Origin: Ianthella basta
Taxonomy: Eukaryota > Porifera > Demospongiae > Verongiida > Ianthellidae
DNA length: 64,000 nt
Direction: 5' to 3'
Assembly (NCBI GenBank): GCA_964019415.1
Contig: OZ025868.1
Location: 7,663,149 to 7,727,148, forward strand
This document shows positions 1 through 64,000 of the stretch, in pieces. Position 1 is the first letter of the stretch. Every line of letters begins with the position of its first letter. The notes under the pieces are model-generated. The model was not told the DNA's origin. It was given only the letters and a program-made list of their open reading frames with translations, and searched no databases. Made by a program: the position numbers and the translations under genes.

Positions 1-281
1 GTTTGGTTGTGCACGAACTCCTCCTTCGATTTTTCACCAATCTTCGCCAAACTTGGTAGAGTTTATCACGGCAATACGGGGGGTGATCTAAGGTGGTTAG
101 TGCCTTCGCCGCTGGACTTCTTTAAACGAAATGGATTAACATAAGCAAATTCTGTACGTACGGAGTTTTACGGAACGAGTCTACGGAATACTCCCAATTA
201 AATGGACGGTTCTGATTGGTTAAACGCTCAAATTTCAAACAATATGCTGGGAACCCACCCGAAGGGCGGGCATTCAGCTAG
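1..281 (+). mobile_element. Helitron 3' terminal fragment
   Basis: The stretch ends in a GC hairpin (CCCACCC, loop GAA, GGGCGGG at 254-270), then seven bases, then CTAG at 278-281, followed by T. This is the canonical Helitron 3' terminus (hairpin about 10 nt before CTRR, insertion before T). The same terminus, with compensating stem changes (CCTGCCC/GGGCGGG), recurs at 40014-40041. The 5' end lies outside the window and no Rep/helicase coding is visible here. Confidence 0.72.
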
Positions 282-574
282 TAGTAATAGTGAAAGTTAT
301 TATAGTGTGGTTAAGCTCGCCTTGTGATAATAACTTGCATGGTATCAATTGAAAAACACTCAGGCTCTGAAGCTGTTTGCTATAGCTAATGAAAGTGGGA
401 TAGCATTCAGGAGAAGATGGCTTTAATAGCAATGTGGGTGTAGACCATTTTCAGGCTTTGCACATTCATTACACCTCAACACACAAAGATGGTACATACA
501 GTTCTGTCAACAACTGGACTGAAGCAACAGTAACTGAAGATACATCAGAGTGCAATAGTTACAGCGGTTTGACA

Positions 575-1584
575 ATGAACTGTGTGACCGTTAATGCCTC
601 GAATTTGCTGTCAAATGGAACGGAGCCTCTGGCACCGTGTGTCTATTGCTGGTGTATACTGATTTTTGCCTACATCCCCATAGTCACACTCACAGTGACT
701 GTGTTGGTGGCTGTCAGTGTTGCCAAAGGTGTGCCAGTTACCATTCGCTTTGTACTGGTAAACATCCTTGCAGCGTCCCTTATCGCAATAGCAGGGACAG
801 CCATGGCTTTTCGAATAGAGCTATATTGAGTAGCACCAACTATGGTTGCCCGTCTGACACAGCCTGCAGAGTCTACTACTGGGTGATTGACACAGGTGGG
901 ACGGCAAGACTGAGTTTCATGGCAACGTATGCCGTGGTAGTGTTTGTCATCATCAGGCGCTCTAACACAGCTGTGCGCCCCATCATTCTACTTCTCTCAG
1001 TGCTGGCAATTTGGATGTTTGTAATCAGTTTCAATGCACTGCTTTTCTCACCTCAAATTGTTGAATCCAACTTACTTGAATACTCTGAATGTGTCCCATG
1101 TGCAGGTACACAGCTTTGGGCATTGTATACAGTGCCATTCATCATCATATTCGTATTGGTGCCCATTTCCATTGCCATTGTCCTTCCCTGTGCGGCAATA
1201 TGCTTCATCAAGACAAATATTATTGAAGGGAGACCACAGCTATCAAAGCCAATGGTAAAATTTGCCCTGTTTCTTCTTTTGGGCAACACATTGGCACTTT
1301 TGGGCCAGGCCACGCCAGTTATCCTTGCTTCTCTGACAAGGGACAATAGGGATGATATCAATTACATGTTGGATGTGGCTATTAACTACACTAATGGAAT
1401 ACTTTTGACATTGTCATTCATCCCCACTCCCATTTTGATTTTGGTATACTTTAAACCAATTTGGAAACAGCTAACAAAGTTACCTGCCTGGTTATTCAAG
1501 TGCTGCAAAGGGGGAAACAGTGGCAGTGTTGAATTTCGTCAAAGGCAAAACATAAAGTCGAGGCATTTCATAACAGTGTGTTGA
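575..1584 (+). pseudogene. 7TM receptor, subfamily A copy 1, one frameshift
   Basis: This host receptor is nearly identical to the intact gene at 2561-3565. Reading starts at ATG 575 (MNCVTVNASN), matching the start of that gene. TM1 and TM2 run in one frame to about 815; everything from TM3 to the C-terminus continues in another frame to the stop at 1584. Compared with the intact copy, one base is missing in the short T run after GCCATGG near 806. TM3 GGTAR, the loop-2 Cys and the TM7 PTPILILVYFKP are all preserved, so the lesion is recent or a sequencing error. The C-tail (KQLTKLPAWLFKC) matches the B genes, not the neighbouring A gene, which suggests exchange between A and B. Confidence 0.8.
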
Positions 1585-2290
1585 GTTTAAATAGTATCAT
1601 TCCACTGTCATTTCACAACACAAAGTGATAGTTATAGTATATCGCACTGTATTTGATTTGTTAACTAATGTAATTATGTTTGCTTAGTGTAATTATTATT
1701 GTTATGCTGAATTGACAATCAACTGCATGATGCAATTGAACGTGGCTACCAATTCTTTATGAATACTGCCTATTGAACCTACAGTGTGAGCGAACCTTGC
1801 ATGTGATCAGAATTTAAGCTCATTGTGTAATGGCAACCAGTGTCTAAGCTACTTACATGTTGAATGTACACATATACAGGTGATAAAGCGTTCTGTCAAT
1901 TCCAACAGTACAGGAAATACATAGAAGAGAACATTTTTCATACCTGACTGAGCCTCAAACACTCTGACCTAAATTATAGGATGTGACTTTGACTATGATA
2001 GTGATTTAAACTGACGTACATAGCTATACGTAGATGTAGGGGAGACACTGACGTCACCATCACTTCCTGCATGCATGCAAACATTAAAGGGCACATGATG
2101 TGATGCATGTATTGCAAACCATTCCTTGTTCACCTGACAAATGGGGATGAAGACTATAGACTTAACTTTATAACAATGAATGCAGGATGTGCATACACAG
2201 GTTGCATTGTACCTAGGCACATTGCAGCATACACAATACTACTAAACATTAAATATATATAGAGTGGGACACATGCGCACCATGTAATGT
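1585..2290. other. Intergenic spacer between A copies 1 and 2
   Basis: AT-rich spacer. I see no gene, RNA gene or element end. From about 2293 it resembles the sequence upstream of the first A copy (326 onward), so the two genes and their leaders are tandem duplicates. Confidence 0.5.
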
Positions 2291-2560
2291 ATAACTTGCA
2301 CGAACTCAATTGGAAATCACCTGTGCTCTAAAGCTGTTTGCTGTAGCTAATAATAGAAGGGACTTTTACAGCAATTCTAAAGCAGCCCACTTGTGCGATA
2401 GTATTCAGGAGAAAATGGCTTTAATAGCAATGTGGGCGTAGACCATTTTCTGGCTTTGTACAATGATCCTCAAGACACAAAGGTGGCAATTACATCTCTG
2501 TCAACAACGAACTGAAGGAACAGTGACTGAAGATACATCAAGATTTACAGTGGCTTAACA

Positions 2561-3565
2561 ATGAACTGCTCAGTGACCGTTAATGCCTCAAATTTGCTGT
2601 CAAATGGAACGGAGCCTCTGGCACCATGTGTCTATTGCTGGTGTATGCTGATTTTTGCCTACATCCCCATAGTCACACTCACAGTGACTGTGTTGGTGGC
2701 TGACATTGGTGCCAAAGGCGTGCCAGGTACCATTCGCTTTGTACTGGTAAACATTCTTGCAGCATCCCTTATCACAATAGCAGGGACAGCCATGGGTTTT
2801 TCGAATAGAGCTATACTGAGTAGCACCAACTATGGTTGCCCATCTGACACAGCCTGCAGAGTCTACTACTGGGTGATTGACACAGGTGGGACGGCAAGAC
2901 TGAGTTTCATGGCTACATATGCTGTGGTAGTCTTTGTCATCATCAGATACTCTAACACTGCTGTGCGCCCCATCATTCTAATTCTCTCAGTGCTGGCAAT
3001 TTGGGTGTTTGTAATCAGCTTCAATGCACTGCTTTTCTCACCTCAAATTGTAGAATCCAACTTCCTTGGAAATTCTGGATGTGTCCCTCATGCAGGTACA
3101 CAGCTTTGGGCATTGTATGCAGTTCCATTCGTCATCATATTTGTATTGGTGCCCATTTCCATTGCCATTGTCCTTCCCTGTGCGGCAATATGTTTCATCA
3201 AGACAAATACTATGGAAGGGAGAACACGACTATCAAAGCCAATGGTAAAATTTGCCCTGTTTCTTCTTTTGGGCAACACATTGGCACTTTTGGGCCAGGC
3301 CACGCCAGTTATTCTTGCTTCTCTGACAAGGGACGATGGGGACAATGGCAATTACATGTTGGATGAGGTTATCAACTATGCTAATGGAATACTCTTGACA
3401 TTGTCATTCATCCCAACTCCCATTCTGATTCTGGTTTACTTCAAACCAGTCCGGAAACAACTTGAGAAATTTCTACAGAAACTTCTGTTCAAGCTGCACA
3501 ATCACGTTTGCTCCAAGCCTGATGCCAGTGGCCATAGCACATTGCGTCAGAAACTCCTACTGTAG
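2561..3565 (+). CDS. Divergent 7TM receptor, subfamily A, intact
   Basis: Single-exon membrane receptor of 334 residues; ligand unknown. Sequons NCS, NAS and NGT lie in the first 17 residues. Predicted TMs: 25-49, 57-80, 103-128, 136-159, 183-212, 228-255, 270-294. Cys99 at the top of TM3 and Cys174 in extracellular loop 2 can form the usual GPCR disulfide. GGTAR (109-113) lies inside TM3; the expected DRY is absent and the first basic residue is Arg129. TM7 ends PTPILILVYFKPVRKQL. ATG 2561 is chosen because homologues start with MNC at the same place and the frame is not conserved upstream. Upstream 2293-2560 repeats the leader of the first A gene. I infer a GPCR-like receptor from topology only. 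Confidence 0.85.
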   Translation: MNCSVTVNASNLLSNGTEPLAPCVYCWCMLIFAYIPIVTLTVTVLVADIGAKGVPGTIRFVLVNILAASLITIAGTAMGFSNRAILSSTNYGCPSDTACRVYYWVIDTGGTARLSFMATYAVVVFVIIRYSNTAVRPIILILSVLAIWVFVISFNALLFSPQIVESNFLGNSGCVPHAGTQLWALYAVPFVIIFVLVPISIAIVLPCAAICFIKTNTMEGRTRLSKPMVKFALFLLLGNTLALLGQATPVILASLTRDDGDNGNYMLDEVINYANGILLTLSFIPTPILILVYFKPVRKQLEKFLQKLLFKLHNHVCSKPDASGHSTLRQKLLL

Positions 3566-3864
3566 TAACACATATTGTATCTATTATGAATGTGAAATAT
3601 CTTGTTAGTTGCCACAAAGTGCTATAGCAAAGCTGCCATCATATATCATTATAATGTTTAGTATAAGATTATATATGTATCCAGCTATATAAAATTGATT
3701 GTTTGACACCTCAGTCCAGTGTTTCCTGGTGTATAATTTTAGTTTCAATTATTTAAGATACTTCTGTTTACAGCACATATCAGAATGGCAGCTAATGGTA
3801 ATTTATAAGCTACATGTATTTTCCTTAAGAGTATGGTATGATCTAGCCATGCACAGTGATATAT

Positions 3865-4190
3865 TGTCTTTGGTTTAGGATAAGTCAAGCCGCTGTAAAT
3901 TGAGCACTCTGATGTATCGGCAGTCACTCTTCCTTCAGTTCATTGTTGACAGAGATGCATGTACTACCTCTGCGTCTTGAGGTTCATTGTGCAAAGCCTG
4001 AAAATGGTCTATGCCCACATAGCTATTAAGACCATTTTCTCCTGAATGCTATCCCACAGTTGGGTAGCTTGAAAATTGTTCTAAAAGTCCCCTCTGTCAT
4101 TAGCTGTAGCAAATTATACAGCTTTAGAGCACGGGTGTTTTCTGATTCATTTCATGCAAGGTATGCATCACAAGGTGAGTATGTATCCCA
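3865..4190 (-). pseudogene. Inverted 5' leader of a lost subfamily A gene
   Basis: The reverse complement matches the region just upstream of the A genes (roughly 380-575), up to the place where the ATG would be, but no coding sequence follows; unrelated AT-rich sequence takes its place. It is an opposite-strand A gene reduced to its leader. A near copy lies at 9150-9460 as part of the larger duplication. Confidence 0.65.
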
Positions 4191-4482
4191 CACTGTATTA
4201 TTAGTAGTACTATTGTGATTATGTACCAAAAATGTAATGTGCCTATATACGTATATGTAAGGAAACCTGTGTATGTATATTATGATATAATGATTAGTAT
4301 AATCTACATCTCCATTTCATAGAGGAGCAAGGAATGGTTGTGATACGTTCATTACATCATTTGCTCATGCATGCAGGAAGTGATGGTGACGTCAGTGTCT
4401 CTCCTATACATGTACAGCTATATATATGAATGTCAGTATCAGAGTCAAGGTCATATAATAGTAGGTCCGAATGTTTGAGCCT

Positions 4483-4918
4483 CAGTCAGGTTAGTCTCGT
4501 CCCCAGCCCACTTCCGGCCGCCATTTTGCAATGGCCCGAAAGGTGGTCTGGCACATTTGCTCGATATTTTGATACCGCCCTTGGGGCGCTTGCCAAAATT
4601 TTGGCAAGCGCCTCCATGTGTTGCGATACGCAATTTAGCAGCTTCATTCGCTCAACTACGTGAGTCATATTTAGGTATTCTATCAAATGAGATTAAACTG
4701 TACCCAATTTTACCGCTTTCACAATTTTGAAGGGTGGCCTGGTACAGTTTCTCAATGTCCGTTACCGCCCCTTGAGGCGATTCTAGCAAGCGCCCCAATC
4801 CTTGTGCTTCTTGCATGCATGTGACGCAACTTACCGAAAGTTTTTAATTAATCAGAATATCGAGCAAATGTGCCAGACCACCTTTTGGGGGGGGCTGGGA
4901 ACGAGACTACAGTCAGGT
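4483..4918. mobile_element. Mutator-like MITE with 9-bp target duplication
   Basis: Element 4492-4909 (418 bp) is flanked by exact copies of CAGTCAGGT (4483-4491 and 4910-4918). Its inverted ends start TAGTCTCG and share a further block (AAAGGTGGTCTGGCACATTT and beyond). The duplicated locus at 9780-9797 has the empty site (CAGTCGGGT once), so insertion followed the segmental duplication. The left arm carries CACTTCCGG followed by GCCATTTTG. A 9-bp duplication is typical of Mutator-like transposons. No coding capacity. Confidence 0.88.
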
Positions 4919-5322
4919 ATGCCTAATGTTCTCTCTCTTCCCTGCATGTTCTGTACTCTTGGAATTGATGGAATGCACTACCACCTATACACTAGTTGCC
5001 ATTTCACTCGGAGCTTAAATTCTGATCACGCACAAGGGTCGCTCGTACTGCAGGCTCAATTTCATATAGCACTATATGCGCTAATCACAAAGAATTGGAA
5101 GCCACATTCAATGGCATGTATTATACAGTTACTTATCAAGACATCATAATAATAATTATGATATTAAACATACATAATTACATTAGTGAGCAAGTTTTAT
5201 AGAGTGCATTATTCTATAACTATTAATTAACTTGTGTTGTGAAATGATAGTGGAATGATAATGTAAAATTGACACACTGTTACCAATGTCTTGACCTTAT
5301 GTTTTAATTATTTTGACCAACT

Positions 5323-6285
5323 TCAACACTGCCATTGTTTCCCCTTTTGCAGTGAGCACATGCACTTGAATAACCAGGCAGGTAACTTTGTTAGCTGTTT
5401 CCAAACTGGTTTAAAGTACACCAAAATCAAAATGGGAGTGGGGATGAATGATGCTGTTAAGAAAACTCCGTTGACATAGTTGATGGCTTCATCCAAATTG
5501 CTAGTTTCAGTATTGCCATTTTCTATTTTAATCGCTGCAAAAACAACTGGTGTACTCTGCCCTACAGCTCCCAGTGTGTTACCAATAAGAAGAAACAGAG
5601 TGAACTTCACCATTGCCCTTGACAGGATCTGGTGTGTTCGCCCTTCAATCTTACCATTGCTGTACTTTTGACACATTACCACACACGGAAGTAAGATGGC
5701 AAGTGTTACTGGGACCAAGATAAAGATAATTGCATACGGCACTACGTACACAAAACCAAGCACAGTTGAATGTGGCACACATCCAGAGTTTGCAAGGAAG
5801 TTAGTCACAACTAATTGTGGGAAGAACGGCTGTGTGTGGAATAGAATCCCAAATATCCAAATTGCCGCTACTGAAGAAATTAGAATGCTGAGGCGCACAG
5901 CAGCTTTAGAGCGCCTGATGATGACAAATACTACAATGGCATATGTTGCCATGAAACTCATCCTTGCTGTCCCACCTGTGTTAATTGCCCAGTAGTAGAC
6001 TCTGCAGGCTGTGTCAGATGGGCCCAAATGGTCAGTACTGCTCAAAATTGCTCTATTCAGGAAAACCATGGCTGTCCCTGCTATTGTGATAAGGGAGGCT
6101 GCAAGGATGTTTACCAGTACAAAGCGAATGATACCTGGCACGCCTTTGGCACCAATGACAGCTACCAACACAGTCACCGTGAGTGTGACTATGGGGATGT
6201 AGGCAAAAATCAGCATACACCAGCAATAGATGCATGGTGGCCAAGGCTCCGTTCCATTAGAAGTATTTGCTGCTGAGCAGTTCAT
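5323..6285 (-). CDS. Divergent 7TM receptor, subfamily B, intact
   Basis: 321 residues from ATG 6285 (MNCSAANTSNGTEP), the start shared with the A genes and the second B gene; an in-frame ATG at 6309 would add eight residues. Three sequons precede TM1. TM3 has Cys-x13-Arg within GGTAR; loop 2 carries SGCVPH. Intracellular loop 3 is longer than in A and Lys-rich. TM7 reads IPTPILILVYFKP. The tail is short with several Cys and Trp. The gene faces the broken A gene at 6738 head to head, and the same pairing is repeated by the second B gene at 10200-11162. Confidence 0.85.
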   Translation of the reverse strand: MNCSAANTSNGTEPWPPCIYCWCMLIFAYIPIVTLTVTVLVAVIGAKGVPGIIRFVLVNILAASLITIAGTAMVFLNRAILSSTDHLGPSDTACRVYYWAINTGGTARMSFMATYAIVVFVIIRRSKAAVRLSILISSVAAIWIFGILFHTQPFFPQLVVTNFLANSGCVPHSTVLGFVYVVPYAIIFILVPVTLAILLPCVVMCQKYSNGKIEGRTHQILSRAMVKFTLFLLIGNTLGAVGQSTPVVFAAIKIENGNTETSNLDEAINYVNGVFLTASFIPTPILILVYFKPVWKQLTKLPAWLFKCMCSLQKGKQWQC

Positions 6286-6315
6286 TGTCACTCTACAGAG
6301 CCTGTACATATACAC

Positions 6316-6737
6316 AGACCCTCTTTTGTTCAGACTCTGTTATATGTTATATACCAGAAATGTTCCATTTATAAGCAGCCTACTCAAGTATAGGCTAAAT
6401 GTGACAGTAACTGTGTACGTAGCTTGGTACAAGAGAATTCACCTTCAAGTTTCCATAAAAGCCCACGTCGTATAGCCCATTTGGTCTTGATCCTGACAGT
6501 CCCTTACACTGCTGTTCTGTAAACAAGCTGTGTTCTGTTTGTATCACTTTCAGATCTCTGTCCATTCAGACATTGTTAGGTGCAAGTGGCAATACACTGA
6601 TCAGCATTTCATTTCTATTTCTATAAAATTATGGTCAAGCCTACACTGCAAATTCTGCTTGTAACACAAAATACCAAGGCAGTCCTGAACACAGACTGAC
6701 CCAGTACAAACTCCATGCACTATATATTCCTGCATCA
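6316..6737. other. Shared region between divergent B and A genes
   Basis: No gene. The block 6340-6740 is repeated nearly unchanged at 11225-11600 in front of the second B gene, and includes TCCATAAAAGCCCACGTCGT. It is the likely promoter side of the minus-strand B genes, by position only. Confidence 0.45.
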
Positions 6738-6960
6738 GGTGTATACTAGTTATTGCCTGTGTACATCCCCATAGTCACACTCACAGTGACTGTGTTGGTG
6801 GGTGTCATTGGTGCTACGGGTGTACCAACAACCATTCGCTTTGTACTGGTAAACATCCTTGTAGTGTCCCTTATCACAATAGTAGGGCAGCCCGCAGGCA
6901 GCCCCTATATTGTTTTCAAATTGACATTTTCGTATGGCTTAATGTATGGATATATAATAT

Positions 6961-7165
6961 ACAGTGGAACCCCGCCTTGCGGACACCCCTGAAAAGCGGA
7001 CACCTCGATTATGCGGACACACTCTAAAGTCCCAACGATTGGCCCTATTCTACCTGTATAAAATTCCCCTTGAAATGCGGACACCCCGTTATTCCGTATT
7101 CCGGACAGCGCCCTGTGCACCGCCGTATACAACTCTGTATAAATCCCACTCCATAATCCGGACAT
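6961..7165. mobile_element. Pogo/Tigger-like MITE relic nested in copy I
   Basis: Starts ACAGTGGAACCCCGCCTTGC and repeats GCGGACAC units three times; this wording is typical of pogo/Tigger terminal repeats. The opposite terminus was not found, so the extent is approximate. Confidence 0.4.
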
Positions 7166-7632
7166 TTCGATCAGCTGCCAGAAAAAATGGCCGCTCCCTG
7201 ATTTGCACCGCTCACTCTGACAAGTGACAGGAACAGCACAGAAGTTGACGAGTGCCCCAAATCGTCTATGCTATGGGTTTTGAAAGTGCCTTTAACACGG
7301 GAAAGTTCAGCGCGAACAGCTACCTTTTAGAATCGTCGTCAGAAATGGTGCGTGAGTCGAGTACTCCAGCGAACACCGCTACCTTTGCAAATTCGTATTA
7401 CTTTGATGCACTTCATGCATACCAGATGATTGTTTTAACGTATGGGCTTATAAGCCGTACCTCTGAATTGCGCTGTAGCAAACGTAGGTAGCTTTTGCCA
7501 TCACAGACCACTAGCTACTCCGGCGACTGTGGGTTCCTTGGTACATTATATTTCAGTAAATATTCACAGTAAATGCATGTGCTGTAAGCAGTCATGTATC
7601 TGTCTTTGCTGGAGATTTCTCTGTGCATGTGT

Positions 7633-7645
7633 TGTGTGTGTGTGT

Positions 7646-7705
<60 letters not shown>
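7633..7705. repeat. (TG)n microsatellite
   Basis: Long TG/GTG tract inside hairpin-element copy I; the same position in copy II is the long CA tract at 33277-33512, so the microsatellite belongs to the element. Confidence 0.9.
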
Positions 7706-7710
<5 letters not shown>

Positions 7711-8556
7711 GTCATGTAGCTATGTCTGGTGAATAGTGGTATATGTGTACTGTCACTGAGGTGTATGACACAATGTCACGTGTTACCAATCATGAGTGAC
7801 AGAACAGCGACCCAAGGGAGCAAGTATTTCGAGTTGGAGTGGCAGCCCCACAAGTTTTTTAACTCGAAATACTTGTTTCGAATAGAGCTATATTGAGCAG
7901 CACCAACTATGGTTGTTTGTCTGACACGGCTTGCAGAGTCTACTACTGGGTGATTGACACAGGTGGGACGGCAAGACTGAGTTTCATGGCAACTTATGCT
8001 GTGGTAGTGTTTATCATCATCAGGCGCTCTAACACAGCTGTGCGCCCCATCATTCTAATTCTCTCAGTGCTGGCAAATTGGATATTTGTAATCAGCTTCA
8101 ATGCACTGCTGTTCTCACCTCAAATTGTTGAATCCAACTTTCTTAAATATTCTAAATGTGTCCCACGCGCAGGTACACAGCTTTGGGCACTGTTTGTAGT
8201 TCCATTTGCTATCATATTTGTGTTGGTGCCCATTTCCATTGCCATTGTCCTTCCCTGTGTGGCAATATGTTTCATCAAGACAACTATTATGGAAGGGAGA
8301 AAACAACTATCAAAGCCAATGGTAAAATTTGCCCTGTTTCCTCTTTTGGCAACACATTGGCACTTTTGGGCCAGGCCACGCCAGTTATCCTTGCTTCTGT
8401 GACAAGAGACGATGGGGACAATGGCAATTACATGTTGGATGAGGTTATCAACTACACTAATGGAATACTCTAGACATTGTCATTCATCCCAACTCCCATT
8501 CTGATTTTGATTTTCTTCAAACCAGTCCGGAAACAACTTGAGAAATTTCTACAGAA

Positions 8557-8758
8557 GCTCTATCAGCATTGATCTCTGACAATTCTGTTTTAGCATTTGC
8601 ATGCATGCTCATTTAGGGTGTAATGTACTTTTAGCACTGTTTAGTGTTTAAGCACTGTGTGTCAGAATCTGTGGTATTATTATTGTGGTTAATACTATTA
8701 TTGTATTATATTATAATGTAAAGCACTTATGTACTCTCACTTATGTACACTCATATCA
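8557..8758. mobile_element. 202-bp insertion with 7-bp duplication TACAGAA
   Basis: The intact A gene reads TTTCTACAGAAACTTCTGTT without interruption. Here TACAGAA occurs at 8550-8556 and again at 8759-8765 around 202 bp of AT-rich sequence with no coding. It is a short non-autonomous insertion of unknown class. Confidence 0.65.
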
Positions 8759-9149
8759 TACAGAAACTTCAGTTCAAGCTGCACAATCACGTTTGCTCCA
8801 AGCCCGATACTAGTGGCCATAGCACATTGCGTCAGAAACTCCTACTGTAGTAACACATATTGTATCTATTATGAATGTGGAATATCTTGTTAGTTGCCAC
8901 AAAGTGCTATAGCAAAGCTGCCATCATATATCATTATAATATTTAGTATAAGATTATATATGTATCCAGCTATATAAAATTGATTGTTTGACGCCTCAGT
9001 CCAGTGTTTCCTGGTGTATAATTTTAGTTTCAATTCTTTTAGATACTTCTGTTTACAGCCCATATCCAAATTGCAGGCAATGGTAAGCTACATGTGTTTT
9101 CTGTAAGAGTATGGTATGATCTAGTCATGCACAATGATATAGTATCTTT

Positions 9150-9460
9150 GGTTTAGGATAAGTCAAGCCGCTGTAAATTGAGCACTATGATGTATCGGCA
9201 GTCACTCTTCCTTCAGTTCATTGTTGACAGAGATGCATGTACTACCTCTGTGTCTTGAGGTTCATTGTGCAAAGCCTGAAAATGGTCTATGCCCACATAG
9301 CTATTAAGACCATTTTCTCCTGAATGCTATCCCACAGTTGGGTTGCTTTAAAATTGTTGTAAAAAGTCCCCTCTGTCATTAGCTATAGCAAATTATATAG
9401 CTTTAGAGCACGGGTGTTTTCTGATTCATTTCATGCAAGGTATGCATCACAAGATGAGTA
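9150..9460 (-). pseudogene. Second inverted leader relic of subfamily A
   Basis: Near-identical to 3865-4190 and in the same position relative to the preceding A gene and following B gene. It was duplicated with the segment, so the gene loss predates the duplication. Confidence 0.6.
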
Positions 9461-10199
9461 CATATCCCACACTGTATTATTAATAGTACTATTGTGATTG
9501 TGTACCAAAAATGTAATGTGCCTATATACGTATATGTAAGGAAACCTGTGTATGTATATTATGATATAATGATTAATATAGTCTACATCTTCATTTCATA
9601 GGGGAGCAAGGAATGGTTGTGATACATTCATTACATCATGCGCCCTTGCATACAGGAAGCTAGTGATGGTGCATGATGTCAGTGTACGTCATCTATATAA
9701 TTATCGCTATAATTATGTATGTATGTCAGTATATTATCATTATCAGAGTCAAGGTCATATAACAGTAGGTCCAACTGTTTGAGCCTCAGTCGGGTATGCC
9801 TAATGTTCTCTCTCTTCCCTGCATGTCCTGTTCTCTTGGAATTGACGAAAGTTCTATCATCTATACACTGGTTGCCATTTCACACTGATCTCGAGCAATT
9901 CTGATCACATGCAAGAGTCGCTCATACTGCAGGCTCAATTCTGTATTAAAGCACTAGGCCCTAATCACAGAGAATTGGAAGCCACATTCAATAATTGTAT
10001 TTTACAGTTACTTATCAAGACATCATAATAATAATTATAATATTAAGCACACATAACTACTTTTAGTAAGCAAGTGTAATTATAGAGTGCACTACACTAT
10101 AATTATTGACTTGTGTTGTGAAATGATAGTGGAATGATATTATGTAAACTTGACACACAGTTACGAATGTCTTGACCTTATGTTTTACTTTGACCAAAT

Positions 10200-11162
10200 T
10201 CAACAATGCCATTGTTTCCCCTTTTGCAGTGAGCACATGCACTTGAATAACCAGGCAGGTAACTTTGTTAGCTGTTTCCAAACTGGTTTAAAGTACACCA
10301 AAATCAAAATGGGAGTGGGGATGAATGATGCCGTTAAGAAAACTCCGTTGACATAGTTGATGGCTTCATCCAAATTGCTAGTTTCAGTATTGCCATTTTC
10401 TATTTTAATCACTGCAAAAATAACTGGTGTACCCTGCCCTATAGCTCCCAGTGTGTTGCCAATAAGAAGAAACAGAGTGAACTTCACCATTGCCTTAGAC
10501 AGGACCTGGGGTGTTTTCCCTTCAATCTTACTATAGCTGTACTTCCGACACATTACCACACACGGAAGTAAGATGGCAAGTGTTACTGGGACCAAGATAA
10601 AGATAATTGCAAATGGCACTGTGTACACAAAACCAAGCACAGTTGAATGTGGCACACATCCAGAGTTTGCAAGGAAGTTGGTCACAACTAATTGTGGAGA
10701 GAACAGTTGTGTGTGGAATAGAATCACAAATATCCAAATTGCTACCACTGAGGAAGTTAGAATGCTGGGGCGCACAGCAGTTTTAGAGCATCTGATGATG
10801 ACAAATACTATAATGGCATATGTTGCCATGAAAATCATCCTTGCTGTGCCACCTGTTTCAATCACCCAGTAGTAGACTCTGCAAGCTGTGTCAGATGGGC
10901 ACAAATAGTTGGTACTGCTCAAAACTGCTCTATTCAGGAAAACCATGGCTGTCCCTGCTATTGTGATAAGGGAGGCTGCAAGGATGTTTACCAGTACAAA
11001 GCGAATGGTACCTGGCACAGCTTTGGCACCAATGACAGCCACCAACACAGTCACTGTGAGTGTGACTATGGGGATGTAGGCAAAAATCAGCATACACCAG
11101 CAGTAGATGCACGGTGGCCGAGGCTCCGTTCCATTAGAAGTATTTGCTGTCGAGCAGTTCAT
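10200..11162 (-). CDS. Divergent 7TM receptor, subfamily B copy 2, intact
   Basis: 321 residues from ATG 11162 (MNCSTANTSNGTEP); an in-frame ATG at 11243 would add 27 residues with no signal-peptide look. It is a close paralogue of the B gene at 5323-6285, with the same TM3 Cys-x13-Arg, loop-2 SGCVPH, TM6 KFTLFLLIGNTLGAIGQ and TM7 PTPILILVYFKP. Differences fall mainly at the end of TM2/loop 1 (SSTNYLCP against SSTDHLGP) and TM4/loop 2, not in TM6-TM7. It sits head to head with the A fragment at 11605. Confidence 0.85.
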   Translation of the reverse strand: MNCSTANTSNGTEPRPPCIYCWCMLIFAYIPIVTLTVTVLVAVIGAKAVPGTIRFVLVNILAASLITIAGTAMVFLNRAVLSSTNYLCPSDTACRVYYWVIETGGTARMIFMATYAIIVFVIIRCSKTAVRPSILTSSVVAIWIFVILFHTQLFSPQLVVTNFLANSGCVPHSTVLGFVYTVPFAIIFILVPVTLAILLPCVVMCRKYSYSKIEGKTPQVLSKAMVKFTLFLLIGNTLGAIGQGTPVIFAVIKIENGNTETSNLDEAINYVNGVFLTASFIPTPILILVYFKPVWKQLTKLPAWLFKCMCSLQKGKQWHC

Positions 11163-11604
11163 TGTCACTCTACAGAGCCTGTATATATACAGACCCTCTT
11201 TTGTACAGACTCTGTTATCTGTTATATACCAGAAATGTTCCATTTATAAGCAGCCTACTCGAGTATAGGCTAAGTGTGACAGTAACTGTGTACGTAGCTG
11301 TGTACAAAAGAATTCACCTTCAAGTTTCCATAAAAGCCCACGTCGTATAGCCCATTTGGTCTTGATCCTGACAGTCCCTTACACTGCTGTTCTGTAAACA
11401 AGCTGTGTTCTGTTTGTATCACTTTCAAATCTCTGTCCTTTCAGACATTGTTGGATGCAAGTGGCAATACACTGATCAGCATTTCATTTCTATTTCTATA
11501 TAACTGTGGTCAACCTACACTGCAAATTCTGCTTGTAACGCATTATACCAAGGCAGTCCTGAACACAGACTGACCCAATACAAACTCCATGCACTATTCC
11601 TGCA

Positions 11605-11904
11605 TCAGGAATATGCTAGTTATTGCCTACGTACATCCCCATAGTCACACTCACAGTGACTGTGTTGGTGGGTGTCATTGGTGCTACGGGTGTACCAACA
11701 ACCATTCGCTTTGTACTGGTAAACATCCATGCAGTGTCCCTTATCACAATAGTAGGGGTAGCCATGTTTTTTTGAATTGAGCAATATTGAGCAGCACCAA
11801 CTATGGTTGCCCGTCTGACACAGCCTGCAGAGTCTACTACTGGGTGATTGACACAGGTGGGACGGCAAGCCTGAGTTTCATGGCAACTTATGCTGTGGTA
11901 GTGC
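11605..11904 (+). pseudogene. Subfamily A receptor fragment, TM1-TM3
   Basis: Matches A genes from TM1 (TACATCCCCATAGTCACACT) through the TM3 GGTA[R/S] block, then stops abruptly at 11904 in unrelated sequence. One frame change lies near the T run at 11766. The Arg of the TM3 signature is Ser here (GGTAS). The junction at 11904 marks the right end of the A/B duplication block. Confidence 0.75.
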
Positions 11905-12305
11905 GAATAGACACTCAGGCAGGCCTTACGTACGTAAGTTGCCTAGCTGACCGTACATATGTCAAGTGTTGGGAGCATGCATCCTAGAATCAGCTGGAAG
12001 GAGAGCAGGCTGTATACGAATACTACACATTTTGCTTATGTGCACTCCAAGCTGGCTTTATAATTAATTGTGTAAGCTAGAACTGCTGCATCTACAACAT
12101 CAATTATATAATATTATACATCGAAAGAATCCCAAGCTTCCATGACCTACACATCCAATATCTATTATCGGTACTGTTTAGCTACTTTCTACGAAGCATG
12201 CAAATACATATTGGGGTAGCCTTAAATGGAAATATTTTCAAAATTAAGGTCACAGGTGTGACAAATGATACACATTTAGTGCATAAAACAGTGTATAATA
12301 CACTA
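11905..12305. other. Spacer between A/B and C blocks
   Basis: AT-rich, no gene or clear repeat seen. It holds the 3' side of the C gene that ends at 12306. Confidence 0.4.
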
Positions 12306-13202
12306 TCACTGTTTATGACAACAACAACAAAACCAATTTAGTAGTTTCCTCCTCGTAGGCCTTAACAATGTGATGATTAAAATGGGAGTACCAATGAGGG
12401 ACAAATCAGTCATAGCAGAAACTATGAAGTGAGCAAGTGTAATACTAGCAGCAAGTGCTGCCAACGCACCAATGTGACAAAGAAGTACAATGAACTGATC
12501 AAATATTACAAAAATAGCAAATCGAATAATGGCTGTACTTTCTTTCACAGTGTTGTAACGCTTGGTGTAACAGTAGGATGCTATCACACATGATACGGTT
12601 ATCACCATGGGTGCAATAATAATTAGCAAACCATGCAAACCAGTGTACAGGAAGAGCCCAAGGCTAGCTGCACCTTCCTCATAGCGTCCTTCTGCACAGG
12701 TCCCATTTACGTCATCAAACGCTAGTGGTATTGCGACAACTGCCGCTGCACACCACAAACCGATAACCACCATGATGAAGTACTTCACATTTCGTGGTGA
12801 AAGGACAGGCTTGTTCCAGAACCTGATTACCAGTACCACTACAACCGCATAAGTTAGGGTGAGGAGCATCCGACTGCTTTCAGCGGCAACAAAAAGCTCA
12901 ATAATGGCTTTACAGAATGGTACTCTTACATCTGACTGGAACGGTATGGCAAGTGAGAGACTATGCCTCACAATGGAAATGATACAGGCTATGAGAGATG
13001 TAAGGACAATGTTGCCAAACAATACTCGAACAATCTTGTCTGTCTTTGAGTCTCTGAATAATGCCAATAGGATTAACACATCCAGTACAAGCACCAAGAA
13101 GGAGACCAACAAAACCAGTGCATCTATCACAAGTTGGACAGTTAGTAAAGAGTCTTCCTGGAGAAGGAACGAAGTAGCTGAACTGTCATTTGAGAGATTC
13201 AT
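12306..13202 (-). CDS. Divergent 7TM receptor, subfamily C, intact
   Basis: 298 residues from ATG 13202 (MNLSNDSS; the frame upstream has no ATG). Seven hydrophobic segments. TM1 ends VLILLALFRDSKTDK, TM3 begins with Cys and carries AESSR 14 residues on, and TM3 ends VLVIRFWNKPVLSPRNVKY, a loop-2 motif diagnostic of C. Loop 2 contains DDVNGTC. TM7 is SLIGTPILIITLLRPTRRK, so the first Pro of the other families is Gly and Tyr is Leu. The tail is only about ten residues and contains CCCC, a likely palmitoylation site. No long third loop. Confidence 0.84.
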   Translation of the reverse strand: MNLSNDSSATSFLLQEDSLLTVQLVIDALVLLVSFLVLVLDVLILLALFRDSKTDKIVRVLFGNIVLTSLIACIISIVRHSLSLAIPFQSDVRVPFCKAIIELFVAAESSRMLLTLTYAVVVVLVIRFWNKPVLSPRNVKYFIMVVIGLWCAAAVVAIPLAFDDVNGTCAEGRYEEGAASLGLFLYTGLHGLLIIIAPMVITVSCVIASYCYTKRYNTVKESTAIIRFAIFVIFDQFIVLLCHIGALAALAASITLAHFIVSAMTDLSLIGTPILIITLLRPTRRKLLNWFCCCCHKQ

Positions 13203-14055
13203 GATCTTGTAGAAAAGGAACAGGTATACCACAGATACGAACCAGCACCTTTCCCCACTTCAACGTGATCACGTACTGCTGCTCAGTATAGTGTTGCTTA
13301 CTGAACGCAGTCAATGTGGAATGTGTAGGTGTGTCTAATCACGAGATAGCATAGGATGTCTGCAGTGCATACATGCCTGCAGTGAATAGTATGGTTATGC
13401 AGCTGACCCTCCTTGAAACCACAGGAATGTTAATTACTATGGGATGATGCATTTATATGCATTTGATGCCCACAATGCATATGAAATTGTAATATTATTA
13501 TTATTCTGTACAGGAGTTGTATGTCATAACTTCCTATGCATGTGCGTCACGAATGGTGAGCTCACATGAAGTCAGTTATATTATTATCACTTCTCTGCTC
13601 TTGTTACTTCGCAAAAACATTTGAATAATGCCAAACTTCCTAGACCATATCTAGCTCATCAATGCATACAAAGTAAAAGGATAGCTAGTTTCAGTGACAT
13701 TGAGAATTATATTGTATCCTAGAACAGTTACTATATAAAAGCCTCATTACTGAAGTGGTGGGAACACATGATGGGGGGGGGGGGGGGGGGAGGTGGGCCA
13801 GGGAGGGCTGCTTGATGTCAATTAATAGTGCGTCAGGCATATAGCTACTATCCTGGGATCAAGAATCATTGAGGGGGATTACAACCCCTACATTTAGCCC
13901 TTCTGTCATTACCCTAGGTTGAAGGAATCAAATTGAACCCTGCCGAATAGGTCTCAAGTCCAGGTGAAATTGATTTAATTGTTGCAACAATGAGCAGATA
14001 ATAATAATAATAATAATAAGATATTACAATAATGCAAACGCTATGTACATGTGCA
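13203..14055. other. Spacer with G-run; no gene
   Basis: Contains an 18-bp G run near 13774-13791 and an ATA/ATT microsatellite near 14000. I see no gene. Confidence 0.5.
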
Positions 14056-14735
14056 TCAAACAGTAGTCAAACCTAATGATGCTGAAATTTGTGACAGCAA
14101 CAAAACCACTTTAATATTCTTGTCTTGTACGCCGTAAGTAGCAATGATTAAAAAGGGAGTAAAGATGAGGGACAATTCAACAATAGTAAGAACAAAGTAG
14201 CAGACAAAGGTGCTGTCTGCAAAAGCCGTTGCCAGTAAACTGATGTAACCCAGAAATATAATGACTTGATCAAAAATTACAAAGAAACCAAATCGAATGA
14301 TAGCTTTCGCAGCAATACTTTCCTTCACAGCGTTATAACGCTTGGTGTAGCAGTAAGCGGCTATCACAACACATCCCACGGTAGTCGTCATGGGTGCAAT
14401 GACAAAGAATGAGCCATATAGACCAAAGTAAATGTACAGCTCAAGAGCAGTTTCTTCATAGCCTCCTATCACACAGATCCCATGCATTCACATCATCAAA
14501 CACAAGTAGTATTGCGACAACTGCTGCTACACACCACAGGCCATCAACCACTATGATAAGATACTTCAAATTCTGCGGTGAAAGGACTGGCTTGTTCCAG
14601 CATCTGATCACCAGTAACACTACAACAGCATAAGTTAGAGTGAAGAGCATTCGGCCTCCTTCAGCTGCAAAAGTTAGCACAACTGTGGCTTTGCAGAGTG
14701 GTATTCTATTTTCAGACCAGAATGGCAAAGCAAGT
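14056..14735 (-). pseudogene. Subfamily C receptor, 5'-truncated and frameshifted
   Basis: TM3-TM4 (with NKPVLSPQNLKY) read in one frame from about 14728 to 14480; TM5-TM7 read in a second frame down to 14100 after an extra base in the loop-2 DDVN region; a third frame is needed for the tail. The N-terminus and TM1-TM2 are missing beyond 14738, where unrelated AT-rich sequence starts. Confidence 0.8.
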
Positions 14736-14739
14736 ACCC

Positions 14740-16130
14740 ATTGCTACCAAAACACATCAATAAGACACTTTTTACCTATATATATATATATCCTTCTCCT
14801 TCTTGACTATTGACTAGCAATAGCTAGCTATTAAGTATAAGTAAAGCTACGCAGTGGCGTTTACTGGGTTATATATATATATATACATAGCTATCCTTAG
14901 TTTCTGTACTTTTAGCTGTAGTGTGCAAGCTGCACATGCTAAGCCATAACCACATATGACAGCGATGTACGTAGGTATTGACCCTTTGCTTGCTTCTGGA
15001 GGTGCTATATCAGCTAAAGGGCTACTACGACTGGACACCAACAAGCACATGTCTCACACTCACACACGAGCTGTTAGGAACTCCTGTGTCCAGCGACAAG
15101 GCAGTGAATGTGTACTGTATGTAGCTATATAGCTGCAGTGAAACCTGTGTAAGGCAACCACCTGTGGGCCAGTTCTAACCGACCTGTATAGAGAGGTGGT
15201 TGCTCTACGGAGGTATAATTATAGATTGCAATGTTTTAGTGTTGTTTGGGGCGAGGGAGGCTAAAGGGCTACCAAAAATTAACAGGGCAGTAATTAAAAA
15301 TGACAGGCAACAGGGGCATGATCATGGATTTCCTTCGGAGCAGCTCGCAAGCTAAGGTCATTGCAATGTAATAGTGTGGTAAAGGATTTCTCCTACTCCT
15401 TGTGGTTTGCGAAGTACTGCTTTCAGAGAAGAAGAAAGGGGTCGCTTTCTCTATTATAACTGCACTCGTTCATTTGTAAGATAGGTTAGCTAGACCAATT
15501 TGGCACACAACCAACATTTTCTAAGGGGTATATAGCCTTACTGGCAGATTTCATTTTGCTCCACACGTACAGGATCATCGATTCTTTTCGTTGTAGCTAG
15601 CTACTGGCTACAGCATTCTAGTAACCACTGGCCTGATCTCTACACAGTGTTAATAGCACTATACCGTCCTGTCACATTAGTAGACAATGGCAAGGTACAT
15701 GATACACAAGTGATATTCTGCTCATTTTTGATTCGATCCTTTAGCTACCACGTGTGCTGAGGGGGAGTATAGTAGATCTGTATATATAGCTATGTATTGC
15801 ACCATACTATCTTGTACATTAACTTATCATAGTAACATTATTCACTTACAGATGACCACAGCAGTCTTATGGCTTCCTGTGACTTCAGTATTATGTACAT
15901 AGCTACAATGTGCATGTGACATCAGACACAGTGGGGCACTCTCTGGCTGTGTTGATATATAGATGATGGTGGTGCTTGTATAGTGCAATGTACATACATA
16001 CATACATACTTATCATGCTAGTCATGTACAGAGCAAAACAGTACAATGTTAACACATGAAGCAATTCATAGGAAGGAGCAGAACGGACCTTGTGCAGCCA
16101 ATTAACCCCCCAATTTTTCCCATGTGCTAA
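14740..16130. other. Spacer; Tigger-like MITE relic near 15139-15225
   Basis: No gene. Near 15139 the text CAGTGAAACCTGTGTAAGGC, with GGCAACCACC and its complement GGTGGTTGC 45 bp later, looks like a worn pogo/Tigger MITE. TA repeats occur at 14778 and 14870. Confidence 0.4.
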
Positions 16131-16134
16131 ATGT

Positions 16135-16925
16135 TATAGCTAAATACAATATGCGAAAATGGGAGAAGCAATGAGGGACAGATCAACTGTAGCTAGAACA
16201 AAACAATAAAGAAGGGAGCTGTTCACAGCAAGTGCTGTAAGTACACTATAATGCGATACAATAGTGTAAAACCTTGAACAATTGTTACAAAGAAAGCAAA
16301 TCGTAGGATGACATTCACTTCAGTAGAGTTCTTCATATATATAGCAATGTAATGCTTGGTGTAACAGCATGAGGCTATCACAAATGCCACAGTTGTTATC
16401 ATGGGTGCGATGAGAAACAGCAAACCATGCAAACTATTGTACTTAAAGAGTCCAAGAAAACTTTCACCATAGCCTCCTACCACACAGATCCCATTGACGT
16501 CATCAAATGCAAGTGGCAATGCTCCAATTAAGTGCTGCTGCACTCCATAGGTCAGCAGCCACTATGATAAAGTACTGCAAACTCCATGCATGGTGCAAGG
16601 ACCAGCTTGTCCCGTAATCTGATGACCAGTATCACTACTAAAGCGTAAGTTAGAGTGAGGAGCATTCGACCACTTCCAGTTGTGACAGTAATTACCGTCT
16701 TTACACAGTGGTCCACTCTCTTCTAAAGAGAATGTGAGAAGTGAGATAATGTGACTCACAGCAGTCAGGAGGCAAACTATGTATCAGAGAGGCCAGTACA
16801 ATGTTGCCGAACAGCAGGCGAACAATTGTCTGCACACCTTTGAGTCTCATACAAATGCCACTAGGATTATAACATCCAGTGCAAGGACCAACGCGGAAGG
16901 CTATACCAGTAGAAGCACTTCTGAT
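16135..16925 (-). pseudogene. Subfamily C receptor, decayed
   Basis: From right to left: TM1-TM2 relic (16780-16920), TM3 (16600-16700), loop 2 with DDVNGICVVGGY, TM5 and TM6 (16230-16540) and a TM7 piece (16135-16220). At least four reading-frame breaks separate these pieces, and loop 3 carries an extra TATATA stretch. Clearly non-functional. Confidence 0.8.
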
Positions 16926-17689
16926 TGCTTATTTCTTTTATATAATATATACCATGTTTAGCTGTATATGTGAGGAACCATTAGATAATGGCAGAATTAT
17001 ATATATACAGTACATGATATATTCCTTCAAAAATTGAAATCACTGTACACATGACTCACCTAGATTTACAGCAGGAAACTTATATGTCGACATCATGTCA
17101 CATTTATGTGGCTTCAGTATATGTATGGGTCCCATGGCCATATGTATGTACATAAGTGTGTAACACCATTCATCCCTGTACATTGACAGTAGGCCGCATT
17201 GTCTAGTATACAGTTGGCTGCACTCTAAATATCCTAACAGAATCCATGCTTTGATGAGCCGGGTCCCCTCCTGCAGGCACACATCGATTGCTATTATTTG
17301 CATTGTATGTTTTGCAAACTTGATCACTTTTATTCATTAAGCCAATTGCAATTAAGCACAAGTTGCATGCATATGGACCAATAGACAATGTAAAGATATG
17401 AATGATGTCAGCAAGACAATTGCAATTGTCAGGGAGAGAACGAGTTGCTACCACCCACCCCCCCCCCCCCCCACATGCATAAGATACTGCCTATTGAATT
17501 AATGCCCCATGCAGTTATGACATCATTATAAATTATGCAGTATTTTGCAAGTCTTTAAGTGCACATGAATTTTCTCTACCACACACTCCTCTCTCTGTTA
17601 TGCTTGGCAATTGCATCACAAACACACTCCTGTGCATCAGAAGAGAATAGTCAAACTACATTTTAGTGTATTAGATGACAACAACACAA

Positions 17690-19075
17690 AATCAAACATC
17701 TCTATATAGCTATACCTGTATACACGAATCCCATTCACATCACCAAATATACAAGCTAGTGCAAATAGTGCTGTATATGCATGCACCAAAGTCCACTAAT
17801 CACTATAACAAAGTACTTCACATTCCGTGTTGAAAGGACTGGTTTACCACAGAATGTGATCACTAGTATCATGTAGTATCCTGTTTGACCTGTTGTGCTT
17901 GTTTAGTCTTACCTTGCATGCATGCATGTGATTGTAGCCTTGTTTCATGTCTTGCTTCATGTTTTGGTCTTGGTGCATGGTTATCTCATAGTTACCTTGA
18001 GTGATTGTACTTTATTCGGATCTAGAACTTTCTGCCAATGGGATTGATTTGACATGTCACCTCAGCCCCATATCACCCTGCATCGAATGGCCTACCAGAG
18101 AGGTATGTGCAGACCTTCAAGAATGCCATTAAGAAGAGGGCACAGAGGATTTGCAGCAGCTGCTCTCTCGTTTCTTTTTCCACTACCGGAGTACCCCCCT
18201 AGTACCACGAGATCACCCCCAGCACAGTGCTACTGATGGGAAGATGGAAGATGATTGAAGACTCGTCTTGATGTCATGTGCCCCAATCTAGTTGCCTCAG
18301 TTGGGAAGTCTCAGGCCCGACAGAAGCAAAGTCATGATTGTACCAGTCAAGAACGCCACTTTTCTGTTGGAGACCAAGTGTTTGTCCATGCGTTCCAGAC
18401 TACTGGACCTCAGTGGGTGACCGCTGTTATTGTGCACCCTAGAGGGCCAGTTTCCTTTGATGTGGAGATGGAAGATGGAAGGATTGTTCATGGTCATGTC
18501 AACCATGTTCATGTCCGCACAACAACATCCATCCCTTCTGTCTCAGATGAGTCACCATTTCCGTTGCCTTGTCCAGTTCCCCAACGTGAGAGGCCAGCTA
18601 GATATTCCAGCAGCTCTATACAGCTCGGACTTCTGCTGAGAGCTCAGAGTTCGTGCTCTGTCGATCATCCAGGGTCAGACATGCACCTGACCGTTACCCA
18701 CCAAATAACAGTATGCAACAGCAAAAGTCAGAGTTAAGAACATCTGACTACGTACCTTCAGCTGCAATAATTGCAAAAGACAGCACAAGAGTGGCTTTGC
18801 AGAGCACTACACTAGCTCTCTGCAAGTGAGACAGCTTGCCTCATGATCACAAGGAAGAAGGAAGACAGGCTGTGCATGAGAGTGGCCAAAATAATGTGGA
18901 CCATCTTGTCTGTCTTTCCATTTGGTCCAAAAATGCTGCCAAGATTAACACATCCAGTGCAAGCACCAAGAAAGAGAACGGCAATCGCAAGTTGCATGGA
19001 CAGTTCATCATGATTGGGAATCTCTTCCTGGAGAAGGAAGACAATAGCTATATACTGTTATTTGAAAGATTCATG
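17690..19075 (-). pseudogene. Subfamily C receptor split by a retroelement fossil
   Basis: The 5' half (N-terminus to TM3) is at 18695-19075, ending at ATTCATGATC like the intact C genes. TM3-loop 2 continues at 17690-17885 (ACATTCCGTGTTGAAAGGAC corresponds to the SPRNVKY motif). A Ty3-type fragment lies between. TM5-TM7 are missing to the left of 17690. Confidence 0.75.
18050..18690 (+). mobile_element. Ty3/gypsy-type retroelement fossil, 3' pol fragment
   Basis: Translated pieces resemble the C-terminal integrase part of Ty3/gypsy (Metaviridae) pol, including the end of the catalytic core and the following chromatin/DNA-binding region. It is broken, with several breaks. No LTR, gag, protease or reverse transcriptase is visible. 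Its boundaries inside the C pseudogene are about 17886 and 18694. It looks old: coding is decayed and the ends are lost. Confidence 0.75.
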
Positions 19076-19198
19076 ATCAAAGTAGGAATTAATGTTAAGT
19101 TAGATCGGCACAAAGCACACAGGCTTTACTACACCACCAACACGTACTATTTTATTAAATTTGCTGCTGCTCCAAGACCATTCATGCACTATCAGTAG

Positions 19199-19846
19199 CA
19201 TTGGTATTTCTCACATGCTTTAGCTATGAAACGATGCGCAAAGATGTATCAACTGATAAATTCATTAGGCATTATTAGTGCACACATACTCTTATTAGAG
19301 CTTGTACAGATAACATTTTATGTACCTCACTATGTATAAGCCTGACACACTGGCCTGTTGTATACACACACATTTTTATACACATATACAGCACCATGGT
19401 ATACATAGTATTACATGAACAATTGCATAAATTATAAAGATTATAATATTCCAGCCCAGTACAACTCATAGCTAAACAGAAATACTATAATGTTATACTC
19501 AGGTACAGAGTGATCCATCTAGCACACACTACTTGCAAAACCACACACAATGCAAAATCAAAGGGTGTGCTTACATTGTCAATGCACTATATCCATTGAT
19601 ATGGGGTTTGTCAACACAGCACTGCATGTACTCACACAACACTGCATGGTTCTGAGTTAGACATGTACTCACACAATTGAGGCATAAACTTAGCACACAC
19701 ATACTTGTAAACACATACATTCACACCGTGACTTAAAAGGAGTTGTATGGTGTAAAAGCGTTTATGATTTTGGTATTACATGCATATTATGCATTCGTGC
19801 ATGAATGCAGTACTGTGTGATTGTGCCTATGTGTGCTTGCATGTGT

Positions 19847-19890
<44 letters not shown>

Positions 19891-20086
19891 ATTTATTCCC
19901 TTCAGGGTTATGTCTATATAGAACACATAAATGGACTATTATACATAATGATATAAGGTACTAATATATTATACAAGTATTCAAAATCAATTCTGATGCC
20001 ACTTGTACAGATTCACAGCATAATTATTATAATTTTGTTTACAATAATTATTTACATAATAATTATAACAGGAAAATCCAACTTTG
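19199..20086. other. Spacer with (TG)n at 19846-19888; no gene
   Basis: AT-rich with one TG microsatellite. It is the 3' side of the C gene that ends at 20087. No gene seen. Confidence 0.5.
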
Positions 20087-21016
20087 CTAGGCTTGCCCAT
20101 TAAAATTTACACCTTTTATACAACAAGAAAGCCAAAATTTTAGTTTTTTTCTTGTCGGTCTGAAAAATGCAATGATGAAAATGGGGGAAGCAATGAGTGA
20201 CAGGTCGGCCACAGAATGGAATGCCAATTGCATGGTGGAGTTATCTGCACCCAGTGCGGACTGTATGCCTAAGTGACTCACTGCTGTTAAGACTTGATCA
20301 AGGATTATGAAGAAGGCAAATCGTACAATGGCTTTGACAGTAGCAGATTCCTTCAGAATATTGTAACGTTTGGCATAGCAGTTGGCCGCTATCACGCTTG
20401 CAACCGTGACTATCATGGGTGCAATGAAGAACAGTAAACTGTGCAGACCTGTATACACACTTCGCCATAGAATATGTCTTTGTCTGGGCCTTCCCACCAC
20501 ACAGATCACACTTACGTCATCAAACACAAGTGGCAGGGCTCCGACAGTTGCTGCACACCACAAGCCGATTACCACCATGATGAAGTACTTCACATTCCGT
20601 GGTGAAAGGACTGGCTTGTTCCAGTATCTAATCACCAGTAACACTAGAACAGCATAAGTTAGAGTGAGGAGCATTCGGCCACTTCCAGCTGCATGAGAAA
20701 GCACAACAGTGGCTTTGCAGAGTGATACACTACTGTCTGGCGAGAATGGCAAAGCAAGTGTGATGATGTGACTCGCAGCCAACAGGACACAGACTGTGAG
20801 AGAGGCCAGGACAATGTTGCCAAACAGTAGGCAGACTATCTTGTCTGTCTTGGAGTCTGTCAAAAGTGCCATTAGGACTAACACATTCAGTGTAAACGGA
20901 AAGAAGAAGGACAAAAGAATTACTGGCCCAACCACATACTCACAATTGATAGTTGAATTTGATGGACCTAGCTGGATGATACAGCCTGTATTTCCACTCT
21001 CATTCATGACATTCAT
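20087..21016 (-). CDS. Divergent 7TM receptor, subfamily C copy 5, intact
   Basis: 309 residues from ATG 21016 (MNVMNESGN; a second ATG three codons on is possible). Sequons NES and NST precede TM1. TM1 ends VLVLMALLTDSKTDK; TM3 has Cys-x13-Arg with AGSGR and ends NKPVLSPRNVKY. Loop 2 reads DDVSVICVVG followed by an Arg-rich insert (RPRQRH) not present in the C gene at 12306. TM7 is SLIASPIFIIAFFRPTRKK, and the tail has two Cys before KGVNFNGQA. It is the only other intact C gene; three wrecks lie between the two. Confidence 0.84.
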   Translation of the reverse strand: MNVMNESGNTGCIIQLGPSNSTINCEYVVGPVILLSFFFPFTLNVLVLMALLTDSKTDKIVCLLFGNIVLASLTVCVLLAASHIITLALPFSPDSSVSLCKATVVLSHAAGSGRMLLTLTYAVLVLLVIRYWNKPVLSPRNVKYFIMVVIGLWCAATVGALPLVFDDVSVICVVGRPRQRHILWRSVYTGLHSLLFFIAPMIVTVASVIAANCYAKRYNILKESATVKAIVRFAFFIILDQVLTAVSHLGIQSALGADNSTMQLAFHSVADLSLIASPIFIIAFFRPTRKKLKFWLSCCIKGVNFNGQA

Positions 21017-21973
21017 ACCAAATGTTTAAGCAAAAACTGGCAAAAAGTTCACCTATCGAGTTCAGAAGGATCTTCGCAAGCACACCATACGGATACTATC
21101 GTGATTGAGAGCGCATTCCGCTTTGACCTACTGGCCCATGCAGTTGAGTGCATAATGGTTATATAGTTACAGCCTATTGATGTGGTAGACAGGCTGGTTC
21201 TAACCATTAGCACTAATTAAGGTGGTAAAGCGTACACACCACGCTCCAATGACACAATATGTACGTATGTACACAGTGCCATCCTTGCGCCTTGCATGGT
21301 GCGCCTATATATGGGCATTGAAATGACACTTATAATATTATAATACCATGTTCATTCTACTGTAGAGTAATTCCTACTGTACGTAGTGGTCACTCATGCT
21401 TGCATTACCTGGAATTCACAAATTTAATTATATACCACACAGTACGTTGTATACATGCTGCTACATCAACACATATATAATCTGCCCGTTTGGGTTCTTA
21501 TAATTAAGTTAGCAGATTCCAGGTAATGCAATAGTATTTGCCTGCCTGTGATATCAGCACCATCCCTATTGAGCAACATATCTGTTTGTGCACACACAGT
21601 ACACACACCATGTATTTAATGCCGCATATTTGCGATAAATATAACCGTTACATATCATGGTAATGCTGTCTGTTATACAGCATGCTTAAAATGAGCTGGG
21701 ACATGCATGCCGCGCTGTTTTGCACACAAAAATTAGCGTTCACATTTTCATGATCAGAAGTGAAAGTAGTAGTCATTTAACCAAGGCTTTAATTTTAGGA
21801 TGTCTGGTCTCAAATAAAGCAAAGGCCTTAGAATTTTTCAGCTTCATGCACAAACGAAGGTTCGACATGCAAAATAGGCCTATATCTTATTAAATGAGGC
21901 AGTACAGAATCCTTCATTTACTTTCAATTGATATAATCATTCTGTTGCACGTGTTCTAAAATTCAATTTGCCC
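21017..21973. other. Spacer upstream of subfamily C copy 5; no gene
   Basis: AT-rich with CA/TA-rich stretches; nothing recognisable beyond likely promoter sequence for the C gene at 20087-21016. Confidence 0.4.
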
Positions 21974-22340
21974 TCTTACTATAATGCACCGAATCTCGGA
22001 TTTTTATGTTTGTTTGTTACCTCATAAAATCGGCGCCTTGTAGGGAATCGGCTTGCATGAGACGCTCCGTGTCAGTTGAGGGACTCGGGGGCCAGGTTCT
22101 TAGACGGGTGCCGTTCGCCTAGCTACTTTGCGCCGAAAAGCGAGATGTCCTTCGTCCATGCTCCGCGGGCCACGCCATTTTTACAACTATCAACCAGCCC
22201 TTCCACTACCGGTCATTGGCGGACTTGATGCGAGCCATGCCCGTTAAGGGAGTAGGGGGACGCGAGCTTAGAGGGGTGCCGGCCACTTAGCTGCCCTGCA
22301 TCTTATGTTTCGGCGGGCCGAGACGCCATTTTGACCACTC
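21974..22340 (+). mobile_element. Helitron-related 5' part
   Basis: Begins TCTTACTATAAT and matches 39471-39835 through CATAAAATCGGCGCC, the TTCGCCTAGCT blocks and ACGCCATTTT motifs. The match ends near 22340 and no CTAG-plus-hairpin end follows, so it is 3' truncated. CpG-rich against its surroundings. Confidence 0.6.
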
Positions 22341-23519
22341 TTGCAGCCCTTGACAACGTACAGTATTTTATTTCGCCACAAGAATATGACGTCACTTCCT
22401 GTTAGCTTCGGTGCATGCCAATGTGACTAATTTAATGAATTACACATGCTCTTTCAGACAGACAATCTACATAGCTATACACCATATCGGTGCACAGCCT
22501 CATCCTCAGTACATACATGAATCACCACCATGCACATGCATGCCTTTAGCCAGTATGTTTAACATGATATTACATACACTAAATTGCAGGCATAGCATTG
22601 TCCCTTACTATGTGCACTGGCATGTGCTCCACTTGCTGGCACTCCATGCTATATAATAACGGTACAATTTGCTTAATGCTCCCCCTGCATACTCACATGC
22701 CATGCACACATGACATTGCAGATACCAGCATACTGCCCAGCTGACATCAATGCACTGTGACACAACATGCTAGCATCAGCAGACAGGCGCCGGCATGCTA
22801 TCATCGCTGCGCCAGAGCAGGGCTTTCCTGCTAGTATTAAATAATAATAAGCATAGCATGGGTATGTGGTATGTGCATGAATGGTGCATGGGAATGAGGC
22901 ATGACAAGTGCCACCCATGCAGTCCGTAGCACTTGTCATGCACTTGTGTCAAGGTGTGCCCATGTAATATTATGTATTCACCGACCATGTAGGGCTAATG
23001 AGTCCATGTATGTTTCATACCATAGCCATTCTAGTATAAATATTATATGTTACGTGCAAACCTCCAACTGGGGCAAACCTCCAACTTATAAGCTTTATCA
23101 TTCACAGGGAGTAGTGAACACTTACATATTTTATAGGAAACTACTTTCACATGGACTTACAGGGCCGTAGCACCCAGTCCGGTCGGTTTGGTCATGGCCG
23201 GACCGATTTTTGCTGCTGGAACAAACATTCTAATTATTGCAGATTATGCATTTTAAGCACGCTTTCAAAATTGGGAGGGGGGTACTGGCCTAAAGTTAAA
23301 CAACGTTCTAAAAGCAGAGTGGTCGTTACAGTGTTGCAGGACTTAGTTTAAATGAGGAACAGCTAGATACTTAGTCCTCTAACCAACCTTAACGGCGGCA
23401 GCCATTTTACGGGTGTGGTAACTGTGATAGCTGTGTGAGAAACATTTCAAAATTAAAATTATATTAACAATGATTAGTATTCATGGTAAAAAGTAGGTTG
23501 CAATATAGCATACATGCAC
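22341..23519. other. Spacer 3' of the D block; no gene
   Basis: Contains a small inverted repeat (GCATGACAAGTGC at about 22899 and its complement near 22927) and a GGCGGCAGCCATTTT motif near 23392. No gene recognised. Confidence 0.4.
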
Positions 23520-24542
23520 TTATGCTGAATCATGGGAATGTCTGTATTCCTTAGTTGATGCACTGTTTCCACCACTGCCCCCTTCCAGTGAATGTGTCTT
23601 TTTGCTGCAGCAACAACAGAGCCACTTCTTAAGATGCACTCTGATGGGTTTAAAATAGATGATGAGAAGAATGGGCGTGGGAATGAGAGAGAGGTCAATC
23701 AGTATCAGAGCAAGGTAGATAGCAATCAGTGACACTGACAGTGTGTCTCCAGTTTCATTCACAGCTGCACCAATAACGGGGGGAACGATTTGTCCAATAA
23801 AGTTGATGACATTTCCAATAAGCAGAAAGAATCCGAGCTTGAGTAAAGCCTTTTTGAAGGGGGCATCTGCACCAGAGATAGAATGCTTGCGGATGTAAAT
23901 GACAGTGAGAAGAAGAAAAGAAATGCTAGTAGCAAATCCACCAATCCCAAAGATGAAGACAAATATGCCAACATTGATACTCCCACCAAATGCTGTGTAG
24001 CGGCAAGAGTTGCTTACGATAGTGTCAAACACCACAGGCAAACCTCCAAAGATGGCTATAACCCACAAGACTGCCGCTGTGACAGCAAATCCAATGAAAG
24101 CACGTCGGTTGGACTCCTTCTTGTTGGCCTCATGGAACCTTACAATGTAGTACACAGTCACTGAAAAGGCTGCCAAGAAAAGGAATCGAGCTGCTCCTCC
24201 GGTACCAATAAAGAACAGACTCGCTCTGCAGAACTGAATTATCCTCTCTGGACTTTCAATATCTGTGAAGGCCAATGCCACACCAGCAATATCATACACA
24301 AAGACAGTTGTTCCCACCATTAGGCATGCTGCTGGAATATTGCAAAGCACAAGGCGAATGGTACCCACTGTGGTACGATCCACAAGCAGTGCGAGGAGTA
24401 TTAAAACATTAAAAACTATAACAGGGATGATGATGAAGAGGAGGAAGAAGAGGTAGTAGGCAACAAGGCCTTCCAGTGGGATAGACAGAGGGGGTACAGT
24501 AGAACTGTTGGAACTCTGATTGCTACTATTGAGGGACTCCAT
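23520..24542 (-). CDS. Divergent 7TM receptor, subfamily D copy 1, intact
   Basis: 340 residues from ATG 24542 (MESLNSSNQSSNSS, several sequons); the open frame extends upstream but without ATG. TM1 contains FNVLILLALLVDRTT, with Asn in the class-A TM1 position. TM3 starts FCRASLFF and has GGAAR; it ends VTVYYIVRF. Loop 2 is short with SNSCRYT. TM6 is LLKLGFFLLIGNVINFIGQ, TM7 SLIPTPILLIIYFKPIR, followed by LCCCCSKK and a Ser/His/Gly-rich tail of about 30 residues that could be phosphorylated. Its upstream region carries a 115-bp tandem repeat. Confidence 0.86.
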   Translation of the reverse strand: MESLNSSNQSSNSSTVPPLSIPLEGLVAYYLFFLLFIIIPVIVFNVLILLALLVDRTTVGTIRLVLCNIPAACLMVGTTVFVYDIAGVALAFTDIESPERIIQFCRASLFFIGTGGAARFLFLAAFSVTVYYIVRFHEANKKESNRRAFIGFAVTAAVLWVIAIFGGLPVVFDTIVSNSCRYTAFGGSINVGIFVFIFGIGGFATSISFLLLTVIYIRKHSISGADAPFKKALLKLGFFLLIGNVINFIGQIVPPVIGAAVNETGDTLSVSLIAIYLALILIDLSLIPTPILLIIYFKPIRVHLKKWLCCCCSKKTHSLEGGSGGNSASTKEYRHSHDSA

Positions 24543-24648
24543 TGCAGCTCTCTTCCTTCCACTTCTATAGATAGGACATAAGGTCAGCAACACTAACAAC
24601 CTTATTATATGGGGTACCTATTGACCTTCACAAGAATGCAGGGGATCT

Positions 24649-24848
24649 CATGATGACATTCTTTTCCTCTTGCTGGCAGCCATGTGTATACAGGGGAAAC
24701 CACAGTATATCAAAGGGACAGTTCTGGCCCTATGCACATTATGGCTTCGTTTCACAGGGGAAGTCATGATGACATTTCCTCTTGCTGGCAGCCATGGGTA
24801 TACAGGGGAAACCACAGTGTATACCAAAGGGACAGTTCTGCCCCCACA
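24649..24848. repeat. Two-copy tandem repeat, about 115-bp period
   Basis: CATGATGACATT, CCTCTTGCTGGCAGCCATG, GGGGAAACCACAG and AAAGGGACAGTTCTG each occur twice in order, about 115 bp apart, beginning 107 bp upstream of the D1 start codon. Likely promoter-proximal. Confidence 0.85.
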
Positions 24849-25239
24849 TATGGCTTTGTTCAGATTCCACACATTGTAGATGTGATGAGAGCATGATGAT
24901 ATCATGATGACACACCTATACACATGCCTTTTCTTGCCATACATGCACTACCTACTCACAATACACTACAAGTAATCCCGTATGCACAGAAAATTAAACC
25001 AGAGTACAAGTGGGGGGAATCTGGATTGCACTGTGGATTAAAGTGCACACAGCCCAATTGACTTTGTAACCAAAGTTACAGATCATATGTTATTCCTAGC
25101 AGATACAGGCCTGGCACAAACTAGAAGCCTTCTAAAAGGCACACACACACAAACTCCAGCTTACGAATATGGAAAAGCAATACAAATCGTCAAACTGCAA
25201 AATATCATCATCAAAAAATAACATCTATCAAAACACGGG

Positions 25240-26214
25240 TCAGTCAGAAGATAATTTAACTTCCCGTGTAGCACTCTTTTGCAATGTTAATGTCTTCCTT
25301 GATTTGCAGCAACAGCAGAACCACGATTTCAATCTCAATCTTACTGGCTTAAAATATATAATTAGCAGAATGGGACTGGGAACCAAGGATAGATCGATAA
25401 GGACATAAGACACATTCGCAACAGTTGATGCAAGAGAACCACTGATACCTGTGGTGATGACAGCAATAGCTATTAACGGAGGGAGAATTTGGCCAATCAA
25501 GTTGACAATATTTCCAATCAGTAGGAAAAAGCTGAGTTTCAGCATTGCCTTTTTGAAATGTGCATCCCCGTCTGTGATAGTATTCTTTCGTATATAGAAT
25601 ATGGTGAGAATCAGAAACACGGTGGTTATCAGAAACACACCAGCCCCAAATACAACAGCAAAAATGCACAACTGCACAAGTGCGCCAACTTCCGCAAATC
25701 TGCAGTCAGTTGTAATGACTACATCAAGCGTCACAGAGAAAGTCCCCAGGATGGCAATTATCCAGAGAACAACAACAACACCGACAAAACACCAGAAGAT
25801 GTACTTACGGGACTTGAGCAAATTGGCAATATTGAAGCGAATGATGACATAAACAGTGATAGAGAAGGCAGCTAGGAACAGTAACCTTGCGGCACCTCCG
25901 GAACCAACCAAGAAGAGGACTGCCTTGCAGATTCCATGATTGTTAGTCGGTAGCTCGTCTGAAAAGACCAGAACGACTCCAGCAAAGTCGAACACCAAGA
26001 TGCCCGCCGCCACCTCGAGGCACGCAATGGGGATGTTGCACAGAATGACTCTGACGACACTCGTAGTGGTCCGGTCCAACAGGAGTGCAACAAGGATGAG
26101 TACGTTGATAACGACAACCGGTAAAATGACTACCACGATGAAAAAGATGTAGTAGGCTAGCAGTCCTCCCACAGACAGCCCTGCTGCAGTGGCATTGCTA
26201 CTTGTGTTATCCAT
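25240..26214 (-). CDS. Divergent 7TM receptor, subfamily D copy 2, intact
   Basis: 324 residues from ATG 26214 (MDNTSSNAT); the frame opens further upstream but without ATG. TM1 INVLILVALLLDRTT; TM2 CNIPIACLEV contains a Glu that siblings lack. TM3 begins ICKAVLFLVGSGGAAR. Loop 2 Cys lies in TDCRF. TM6 MLKLSFFLLIGNIVNLIGQ; TM7 SLVPSPILLIIYFKPVR, then FCCCCKSRK. GC content is visibly higher in the 5' half than in neighbours. It shares the third-loop motif FYIRKNTITDGDAHFKKA with D1 (IRKHSISGADAPFKKA). Confidence 0.86.
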   Translation of the reverse strand: MDNTSSNATAAGLSVGGLLAYYIFFIVVVILPVVVINVLILVALLLDRTTTSVVRVILCNIPIACLEVAAGILVFDFAGVVLVFSDELPTNNHGICKAVLFLVGSGGAARLLFLAAFSITVYVIIRFNIANLLKSRKYIFWCFVGVVVVLWIIAILGTFSVTLDVVITTDCRFAEVGALVQLCIFAVVFGAGVFLITTVFLILTIFYIRKNTITDGDAHFKKAMLKLSFFLLIGNIVNLIGQILPPLIAIAVITTGISGSLASTVANVSYVLIDLSLVPSPILLIIYFKPVRLRLKSWFCCCCKSRKTLTLQKSATREVKLSSD

Positions 26215-26429
26215 ACACACCCAAGTCACGCTGGCCCTCGTATAGTTACAGCTATAGTTGATTGGCAACGTTCTGCTCCGAAGGCAGTGAGTCTACAGAA
26301 ACTTGCGAAGGCGCACAAAGTTTATGCAACTCGGGCACTTCTCCTGCTCTGTGAATCGATGATGTTACTGAGCAATACTTCACAAGAAACGGTAGCTATC
26401 GGCCCAGCCCCTCCCTCTGTTGTCTTGCT

Positions 26430-26492
26430 TGAACTCACTTCCGGCAGCCATTTTATGTAACGTCCAAAATGGAGGCCGGAAGTGGGCTAGAC
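26430..26492. repeat. Inverted pair of ETS- and YY1-like motifs
   Basis: CACTTCCGGCAGCCATTTT faces AAAATGGAGGCCGGAAGTG across an 11-bp spacer. CCGGAAGT is an ETS-type site and CCATTTT/AAAATGG a YY1-type site. The same pair sits in the arm of the MITE at 4492, so this may be a worn MITE centre. It lies about 220 bp upstream of the start of the D gene at 25240-26214. Confidence 0.6.
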
Positions 26493-26719
26493 AAGCTAGG
26501 TGTTGCATCATAAGAATTTGTAGTACGCATTGAAACACACATTAATACAGATTAGCTACACAGGTAGAAGTGTAGCTACTATAAAATATAATAAGGTAGG
26601 TACAGACTCACTCAAAATAATGTAGCTAGCAGCTAGCTATAAAAATTATAGCTAGCTAGTAAATAGCTAATGCGATCACAAGAGCACTCATAGCAACACC
26701 TAGCACATAGTAACACCTA

Positions 26720-27706
26720 TTAAAAGTTCCGATAGCGAATGTCCAGTCTCTTATGCCATGTATCACTGTCATCATCTTTGCGGCAACAGCAACAACACCA
26801 TGATTTCAATCGCATTCTCACTGGTGTGAAAAATGCAATAATAAGGATGGGTGTGGGAACAAGGGAAAGATTAATCAGCACAGTCGCTATATAGAATGCA
26901 ACATAAGCTGCAAGAGTCATTTGCTCACTACTGGTTGAAACTACTAAAATAGCAGGCAGGATCAGACCAGTGAAGGTGAACGCATTGCTTAAGAGGAGAA
27001 AGAAACTCAGCTTCACCATTGCTTTCTTGAATGCAGATTCTTGATGTGAATATGTATGGTGCTTAGTGTAACATACTGTCAAAATGAGGAACACGTTAGT
27101 GACAACAAAGCCTCCAACACCGTAAACGAGGATGTCGATAACGACATTCCCAACCCCGCCTTCACGTGTGTATCGGCAGGAATGCGTAGACCCAGAAAAT
27201 GTAAAGAAAACTACTATTCTGCTAAGAATCACAGCAAACCAAACAAACAAAACGGACCCAATAAAGAAACATAAGTAGTACTTTTTGGCCTTAAGTGCTC
27301 CAATAATCTTCTTATGATTGACAGTGATGTACACGTTGACAGAAAATACTGCCAAAAAGAGCAGTTGCCCAGTGCCACCAACACTGACAAGATACAAGCT
27401 TGGTACACAGAATTCAGCAATGGACTCATGGTGTCCAGCTATAATCAAGGATAGGCCTGCAGAGTTATACAGCAAAATGCCAGCTGACACAACAAGGCAC
27501 GATAAGGGGATGTTACAGAGAGAGAACCTCACATATACAGAGGTAGTTCGGTCCAGAAAGATGGCAATGAGAACCAACAGGTTTGCCACAGTTACAGGAA
27601 CGATAATAGCAATGAAGAGAAGGTAATACACAACCAATCCAGGAATTGAGGGAGCAAAGGGTGCTTCTGTAGAGTTGCTGATGTTGCCAGTATTAATACT
27701 TTCCAT
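26720..27706 (-). CDS. Divergent 7TM receptor, subfamily D copy 3, intact
   Basis: 328 residues from ATG 27706 (MESINTGNISNSTE). TM1 ANLLVLIAIFLDRTT; TM3 FCVPSLYLVSVGGTGQ: the signature Arg is Gln here, the only intact gene without it. TM3 ends VNVYITVNHKK, so the usual basic residue is also changed. Loop 2 Cys in HSCRYT. TM6 MVKLSFFLLLSNAFTFTGL; TM7 SLVPTPILIIAFFTPVR with Thr for Lys. The tail begins CCCCCRKDDD. Structurally intact but diverging at the family's fixed sites. Confidence 0.84.
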   Translation of the reverse strand: MESINTGNISNSTEAPFAPSIPGLVVYYLLFIAIIVPVTVANLLVLIAIFLDRTTSVYVRFSLCNIPLSCLVVSAGILLYNSAGLSLIIAGHHESIAEFCVPSLYLVSVGGTGQLLFLAVFSVNVYITVNHKKIIGALKAKKYYLCFFIGSVLFVWFAVILSRIVVFFTFSGSTHSCRYTREGGVGNVVIDILVYGVGGFVVTNVFLILTVCYTKHHTYSHQESAFKKAMVKLSFFLLLSNAFTFTGLILPAILVVSTSSEQMTLAAYVAFYIATVLINLSLVPTPILIIAFFTPVRMRLKSWCCCCCRKDDDSDTWHKRLDIRYRNF

Positions 27707-28548
27707 CTTTGCTTACTAGCTATTCTCAGAAGCACAAAAGCCAATAACTGAAGTCCACTGCAAGGAGTATAGGTCTACCGCTATCCTTGATAGGTCTGCA
27801 AGGAACACTCTTGTAGCTACAACCTGTCTTCTACGGCATTCCTTCAGGTAGGGTGATTGTGCAACCAAACAGCTGGGGGTTGTGTTTGGTATGTGGGGGC
27901 TGGAGTGGGCACATCGTTTATGGACTAGGGCCTGTAAACTATGAATATGGTTATAGATCATGAATACTGTTCATTATTCATGAGTCTTGAAGGCAACTTG
28001 AGAACACTCCACATCCTACACAAACATAGGGTAGCGACTGTTTTCAACATATCTACTTATTATAACATGGTCACAGCAAGACAATCCTCACCTCCATGAA
28101 AGTCTTCACCCATGAGAACACTGAGGTATCTGCAAAGTAGGCTTTCCTGTGAACATGCTTGTCTGATATGAATTCGAACTACAATAGCTACAATGAAGCA
28201 AATATTCAAGAGTAGCTACTTTGGCATTGCTATGAGTTATGCCAAGTTGCGCTTAGGCTGAATCTAGTTGACTGCGGCTTAAAATATGGCAACAGCAGCA
28301 GCTATGCAGAGTTCAGACAATCGATGTCCTTGCAAGCAAAAATGATAATTCTCTTGACTCATTGCACATTTGATGCAGAATTGCACAACACATTCATAAA
28401 TATTATTGGATGTTTGTTTAAACAGTGAATATAAGTTGTATGCATACATATAATGCAAGCACAATGCAATTAATCTGAATGGCCTTGAACCTGGAAAGAT
28501 TGTTTTTCATTTTTCACAAAGCTACCAGAGTGCAATTCCCCCTGCTTC
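27707..28548. other. Spacer upstream of D3; no gene
   Basis: No coding sequence, RNA gene or clear element found. Confidence 0.4.
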
Positions 28549-29685
28549 CTACTCAAATGAACCCTTTCCTTCACACAACAATAGCAATGCCACTTCCTTA
28601 ATCTCGTTCTCACTGCATGGTTTGAAGTATGCAACAATTTCAATGGGTGTGGGGATTAGGGTGGGGTTAATCAGAGCCCCGGCCACATAAAATACAATAG
28701 TAGCAGCAATATTCCTCTGAGCATCATTGATTGAACCTACCAAAACAGAAGGAAGGAGCAAACTGATGAAGTTCATGATCATGTAGTACAGTGCATATGA
28801 GGAGAAAGAAACAAAGCTTAAGCATTGCCTTCTTGAAAGCAGATTCTTGCTGAGAAAATGAGTGGTGCTTGGTATAGCACACTGTCAGAATGAGGAACAC
28901 GTTGGTCACAACAAAGCCTCTGACACTGTACACAAGGATTGATGTAGATGCCGATACTCACATTCTCCTAACAGGAGTGTACTGGCTTGAACTGCTGGAC
29001 TCAGAAATACAATCAAAGAAAAGTGCAATTCTGCTTAATATGACAACAATACCCACAACCAGTAATAAAACAGTGAAGAAGAAGAACAAGCAACACTTTT
29101 TGAACTTTACTGCTGTCAATGTAGTCTTATGACTGACAGTAACGTACACAGTAACAGAATACTCGTACTGCCAGAAAAAGCAGTACTTCAGCACCACCAA
29201 CACTGACTAGATACAACCTTGGTATGCAGAATTCCGCAATGAATTGAAGCTGCCCAGCTAATATCAGCACCACCATTCCAGTAGGATCAAAGAGCAAAAG
29301 GCCAGCTGCTACAACAAGCCCAGAAAAGGATGTTAGCTACAGAGAGAGAACCTCACATATACAGATCATAGGCAGCGGAACCTATAGGGCTGAGGGGCTG
29401 AAGCTCCCCCAGTAATCTGAATCTAGAGAACCGTGGTTATTGGCCTGACTGGCTTTCCCACCTAATAGTCCCCCCAAACTGTGTCAGGTTCATCCGCCCC
29501 TGCAGATTGCTGCAGTCTTGTTCAGAAAATGATGACTACAACTCAAGAACCAACAGATTAGCTACAGCTACAAGAGTGGTAATGCCAATGAAGACGAGGA
29601 AAAACCCTATAGCTAGGAGTCCTGAGGCTGAAGGAGTAAAAAGTACATCAGTGGAGATGGTGGCATTTTCAGTAACCATCTCCAT
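28549..29685 (-). pseudogene. Subfamily D receptor, decayed, with a MITE inside
   Basis: Closest to D3. N-terminus at 29685 (MEMVTENAT), TM1, then a 146-bp insertion, TM2-TM3 (29160-29360), TM4 (29000-29150), TM5-loop 3 (28800-28930) and TM7 with tail (28549-28720). At least four frame breaks and a gap in loop 2/TM5. Confidence 0.82.
29365..29510. mobile_element. Short MITE or SINE-like insertion in the D pseudogene
   Basis: The D3 gene reads continuously from CTCACATATACAG into the next TM1 codons; here about 146 bp intervenes. Its ends are weakly inverted (GGCAGCGGAACCT against GGGGCGGATGAACCT reversed). Boundaries are approximate and no clear target duplication was seen. Confidence 0.55.
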
Positions 29686-30100
29686 CTGTAGCTAGTTAGC
29701 AAGCTAAGCAGTATTCACAAGACTTCCCTGATTAGATTAACACTGAAAGGTGACAGACACATAAGTTATCTGAACCCTTTCAAGCACCTACTCACTTTAT
29801 GCCTTTGCCTACTTCACTATTACAGTTGAGGAAGGATTAGATCAGGAGCCTACTCTATCGAATCTAGAACAGGTCATGCCCACAAGCCATTCATGAATAC
29901 TGTTAACTATGATCACAGTATTAGTATTCATGCCCTGTCAAGCGTCACATGATCATTCTATATAATTATGTGATTAAGCAGTATTCAACATACTTACAAA
30001 ACTGATACTAATGTGCTGTATATATCCTGTATAAAACATGTAAATGCAATGAAAAAATAATGTTAATACAAAATTAATGTGAGTGGTGAGCATGTCTGAA
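29686..30100. other. Spacer; no gene
   Basis: Nothing recognised apart from likely leader of the D pseudogene and 3' flank of D5. Confidence 0.4.
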
Positions 30101-31120
30101 TTAACTAGCAGTGTCTCTTCTTCTGTACGACAGGCTAGCAGTGTATGTTTCTCCAGACTTCCCACTGTACTGCATTTTCTCCTTTATACACATGCAACAG
30201 AACCACCGCTTCAGATGCACCCTCACTGGTTTGAAGTATACGATAAGCAGAATTGGAGTGGGGATGAGGGAGAGGTCAATCAAAATGGCTGCCAGGTAGT
30301 ATGCAATTTCTCCTGCAAGTGATGTCATTCCATTCTCGGTAGTGATCAGGATGCCAATGATGGGTGGAACTACTTGTCCAATGAAATTGATGATGTTACC
30401 AATAAGCAGAAAGGCAGAGAGCTTCAAAATGGCTTTCTTAAATGTTCCTTGTTCAGAAATAGTGTTGGTTCGGATGTAGCACAATGTCAGAAAGAAGAAG
30501 ATGGCAGTCACTGTAAATCCACCCACGCCAAATAGGATGACATATATACTGACGTTAATTGCCCCACCAATGATGGTGTACCGACAAGAGTTACTGATAA
30601 CAGCGTCAAAGAAAAGTGGTATCCTTGCAACAAAGACAAACACCCACAACACAGCAACCACAACAACAAAATAGACAATAGTCCACTTGTTTGACTTGTT
30701 TAAGATGTTAAACCTGACAATCAAATACACTGTCACTGAGAATGCAGCCATAAACAACAACCGAGCAACACCACCTGACCCAATGAGGAATAACACGGTC
30801 CTACATAGCTCAATGACGTTGTCAGGGACACCGATGTCTGTATAGGCAAGTCCTAGTCCGACAAAATCGTACAGCAGTACTCCTGCTGACACAACGAGGC
30901 ACGCAACTGGAATGTTACTCATCATCAACCTCACGATGACAGACGTAGTTCTGTCCACGATGAGAACAATCAGGATCAAAACGTTCGCCACTACCACAGG
31001 AATCATGATCAGAATGATGAAGAATAGGTAGTAGCCAATCAGAACTCCTGGCGATAGTGAAAGCCCTCTCGTCATGGGAGGAGGGCTGGTTCCATTGCTG
31101 CCATTCATAAAGTTCTCCAT
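30101..31120 (-). CDS. Divergent 7TM receptor, subfamily D copy 5, intact
   Basis: 339 residues from ATG 31120 (MENFMNGSNGTSPPP). TM1 ANVLILIVLIVDRTT; TM3 LCRTVLFLIGSGGVAR, ending VTVYLIVRF; loop 2 NSCRYTIIGG. TM6 ILKLSAFLLIGNIINFIGQ; TM7 SLIPTPILLIVYFKPVR. The tail has FCCMCIKEK and a Ser/Arg-rich end. D5 and D1 are the most alike in loop 2 and TM5 (both CRYT followed by GGSIN or GGAIN and FGIGGF or FGVGGF). Confidence 0.86.
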   Translation of the reverse strand: MENFMNGSNGTSPPPMTRGLSLSPGVLIGYYLFFIILIMIPVVVANVLILIVLIVDRTTSVIVRLMMSNIPVACLVVSAGVLLYDFVGLGLAYTDIGVPDNVIELCRTVLFLIGSGGVARLLFMAAFSVTVYLIVRFNILNKSNKWTIVYFVVVVAVLWVFVFVARIPLFFDAVISNSCRYTIIGGAINVSIYVILFGVGGFTVTAIFFFLTLCYIRTNTISEQGTFKKAILKLSAFLLIGNIINFIGQVVPPIIGILITTENGMTSLAGEIAYYLAAILIDLSLIPTPILLIVYFKPVRVHLKRWFCCMCIKEKMQYSGKSGETYTASLSYRRRDTAS

Positions 31121-33150
31121 ATTCACTCTTCAGTAGCTAGTTAGCGGGCCGCCTGTACTTGCTGTAGCCGTACGTAGCTAGCTAAGTGAAGAATCGTTGA
31201 CAATGAACTATAGCGAAGTCTACCAGCTACACAACAGCCCTATCAGGTATAGTGGCCTGTATGACTGTAGATCATAAACTGACTGCAAAGGTTAGATTCT
31301 CCCATTCGTAGCTAGCTATATAGCTACGTGGCCTGTCAACGGGAAGTGACACATACGCATGAAGCAACACAACGACGACCACATTGCATACCTCACCGTG
31401 TGAAACAGGAACTGCATGAAGTCATCATCCTCCCATAAAGTGAGGTCAGTGTGGGTTTGTACCACAAGTACCGGTCAGTTGTTCCAAAGCCAAGGTCATG
31501 GACACAATATTGCAATTACGTAATCTGGAAGCTAGGGATCCTGGTATACTGAATAGTGGCAATGTGGTCATGTATGAAGTAATACACCAGATACACCCTC
31601 ACTGTAAAACTGTGAACGATACCTTGTATACCACTCTCTTGCATGCATTATGCCTTATTTCACTTTGACTTAGAGCTTTTGGCACTTTGCCCAGCTTCAC
31701 TCCGTGCACCACTGACAAGATATGGAGGGTCAGTAAAGTGTGTGCATGTAGGTACCAAACATCACCTCCTTTATCGGTGCTACCTTGAATGCACGCATGC
31801 CAGCTGCTACATAAGGCACCAGTATAGAGGGTGCTACAAAGTACGTAACATCCTCAACATATCATTATAGTAAGCAAATGCCCACATCCCTATCTTGCAT
31901 GCCACTGTGTAGTGTGGCACAATGGTGCTGCAAGCTGATGAGTGATGGGTTACACAGCCATACATGCAGCTTCTGTGGGTACAAGCCACTGATCTGGCTT
32001 CTGTGTTGGCTGACTCACTGTATTATCAGGTCTCTCATCTTCAAAGCACACCTAGAGGATGAGGGTACACAAGCATACATAGGGCTGCCTACTTGTCCAC
32101 AAAGTGCTTCACAATTGATTATGAATATGCCCGTCTGATGCCTCAGGCATGCCTATATACAGTGTAAATGTGTATACAGCTAGTACATGACTACAACAAT
32201 GGACTTGCCTTTGAAGTGCACAATTGCAAGATTCATACACAGATACATGCAAAGCAATTTGAAAGCTGAAGGTGGCCAATGCATATGCCTAGGCCTGTTC
32301 TCTTAAATTTAGTCCACATGCACATAACGGGAGACCGGCCAATTTATGAGAGTTTGCAGGAATTCTCTTGGGCCAGGCAAGGATCGATGCTGCAATTAAG
32401 TATCAGCTCAATTGTATAGAACATGGATGGTGCACGTTCTGCCAGATGTTTCTGTTGTAATATCTTATGTATTCGCACATGCATATGGTCCAAGACTGTG
32501 AATATACGTTTTCTACTATTATGAATATTATAAACTGCATGCGGTTCCAGCAGTATGCATCCATACATATGCATCATGTGGATATTATTTTAATGCATAT
32601 AAAAGCTTAAGGCTGCAATTGGCATGAGCTGTGCTAAGCCTTATATTAACACCACGTACTATAACACATATAAGCACCTGCAAGAAGAGTAAGAACAGCA
32701 GCTTTGTATGCAAGGAATTAACCCTTTTCTACTGAGCACTCCATACAGCAAGCCATACAGGAATCTGCTTGAGATTTGTGTCAGTTGTTCACACAAGACA
32801 ATACCCCACATGACAGGAAGTGGGCGTGGGCTTGAGTAGGTGGGCAGATCTAGAGAGAAGAGCCGTCGTTCAGTGTACCAAGATGGACATATTGCAGGTC
32901 ATCAGGGACCAACAGCTCTGTATGTCACACATAGCTGGATGCAAAGCTTTTACAATGTTGCAACAATCTTGTTGAAAAGTTGCAATTTTACTATGGGTGG
33001 TTCAAATTTGTACATTCATGGTCTTGCCCACGCATGCATATGTATTCTAAGACTTGCTTAATTACACAAATAGTAGACCATGACTGTGTATACTTTAATT
33101 GCTTTGCCTGCATGCACTTAATACCTCACAATACAGGCACTGATTCTGAA
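31121..33150. other. 2-kb spacer between D and E blocks; no gene
   Basis: AT-rich, with scattered short palindromes (GCATGCATG type). I found no gene, RNA gene or paired element ends. Confidence 0.4.
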
Positions 33151-33444
33151 CAAGTATTTCGAGTTAAAAACTCGTGGGGCTGCCGCCCCAACTCGAAATA
33201 CTTGCTCCCTTCGGTCGCAGCTCTGTCACTCACAATAGCTAAACATGACATCGTTTCTTAATACCTCAGTAACCTCAGCACACACACACACACACACACA
33301 CACCACTATCACCAGACACATGAGACACACACACACACACACACGCACACACACACGCACGCACGCACACACACACACACACCACTATCACCAGACACAT
33401 GAGGCACACACACACACACACACCACTATCACAAGACACATGAG

Positions 33445-33504
<60 letters not shown>

Positions 33505-34151
33505 GCACACACACACATGCACAGAGAAATCTCCAGCAAAGACACATGACTGCTTGTATCACATGAATTTACAGTGAGTAATTACAGAAACATAATGTAC
33601 CAAGGAACTCACAGTCGCCAGAGTAGCTAGTGGTCTGTGATGGCAAAAGCTACGTACGTTTGCTACAGCGCAGTACGCGTGGGTCAGGTTCTGAAGAGCA
33701 TTCAGAAGGGCAACCGTGCGAGTTAAGCTTTTCAACGCTACAAACGGTTGAAGAATGTTAGCGTCTACATATCACGGCGTTCACCAGTTTCTACGTTGCT
33801 CCTGTCATGTGTTCCAGGCGGCGGAGTGAAGTCCTCTGAGGCGGGCGCGGCCATTATCGAAGAAGGCGCGGGGCGAAGTCGATGACCTGTTGGGCGCTGT
33901 CTCGAAGCTGTGTCTTTGTCCGTCGGCCAGAAGTGCTGTAAGAGTCTGTTCCAGGATCAGAGGCGGAAGAAAACGTCCAAAGTTCGCTAAGACGTCGCTT
34001 AGAAGCCGGTTTTCAAAGTCCCTTGGCCTCGCACACGGTCCACTTCCGGCCGAATAAAATGGCCGACAATATAAATTCTCTATACCCAATACTTCGCCCA
34101 ATACATTCAATATAAATGTAAGCATTGACGTACAACCGTAGGTTGGCGTAT

Positions 34152-34182
<31 letters not shown>

Positions 34183-34244
34183 AACATGAAGCCATATGAA
34201 AACGTCAATTTGAAAACAATATAGGGGCTGCCTGCGGCAGCCCC
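33151..34244 (+). mobile_element. Hairpin-ended element, copy II
   Basis: Starts CAAGTATTTCGAGTT after GAA, pairs with AACTCGAAATACTTG at 33192-33206, with GGGGCTGCC in the loop; ends in the GC palindrome GGGGCTGCC...GGCAGCCCC at 34224-34244. Inside: a long CA tract, a block shared with copy I (AGAAATCTCCAGCAAAGACA; GTGGTCTGTGATGGCAAAAG) and a CpG-rich stretch 33660-34080. No coding sequence recognised. 1,094 bp. Confidence 0.75.
33277..33512. repeat. (CA)n tract with interspersed 22-bp units
   Basis: CA repeats interrupted three times by CACCACTATCAC(C/A)AGACAC; part of hairpin element copy II. Confidence 0.9.
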
Positions 34245-34971
34245 TAAAAAATAAATGAACTGACCTTCACTGAATGAATGTTCCATACCATTCACCTTGT
34301 AACTGTACAGTATACATAATCTCTATAGATGTATTTGCATGTCATATTACAAGACTATTACACCTAATTAACACTAACCCATGGACCATGCAGGTTAAAT
34401 TCTATATCATTCAATATAACATACCTAAAATGTAGCATAACTATGCATGTACGTGACAGGGAATGGAACCATTTCACAAGATCTACACACTATACAAATG
34501 AACCATGGTCAACTGGCAATGCATGATAGCTCAAGGTAGTGTGGGTATAATGCTTCCTGTCATTTGTGAGCTAACTGATTGCAGTGCCATATGCAGGTGT
34601 ATGACCAAGGCGACCACAACTTGCTCTGTTCATGCGTCATAAGTTGTCCACATGCATTTACCATAAATGCTATACTATAGAATAATAATTATAACAAGTT
34701 AACGTTGAGCATCATGCATGCATGATTCCAGTTTCCTACAGGTATATGTACCATGCACAGTCCAGTACCCATTAATGCTATTATGTACATCATTATCATA
34801 GACTATAATTGTATCAATTAGAGAGCACGAGTCGTGATCATTGTCCACATGTAGTCTTGCGCTTACATCCTAATTCCTATTTCTCACTTCCTTGTACTCA
34901 CTTCCTTTGTAAATTAATTACTGTAGCATTCAATTAACATATTCTGGCAGGAATCTGGAAGTATATATGTA

Positions 34972-35305
34972 TACTAGTGTATAAAAACTCCTTTAGAATT
35001 AAAAGGGATTTAGGAATGACCAGCAGAAAAAGTATAGAAACAAGCAACGGTAACTCAACACCATGATGAACCACATTGCCGTGAAGTTCGCTATGCATGC
35101 GTAATTTCTTTGTACAGCTACATGGGCCCAAATGTATAGCTATATAGCTAGTCCCATGTAGCTACAAGGAAAATAGGAATGCATAGCAAACTTCACGGCA
35201 ATGTGGTTCATCATGGTGTTGAGTTACTGTTGCTTGTTTCTATCCTTATTCTGCTCGCCATTCCTAAATCCCTTTTAATTCTAAAGGAATTTTTTATACA
35301 CTAGT
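34972..35305. mobile_element. Foldback element, arms about 155 bp
   Basis: Left arm 34972-35126 and right arm 35153-35305 are inverted copies, about 90% alike by eye, around a 26-bp loop. Arms start ACTAGTGTATAAAAA and include CAACACCATGATGAACCACA. If transcribed it would form a long hairpin RNA. No coding, and no certain target duplication. Confidence 0.85.
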
Positions 35306-35379
35306 TTGTACAGTTTTTGCTTATCCAAAGGACTATGGTTACAACAGATTGATACCAGCCCTGACTAATGTCTTTTCCT

Positions 35380-35914
35380 TAAATTAGCTGAAGATTGTGT
35401 AGAGCATCGAGCACAGTTACGCCAATTTTAGATGAAGCGGCTACCGTGTACCGTACGGTATACCAGCGCAACAAAATGGCGGCATTGGGGTATCTTTAAT
35501 ACACGGAGAGGACAAATTTCCTGCCCGCTCAAGCGCTGTACTTATCGGATTGCCACCGGCGCTCAGATCCTAGTCCTTGGCCTAGGTACGTAAGTCATCG
35601 TACACGATTTGGGTCCGTAGGTGCCCTGTGTCGTGCGCTAGGAGCACGCAAAAATTCGGTGGGAAGAACAAGAAGAATATGAAAAGACAAAATGGGGTAC
35701 GAGCAGCCTATGGCGCTTTTCTCTTACGTGCACTCTACGTTGCTTTAGGGTACGCTGCCGTCGTAAATACATCAAAATAAGCCTCTCCATGGCCTTTAAT
35801 TGTTCTTTGCCCCTGCCGTTTGGCTAGTTTCACTGAAGCGCCCCAATACATTAAGATAGGGACGCCATTTTGAACCGGGCACATACCTAAATAGACGTCA
35901 CGAGCGTGACGTCT
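35380..35914. other. CpG-rich island without a gene
   Basis: GC- and CpG-rich against its surroundings, with AAAATGGCGGC near 35473, GACGCCATTTT near 35868 and a perfect 22-bp palindrome AGACGTCACG-AG-CGTGACGTCT at 35893-35914. Similar texture to the Helitron-related pieces, but no ends found. It may be an element remnant or a promoter. Confidence 0.45.
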
Positions 35915-36769
35915 GATATGCGTGCATGATAACTACCGCTATGTAATTATGCATGCTTACTTATAAATAAGCAGTCTCCACTGACTCTCATACTTAAACC
36001 ACAGTCATGTAATTATATGCTATAGCTACTTCCTTCTTACATAATAATTCAACCCAGTTGGGTGGTGGTAGTCTGCACATGTATAATTATACTATACGTG
36101 CGTACATCATATATTAACAGTTACACTTGAGGTTGCATATATACCAAACTCTGTATATTAAGTGTAATATTACGGGCTCAAGCATGTATGCATGCATGGC
36201 TGAATCAATAGCTTTTAAGTTACTGTAGCTATAGGTCTAGATAGATGCTCACGTGCAACAGCTGCAGTCATCCTAATGCTTCAACAATCAGCTCTAACCT
36301 ACTGTTAGAAAGGCATAGTACACTATTTTTATTATACTGTTGGCAAGAGCCTGAGCACGTTCTGCTCACCAATCACACTAATCTCTCTAAAGAGCTCCCC
36401 ATTTTAATTAAATCTGGACTTAAACGCAAGCCATGTGATGACACCAAAAGGTATCATCTGTCATTAATGGGTGAAGATTCCAAATTAAATAGTTTAATGA
36501 GAAATGACGTATAATATAGCACACCACAAATCTATACAATAATAATCAATATTGCTATACTTGCATGTGGTATATAGCTAAGTATGATGAAAAAGAATAA
36601 TAATATTAACAAAAGTGTTTGAAAGGGTGCATGCATGATCACACAGATTCAACACACTCTATGTTTATGTCATATTGGTGTAGATGTATAGCAGGCTAAT
36701 GTCGCACGTCTACAGTTCTACACAAGTGGTGATGGCTATATTATAGTGGATGTACGTTTTCATTGTTTC
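35915..36769. other. Spacer 3' of the first E gene; no gene
   Basis: AT-rich; nothing recognised. Confidence 0.4.
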
Positions 36770-37792
36770 TTAAATTGATGACACTAGCATACTTTCTGTC
36801 AAGGATTCTTGCCCTGACATTCTGTGAGACGTCTTGCTTGCATTCCTACAAACATGTAGGAGACTCCTTTTCATCTGGACACGGACTGGCTCGAAGTGCA
36901 GCAGAATCAGAATTGGAATTGCAATGATGGACAACAGGATAACAATGGAAATGCACCAGTCAACAATCATAAGCACTTTTAAATCTGTAGGAGTGTCAGT
37001 CTGCATATATATCACTGGTATAGTGTGATCCAAAGTGCTCAGTAGGGTACCAAGAAGGAGAAAGACAGAGAACTTTAACATAGGCTTCAAACTTGCAGCC
37101 GTTTCACTGACAGTGTTTGCTGTTACGTACCGGAAGGATGCAATAAGCAGCACAATATTCACAGCAAATGGAAGGATTATGAAACCAACAAAGAAAGGAG
37201 CAGTGTAGACATAACTGTGTGGACCAGAATGAGGAACACAAGCCGTACTAACCACTTGCATGATACTGGGAGAGATGAGCAGCAAGCTAAATGCACCACA
37301 AACCAGCCACATGACTAGAACACTAATGACCAAATACTTCAACTTGACAGCACTGATGGAGTACTTGATGATGATATACACCACAATAGCAAACACAGCC
37401 ATTACCAGCGGTCTGCTGCTGCCACCAACTGAGTATAATACAATAAGAAACCTGCAGCTACCATTGTCCATGACAGGGTTGTGTCCAATTGTGGTCCTAA
37501 TGCCTGTAGCAAGGTTTATCATAAAGATCCCTAAACCAGCTATTAAACTGGCAACGAGAGTGTTGGCCAACACAAACCGAATAACACAAGGAATCACTTT
37601 AGCTGCGACCAACAAAGATAGAACAGTAGCGGTGAAGACCAGTGCAGCCAGGTAGACAGTAGCTAACAAAAAGTAAACGACACATGGTTCTACGATAGCC
37701 ATTGTAGTATTTGTTCCATTGGCAAACAGATTCCCATCAGACTCCTCATTCGTAAGGAGATCGCCAGAAGAGGTATTCATGAACACATCCAT
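36770..37792 (-). CDS. Divergent 7TM receptor, subfamily E copy 1, intact
   Basis: 340 residues from ATG 37792 (MDVFMNTSSGDLL; ATG 37780 also possible). Sequons NTS, NGT and NTT. TM2 FVLANTLVASLIAG. TM3 starts SCRFLIVLYSVGGSSR and ends VVYIIIKYSISAVKLKYLVIS, the E hallmark. Loop 2 ACVPHSGPHSYVY. Loop 3/TM6 ANTVSETAASLKPMLKFSV is shared almost base for base with other E genes. TM7 IAIPILILLHFEPVRVQM departs from the family (Ala for Pro, Glu for Lys). The tail ends SGQESLTESMLVSSI. Confidence 0.86.
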   Translation of the reverse strand: MDVFMNTSSGDLLTNEESDGNLFANGTNTTMAIVEPCVVYFLLATVYLAALVFTATVLSLLVAAKVIPCVIRFVLANTLVASLIAGLGIFMINLATGIRTTIGHNPVMDNGSCRFLIVLYSVGGSSRPLVMAVFAIVVYIIIKYSISAVKLKYLVISVLVMWLVCGAFSLLLISPSIMQVVSTACVPHSGPHSYVYTAPFFVGFIILPFAVNIVLLIASFRYVTANTVSETAASLKPMLKFSVFLLLGTLLSTLDHTIPVIYMQTDTPTDLKVLMIVDWCISIVILLSIIAIPILILLHFEPVRVQMKRSLLHVCRNASKTSHRMSGQESLTESMLVSSI

Positions 37793-38309
37793 CTTCAAAT
37801 GCAAAATATCCAACGTGATGTGCTCAGCTATATCTATATAATTTTATATGACCATTAAGTGAACATAACATGTTTACTGAAACAGAAAGATAATGACATT
37901 GTATCCATCTCAACAGCAACATCAGGCTTACAATTATTACCACACACTCTAAGTTTACAAAAATAACACTATCATCTTCTAAATACTGACTTATTATACC
38001 AATCACAAAAACAAGTCTGTTATTGTCAAATGCACTCCATGTACAGCGTGTAAGTAGGCTGTACACAACTGCCAAATATATTCGCAGAAAAGAGAAAACA
38101 AACTACCCAATGCGACACTGAGTCTATTGTAGGCACAGCATCGCATTTCCATTGCTGCATCATCCAGAAGGAGTATAGTAAAGTCCCACATGCACACAGC
38201 AAAACGACCATCACATTACAATGAACGTGACTGACAGCAGAAACTGTGAAAAATATGGTCACCAGTACGGGACATGAGGTAATGCATAATGCAACAATTT
38301 GTATGGTTT
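37793..38309. other. Upstream region of E1
   Basis: No gene. GAACATAACATG...GAAACAGAAAG at 37860-37890 resembles sequence upstream of the E genes ending at 43370 and 46275, a candidate shared promoter motif. Confidence 0.4.
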
Positions 38310-38600
38310 GCAAGACAAATGGCTGAAACCACACCAGGTAGGTTCATTTTGACACGTTACATCAATTGCCTTTGGCAAGCACAAGCTTTTGTACTTCCCA
38401 TTTTGCTTGCTTGTAGCTTGTGTACTTTGCATTTCTAACCCTACATTTCATCATACAAGCTGTGAAGTGTGCAAGTGTATGAGTTGTCTGCATGTGAGCA
38501 GAGGTATCTCTATTCTAGGTTACTATAGTATAATATACTATGGTGATTGCACAATCATAGGGAGTTACGCATTGTCAAGTAGTCTTATATTAGTTTGACT
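38310..38600. repeat. Non-coding block shared with 52160-52325
   Basis: CAAGACA...TGGC(T/C)GAAACCACACCAGGT, then a GTGCAA-TGTGTGAG-like stretch and ACTATGGTG-TGATTGCA occur in the same order at both sites. It probably travelled with duplicated E-gene upstream sequence. Confidence 0.6.
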
Positions 38601-38859
38601 AGCCGAACCCCTTGTCCTGCTGCCATTTTTCGATCACGTAGCAGAAAGGGGGTTGGTAGATAACTTGACATTGCATGGCTGTTCAGCCATCCCTTGGAAT
38701 CAGGGAGTGTGATTAATATTAACTAAGTTTTGATGATTTCCGCAGTATGCGATTAGTGTGTCTGTGGAATGCAGTACGTGTGAACATGGCGGTGCTAGTC
38801 GAAGCAACCCCTTTGTTATTTATTTAACCAATCCTAAGACAAGTTGTTCTTGATGCAAT

Positions 38860-39030
38860 ATGAGAATGTTAACAAGCACAAATTGAATGGTGCCAGGAAC
38901 AGCTTTATCAGCAATCACAGAAGACAGGACAATGACTGTGAAGACAGAAATCGTGATGTAGATACAAATCATCACCCAAAAAGCACACTCTCTGAATCTC
39001 GCAGTTGTACTTGCCGCATTGATACTGCAG
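38860..39030 (-). pseudogene. Solo TM1 fragment of subfamily F
   Basis: The reverse complement reads an open stretch with a TM1 hydrophobic run followed by ADKAVPGTIQFVLVN, matching F genes at TM1-TM2, then stops. No other receptor segment follows on either side. Confidence 0.65.
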
Positions 39031-39470
39031 CTGCAAATAGACTCAGCTCGTTACATTGTCAGAGAAGCAGCAGCTTCTTGCATATATGTACAAAAGGCCC
39101 TATCCTGCCTGATTAGACACCTGCAGGAGATCCCTACCATGCATGCACCCCAGATGAATATAACCACTTTGTTGAAATTGAAAATGAGAACCCAATATCA
39201 TATTAACAGCAGCCTATCCATTACTCCACACTATAGAATCTATAGGATCTACTGCACAAGTATAATGCAACAAAGAGGCCGGACCTCCCACAACTAGAAT
39301 GTTTACAGCAACAACTATATTATTAAGATTATGGCCTGTTTTAAAAACATGAGCAAGTGGTCACTTCAACATAGCCAAGACAAAATGGCTAATAATGAAC
39401 CAGTTTGATTTACCTTAACTTGTAGCATAACTAAAAATGATGGCAAAAAGGATTGCCATCTAGTACCTTC

Positions 39471-40041
39471 TCTTACTATAATTCGCGGGATCTAGATTTT
39501 TTTTTATGTATGTTTGTTCAGCCATAAAATCGGCGCCTTCCCGGGAATCGGCTCGAGACGCTCCGTGCCAGTTGAGGGACTGGGGTGCATGTTCTTAGCG
39601 GGGTGCCGTTCGCCTAGCTGCCTTGCGGCCGAAGAGCGAGATGTCCTTCGTCAATTCTCCGCTAGCCGACACGCCATTTTTAACATTATCGACCGGCCCT
39701 TCCACTACCGGTCATTTGCGTATTTGATACGAGCCATGCCAGTTAAGGGAGTGAGGGTACATGAGCTTTGAGGGGTGCCGTTCACCTAGCTTCCCTGTAG
39801 CCGAAGAAAGCGCTTTCTTCTTTCCGCGGGCCGAGACGCCATTTTTAGTTATTGGTCTCTACAACTTCCGGTTACGGGTGATTCTTTGTTGTCGGCCAAC
39901 GTTCGAATCAACCTCTACGTACGGTCGTTATAGCAGCCAGCCTCAGTTGCTACCTGTGCAGATAGTTCAAAACTGGCAAGGGACTGACTCGCTGGCTTGC
40001 AATAGGCTGGGAACCTGCCCGTAGGGCGGGCATTCAGCTAG
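39471..40041 (+). mobile_element. Non-autonomous Helitron, both ends visible
   Basis: 5' end TCTTACTATAAT at 39471 (shared with 21974). 3' end: stem CCTGCCC (40014-40020), loop GTA, GGGCGGG (40024-40030), then CTAG at 40038-40041 followed by T. 571 bp, CpG-rich, no helicase. The 3' terminus matches the one at 254-281. The base before the 5' end is C, not the A expected of a strict AT insertion, so the 5' boundary may be off by a few bases. Confidence 0.68.
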
Positions 40042-40159
40042 TTGTTATAATACTGCGTATGGAATTGTTAAGGAGTAATATTATAATAATATGCGACTGT
40101 CTCAACCATCACTACACATATCATATGCACTAATATAAGCACTCTATACAGTCATGACT

Positions 40160-40270
40160 AACACACACTAGTCTCGCGCGCCAGCCCCTATTATTGCGCA
40201 ATCGCGCTATTTCTCCGCGATTGCGCAATAAGGGAAATAGGGGCTGCCGCACGAGAGACTAAACACACAC
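40160..40270. mobile_element. 93-bp Mutator-like MITE, 9-bp target duplication
   Basis: Element 40169-40261 lies between AACACACAC at 40160-40168 and at 40262-40270. Ends read TAGTCTCGCGCGCCAGCCCC and, reversed, TAGTCTCTCGTGCGGCAGCC; the centre is a GCGCAATCGCG palindrome. The TAGTCTC start and CAGCCC match the 418-bp MITE at 4492. Confidence 0.85.
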
Positions 40271-40588
40271 CTACAGTAACAACAGCTGTACATGAATACC
40301 CTCATTTCATCTTGTCATCATTTTCAATATGGCTGACTATAATTATAATTAGGTGGAAAATAATGTGTCACAATTGTAAGATAAGCTGTAGTTGCCAATT
40401 ACTGTACAAAAGTAATTCGTTCACACTCTCCACTGAATTTAATAGAGACAAAAGCAAATGAGGGCGGGAGGTGATATCAATTCCACTCCATGCAAAAATA
40501 ATGAACATTGTAATGTCAAATGGGACCTAAATTACGTACATAATTATATTATAACAGCTGCAAGACAATTATAGTGATGGTCTCTTCT
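40271..40588. other. Spacer 3' of E2; no gene
   Basis: AT-rich; nothing recognised. Confidence 0.4.
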
Positions 40589-41620
40589 TCACACAACTTC
40601 AAAAGCTAACATCCTGTCTGTTAAATGTGGTTGCCCAGATGATCTAAGAGACTTGTTGCACACGTTCCTACAAACACTCAAGAAACCCCTTTTCATTGGG
40701 ATACGGACTGGTCTGAAGTACACCAAAACCAGAATGGGAGTGGGAATGATTGACAAAAGGATGATAATGGCATTGGAGCGATTAATGGCATTTAACACCT
40801 CCAGTGCAGGAGAATTTATATAGGATGCAATCACAGGCGTAGTTTGGCCCATGGTGCTCAGTAGGGTACCAAGAAGGAGAAAGACAGAAAACTTCAACAT
40901 AGGCTTCAAACTTGCAGCAGTTTCACTGACAGTGTTTGCTCTTACGTACCGGAAGGATGCAATAAGCAGGACAACATTCAAGGCAAATGGAATGAATAAT
41001 ACACAAACAAAGAAAGGCACGGAGAAGACAGGACCAGAGGGACCAAAGCGAGGAACACAGCCTGTACCCTGCAAAGAATGCAAGTGCATCACATCTGGAG
41101 ACAAGAGAGTTGCATTAAACATGCCACAAACCAGCCACACTGCTAGCGTACAGATGACCAAATACTTCAACTTGACAGCACTGATGGAGTACTTGATGAT
41201 GATATACACAACAACAGCAAAAACAACCATGATCAGAGGCCTGCTTGTTCCACCAATTGAGACCATCACTATAAAATATTGGCATGTGGTCAGTGAGAGA
41301 GACAAATAACGGACTCTAGTTGCGGTAATTCTTGCAAGAACAATTACCAGGACCCCAAAACCGGCTGCAAAACTGGCAATGAGAATGTTAGCCAGCACAA
41401 AGCAAATAACACGAGGAAGAGCTTTAGATGCCATCACTAGAGACAGAACAACGACAGTGAAGGCCAGTGCAACCAGGTAGAAGGCAGCCAAAGTAAAACA
41501 GTGAATACATGGCAGTGCGATATCCATAGTCACATTCATCCCACTGACAGACAGATTTCCGTGTGTAGCTTCCTGTTCAGGAAATCTACCAGAAGAAGTA
41601 TTCTTGAAGAATTCCATCAT
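40589..41620 (-). CDS. Divergent 7TM receptor, subfamily E copy 2, intact
   Basis: 344 residues from ATG 41620 (MMEFFKNTSSGR; the next codon is also ATG). Sequons NTS, NLS and NVT. TM3 TCQYFIVMVSIGGTSR, then IIIKYSISAVKLKYLVI. Loop 1 (RITATRVRYLSLSLT) differs sharply from E1 and E4 but resembles E3. Loop 2 GCVPRFGPSG. TM6 LKPMLKFSVFLLLGTLLSTMGQTTPVI; TM7 SIIPTPILVLVYFRPVR. The tail ends SGQPHLTDRMLAFEVV, a variant of LTEMML. Its upstream module is at 41930-42085. Confidence 0.86.
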   Translation of the reverse strand: MMEFFKNTSSGRFPEQEATHGNLSVSGMNVTMDIALPCIHCFTLAAFYLVALAFTVVVLSLVMASKALPRVICFVLANILIASFAAGFGVLVIVLARITATRVRYLSLSLTTCQYFIVMVSIGGTSRPLIMVVFAVVVYIIIKYSISAVKLKYLVICTLAVWLVCGMFNATLLSPDVMHLHSLQGTGCVPRFGPSGPVFSVPFFVCVLFIPFALNVVLLIASFRYVRANTVSETAASLKPMLKFSVFLLLGTLLSTMGQTTPVIASYINSPALEVLNAINRSNAIIILLSIIPTPILVLVYFRPVRIPMKRGFLSVCRNVCNKSLRSSGQPHLTDRMLAFEVV

Positions 41621-41929
41621 ATAATCTGCCAATAGCTAAGTAATACAGCCAACAAGTGAACACCTTTGGCCAGCTGAGCCAATAAACTGCACACTATGTA
41701 CGTACATGCCATACAGCATGTGATCGGTAGCATATAATATACATAATGTATGACTTATTCACAACTTGTTAACCTTGCAATTATCAACATCTTTGTTCCT
41801 TTTGGACACATTACACAATAACTATAGTACCATTCATAATTCAATTCAAGCACACATGCAGTGTAGAAGAAGTGTCATTACAACAAGCCTAATCTTGCCT
41901 GGAAGCATTCAATTATAAATATTCCCAAC

Positions 41930-42085
41930 CATGAATAGGCATTGTGTATATGGTCAACACAGCTAAGGCAGTCAATACAAGGGAAAGACATTCAGATCAA
42001 TAGAGTATTGTGTAGTATTCAAATCACTTTCAGTGCTCCATTCAACCTCAGTCACATGCTTTGCTCATTTTGTCATCACATCACT
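41930..42085 (-). promoter_or_regulatory. E/F upstream module (E2)
   Basis: AAGGCAGTCAATACAA, then CAATAGAGTATTG, then CACTTTCAGTG in the order seen in front of the F genes. It lies 310 bp upstream of E2. Confidence 0.55.
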
Positions 42086-42341
42086 TCAATCACAAAAATA
42101 GATCCATTGAATTTTTCAATGCATACAAAGACAAGCAGTAAAAACTAACACAAAATTATGTACTATGTGCTCTCAGCCAAGTGTGAACACACAAATTTGG
42201 CACTTAAGGTGAATAAGGTTTAATATTGAGGTTTAAGGTAAATTTTGAGTATACAATAAAATAATTCAAATGTACGTAACAGTAACACAATTCCTACTGC
42301 AAAATAGCTATTTTGATGTAGGTCTCATTTGTAATGTTCTA

Positions 42342-43370
42342 CTACAGTGGAGAAGCTAACATCCTCACAGCTAATTGCTCTTGCCCTGGCAATCTAATTG
42401 ACTTCTGGCACACATTCCAGCAAACACACAGGAGGCAATTTTTCATCAAGTCACGGACTGGTCGGAAGTACACCAATACCAGAATGGGAGTGGGAATGAT
42501 GGTCAAGAGGCTAATAATGCCATTGGATAGATTGATTGACTTCACTGCAGGTGTAGGAGAATCAGGCTCAACATATGCAGCAATCACAAGTGTGGTATGG
42601 CCCATGGTGCTCAGTAGGGTACCAAGAAGGAGGAAGACAGAAAACTTCAACATAGGCTTCAAACTTGCAGCATTTTCACTGACAGTGTTCGCTCTTACGT
42701 ACCAGAAGGATGCAATAAGCAGGACAACATTCAAAGCAAATGGAATGAGTATGAAACAAACAAAGAAAGGAATAGCATAGATAAGACCATGGGGACCAGA
42801 ACGAGGAACACAAACTGTACCTTGTAGAGTAAGCACTTGCATCACATCACGAAACAAAAGTGTTGAATTAAATGCACCACAAACCAGCCACATTGCCAGT
42901 ATGCTGATGGTTAAACACTTCAACTTGACAGCACTGATGGAGTACTTGATGATGATATACACTACAATAGCATAGAGAGCCATGATCGAGGGCCTACACG
43001 TGCCACCAACTGAGCTCAGCACCATAAAATATCGGCATGCAGTATCAGAGAGTGACAAATGGTGAACTCTAGTGACAATAATTCTAGAGAGAACAATTAC
43101 AAGGATCCCTAAACCAGCTGTGACACTGGCAATGAGAATGTTGGCCAACACTAGCCGAATAACGGGAGGGAGTGCTTTAGCTGTGACCACTAGAGACAGA
43201 ACAAAAACATTGAAGACCACTGCAATCAGGTACAGAGTTAATGAGAAGAAACAAAGAACACAGGGCTCTATGACAGTCATTGTTGTATTTGCGCAATTGA
43301 TGGACTGATTCTCACAGGATTGCTCATCTGTAGGAAGTTGTACAGCAGACGAATTCACAAGCACGTTCAT
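42342..43370 (-). CDS. Divergent 7TM receptor, subfamily E copy 3, intact
   Basis: 342 residues from ATG 43370 (MNVLVNSSAVQL). TM3 ACRYFMVLSSVGGTCR; IIIKYSISAVKLKCLTIS. Loop 2 VCVPRSGPHGLIY. Loop 3/TM6 ANTVSENAASLKPMLKFSVFLLLGTLLSTMGHTT; loop 3 extracellular YVEPDSPTP is shared with E4. TM7 TIIPTPILVLVYFRPVR. The tail is PGQEQLAVRMLASPL, in which the LTEMML motif has drifted. Sequons NSS, NQS and NTT. Confidence 0.86.
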   Translation of the reverse strand: MNVLVNSSAVQLPTDEQSCENQSINCANTTMTVIEPCVLCFFSLTLYLIAVVFNVFVLSLVVTAKALPPVIRLVLANILIASVTAGLGILVIVLSRIIVTRVHHLSLSDTACRYFMVLSSVGGTCRPSIMALYAIVVYIIIKYSISAVKLKCLTISILAMWLVCGAFNSTLLFRDVMQVLTLQGTVCVPRSGPHGLIYAIPFFVCFILIPFALNVVLLIASFWYVRANTVSENAASLKPMLKFSVFLLLGTLLSTMGHTTLVIAAYVEPDSPTPAVKSINLSNGIISLLTIIPTPILVLVYFRPVRDLMKNCLLCVCWNVCQKSIRLPGQEQLAVRMLASPL

Positions 43371-44649
43371 CTTCACGCAAGAAAGTTCACAAGGATGTGA
43401 CTAGCTATATAGATGAATATAACAGCTTTGTTGAAACAGAAACTGTGAAACCAATTGTATCACATAATACACAATATCAGCCTATCTGCTATTCAGACTA
43501 GAAAGGGATTCACACAACAATGGGGACATCATGCTACAATGAAATTCAAGAAATATAAGGATATAATAGCTTCACAGTAACTACTGCTTGCATGGACCTT
43601 AAAGATAACAACAACTGAATCACAACATGTTACTGCAAAATTGCTGCTATAAATATGGATCTACCGATTACTTGTGATGGCATACTTCTCAAAGCTCTCA
43701 AAAATTGCCAGTACAAAAGAATTGAGTAATGATAAGAGTAACACAACACAAAGAATAATAAAATTTGACATATTATGATGCAAACTCTAGTAACTAACCA
43801 GTATGTTTAATGCTAAATATTAATAGCAAGTGATTTCAAACGCTTTTTGCAGCAATACCTACAAGCTGCAATTTTTAGTGGAGCTAAATTTGCCAACTTG
43901 TAAGGTTCAGGATCTAATGGGTAACAACTTCAGTGAAATTCCACTGTTTAAAAATATTGTACCCAAAACAATAAAACTGTTTAAAAATAATGTTCCCAAA
44001 AACTGCAAGCAAATTCTCTATATTCTAAAATCATTGGGATGAGGAATTGTCCTATATCAAAATAAATTTGAAGTGTGGGCATTAATAATATTCTGTCTAT
44101 GTACGGTTGAAGCAAGTTCTACTTGCAAGAATGCTATAAGATGGCAATATTCATTGTTCCATTAGTCTAAATTAGAGACGCTAATGCATATACCTGTCAA
44201 ATGTTCCTGCACAGAGATGCCTGAGACTTTTTGCACAAATTTTTGCGAATGAAGCACATTTGATCAACATCTTGCAGTCAATGCATTCAGGGAGAAAGGC
44301 CTAGGCAGACCTACAATGGATTAATGAAAATGAATTGTCTATGCACATTTTTGGTGTACCAATTCAGCCACAGCAGCAAGCTCATCAACACAGTCATTGT
44401 AGCACATTAAGTATAAAGCAAAACTCACAACATAATAATTAGCAGTAAGATTATGCAAGTACAGCAACAACTAGTGTTCCAAAATCGAACTAATGCAGAT
44501 GAAAATATTAAAATTAAATTTGAAAGTTAGCAGGCTGTCACGCAAAATCCAAACTGCAAAAATCATTGTTCTATTTGTATACATATCTAATGAATCATGA
44601 AGCATAGTCAAACATTACAGAGAAATTAACAGTGAGCATCAGCATTGTT
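43371..44649. other. Spacer between E3 and E4; no gene
   Basis: GAATATAACAGC..GAAACAGAAAC at 43415-43442 is a short motif shared with upstream of E1 and the 46275 fragment. The rest is AT-rich with no gene; a 70-codon low-complexity open frame at 43830-44042 has no homology I recognise. Confidence 0.4.
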
Positions 44650-45660
44650 TCACTCTATTGGAGAAGCTAACATCATTTCCGTCAAGACGTCCTGCCTGGA
44701 TACTCCAAGAGGCTTCTTGCACACATTCCTACACAGACGCAGGAGGTAATTTTTCATCAGGACACGGACTGCTTTGAAGTGCACTAAAACCAGAATAGGA
44801 GTGGGAATAATGGACAAGAGGTTGACAATGTTATTGGAGCGATTAATAGCCGTTATCATTTCTGGTGTAGGAGAATCAGGCTCCACATACGCTGCAATCA
44901 CGGGCGTGGTGTGGCCAATGGTGCTCAGTAGGGTACCAAAAAGGAGAAAGACAGAAAACTTCAACATAGGCTTCAAACTTGCAGCAGTTTCACTGACACT
45001 GGTTGCTCTTACATACCAGAAGGATACAATAAGCAGCACAACATTCAAGGCAAATGGAATGATTATGAAACAGGCAACGAAAGGAACAGTGTAGACGAGA
45101 CCATGTGGACCAGAACGAGGAACACAACCTGTTGTTTTTATACTAACCACATTCAAAACACTGGGAAAGAATAGCAGCAGACTAAATGCAAGACTTGTCA
45201 GCCACATGACTAGAAGGCTGATGACCAAATACTTCAACTTGACAGCACTGATGGAGTACTTGATGATGATATACACTACAATAGCAAACACAGCCATTGC
45301 CAGAGGTCTACTGATGCCACCAACTGAGATAAAGATGAGGAGAAACCTGCAAACACTATCTGCGAGCGAGTATTGTCCAAGTGTGGTCACAATACCTCTA
45401 GCAAGGTTTATCACAAAGATACCAAAACCAGCTGTAAAACTGGCAATTAGGATGTTGGCCAGCACAAAGCGAATAACACAAGGGAGAGCTTTAGCTGCTA
45501 CCACCAGAGACAGGACAGCAACAGTGAAGACCAGTACAACCAGGTACAAAATAGCCATCAGTAAGCAATAAACACAGGGTTCCACGGCAGCTTCTGGCAC
45601 ATTAACTCTTGTTCCATTGAAAAGGAGATTGCCAGAATAAGCATTCATGAACAGATCCAT
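44650..45660 (-). CDS. Divergent 7TM receptor, subfamily E copy 4, intact
   Basis: 336 residues from ATG 45660 (MDLFMNAYSGNLLFNGT), the shortest N-terminus of the E group. TM3 VCRFLLIFISVGGISR; loop 1 RGIVTTLGQYSLADS resembles E1. Loop 2 GCVPRSGPHGLVY. Loop 3 reads ATSVSETAASLKPMLKFSV. TM7 SIIPTPILVLVHFKAVR, with Tyr and Pro replaced. The tail SRQDVLTEMMLASPIE has the exact LTEMML of the F genes, linking E and F. Confidence 0.86.
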   Translation of the reverse strand: MDLFMNAYSGNLLFNGTRVNVPEAAVEPCVYCLLMAILYLVVLVFTVAVLSLVVAAKALPCVIRFVLANILIASFTAGFGIFVINLARGIVTTLGQYSLADSVCRFLLIFISVGGISRPLAMAVFAIVVYIIIKYSISAVKLKYLVISLLVMWLTSLAFSLLLFFPSVLNVVSIKTTGCVPRSGPHGLVYTVPFVACFIIIPFALNVVLLIVSFWYVRATSVSETAASLKPMLKFSVFLLFGTLLSTIGHTTPVIAAYVEPDSPTPEMITAINRSNNIVNLLSIIPTPILVLVHFKAVRVLMKNYLLRLCRNVCKKPLGVSRQDVLTEMMLASPIE

Positions 45661-45694
45661 CACAAAATGCCAAACTTACAAAGTGGTGTGCCTG

Positions 45695-45835
45695 GCAGTA
45701 CAATAATATATATGCAACCCACAATACAGTATTGAACAATCTGTAAATGCAATTTCAGTGCAGCATTTGAATCACAGTTATGCACCAATCGACACTTCCA
45801 TTACAGCAGATGAAGCATAAAATCATGTGCACATG
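45695..45835 (-). promoter_or_regulatory. E/F upstream module (E4)
   Basis: CCACAATACAGTATTGAACAATCTGTA, then TTTCAGTGCA and TTACAGCAGATGAAGCATAA in the same order as before F1 and F2, starting 35 bp upstream of E4. (Core given only in part: AATACAGTATTGAACAATCT.). Confidence 0.6.
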
Positions 45836-45869
45836 ACATAGCTACAGTAATTAGTAGAGTAATTACATT

Positions 45870-46275
45870 ATCTTGCTGACAGAGTACTTGTTGATGCTAT
45901 ACACAACAACAGCAAATTCTGCCATTACCAGAGGTCTACTGATGCTACTGACTAAGATGAGGATTAGGAGTGAGCTGCAAATACTGTCAGGGAGAAAAAT
46001 TGTCCTCTCAATTTTACAACACCTCTAGTGATGTTTATCACAAAGATTCCCAACCAGCAGTGAAACTGGCTATGAGAATTTAATTTGGCCAGCATAAGGC
46101 GAATAACGCAAGAGATTGCCTTAGCTGCAAACACTAGAGACAGAGCAGCAATGATGAAGGCCAGTGCAGCCAGGTAGACAATAGCTAATTAACACAGAAC
46201 AAAGGTACAAGTCTCTAGGACTGTCTTGGTCCCATTGATAGACTGATTCTCTTCAGAATTCACCAACAAATCCAT
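45870..46275 (-). pseudogene. Subfamily E fragment, N-terminus to TM3
   Basis: ATG 46275 (MDLLVNSEENQSINGT) with TM1, TM2 and TM3 relics, ending at GTACTTGTTGATGCTATACA where the IIIKYS segment begins. Several frame breaks. TM4-TM7 absent; the E4 upstream region begins immediately to the left. Confidence 0.75.
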
Positions 46276-46424
46276 CTTCAAATATGAAAACCTTATATAT
46301 GTGACGTGCTTGGCTGTGGACATCAGATGAATATAACATGTATGCACAACAGCTATACTTAATACAGAAAGAGAGAAATTGTAAAATTTTATAATGTATT
46401 TCATGTACACCATCAGAAACAATG

Positions 46425-46620
46425 ATGGGCAGTTTGGCCGCCATCCATTTGTAGGTGTGCAACAGATCTGCCCACTCCTCATACATTGTGGGTGGACTCA
46501 TTCTCATCCCTCTCCTCAGATGTAGGCTTTTAAACATCACCAACCTTGCTGTGTAGCCTACACCACAGCGTCGCAGTGCTAGGCATGTTTGGAGGCAATC
46601 CATTTCCGGGCAACAAAGAA
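46425..46620. repeat. Shared non-coding block, copy 1
   Basis: Contains GGGCAGTTTGGCCGCCATC, GGTGGACTC.., CTCATCCCTCTCCTCAG and the end GGCAACAAAGAA. The same block is at 51130-51385 and 55840-56085. Here it is cut by hairpin element copy III and resumes as AAATCGGGACAGAGGC at 48217. Confidence 0.8.
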
Positions 46621-48214
46621 CAAGTATTTCGAGTTAAAAAAAACTTGTGGGGCGCCGGGGCACCCCTGAACTCGAACTACTTGCTAACAACTTCCCTGTG
46701 TATGCTCAATAGTTCACATAGTTGGGTATGCAGCATTGCTGCTGGTGTGAAAGATACAGCACAATGCCATAGACTGGGGCTGCAAGAGTTTCAGACCAGG
46801 AAGTCATCCAGTGAAAGCACCCCTACCAAACTGTCAAAATGCTTTGCTGATGCTTTTTGATTTACATAGCATTCTGAATGACGATGTGCATGTATATTAG
46901 TGCCTGGAGTAGGAGTGTGCTGGCTAAAACCGCTACCCTAAGTGGTAATGCCATGATTCGATTTGTCTCTCATTCGACCTCTGTTGTATTTGGGGCTGTA
47001 CCTCGCAGGAGAATAGTTAGATAAGCTTTCTTCTACAATATTATTACTTAAACATGTTCTAGAAAGACTTTGCGTTCCTTGGGTACACGGCGAAATACGA
47101 AGAATGACGATTATGAGCCTAGCAAACAGAGAGCGTCGAGCGCGGCCATTTTACAATGTCTGTCAGTGATAATTGGAGCTCTTTCTCGCAGAAGAGACAC
47201 TCCTTAGGCTTTTTATTAATATCACTCTATTAACACATGTTCATGACCACATTTCGTTCAATTCAAAGACGGAGAAACGCCAATGGAGATGATTTTTAAG
47301 CTTTGTAAAGATTGACGTGAGTGTCGCCATTTGCAAAATGACAGAAATATATATATACCCCGTTTCCATGGCAACCGCGCGAAAATATATCGCTTAAACA
47401 AGCCAGCCGGGATATAACAGGATCTAAGAAGCATTTCTATATGCACAGGGGCGCTTAAATCCTGTTCTATCCTTGCCCAAATATGGAAGGTGAGAGATAA
47501 CAAAGAATTGTTATTGATAACAACGAAGGTATCAAATCACACCAAAGGACAAATGCAGCAACTTGCCGTCAGCTTCAACTTTGCGTGGCTTTGGAAGAGT
47601 GGGCAAACCATTGAAAAGGAGAATACCTCCCTCCATCATGCTGCAACCGATGCACGAAAGCCAACAACGTAAAGCGCTCCGCAGCCGTGCTGGATAAACC
47701 ATGTACGCGACCCGCACAGTGCACAGATTAGAAACACCAAGCTCGTGCGCCAATTCGTACGCAAGGGCACTCAAACTCACTGCAGCAGTGGGAACGCACT
47801 GTTTCATGGGGAACAGAAAGTCGAGCAACGAGCGCAAAGAAAAAACTGGAAGCCAACGAAGGCCGAGAACGTCGCAGAGGCCTCAATCACTTCACTGGCC
47901 CCTTAAAGTTTTGCTCCAATGGCTTAACTTCAGACAAAAACTTCACGGAACTTGTGAATTCAACAAAACTTGGCAGCCGCTCTTCAGATCTGACGCCCTG
48001 GAAGAAGCTCGCCCTTCGAATAAGAGCCTAGACGCGCTAGGCGGGGTATATATCACTTATACCACGGCGCTTCGGTGTATATGAATTTTAGACGCAATCG
48101 TGCGCCTAAAATCCATATACACCTCAGCGCCGTGGTATAACTAATACATATACGAACATGAAGCCATACGAATACCTAAATCGGAAAACAATATAGGGGC
48201 GCCTTCGGCGCCCC
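46621..48214 (+). mobile_element. Hairpin-ended element, copy III
   Basis: 1,594 bp. Starts CAAGTATTTCGAGTT immediately after CAACAAAGAA and ends GGGGCGCCTTCGGCGCCCC just before AAAAATCGGG. The intact text CAACAAAGAAAA(A/T)CCGGG is preserved at 51345 and 56045, so both ends are exact to a base or two and there is no target duplication beyond A residues. Interior is CpG-rich at 47040-48010 with GCCATTTTAC motifs, and no credible coding. Confidence 0.82.
48046..48140. repeat. Imperfect palindrome inside copy III
   Basis: TATACCACGGCGCTTCGGTG faces CACCTCAGCGCCGTGGTATA around TTTTAGACGC/GCGCCTAAAA; about 85 bp. Probably a nested palindromic MITE. Confidence 0.75.
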
Positions 48215-48482
48215 AAAAATCGGGACAGAGGCATTTACTAATAAGTACGAATCCAGCTATTGTTTCCCTGTACAACAAACAGTGGGAGAAGTGCTTCTGT
48301 GCAGGTGCAGAACATACATGGCAATTTTGGAAAAGAGGGGTTCAGCATAACAAAACCATAAACGTGCAAGCCCTAATTGAGCCACTGTCACGTTATGTTT
48401 GGTACACTTACATGTGTTCTTTGTTATCCTTGCCGCCCACGCCAAGTGATGTATACTATACTAGGCAGATGATAATCATCAG

Positions 48483-49243
48483 TGGGGCGAGCCTGAGCAA
48501 GGAATAAAGCAATAACATCGCACACACTCAGCAGACTGCAGAGATTGTAGCTGTAGGCCAGGAAATGCCTCACAGCAAGTGATACATTGCGCCACCATAG
48601 ATTGCGTAGGGTAGAGTATCTATGGCGCCACCTCCGGTCCAATTTAAATATGTGTCTATGGAAGGCACACATTTTGTGACGAACCACAGGCTGTTCAAGC
48701 AGTGAAGGTTGCGGCTGCACGCGACGTTGTGCTCTATGCGCATGCTTTTCTCTGTCAATCTAATCGTGCTTCTGTCTCTGCAACGGTTTCAGCAGCACGT
48801 CGTTCGGACTGGGCAGCACTTATCTGCAGCAGTCGGGCCTGTCTCTGGTCTGCACTTTCTGCAGAGCGTCGTGCCCTCTGGGCAGCACTTAACTGCTGCA
48901 GGCGGGCCTGTGTCGCATCAGCAGTTGCGTTGGCCACTCGGATAGCGCGCCTGGCCCTGTCCCGTTCTCTTCGCACTCTCAACCGTTCTTCTCTACGTTC
49001 AGGTGTGTCAGAGGCACGTTTGTCTCTCTCCCGCTCTCGCCTCCGCCGTAGGCGTTCCGCTTGGGCCGTATCCATGTGCAGCATGTAGGGTATATGTATA
49101 ATTGCTAGTGCAACCACAATGTTCGTGAAGCCAAAGCGGCTAGTACAAATGCGTTTGCAAATAGAACTATACGGTAAGACGTACGAGGACAGACAAAATC
49201 GTCGTTGATCTCCTAACTGTGGGGTTCGCTCAGGCTCGCCCCA
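48483..49243 (-). mobile_element. 761-bp element with 16-bp inverted ends carrying a repeat ORF
   Basis: TGGGGCGAGCCTGAGC at 48483-48498 and its exact complement at 49228-49243. It encloses the minus-strand Arg-rich repeat gene at 48755-49084. It sits inside a copy of the E/F upstream module (49254-49340 continues it). No target duplication is evident and there is no transposase, so it should be non-autonomous. Confidence 0.68.
48755..49084 (-). CDS. Arg/Ala-rich 23-residue repeat (STPR-like) protein
   Basis: 109 codons from ATG 49084 (ATG 49075 is as good: MDTAQAERLRRR). After a basic start, three units of about 23 residues follow, each with the shape R-A-[ES]-[TS]-x5-[AE]-R-L-x8-R, such as RSAESADQRQARL then LQISAAQSER. 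The 23-residue period and A-R-L core resemble STPR repeats (silkworm FMBP-1, vertebrate ZNF821), which form DNA-binding helices. That is a family resemblance only. It is strongly GC-rich compared with neighbours and enclosed by 16-bp inverted ends, so it probably arrived with the element. The antisense frame is also open, so coding is not certain. Confidence 0.5.
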   Translation of the reverse strand: MLHMDTAQAERLRRRRERERDKRASDTPERREERLRVRRERDRARRAIRVANATADATQARLQQLSAAQRARRSAESADQRQARLLQISAAQSERRAAETVAETEARLD

Positions 49244-49253
49244 ATTATAATAT

Positions 49254-49340
49254 TCAACCAGGCATTCAAAACACGGAAAACAGCACACCCACAATGGAGA
49301 ATTATGTAGCATACATGCACTTTCATTGCACCTATTCAAA
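49254..49340 (-). promoter_or_regulatory. E/F upstream module, next to the repeat element
   Basis: CCAGGCATTCAAAACACGG, CACCCACAATGGAGAATTAT and ACACTTTCATTGCACC-like text in module order; no receptor follows on the minus strand, where the inverted-repeat element now lies. Confidence 0.5.
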
Positions 49341-49461
49341 CACAGTCATGTGCTCATCATCACTTTCATACCTGATACAGTGGAAATTCTAGGAAATACA
49401 TAGCAGTCAGCAATTAATGTGTATGAAATGATCCTGCCATAAATGCCTCGAGCGAGTTCTG

Positions 49462-50481
49462 TCAAGAATTTCTTGTGTCTTCATCAGCAGTTGAAACCAA
49501 CATCATTTCAGTTAAAGGATCTTGCTTTGACATCACCATAAGCCTCTTGCACCATCTGCTGCAAATCCTCAGCAAACACTTTCTCATCTGAATACGAACT
49601 GGCTTGAAGTACACCAGAATCAGAATAGGAGTGGGAACAAGAGACAAAGCTAGTAGAACATTGTACATGCGTACAAGGAACAAGAGTACTTCTTCTTCAA
49701 CGTAAGTGAATTGGGTGATCAAGGCAATGGCAACAGCCACTGACAACCCCATGAAGCACAACATATTACCAATAAGAAGGAACAATGCAAACTTCACCAT
49801 TGGCTTCAGACTTCCAGCTTTCTCAGAAACAGCATTAGATCGAATGTAACACAATGCATACACTGGCATTATAGCTGCCAAAGTGAAAGGAAGAATTGCA
49901 AAGAAGGGAAAGTATAAAACAGCAAAAATCCACAGTTGAGGCTCTGCACGGAGAAACACATCAATTGTACAGCTAAAGGAATCAAATTCAATAACTCCAG
50001 GAATGAGAAGAAGCAAGGCAATTGCTCCACAGGCAATCCACACAACTTTTGCTGAGATGACTAGACACTTGAAATTCACAGCACTGTTTGAACATTTGAT
50101 GATAACAACAACCACGACTGCAAACACGAGTAAAAATGCTGATCTAGCACTTCCACCGATTGTTACCACAGCAAGAAAGGTTTTTACAGCCAGTTTAGCT
50201 GAATCATCTTTACGTGAAATTAAATGTTTATTAGATACCAGTGTACTGAGACATATCAAACCAGTCCCAAAGCAAATCATAATTGCTGCAACAAGAATGT
50301 TACCTAGCACAAATCGAATGGTGCCACGAACAGCTTTAGCAGCAATAACTAGAGACAGGAGAATTATCAGACAGGCAAAGATTACCAAGTAGACCACAAT
50401 CATCACTGCACTAAAGGCCCACTGGCTAGTGCCAGCTAATGTCTCATTTGTGGTATTGCAAGCGACGCTAATTTCATCCAT
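49462..50481 (-). CDS. Divergent 7TM receptor, subfamily F copy 1, intact
   Basis: 339 residues from ATG 50481 (MDEISVACNTTNET); the frame is open further up but without ATG and into the conserved upstream module. TM3 has GGSAR but no Cys 14 residues before it; other Cys are in late TM2 (ICFG, LICL) and loop 2 (SFSC). TM3 ends VVVVIIKCSNSAVNFKCLVIS. Loop 3/TM6 SNAVSEKAGSLKPMVKFALF; TM7 SLVPTPILILVYFKPVRIQM. The tail is basic and ends SKQDPLTEMMLVSTADEDTR. Near-duplicate of 54184-55128 except in TM1-loop 1. Confidence 0.86.
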   Translation of the reverse strand: MDEISVACNTTNETLAGTSQWAFSAVMIVVYLVIFACLIILLSLVIAAKAVRGTIRFVLGNILVAAIMICFGTGLICLSTLVSNKHLISRKDDSAKLAVKTFLAVVTIGGSARSAFLLVFAVVVVVIIKCSNSAVNFKCLVISAKVVWIACGAIALLLLIPGVIEFDSFSCTIDVFLRAEPQLWIFAVLYFPFFAILPFTLAAIMPVYALCYIRSNAVSEKAGSLKPMVKFALFLLIGNMLCFMGLSVAVAIALITQFTYVEEEVLLFLVRMYNVLLALSLVPTPILILVYFKPVRIQMRKCLLRICSRWCKRLMVMSKQDPLTEMMLVSTADEDTRNS

Positions 50482-50584
50482 CACCTGCACTAGAGAAATA
50501 GAACCATCACTTACACCAGGTTGGTTTAGCTTGAATATACCCAAATGCAAGTATCTACCATGAATACAGTGAACCAGATATAAC

Positions 50585-50735
50585 AACACCAGGCAGTCAA
50601 TGCAAGGAGAAAGGCAGACCCACAATAGAGTATTGAATAATCTGTACATACACTTTCAGTGCAACAATTCAATCTCAGCTATACATACTGATCAACACTT
50701 TCATTACAGCAGATGAAGCATATAATCATGTGAAA
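50585..50735 (-). promoter_or_regulatory. E/F upstream module (F1)
   Basis: CCAGGCAGTCAATGCAAGGA, CACAATAGAGTATTGAATAA (50621-50640), ACACTTTCAGTGCAACAATT and TTACAGCAGATGAAGCATAT, 100-250 bp upstream of F1. Fullest example of the module. Confidence 0.65.
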
Positions 50736-50844
50736 GTACATTTATATTGCGACAATGCTCCCAACCAAATGTGGACAAAGAAGGTTAAATTGGAAATTTG
50801 AACTACAAAACTAGAATGGGAGTGGGAATGTTGTGAATGGGAAT

Positions 50845-51000
50845 GTTTCTGTCAAATGTTGCCGCATGCCTTGATATCCCAGAAAACTTCCTGCATGCAC
50901 TCCTACAAACACGTACTAAACACTTTTTCAGGGCACGTACTGGTTTGAAGTGCACCAAAACTATATAGAATAGGAGTGGGAATGTTGGACACCAGGATAT
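50845..51000 (-). pseudogene. Subfamily E C-terminal fragment
   Basis: The end of TM7 (GGAGTGGGAATG...GGTTTGAAGTGCACCAAAAC) and the tail of an E gene in reverse order as expected for minus strand, with an extra TATATAGAA. Nothing of TM1-TM6. Duplicate at 55518-55705. Confidence 0.7.
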
Positions 51001-51129
51001 AACATCTATATTTCCGTCTATAAAAATCTACAATTTAGCTATAGTAGCACTTTTATGCTCTGATTCAATGAACACATATATGATCTAAGCTGCACAATGT
51101 TCACAGGCTATAATCTACCTTCAAATGAG

Positions 51130-51385
51130 AAACAATGCTGGGCAAGTTTGGCAGCCATCTGTTTGCTGGTGCGTGAGAAAAATTAGGACAACAGCTCTGC
51201 CCACTCTTTATACACTGCAGGTGGACTCGCTCTCATCCCTCTCCTCAGCCGTAGGCTCAGAACAGCAATCTTGCTGTGCAGCCTACCCCACGGCATCACA
51301 GTGCTAGGCAAGTTTGGAGACAATCCGTTCCCAGGCAACAAAGAAAAACCGGGACAGAGGCTCTGCCTGACTTCTCCATATTTAA
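51130..51385. repeat. Shared non-coding block, copy 2 (empty site)
   Basis: Uninterrupted version of the block at 46425-46620 plus 48217; shows GGCAACAAAGAAAAACCGGG where copy III is inserted elsewhere. Confidence 0.8.
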
Positions 51386-51449
51386 GTAGATATCAATTTT
51401 ACCCTAATGCAGATGTCCCCCATGAATACTATGAATAATTATACTCAAA

Positions 51450-51735
51450 CAATTAAGCATTCAATGCAAAGAGGCAGCACACCCACAATAGAGCATTATG
51501 TGACATGTACATACACTTTCATTGCACCCATTCGACCACAGCCATATGCATGTGTTCATCATCACTTTCATATGTACCTGACACAATCTTGTTTGATTGT
51601 ATACACATGCATGCAATAATCCTGACAACAAATAGGTTTGTCACATGACATATATGATGTCACGTGACAAGTCAATACAAAGACACACATTCAATAGACT
51701 ATAGAATGGACTTCAAGATCACTTTCAGTAAAATC
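51450..51735 (-). promoter_or_regulatory. Two more E/F upstream modules in series
   Basis: First: ATTCAATGCAAAGAGGCAGC, CCCACAATAGAGCATTATGT, TACACTTTCATTGCACC (51450-51530). Second: AGTCAATACAAAGACACAC, TTCAATAGACTATAGAATGG, ATCACTTTCAG (51670-51735). The only receptor sequence downstream on the minus strand is the E tail fragment at 50845. Confidence 0.5.
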
Positions 51736-52159
51736 TTCAACCACATACAACAGCAAGCCGTGTTCAGTCTGTTTCTTTTATCATAGTACGTAGCTACGTA
51801 GTTAGTTAAATTATAGTACACTTGAAGGAAATGTTTTAGGGGGTCTATCACCAGCCCTGAAAGTGTGTAATGTATCGTTACCAAGAAAATCATGTCCAGT
51901 TAGAAGTTTCAGGCCTGAGAGAACATGGTTTACTTAGTAACAGTATGTCATAATTATATAATTATAGTGCATTGTAACTTGCACTTTATTATAGTGGACA
52001 TCCCTTTTAATCTAATACCATTGTATAAGGGAATGTGTTGTCAGCTAAACACGGAAATAATGTTTGATTATAGGGCTGACACTGAAAGGAGTGAAGAATA
52101 AGGTCACGGGTGCAGGTCATAATCAAATGCTTACCAACTTTACGTATATGGCATGGCTG

Positions 52160-52325
52160 ACAAGACATAATGGCCGAAACCACACCAGGTTGTTTTTTGA
52201 CAACTTTTATCCCTACAGATCATCATATGGTCTGTAAAGAAGTGCAAATGTGTGGGAGCTGTCTGTGAGGTATAGGCTACTATGGTGTATACTGATTGCA
52301 TTTTCCCATCATCGATCAGCCCCAA
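52160..52325. repeat. Non-coding block shared with 38310-38600
   Basis: GACAAGACATAATGGCCGAA, CCACACCAGGTTG, and ACTATGGTGTATACTGATTG in shared order. Confidence 0.55.
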
Positions 52326-52559
52326 AATGTCAGGTGTATTGACTAGATTAGCATCAGCACCATGCCCTTCTCATAGCATTGGTCGTATTTCAGCAGGTGC
52401 ACAGTCTCAGGAACTGCTAAAGTAAAATATAATAACATTGTGGTACAAATTTTATAATTTCACATGATGTAAAATAATCCAGGCAGAAACCTCCACTTAA
52501 CACAATTTGGGAATTTGAAACTATATAGCATTCCTGTCTGTATATATAAAGTTTTTGCC

Positions 52560-53350
52560 CCAATGATCTAAAAAACCTAATATCAGATTCTAAGATACTT
52601 CTAGATCTTGCAAACATTTCAAAGGACTTATATACAAGGGCATTACTTTATGAGGACATAGACTGGTTTGAATTACATACAGCAAAGCTAGTTTGGAAAT
52701 GGAAATGATGAACAAGCTCGAGGATTCAATACAATGCCAATGAATCGATTTAATTGAACAATATATATACATCAACTAGCCCTTTGGAGTAGGCATGCAG
52801 ACTCTAGAGATGCTGCTACCAATGCTGTGGCATGGCCCATGGTGGTGCTCAGTAGGGTACCAAGGAGAAACGTAAGACAGAAATCTTCAACATAGCTATA
52901 GCTAGGCTTCAAACTTGCAACATTTTCACTGACAGTGTTTGCTCAGAAGGATGCAATAAGCAGAACAACATTGAGAGCAAATGTAATGCATATAAACAAA
53001 CGAAGAAAGGAGCAGAATATATATGTGTGTAAGCCCATAGTGAATATATCGTGGAATACAGCCTGTGTTTTGTACCTATAGGCAGCACTTGCATGACACC
53101 AGGAAGCAGAAGTATTGAATTAAATACACCACAAACCAGCCATTACAGATGATCAAGTAATGTGACAGCACTGATGGAAATTTGATGATGAAATACGTAC
53201 ACCACCTAGTCTCACTTCAGGCGCTATTCCACGATGGAGGGTCTTAGTAGCAACAATGTCAATCAACAACGATCGACAATGAAGACCAATACAACCGGGT
53301 AGAAAGTAGCTATGACAAGGCAATAAGCACAGGGCTCTACAACAACCATT
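52560..53350 (-). pseudogene. Subfamily E receptor, heavily decayed
   Basis: TM7 (52640-52700), TM6 and loop 3 (52830-52930; GGTGCTCAGTAGGGTACCAA is the conserved TM6 text), TM5 (52940-53010), loop 2/TM4 (53050-53150), TM3 relic (53160-53200) and TM1/N-terminus (53280-53350). TM2 is lost, with many small deletions. Confidence 0.78.
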
Positions 53351-54183
53351 GTTGTATGCATCCTATCATGAAAAAATCCATATGCATCTGCAAATCTGAA
53401 AACACAAAAGTACTATTCACACAATGAGTGAATACTGCTACCCCAACAAAACATAATTGTATAGAATGTGAAGTTGAATATTAATGCATTGTACGAATGC
53501 AATACAAGTGTGTTCCCAACCAAATGATATACAAAATCATTATTTGGGAGGCAGGTGCAGTCACAGGAAGTACATGGTGCCATTTCAGGCTGTGTATACA
53601 CACCTGGTGTGTATACACACACAACAGAATGTGAATCGTATCGTACCATATAATTATTCAATAACATATTCATGCATTCACATCCTGCGTATGCATATGC
53701 CATCCTTTCAATTATCAATTTCATTATGCATTATGTATGACTTTGGCATGGTCAGCTCTTACTGCAAACAGTCCCTATTTATGTGCGCAATCCATACTAC
53801 ATACTGTCTGCTCATGACCTTGAGCTTTATGTATCATTATCGTGAAAATGCATTGTGTAATGTAAGAATGTTGTTCAGAGTATACTATTAGTAACAACCA
53901 TGCAGCTACAAAAGATGCCACTGCATGGACGCTTCATTTCAAAGCATAAAGTCAACTTTCCTAGCCTGTTGGCACATGTACATTGCTTCATGCATTATTA
54001 TGCCAAATATAGAGGCAATGATGCATAATTTTATACAGACGTTCGCTTACAAAATTTAGATGCAGTGAAATTAACTGTTGTCCAAATAAAGATGTTAAAT
54101 AACTAATAGTATAAAATTATTCATAGCAGTCAGCAATTAATGTATATGAAATGATCCTGCCATAATGCCCCGACCGAATTCTG
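53351..54183. other. Spacer 3' of F2; no gene
   Basis: Includes a short inverted GTGTATACACACCAGGTGTG near 53590. No gene recognised. Confidence 0.45.
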
Positions 54184-55128
54184 TCAAGAATTTCTTGTGT
54201 CTTTATCAGCAGTTGAAACCAACATCATTTCAGTTAAAGGATCTTGCTTTGACATCACCATAAGCCTCTTGCACCATTTGCTGCAAATCCTCAGCAAACA
54301 CTTTCTCATCTGAATACGAACTGGCTTGAAGTACACCAGAATCAGAATAGGAGTGGGAACAAGAGACAAAGCTAGTAGAACATAGTACATGCGTACAAGG
54401 AAAAAGAGTACTTCTTCTTCAACGTAAGTGAATTGCCGGGTGATCAAGGCAATGGCAACAGCCACTGACAACCCCATGAAGCACAACATATTACCAATAA
54501 GAAGGAACAATGCAAACTTCACCATTGGCTTCAGACTTCCAGCATTCTCAGAAACAGCATTAGATCGAATGTAACACAATGCATACACTGGCATTATAGC
54601 TGTCAAAGTGAAAGGAAGAATTGCGAAGAAGGGAAAGTATAAAACAGCAAAAATCCACAGTTGAGGCCCTGCACGGAGAAACGCATCAATTGTACAGCGA
54701 AAGGAATCAAATTCAATAACTCCAGGAATGAGAAGAAGCAAGGCAACTGCTCCACAGGCAATCCACACAACTATTGCTGAGATGACTAGACACTTGAAAT
54801 TCACAGCACTGTTTGAACATTTGATGATAACAACAACCACGACTGCAAACACGAGTAAAAATGCTGATCTAGCACTTCCACCAATTGTTACCACAGCAAG
54901 AAAGATTTTTACAGCCAGTTTAGTTGAATCATCTTTACGTGAATTTAACTGATTTATAGACGCCAGCACACGGAGACACATCAAACCAATCCCAAAGCAA
55001 ATTACAATTGATGCAGTGAGAATGTTAGCCAGTACAAAGCGAATGGTGCCACAAACAGCTTTAGCAGTAATAACTAGAGACAGGATAATCATCAGGCTGG
55101 CAAAGATGCCCAAGAAGATCACAATCAC
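54184..55128 (-). pseudogene. Subfamily F copy 2, N-terminus deleted
   Basis: Near-identical to F1 from TM3 to the tail (about 11 substitutions and one inserted Arg in 240 residues), with GGSAR, TM7 PTPILILVYFKPVR and LTEMML. About 110 bp encoding the N-terminus (MDEIS to the start of TM1) is absent: the text joins CACAATCA to CTTACACCAGG, between short ATCA repeats in F1. The first in-frame codon after an upstream stop is GTG at 55128; the first ATG (55092) lies within TM1. Without an upstream exon it would lack its glycosylated N-terminus. The remaining frame is fully open, so loss is recent. Confidence 0.72.
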
Positions 55129-55209
55129 TTACACCAGGTTGGTTTAGCTTGAATATACCTAAATGAGGGCATCTACCATGAACACAGCGAAACAAACACG
55201 ATTAACACC

Positions 55210-55345
55210 ATGTAGGCAGTCAATGCAAGGAGAAAGGCAGACCCACAATAGAGTATTGAATAATCTGTACATACACTTTCAGTGCAACATTTCAATCTCA
55301 GCTATACGTACTGATCAACACTTTCATTACAGCAGATGAAGTATA
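55210..55345 (-). promoter_or_regulatory. E/F upstream module (F2)
   Basis: Near copy of the F1 module: TAGGCAGTCAATGCAAGGAG, CCACAATAGAGTATTGAATA, CACTTTCAGTGCAACATTTC. Confidence 0.65.
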
Positions 55346-55517
55346 TAATCATGTGAAAGTACATATACATTGTGACAATGCTCCCAACCAAATATAGACA
55401 AAGAAGACTACATTTGAAATTAGTCACGTGGTCACAGAAATTCTGATTTACAGTGCTGCAGCGTCAAATGCAATTTGAAACATGATCTACCATTAAAGCA
55501 AAATGGTGAGCATCTCA

Positions 55518-55705
55518 ATTGTTCTACTCCATTGGAGAAGCCAACAACCTTTCTGTCAAATGTTGCTGCATGCATGCCTTTATATCCCAGAAGACTTCTT
55601 GCATGCACTCCTACAACCACGCAGTAGACACTTTTTCAGGACATGTACTAGTTTGAAGTACACCAAAATTAGAATGGAAGTGAGAATGTTGAACACAAGG
55701 ATATA
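55518..55705 (-). pseudogene. Subfamily E C-terminal fragment, copy 2
   Basis: ATTGGAGAAGCCAAC, CTGTCAAATGTTGCTGC, then tail and TM7 end as at 50845-51000; nothing of TM1-TM6. Duplicated with the F1/F2 unit. Confidence 0.7.
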
Positions 55706-55839
55706 ACATCTATATTGCCGTCTATATAAGTCTACAATTAGCTATAGTTGCACTTTTATGCTCTGATTCAATGAACACGCATATGATCTAAGCTGCACAA
55801 TGTTCACAGGCTATAATCTACCTTCAAATGAGAAATAAT

Positions 55840-56085
55840 GCTGGGCAAGTTTGGCGGCCATCCGTTTGTAGGTGCGTGAGAAAAATTAGGACAACAGTTC
55901 TGCCCACTCTTTATACACTGCAGGTGGACTCGCTCTCATCCCTCCCCTCAGCTGTAGGCTCAGAACAGCAACCTTGCTGTGCAGCCTACCCCACGGCATC
56001 ACAGTGCTAGGCAAGTTTGGAGACAATCTGTTCCCAGGCAACAAAGAAAATCGGGACAGAGGCTCTGCCTGACTTCTCTATATTT
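55840..56085. repeat. Shared non-coding block, copy 3 (empty site)
   Basis: Same block as 51130-51385; reads GGCAACAAAGAAAATCGGGA without the hairpin element. Confidence 0.8.
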
Positions 56086-56146
56086 ACATAGATATCAATT
56101 TTACCCTAATGCAGATGTCCCCCATAAATACTATGAATATACTCAA

Positions 56147-56225
56147 ACAGGCATTCAATGAAAAGAAACAGCACACTCACAATAGAGAATTATGTGACAT
56201 CTATTCGAATACAGCCATGTTGGTA
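56147..56225 (-). promoter_or_regulatory. E/F upstream module without a gene
   Basis: CAGGCATTCAATGAAAAGAA, CACTCACAATAGAGAATTAT, then ATTCGAATACAGCCATG; precedes only the E tail fragment on the minus strand. Confidence 0.45.
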
Positions 56226-56394
56226 TAATTATACCAATCTATACATTACAAATTGTTAGGAGATATAGCTTCTGTGTGCATGCAATTTGCAAGGTTGCAT
56301 GACTGTGCAATTCACATTCTGCATTAAATAATAGGCACAGCTATTACTAAAGATACAATGAAATGAAACACATAGTTGTAGTACAAAAGCTATA

Positions 56395-56600
56395 TTCCAA
56401 GGCAGTGTGTAATTGATGCAGTGAGAATGTTAGCCAGTACAAAGCGAATGGTGCCTGGCACAGTTCTAGCAGCAATGACTAGACACAGGATAGCAACAGT
56501 GAAGGAAAAGATTATCATATAGACAGATACCATCACCAACAGGGCCCACTCTGATTTTAGTGGCTGTACTGTTGCAAAGGTAATGAACTTCATCCATTGC
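56395..56600 (-). pseudogene. Subfamily F fragment, N-terminus to TM2
   Basis: ATG at 56596 (MDEVHYLCNSTAT) then a frame change, TM1, and VPGTIRFVLANILTASI of TM2, ending abruptly at 56395. It keeps its upstream module (56725-56850). Confidence 0.72.
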
Positions 56601-56724
56601 CAGAGAAGCAGAAGTGAATGACCTTTACAAAGGCTATGGCTCAATCCTGCTTGATTGTGTGCATGTACGTAGGAGGTCCTACGGGCAAAATTCATTTTGC
56701 ATGAATAGGCTTGACCTACTCAAC

Positions 56725-56850
56725 ACCAGGCAGTCAATACAATACGAAAGAATACTAACAATGGAGTACTGTATTAGTCTCTATATGCACACTTTCAATG
56801 AATTCATCAGCAATATGCTAATTTGTCAACACTTTGTATATAGTGATGTA
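56725..56850 (-). promoter_or_regulatory. E/F upstream module of the F fragment
   Basis: CACCAGGCAGTCAATACAAT, AACAATGGAGTACTGTATTA, GCACACTTTCAATGAATTCA. From 56800 onward the text is repeated at 61030-61620. Confidence 0.55.
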
Positions 56851-57426
56851 CATAGAGACATGCCATACTAACCAATATTATTGTAGAAATTAATGTAATA
56901 CATGATCAAATGTCCAATTAGAGTCAGAACGTGTATGAAAGCGGCACATACAGTCACAGGATGTAGTGTGGATACGTGACTATGTGTATACATGAAGTAT
57001 AAAGCTGCAATATATGACACAATGAAAGAGTACATTCATAGCATGCTATAGTCAATCCAACATCATTTTACACCTATGCAAATAGTGAAAAAATGGTTTG
57101 AAGTTGCACATGGAAAAGGACACATAAATCAAAATAATGAGTATTGCAATAATAATATTGTAACCAAATTGCAATCTCCACTGCTTTGCACAATTTGGGG
57201 AAAGGAGTTTTTGTAAATATGCCTGTAACTATTACAGTGTAAACAGTTTAGTCCATTACAACTGCACAAGTAGTGTCACATGACTTTTGTATCAATCATT
57301 TGCTTGCAAATCTAGAAACAGCAAAACTGAACTGTCTCAGTTAGTGTACTAGTCTGAGATAACTACTAGCACGTAGTACCAAATCATCCTGCCTGCCACA
57401 ATAGACTCTGTCAAGCAACTCTCATC
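56851..57426. repeat. Spacer duplicated at 61035-61620
   Basis: GTATATAGTGATGTACATAG, GTATGAAAG(C/T)GGCACATACA and CCAAATTGCAATCTCCACTG recur in order left of F4. No gene. Marks the F3/F4 tandem duplication. Confidence 0.75.
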
Positions 57427-58440
57427 TCATTGGTTGTCAGCAGTTGCAGCCAGCATCATTTCAGTTAAAGGACCTGACTTTGACATAATCACATTTCTTT
57501 TGCCCCATTTGCTACAAATCCTCTGCAAACACTTTCTCATTTGAACACGAACGGGCTTGAAGTACACCAAAATCAGAACAGGAGTGGGAACAAGGGATAA
57601 AGCTAGTAGAACATAGTACATCCGCACAAGGAACAACGTTACTTCTACATCAATGTCAAGTAGTCGGGTGATAAGGGAGATGGCAACAGCCACTGACAGC
57701 CCCATTATGCACAGCAGGTTACCGATGAGAAGGAAGAGTGCAAACTTCAACATTGGCTTCAAACTTGTAGCATTGTTTGAAACAGCATTATTTCTAATGT
57801 AGCATAATGCATACACTGGCATTGCAACTGCTAAAGTGAAAGGAAGAGCTACAAAGAAAGGATAGTACAAAACAGCGAATATCCATGATTGAGGCCCTGC
57901 ACGAAGATGTACATCAAGAATTGAGCAGTTAAAGGAAACAATGGAAACAACTCCTGGAACTATGACAAGGATGCCAACTGCTACACATGCAATCCACACA
58001 ACCAATGTAGAGATGACCAGGTACTTGAACTTCACAGCACTGCTTGAGCCTTTGATGATGATAACCACCACAACTGCAAACACAAGTAAAAATGCAGATC
58101 TACCATTTCCACCAATTACTACCACAGCAAGAAAGAACTTCAGAGTCAGTTCAGCAGAATCATCATGTGAAAAGTAACGGTTGTGTAAAAGAAGCGTAAT
58201 GAGACATATCGAACCAATACCGAAGCAAATTGTCATTGATGCAATGAGACTGTTGACCAGCACAAATCGAATGGTGCCACGAACAGCTTTTGCAGCAATA
58301 ACTAGACACAGGACTGTTATCAGGAAGACAAAGATTACTGAAAAGACAAAGATCATCACCGAACTAAAGGCCCACTTTCCAGCAGCAGCTACTGTGTCGA
58401 CGTCATTGGTAGCATTGCAAATAGCATCATTTCCATCCAT
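57427..58440 (-). CDS. Divergent 7TM receptor, subfamily F copy 3, intact
   Basis: 338 residues from ATG 58440 (MDGNDAICNATNDVD; no ATG upstream in frame). TM3 signature GGNGR without the preceding Cys; loop 2 Cys in FNCSILD, itself a sequon. TM3 ends VVVIIIKGSSSAVKFKYLVIS, combining F and E features. Loop 3/TM6 NNAVSNNATSLKPMLKFALF; TM7 SLVPTPVLILVYFKPVRVQM. The tail ends SKSGPLTEMMLAATADNQ. Loop 1 (LLLHNRYFSHDDS) is the main region of difference from F4. Confidence 0.86.
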   Translation of the reverse strand: MDGNDAICNATNDVDTVAAAGKWAFSSVMIFVFSVIFVFLITVLCLVIAAKAVRGTIRFVLVNSLIASMTICFGIGSICLITLLLHNRYFSHDDSAELTLKFFLAVVVIGGNGRSAFLLVFAVVVVIIIKGSSSAVKFKYLVISTLVVWIACVAVGILVIVPGVVSIVSFNCSILDVHLRAGPQSWIFAVLYYPFFVALPFTLAVAMPVYALCYIRNNAVSNNATSLKPMLKFALFLLIGNLLCIMGLSVAVAISLITRLLDIDVEVTLFLVRMYYVLLALSLVPTPVLILVYFKPVRVQMRKCLQRICSKWGKRNVIMSKSGPLTEMMLAATADNQ

Positions 58441-58554
58441 CGCTAGCGCTAGAGAAACAGAAGTGTCCTGTACACCATGCGGCCAGGTTCGTGTATCTTG
58501 AATTGTCCCAAATGCAAGTGTTAACAATATGGATGCTGTGAATCAACCAGACTT

Positions 58555-58700
58555 GATCAACACCAGGCAGTCAATGCAAAGAGAAAAGTAGGCCAACAAT
58601 AGACTATTGAATGGTCTTTACATTACATTTTCAGTACAAAATTTACAACCACAGCTGTACACATGATTGATAGTCAACACTTTCATTATAGCACGTGAAG
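58555..58700 (-). promoter_or_regulatory. E/F upstream module (F3)
   Basis: CACCAGGCAGTCAATGCAAA, CCAACAATAGACTATTGAAT, TACATTTTCAGTACAAAATT and CAACACTTTCATTATAGCAC. Confidence 0.65.
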
Positions 58701-58882
58701 CTCAAGATACTACGTATGCACATGACATACAGTAGTTAACAGTAATATTTAATATTACGTATAATTATGTCATACAAAAGTATTGCAATAGAATTCCTAA
58801 CCAAATGCATACAAACATCTTTGTTATATACTTGTCTAATGCAACTTGAAAACAAGATCTATTATATGCTTGATCTACTCAT

Positions 58883-58985
58883 CACCATGCAGGCTGTCAA
58901 TTCAATATGAAAGTATACTAACAATGAAGTACTGTATTAGCCTCAATATGCACACTTTTAATGAATTCGTCAGCAATATGCATTA
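58883..58985 (-). promoter_or_regulatory. E/F upstream module beside the composite insertion
   Basis: CACCATGCAGGCTGTCAATT, AACAATGAAGTACTGTATTA, GCACACTTTTAATGAATTCG; matches 56725-56820 and is cut at 58985 by the 2-kb insertion. Confidence 0.55.
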
Positions 58986-58989
58986 GTTA

Positions 58990-59098
58990 TAACACCTCCT
59001 TGAGGGATGTCGCTGATTTATAAGCACGAGGCCCGAGGGCGCGAAGCGCCCGAGGGAGAGTGCTTATAAATCAGCGACATCCCGAAAAGGAGGTGTTA
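58990..59098. repeat. 109-bp near-perfect palindrome
   Basis: TAACACCTCCTT and GGATGTCGCTGATTTATAAG pair with CTTATAAATCAGCGACATCC and AAGGAGGTGTTA; the centre is GGGCGCGAAGCGCCC. Confidence 0.9.
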
Positions 59099-59104
59099 TG
59101 TAAT

Positions 59105-59245
59105 ACATATAGTACGGTAGGGAGGTCTATTGCCGATATATGCGACCGAGGCGCTTACATATTTACCGAGGCGCAAAGCGCCGAGGTAAATATGAGCGCC
59201 GAGGTCCTATATAGAGGCTATAGACCGACCTACCGTACTATATGT
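59105..59245. repeat. 141-bp palindrome
   Basis: ACATATAGTACGGTAGG pairs with CCTACCGTACTATATGT; the centre GGCGCAAAGCGCC resembles that of the preceding palindrome, so they are related MITE-like units. Confidence 0.88.
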
Positions 59246-60093
59246 CTTATATAGTATGGTGAGTGCGCAACAGGAAGAACCTTCTCAGCAATATCGAGGC
59301 CAGACCTCTCCGGAGACGACGCCATTTGTATTCGATAAGCGCCTGCATTACGTCATTGCTCCTTCCGGGAACGGGCTACGGCACCGTTGCATTCAATAGA
59401 CGTTTCCTTGACGTCACAACAGGCTTCAAGGCTGACCAATGAGAATACTGCGCGCCTTTTTGCAGCACGCTGACCAATGAGATTACAGGGAACCGAATTC
59501 AAAATAATGCAGTCAGCAGTTTTTGTTGTGGCCGTGACTGGGTGCTGCACGGACAGTCTTGAAAACGCTTCTTTTCTGGCAGAACACCGACTTCGCTGCG
59601 GACTCGGAACTAGAGAGGGCAATTTTAATCACTTTTGAGAGCTTTTGACCATATCCAGCTGGACTTTGTTTTCGTCATCTGAAGAAGTCGCTCAACGGAC
59701 CGTGTCTGCGCATCTTCCACGCCACAGTTTCGCGCAACAGAGCCGGACTCAGTGCTCGGTTCCTAGAATACGTCCCTTTACGCATGTATTGGTATCTTGT
59801 CTAACCGACTTACCTTCGTGCGACGATTTTTAGCGGTCGCGTTTTTTCTTGGAGCGTCAAGATCCTCCGCAGCACTGATTGTCACGGCCACAATGAAATG
59901 GTAAGGCTGCTTCGCCTGACAGTACACACATTTGGCTCTGGTTTCATTATATTCCTTCTTGATATCAGACCTCTTGCGCGATCAGAGCCCTGATATTGTG
60001 ATATCAGGCCTCTTTTCAGGTCTATATCACATATATAGGACCACCTGCTAATGCTTAAATCTCTATAGTTGCTCAATCACCATACTATATAAG
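59246..60093. mobile_element. 848-bp segment bounded by 17-bp inverted repeats
   Basis: CTTATATAGTATGGTGA at 59246-59262 and its exact complement at 60077-60093. Contents are CpG-rich; a GATATCAG-CCTGATAT pair lies at 59963-60020. No transposase. Confidence 0.6.
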
Positions 60094-60858
60094 TGATTTA
60101 TTTGCCGAACAAAGGGAAGCGTGGGTGAATGTTAACTGGTTTCTTGCCAGATAAGGTAAGCATTAGGGGAGCGCGGGCGAATCCAATGCATTTTCATTCT
60201 TTAGGAGAGCTAACTAGCGAGGAGCCAAGCGAGTCAGGCAGAAACGTCGGTACGTTACACCTTCGGAAACCACTTCCTCTACGGAGGAGACTTCTTGCCC
60301 CGTTCCTGCAACGCGATCGGAGGCGCAAACAAGACTTGGCTGGTGAATCGTGTGTCGGCGGAAGGTTAGCCGGACGGCATTGGAGGCAGAGGGAGCCAAG
60401 CTAGCTCAGAGGAATCTGACGGAGGGATACATAGGACGGTGGATCGGTGATCAGCTGCGGCGGAACTGACCGTAATCTAAGCCTCTGTTCTTTCGGTAGC
60501 TAGCTAGCTACTTGAGATGTCTTTCCGCCGTGACCGGGTCCTCTCGTGCGGAAGAATCGGCCACTATCGACGCACAAATTTCGACAGCTGCAGTACGGTG
60601 GAACGGCAGTAATCAGTTTGCGCAGTTCTTCTAATAGGATGAAGCTTTTTGCGCCCTTTTCCATGACTGAAACTACAGTGGCACCATAGATATTCAAAAC
60701 CCAACAATATTAATGGTTGGGTAGTGTACGAGTTACTGTATGCTTCATTGAACTGTTCTTGTGTTTCATCTGAATGCAAGCACTTGCATGTGAAGTGTTG
60801 TTGCTCTTGATTGAATCACAGTGAGCCCGATTAGATATTTTTGTGAACCCGATTAGAT

Positions 60859-60944
60859 GTAATTCTTGCTCTCCAATAACATATAATCACTCTCCTATAT
60901 GATATAATCGCTCTCCAATAAGATATAATCGCTGTCTGATAACA
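60859..60944. repeat. 21-bp tandem repeat, four units
   Basis: Units of the form ATAATC(G/A)CTCTCCAATA(A)GAT, diverged at the outer copies. Confidence 0.8.
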
Positions 60945-61620
60945 GATTGTCACCTCTCACTGCAAGTAGCACTTTTATAGTCACTCAGTAAACATAGCAA
61001 CTACCTAGCAACGGCAAATAAGCTGATTTGTCAACACTTTGTATATAGTGATGTACATAGAGACATGCCATACTAACAGTTACCAATGTTATTGTAGAAA
61101 TGTAATGCATGATCAAATGTCCAAACAGAACCAGAACCGTGTATGAAAGTGGCACATACAGTCACAGGAAGGGTTGTGGATACTTGACTATGTGTATGTA
61201 AAATGTACACTCAGTATTATAAAGTATAAAGCTGCAAAATAGTGAAAGAGTACATTCATAGCATGCTAGTCAATCCGATATCATTTTACACATATGAAAA
61301 TTTTGACAAAATGTTTTGAAGGTGCACATGGAAAAGGACACATAAATCAAAATACTGAGTATTGCAATAATTATTGTGTAACCAAATTGCAATCTCCACT
61401 GCTTTGCACAATTTGGGAAACAAGAGTTGTAATTAATATGCATATGCCTGTAACTATTACAGTGTAAACAGTTTAGTCCGTTACAAACTATACATGAAGT
61501 GTCACATGCCTTTTATATAAACATTTGCTGACAAATCTGAAAAACGGTAAAACTGTTGTCCTAGTTAGGGTATCAGTCTCACATGACTACTAGTACGTAC
61601 AGAACCAAGCAATTCTCATC

Positions 61621-62627
61621 TCATTGGTTGTCAGCAGTTGAAACCAGCATCATTTCAGTTAAAGGATCTTGCTTTGACATAATCCCATTCCTTTTGCACA
61701 ATTTGCTGCAAATCCTCTGCAAACACTTTCTCATTTGAACACGAACAGGCTTGAAGTACACCATAATCAGAACAGGAGTGGGAATAAGAGACAAAGCATG
61801 TAGCACAGTAGACATGCGCACAAGGAACCTCACTACTTCTACATCAATGTCAGGTAGTCGGGTGATAAGGGAGATGGCAACACCCACTGACATCCCCATC
61901 ATGCACAGCAGGTTACCGATGAGAAGGAAGAGTGCAAACTTCAACATTGGCTTCAAACTTGTAGCATTTTCAGAAACAGCATTATTTCTAATGTAGCACA
62001 ATGCATACACTGGCATTGCAACTGCTAAAGTGAAAGGAAGAGCTGCAAAGAAAGGATAGTACAAAACAGCAAGTATCCACAATTGAGGCCCTGCACGATA
62101 TTGTACACCAAGAATTGAACAGTTAAAGGAAACAACGGAAACAACTCCTGGAACTATGACAAGCATGCCAACTGCTACACATGCAATCCACACAACCAAT
62201 GTAGAGATGATCAGGTACTTGAACTTCACAGCACTGTTTGAGCCTTTGATGATGATAACCACCACAACTGCAAACACAAGTAAAAATGCGGATCTACCAT
62301 TTCCACCAATTGCTACCACAGCAACAAGGAACTTTAGAGCAAGTTCAGCAGAATCATTATGTGAAACCTGACGGCTGATAGAAAGAAGCCTACCGAGACA
62401 TAGCAAAGCAATTCCAAAGCAAATTGCCATTGATGCAATGAGACTGTTGACCAGCACAAATCGAATGGTGCCACGAACAGCTTTTGCAGCAACAACTAGA
62501 CACAGGACTGTTATCAGGAAGACAAAGATTACTGAAAGACAAAGATCATCACCAAATTAAAGGCCCACTTTCCAGCACCAGCTACTGTACCATTGGTAGC
62601 ATTGCAAATGGCATCATTTCCATCCAT
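61621..62627 (-). pseudogene. Subfamily F copy 4, single frameshift in TM1
   Basis: ATG 62627 (MDGNDAICNATNGT) reads into TM1, then one A is missing from GAAAAGACAAAG (near 62536; compare F3 at 58340), after which TM1-TM7 and tail are open to the stop at 61621. TM3 GGNGR, TM7 SLIPTPVLIMVYFKPVR and SKQDPLTEMMLVSTADNQ are intact. Only one lesion, so it is a very recent pseudogene, a polymorphic allele or an assembly error. Confidence 0.8.
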
Positions 62628-62734
62628 CGCTAGCGCTAGAGAAACACAAGTGTCCTGTACACCAGGTTCATGTATCTTGAACTGTTCCAAATGCGGGCGT
62701 CGACAATATGGATGCTGTGAATCAACCAGACTTG

Positions 62735-62890
62735 ATCAACACCAGGCAGTCAATGCAAAGTGAAAGGTAAACCAACAATGGACTACTGAATGGTCTATAC
62801 ATTACATTTTCGGTACAAAATTTTAACCACAGCTGTACACATGATTGATAGTCAACACTTTCATTATAGCACGTGAAGCTCAAGATACTA
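62735..62890 (-). promoter_or_regulatory. E/F upstream module (F4)
   Basis: CACCAGGCAGTCAATGCAAA, ACCAACAATGGACTACTGAA, TACATTTTCGGTACAAAATT; near copy of the F3 module. Confidence 0.65.
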
Positions 62891-63039
62891 CATATGCACA
62901 TGACATACAGTAGTTAACAGTATTATTTAATATTATGTATAATTATATCATACAAACGTATTGCAATAGTACTCCTGCATACAAACATCAGTGTTATATA
63001 CTTGTCTAATGCAACTTGAGAACAAAAATTGAGAATGCC

Positions 63040-64000
63040 ATAATGTTCTATTCTATTGGAGAAGGCAACATCCTTTCTGTCAAATGCTGCTTCCATGATA
63101 TTTCAGAAGATTACCAGCACACACTCCTACAAACACGTAGGAGACACCTTTTTATTGGCACATGGACTGGTTTGAAGTACACCAAAACTAGAATGGGAGT
63201 GGGAATGATGCACAAGAGGATGATAACAACGCTGCATGAATTAATGGTCCAAAGTACCAAGGGTGTAGAAGAATCAGGCTTAATATATGCTGTAATCATG
63301 GGTGTGGTGTGGCTCATGGTGCTCAGTAAGGTACCAAGAAGGAGGAAGAAAGAGAACTTCAACATGACAAAGTTTGCTCATACGTACCAGAAGGATGCAA
63401 TAAGTGGAACAACATTCAAAGCAAATGGAATGAAAATAATGCAAACAAAGAAAAAACAGTGTATAGATAGCACCTTAGGGACCAGAACGAGGAAAGCAAC
63501 CTGTAGCTTTGTTACTAACCACTTCCATGATACTGGGAGAGATGAGCAGCAATATTGAATGTACCACAAACCAGCCACATGGCTAGAGTGCTGATGATCA
63601 AATACTTCAACTTGACAGCACTGATGGAGTACTTGATGATGATATACACTACAATAGCAAACGCAGCCATCACCAGAGGTCTACTGATGCCGCCAACTGA
63701 GATGAGAACGATGAGAGACCTGCAAACACTATATATCTGTGAGAGACTATTGTCCAAGAGCGGTCACAACACCTCTAGCTAGCGAGGTCTATCACAAAGA
63801 TACCAAAGCCAGCTGTGAAACTGGCAACGAGAATGTTGGCCAGCACAAAGCATAATGCGAGGAAGTACTTTAGCTGTTACTGCCAGAGACAGGACAGCAA
63901 CAGTGAAGACCAGTGCAACCAGGTATACAGTAACAAACACAAAGCAATAAACACTGGGCTCCATGGCAGCTTCCGTCACATTTGCGCTTGTTCCATTGAT
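63040..64000 (-). pseudogene. Subfamily E receptor, frameshifted, runs off the window
   Basis: TM6-TM7 and tail (63050-63365), TM5 (63380-63480), TM3-TM4 with GGISR and IIIKYSISAVKLKYLIIS (63540-63757), TM1-TM2 (63780-63979); the N-terminus continues past 64000. At least three frame breaks; loop 3 lost about 40 bp (VSETAASLKP missing) and the tail motif is gone. Closest to E4. Confidence 0.8.

Follow-up and report, generated by a model that had tools for sequence, protein, structure and literature searches.

Clustered, lineage-specific rhodopsin-family receptors are already known from the sponge Amphimedon queenslandica, where the class A groups AqRho-A to E were described as having no eumetazoan orthologues (Krishnan et al. 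2014, PMC4302439). Amphimedon rhodopsin-family genes lie in adjacent clusters on contigs, an arrangement ascribed to duplication (PMC4302439; PMC3447736), and these clusters have been proposed to encode larval chemoreceptors (Conaco et al. 2012, PMC3447736). Selection with the Pfam domain 7tm_1 yielded 126 genes, in clusters of 2–8 with one of 13 (PMC4302439), and a later gene set held 130 (PMC10570526). Vertebrate bitter receptors (TAS2Rs) form a large chemoreceptor family described as lacking DRY, CWxP and NPxxY and as having an arginine within their sodium pocket (PMC10392674; PMC11646861). Nematode chemoreceptors (NEMCH) and vertebrate olfactory receptors are portrayed as large, fast-evolving, rhodopsin-derived families, and tandem clusters occur in several chemoreceptor families (PMC11526382). 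Metabotropic GABA (mGABA) receptors can be numerous in sponges as well, with over 120 reported in Ephydatia muelleri (PMC7385117).

Judged from its sequence, the array that we analyzed in the sponge Ianthella basta is a variant of the kind known from Amphimedon. Both consist of clustered rhodopsin-family (class A) genes, but Ianthella has about 350 loci, a single array of about 85, and only 8–11 loci that Pfam detects at its cut-off. The window (the whole 64-kb stretch of DNA analyzed here) is the left part of this array, which spans about 300 kb.

Gene content and subfamilies of the window

The window contains 15 intact 7TM genes, two N-truncated genes and about 15 relics, as follows.

575..1584, plus: group A relic with a frame break near 810; 221-aa ORF g919 at 919-1584
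2561..3565, plus: group A intact receptor g2561, 334 aa
5323..6309, minus: group A intact receptor g5323, 328 aa from first ATG
6762..8838, plus: group A relics, pieces 6762-6899 and 7878-8838
10200..11243, minus: group A intact receptor g10200, 347 aa from first ATG, likely ~320
11569..11918, plus: group A relic
12306..13202, minus: group C intact receptor g12306, 298 aa
14143..14767, minus: group C relic
16155..16897, minus: group C relic, 3 stops
17783..17872, minus: group C fragment
20087..21016, minus: group C intact receptor g20087, 309 aa
23520..24542, minus: group D intact receptor, 340 aa
25240..26214, minus: group D intact receptor, 324 aa
26720..27706, minus: group D intact receptor g26720, 328 aa, Q at 3.39
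28618..29324, minus: group D relic
30101..31120, minus: group D intact receptor, 339 aa
36770..37792, minus: group E intact receptor g36770, 340 aa
38862..39104, minus: family fragment
40589..41620, minus: group E intact receptor g40589, 343 aa
42342..43370, minus: group E intact receptor, 342 aa
44650..45660, minus: group E intact receptor, 336 aa
45869..46275, minus: group E relic
49462..50649, minus: group F intact receptor g49462, 395 aa from first ATG, likely ~339
50866..51018, minus: group E-like fragment
52799..53394, minus: group E-like relics
54184..55195, minus: group F gene g54184, N-terminus broken, 302-aa ORF
55527..55687, minus: group E-like fragment
56393..56551, minus: group F fragment
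57427..58440, minus: group F intact receptor, 337 aa
61621..62702, minus: group F gene g61621 without N-terminus, 269-aa ATG ORF plus upstream fragment 62535-62702
63066..63997, minus: group E relic, extends to window end

A sequence-only reading of this DNA had held that one divergent 7TM receptor superfamily fills the window, and the 17 ORFs of 269–395 aa and one 221-aa relic ORF indeed all belong to one family, with the qualification that ORF lists would miss spliced genes belonging to other families. The N-terminus is missing from g54184 (302 aa) and g61621 (269 aa). Several of the roughly 15 additional family fragments carry stops or broken frames and, standing beside 15 intact genes, they match the earlier picture of a tandem array full of wrecks. 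The genes had also been called single-exon, which is right for the coding exon: each coding region is one open frame, which a 5′UTR intron may precede. TAS2R genes have a single coding exon as well. Counted from the first ATG, the intact proteins measure 298–395 aa; internal starts are likelier in g10200 (347 shortened to ~320 aa) and g49462 (395 to ~339 aa), and with these the previously given range of 298–342 residues is essentially correct (g40589 has 343). Rfam and tRNA searches of the window were empty, and no promoter word common to 14 groups exceeded 40 dinucleotide shuffles (for g5323 and g10200, the upstream sequences compared begin 1–2 codons off).

A maximum-likelihood (ML) tree built from 75 proteins separated each group (A, C, D, E and F) from the others by one branch, with support of at least 100/99, consistent with the proposal that the subfamilies occupy separate blocks. 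The suggested number, five or six, was fair, as the groups initially separated as A and B form one clade holding two subclades. Pairwise identity was 57–90% inside groups A, E and F, 40–53% in D and 53% in C, compared to 16–40% between groups. Groups C and D clustered with receptors from other contigs or other parts of C1, so a single local radiation does not account for the window.

Class assignment of the superfamily

Profile comparisons place the superfamily within class A (rhodopsin) GPCRs, as a divergent branch. A profile of 41 of the tree's 75 proteins (A2) matched 138 distinct PDB sequences at E ≤ 10, and the best 60 of these 138 were all class A, led by 5-HT2B (1.7e-10, 43.4 bits). Bovine rhodopsin matched at 2.4e-7 (33.0 bits) and aligned to profile positions 19–308 of 326, collinearly from TM1 to helix 8. 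None of 200 shuffles appeared among the matches listed; reversed rhodopsin still reached 18.4 bits (E 0.0066 for a database of PDB size), so part of the profile signal is composition. A window-only profile had 15 PDB matches listed (best E 0.024), of which 14 were class A receptors and one was a nascent chain. From inspection by eye, we take the aligned part of this chain to be opsin.

Relatives outside the window also point to class A. Two of them, L075 (35.1) and L076 (31.3), passed the Pfam 7tm_1 cut-off of 30.5, and bridging matches joined L075 to g2561 (E 2e-23) and L071 to g10200 (7e-31, both at an assumed database size of 1e7). With hhalign, the window profile scored 29.6% (E 5.7e-4) against two canonical I. 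basta proteins of class A, versus 0.4% (E 0.17) against six I. basta class C proteins. Class C arrays are also present in the I. basta genome; sponge arrays of this class (metabotropic GABA-like) resemble the present one in tandem GPCR expansion and differ from it in GPCR class, as the 0.4% hhalign value indicates. No match was obtained when the bridge and mid-group profiles alone were aligned by hhalign to the canonical class A pair (0.5% and 8.8%), when this pair was compared to the window proteins by blastp, or when L072 alone was searched against PDB.

At Pfam cut-offs, none of the 17 window proteins matched any family, 7tm_1 included, and g20087 alone gave a weak 7tm_1 match (E=0.0097, below cut-off). 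Matches to class B (7tm_2), Frizzled, TAS2R, Sr-family or 7tm_4 models were likewise absent among the 17, and no confident non-receptor membrane family emerged in any of them. The original description of one divergent 7TM receptor superfamily was right; what it lacked was a class, now supplied by the profile searches and by L075 and L076.

The best PDB matches listed were aminergic receptors (5-HT2B), as might be expected of duplicated receptors for endogenous amines, peptides or lipids coordinating contraction, feeding and development, and neuron-free metabotropic GPCR signaling has been proposed in E. muelleri (PMC7385117). However, the aminergic rank may merely mirror well-sampled PDB families, and about 350 loci with many wrecks would seem beyond the needs of internal ligands. 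We consider such endogenous ligands improbable.

Receptor hallmarks and the sodium pocket

We scored class A hallmarks in 73 proteins, namely the 15 intact ones from the window plus 58 distinct relatives no shorter than 290 aa (near-copies included), leaving aside the two canonical class A proteins, g919, g54184, g61621 and loci without a 290-aa ORF. Seven to eight hydrophobic peaks occurred in each of the 15 window proteins, N-tail N-glycosylation sequons in 15/15 of them and 55/58 relatives, and a higher K+R content in ICL1–3 than in ECL1–3 in 13/15 and 56/58, respectively. These peaks, sequons and positive-inside charges predict seven helices with the N-terminus outside. W4.50 was present in all 73 proteins, the ECL2 cysteine in 68, P7.50 in 62 and the cysteine at 3.25 in 61. 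D2.50 and R3.50 were found in none, and position 2.50 was S, C, G, A or N throughout. The reported lack of DRY and NPxxY was confirmed, with [DE]R[YFWHC] and [ND]Pxx[YF] each in 0 of 18 proteins. Read from the alignment, DRY, CWxP and D2.50 are lost and NPxxY persists as TPILI.

Three motifs that had been assigned to all intact genes turned out to be common to most. The TM3 signature GGxxR was present in strict form in 12 of 15, the exceptions being g26720 (GGTGQ) and the two group C genes (AAESSR and AAGSGR). The PTPILI-like TM7, written as [PS][TS]P[IV], was found in 12 of 15 (without g12306, g20087 and g36770), and 13 proteins shared the TM6 start K-[FL]-x-x-F, with R in group C. 'PTPILI' aligns to NPVIY of rhodopsin and 'GGxxR' to its GGEIA. 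The phenylalanine of 'YFKP' aligns with N310 of rhodopsin. The GGxxR arginine falls at position 3.39, in the sodium pocket, and was kept in 70/73 proteins (53/56 at <80% identity), with a spacing of exactly 14 from the 3.25 column in 73/73.

With DRY, CWxP and D2.50 missing and NPxxY degenerate, the proteins could be a 7TM family that does not couple to G proteins (e.g., channels or transporters) and whose GPCR likeness is superficial. This is very unlikely given the collinear rhodopsin alignment, W4.50, the 3.25 and ECL2 cysteines, the charge pattern and a cysteine-rich tail; moreover, TAS2Rs, without the same motifs, are described as GPCRs (PMC11646861). The TAS2Rs resemble the Ianthella receptors in family size, motif loss and a sodium-pocket arginine. 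However, TAS2Rs place this arginine at 2.50 (TM2) and have S/T/N at 3.39, whereas the Ianthella arginine is at 3.39 (TM3), with S/C/G/A/N at 2.50, and TM7 carries HSxxL in TAS2Rs versus a TPILI-like motif in the window proteins.

We tentatively propose, as a possibility still short of even likelihood, that this class A branch of hundreds of genes replaced the sodium–D2.50 switch with a built-in cation, R3.39, wired to the 6.44 amide and S7.45/T7.49. A buried R3.39, together with N/Q6.44, S7.45, T7.49 and N/T/D1.50, would then take the place of the sodium–D2.50–N7.49 switch that ordinary class A receptors use, in a mirror image of the bitter receptors with their arginine at 2.50.

Genome-wide expansion, selection and probable function

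Genome-wide, the superfamily comprises at least about 350 loci, with 16 clusters of five or more; the census total of 351 counts fragments and four loci known solely from the 7tm_1 search, with positions taken to the nearest kilobase and merged within 1 kb. This is a lower bound, since each protein search scored 21–29% of the first-look candidates. Pfam 7tm_1 at cut-off marked 21 places in the genome (8 superfamily loci, 10 canonical-looking and 3 others), and detects 8, at most 11, of the superfamily loci, none of them in the window.

Recent copies were 92–100% identical in the 11 pairs compared; those lying 83–84 kb apart, at 99.9–100% identity, may be true duplicates or assembly errors. After pairs with dS >1.2 were dropped, omega ranged from 0.18 to 0.63 across nine groups and was below 1 in every usable pair (21/21 in A, 36/36 in E, 6/6 in F, 1/10 in D, 1/1 in C, 9/10 in G, 36/36 in C12, 15/15 in C1_8.4 and 8/10 in C22/8.8). 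Outer-half omega exceeded inner-half omega in 6/9 groups, was about equal in C22/8.8 (0.30 vs 0.31) and was reversed in A (0.34 vs 0.45) and slightly in G (0.19 vs 0.22); this purely descriptive contrast draws on non-independent pairs, with a single pair for C and another for D.

Broken copies about equal intact ones in the window, and near-identical copies exist, as would be seen in a mostly decaying array whose size is upheld by tandem duplication and which has little function today. However, 15 intact frames and the omega values in all nine groups indicate purifying selection, and we give mere decay very little credence. Rapid turnover would suit an arms race no less than olfaction, and the array might recognize bacterial or symbiont metabolites for immunity or symbiosis in place of general chemical sensing. 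Candidate microbe-recognition receptors listed for Halichondria include sponge GPCRs (PMC8242945), and Amphimedon larvae are reported to react to amine-receptor ligands of the kind made by its symbionts (PMC10570526). Against this, the LPS-responsive genes described for Halichondria included no GPCR (PMC8242945), and omega stayed below 1 throughout the usable pairs. We view dedicated microbe sensing as rather unlikely, though more plausible than endogenous ligands.

Large size, tandem layout and wrecks, traits of chemoreceptor families, are all present here, together with tandem duplication, decay and purifying selection, and the lineage-specific expansion suggested earlier would be a further such trait. 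The number of loci and clusters, the near-identical recent copies and the omega values resemble chemoreceptor evolution. Our data suggest that the window is probably part of a birth-and-death class A GPCR array, with a chemosensory function most likely: the receptors would detect small molecules derived from water, food or microbes. A ligand may enter the pocket between the outer helix halves, upon which TM6 would move and a heterotrimeric G protein would be engaged, and each receptor may be expressed by few cells.

GPCRs were chosen by Pfam domains in both the Amphimedon census (PMC4302439) and the Halichondria screen (PMC8242945), as these sources describe their selection. Since 7tm_1 finds so few of the Ianthella loci, Pfam-based counts can leave almost all of a species' repertoire undetected. 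If the proposed role of R3.39 is true, large chemoreceptor families have twice independently dropped the DRY/CWxP/NPxxY machinery with an arginine filling the sodium pocket, which would suggest a general route toward tunable, sodium-independent chemoreceptors. The family offers a large natural experiment in how a class A bundle works without its usual switches, and provides candidate receptors for chemical sensing in an animal that probably lacks a nervous system.

Class A membership of the receptor family

On sequence evidence, these divergent, tandem 7TM receptors belong to the class A (rhodopsin) GPCRs, because matches to known structures, a related clade and profile-profile comparison all favor this placement. 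None of the 17 window proteins reached a Pfam cut-off, and only the group C protein g20087 had a weak 7tm_1 match (E 0.0097, below cut-off). In the profile of 41 superfamily members (A2), 7 members matched 7tm_1 at E<=0.01 and 34 did not. Searched against the PDB, the A2 profile matched 138 sequences at E<=10, the best 60 of which were all class A, including 5-HT2B (1.7e-10) and rhodopsin (2.4e-7, with nearly the whole profile covered). One caveat from the controls for this profile is that reversed rhodopsin still scored 18.4 bits against 33.0 for rhodopsin, so composition contributes part of the signal; none of 200 shuffles was listed. A window-only profile matched 15 PDB sequences (best E 0.024), comprising 14 class A receptors and one opsin-like nascent chain.

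Relatives elsewhere in the genome provide a bridge. Two members of a related clade exceeded the 7tm_1 cut-off of 30.5 (L075 at 35.1 and L076 at 31.3), with L070-L072 at 25-28, and the top three matches of L071, L072, L075 and L076 to window proteins had E values of 1e-18 to 7e-31. As a single query, L075 matched 5-HT2B at 4.7e-5, and all 22 of its PDB matches listed were class A; L072 alone had no PDB match. Profile-profile comparison preferred class A (29.6%, E 5.7e-4) to class C (0.4%, E 0.17). The bridge profile alone did not match two canonical class A proteins of the same genome in such a comparison, and those two had no blastp match to window proteins.

Gene content, subfamilies and duplication

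The window (G000:C1:7663149-7727148, in a genome of 209 Mb and 96 contigs) contained 17 family ORFs of 269-395 aa and one relic ORF among six-frame ATG ORFs, with 15 intact frames. Searching the window with family ORFs (tblastn) revealed ~15 further relics, several with stops or shifts. Just two ORFs of at least 150 aa were neither family nor antisense to family, in a list that cannot reveal spliced genes:

Window 18276-18737, + strand: 153-aa non-family ORF
Window 48755-49312, - strand: 185-aa ORF containing STPR repeats (PF21107 in Pfam, score 32.7 bits against a cut-off of 27)

No Pfam family over cut-off was found for the 153-aa ORF, which, by eye, resembles a C-terminal fragment of a retroelement Pol. 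The N-terminal stretch of the STPR ORF resembles, also by eye, the in-frame stretch upstream of the group F gene g49462. At group F starts (upstream of window 50481 and 58440, - strand), a polypyrimidine tract that ends in AG lies right before the likely ATG (a clear CAG in g49462), possibly representing the acceptor of a 5'UTR intron.

The sequence-only reading placed the subfamilies in separate blocks, and a maximum-likelihood tree of 75 proteins agrees, with a single branch (support 100/99 or better) splitting each of groups A, C, D, E and F from the others; group A here corresponds to the A/B block of that reading. Groups A, E and F form one clade with receptors at C1:7.91-7.93 Mb (99/90), and C and D belong to a second large clade (96/87), joined by receptors from further down C1 and from different contigs. 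The window blocks therefore trace back to founders that were already distinct before each was duplicated locally in tandem.

Six protein searches and a 7tm_1 search located at least ~350 distinct superfamily loci genome-wide, with 16 clusters of five or more and at least ~85 loci within 300 kb in the cluster holding the window (all lower bounds). Some of the duplication is recent. Left-end copies offset by 8.25 kb share 98.8-98.9% identity over 3.4-3.7 kb. Another set of copies, spaced 83-84 kb apart (C1:7.763-7.772 and 7.846-7.856 Mb; locus pairs L025/L026, L028/L029 and L031/L032), is 99.9-100% identical over 2.9-3.9 kb, intergenic DNA included; this set may stem from a segmental duplication that happened very recently, or may be duplicated only in the assembly. 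Two receptor genes at C1:15.53 Mb and C2:10.94 Mb have identical scores in opposite orientation, which suggests a recent copy between chromosomes or misassembly.

Selection and comparison with known sponge GPCRs

Omega (NG86) ranged from 0.18 to 0.63 across nine groups. In six of the nine, constraint was weaker on the extracellular half than on the intracellular half, in a purely descriptive comparison of non-independent pairs (extracellular/intracellular: E 0.52/0.33, F 0.52/0.37, C12 0.57/0.24, C1_8.4 0.66/0.30; one pair each, C 0.44/0.30, D 0.22/0.14). The other three did not show this: A (0.34/0.45), G (0.19/0.22) and C22/8.8 (0.30/0.31). The pattern fits ligand-driven diversification, though not uniformly. 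Synonymous divergence was lower in the intracellular half of groups A (0.216 vs 0.348) and E (0.240 vs 0.360), which may reflect gene conversion between neighbors.

Only 21 places in the genome exceeded the 7tm_1 cut-off. Class C (7tm_3) matches numbered 89 (79 at or over cut-off, 19 in open frames >850 aa), with arrays at:

C9:3.12-3.33 Mb
C5:8.05-8.08 Mb
C3:12.35-12.49 Mb
others (L081-L086)

The sponge Ephydatia muelleri likewise has class C arrays, and its metabotropic GABA receptors number over 120 (PMC7385117). This likeness, and the small number of places over the 7tm_1 cut-off, suggest that the genome is probably that of a sponge. In Amphimedon, rhodopsin-family GPCRs that are sponge-specific and have no eumetazoan orthologues occur in clusters (PMC4302439); 33 of 143 genes were detected, 25 of these higher in larvae, and a chemoreceptor role was proposed (PMC3447736). 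Since such clusters are already published, this kind of system is known. The part of the literature covered by our search held no report of an equally large superfamily missed by Pfam, nor, in its narrow coverage of position 3.39, of the R3.39 signature, which does not establish absence from print.

Receptor anatomy and a proposed switch

HMM alignment showed TM1 to helix 8 to be collinear with rhodopsin, and charge pattern and glycosylation sites fit an extracellular N-terminus. The GG motif corresponds to rhodopsin G120-G121, the GGxxR arginine to A124 (3.39), the valine to R135 (3.50), TP to N302-P303, and the tail cysteines lie near C322-C323; 5-HT2B alignments of both L075 and the profile likewise put the arginine at S3.39. 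Among 73 proteins, all have W4.50 and place the arginine column 14 positions after that of the TM3 cysteine, and 70 have R3.39. None has R3.50 (V in 66) or D2.50 (S in 28, G in 23, C in 20, A in 1 and N in 1). T7.49 occurs in 65, P7.50 in 62, and N or Q at 6.44, a phenylalanine in rhodopsin, in 60.

In ordinary class A receptors, D2.50 and S3.39 hold sodium, stabilizing the inactive state (PMC10392674). The TAS2R receptors, which are without DRY, CWxP and NPxxY (PMC11646861), carry arginine in place of D2.50; in simulations of these receptors, this residue is bonded to S3.39 in the inactive state and to N1.50, 7.49 and 7.50 in the active one (PMC10392674). Whereas the TAS2R arginine sits at 2.50, that of the present family comes from TM3. 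We infer that ligand would bind in the outer pocket and that the receptors would couple to G proteins, and we hypothesize that a buried arginine network, including R3.39 and the amide at 6.44, may act as the receptor switch.
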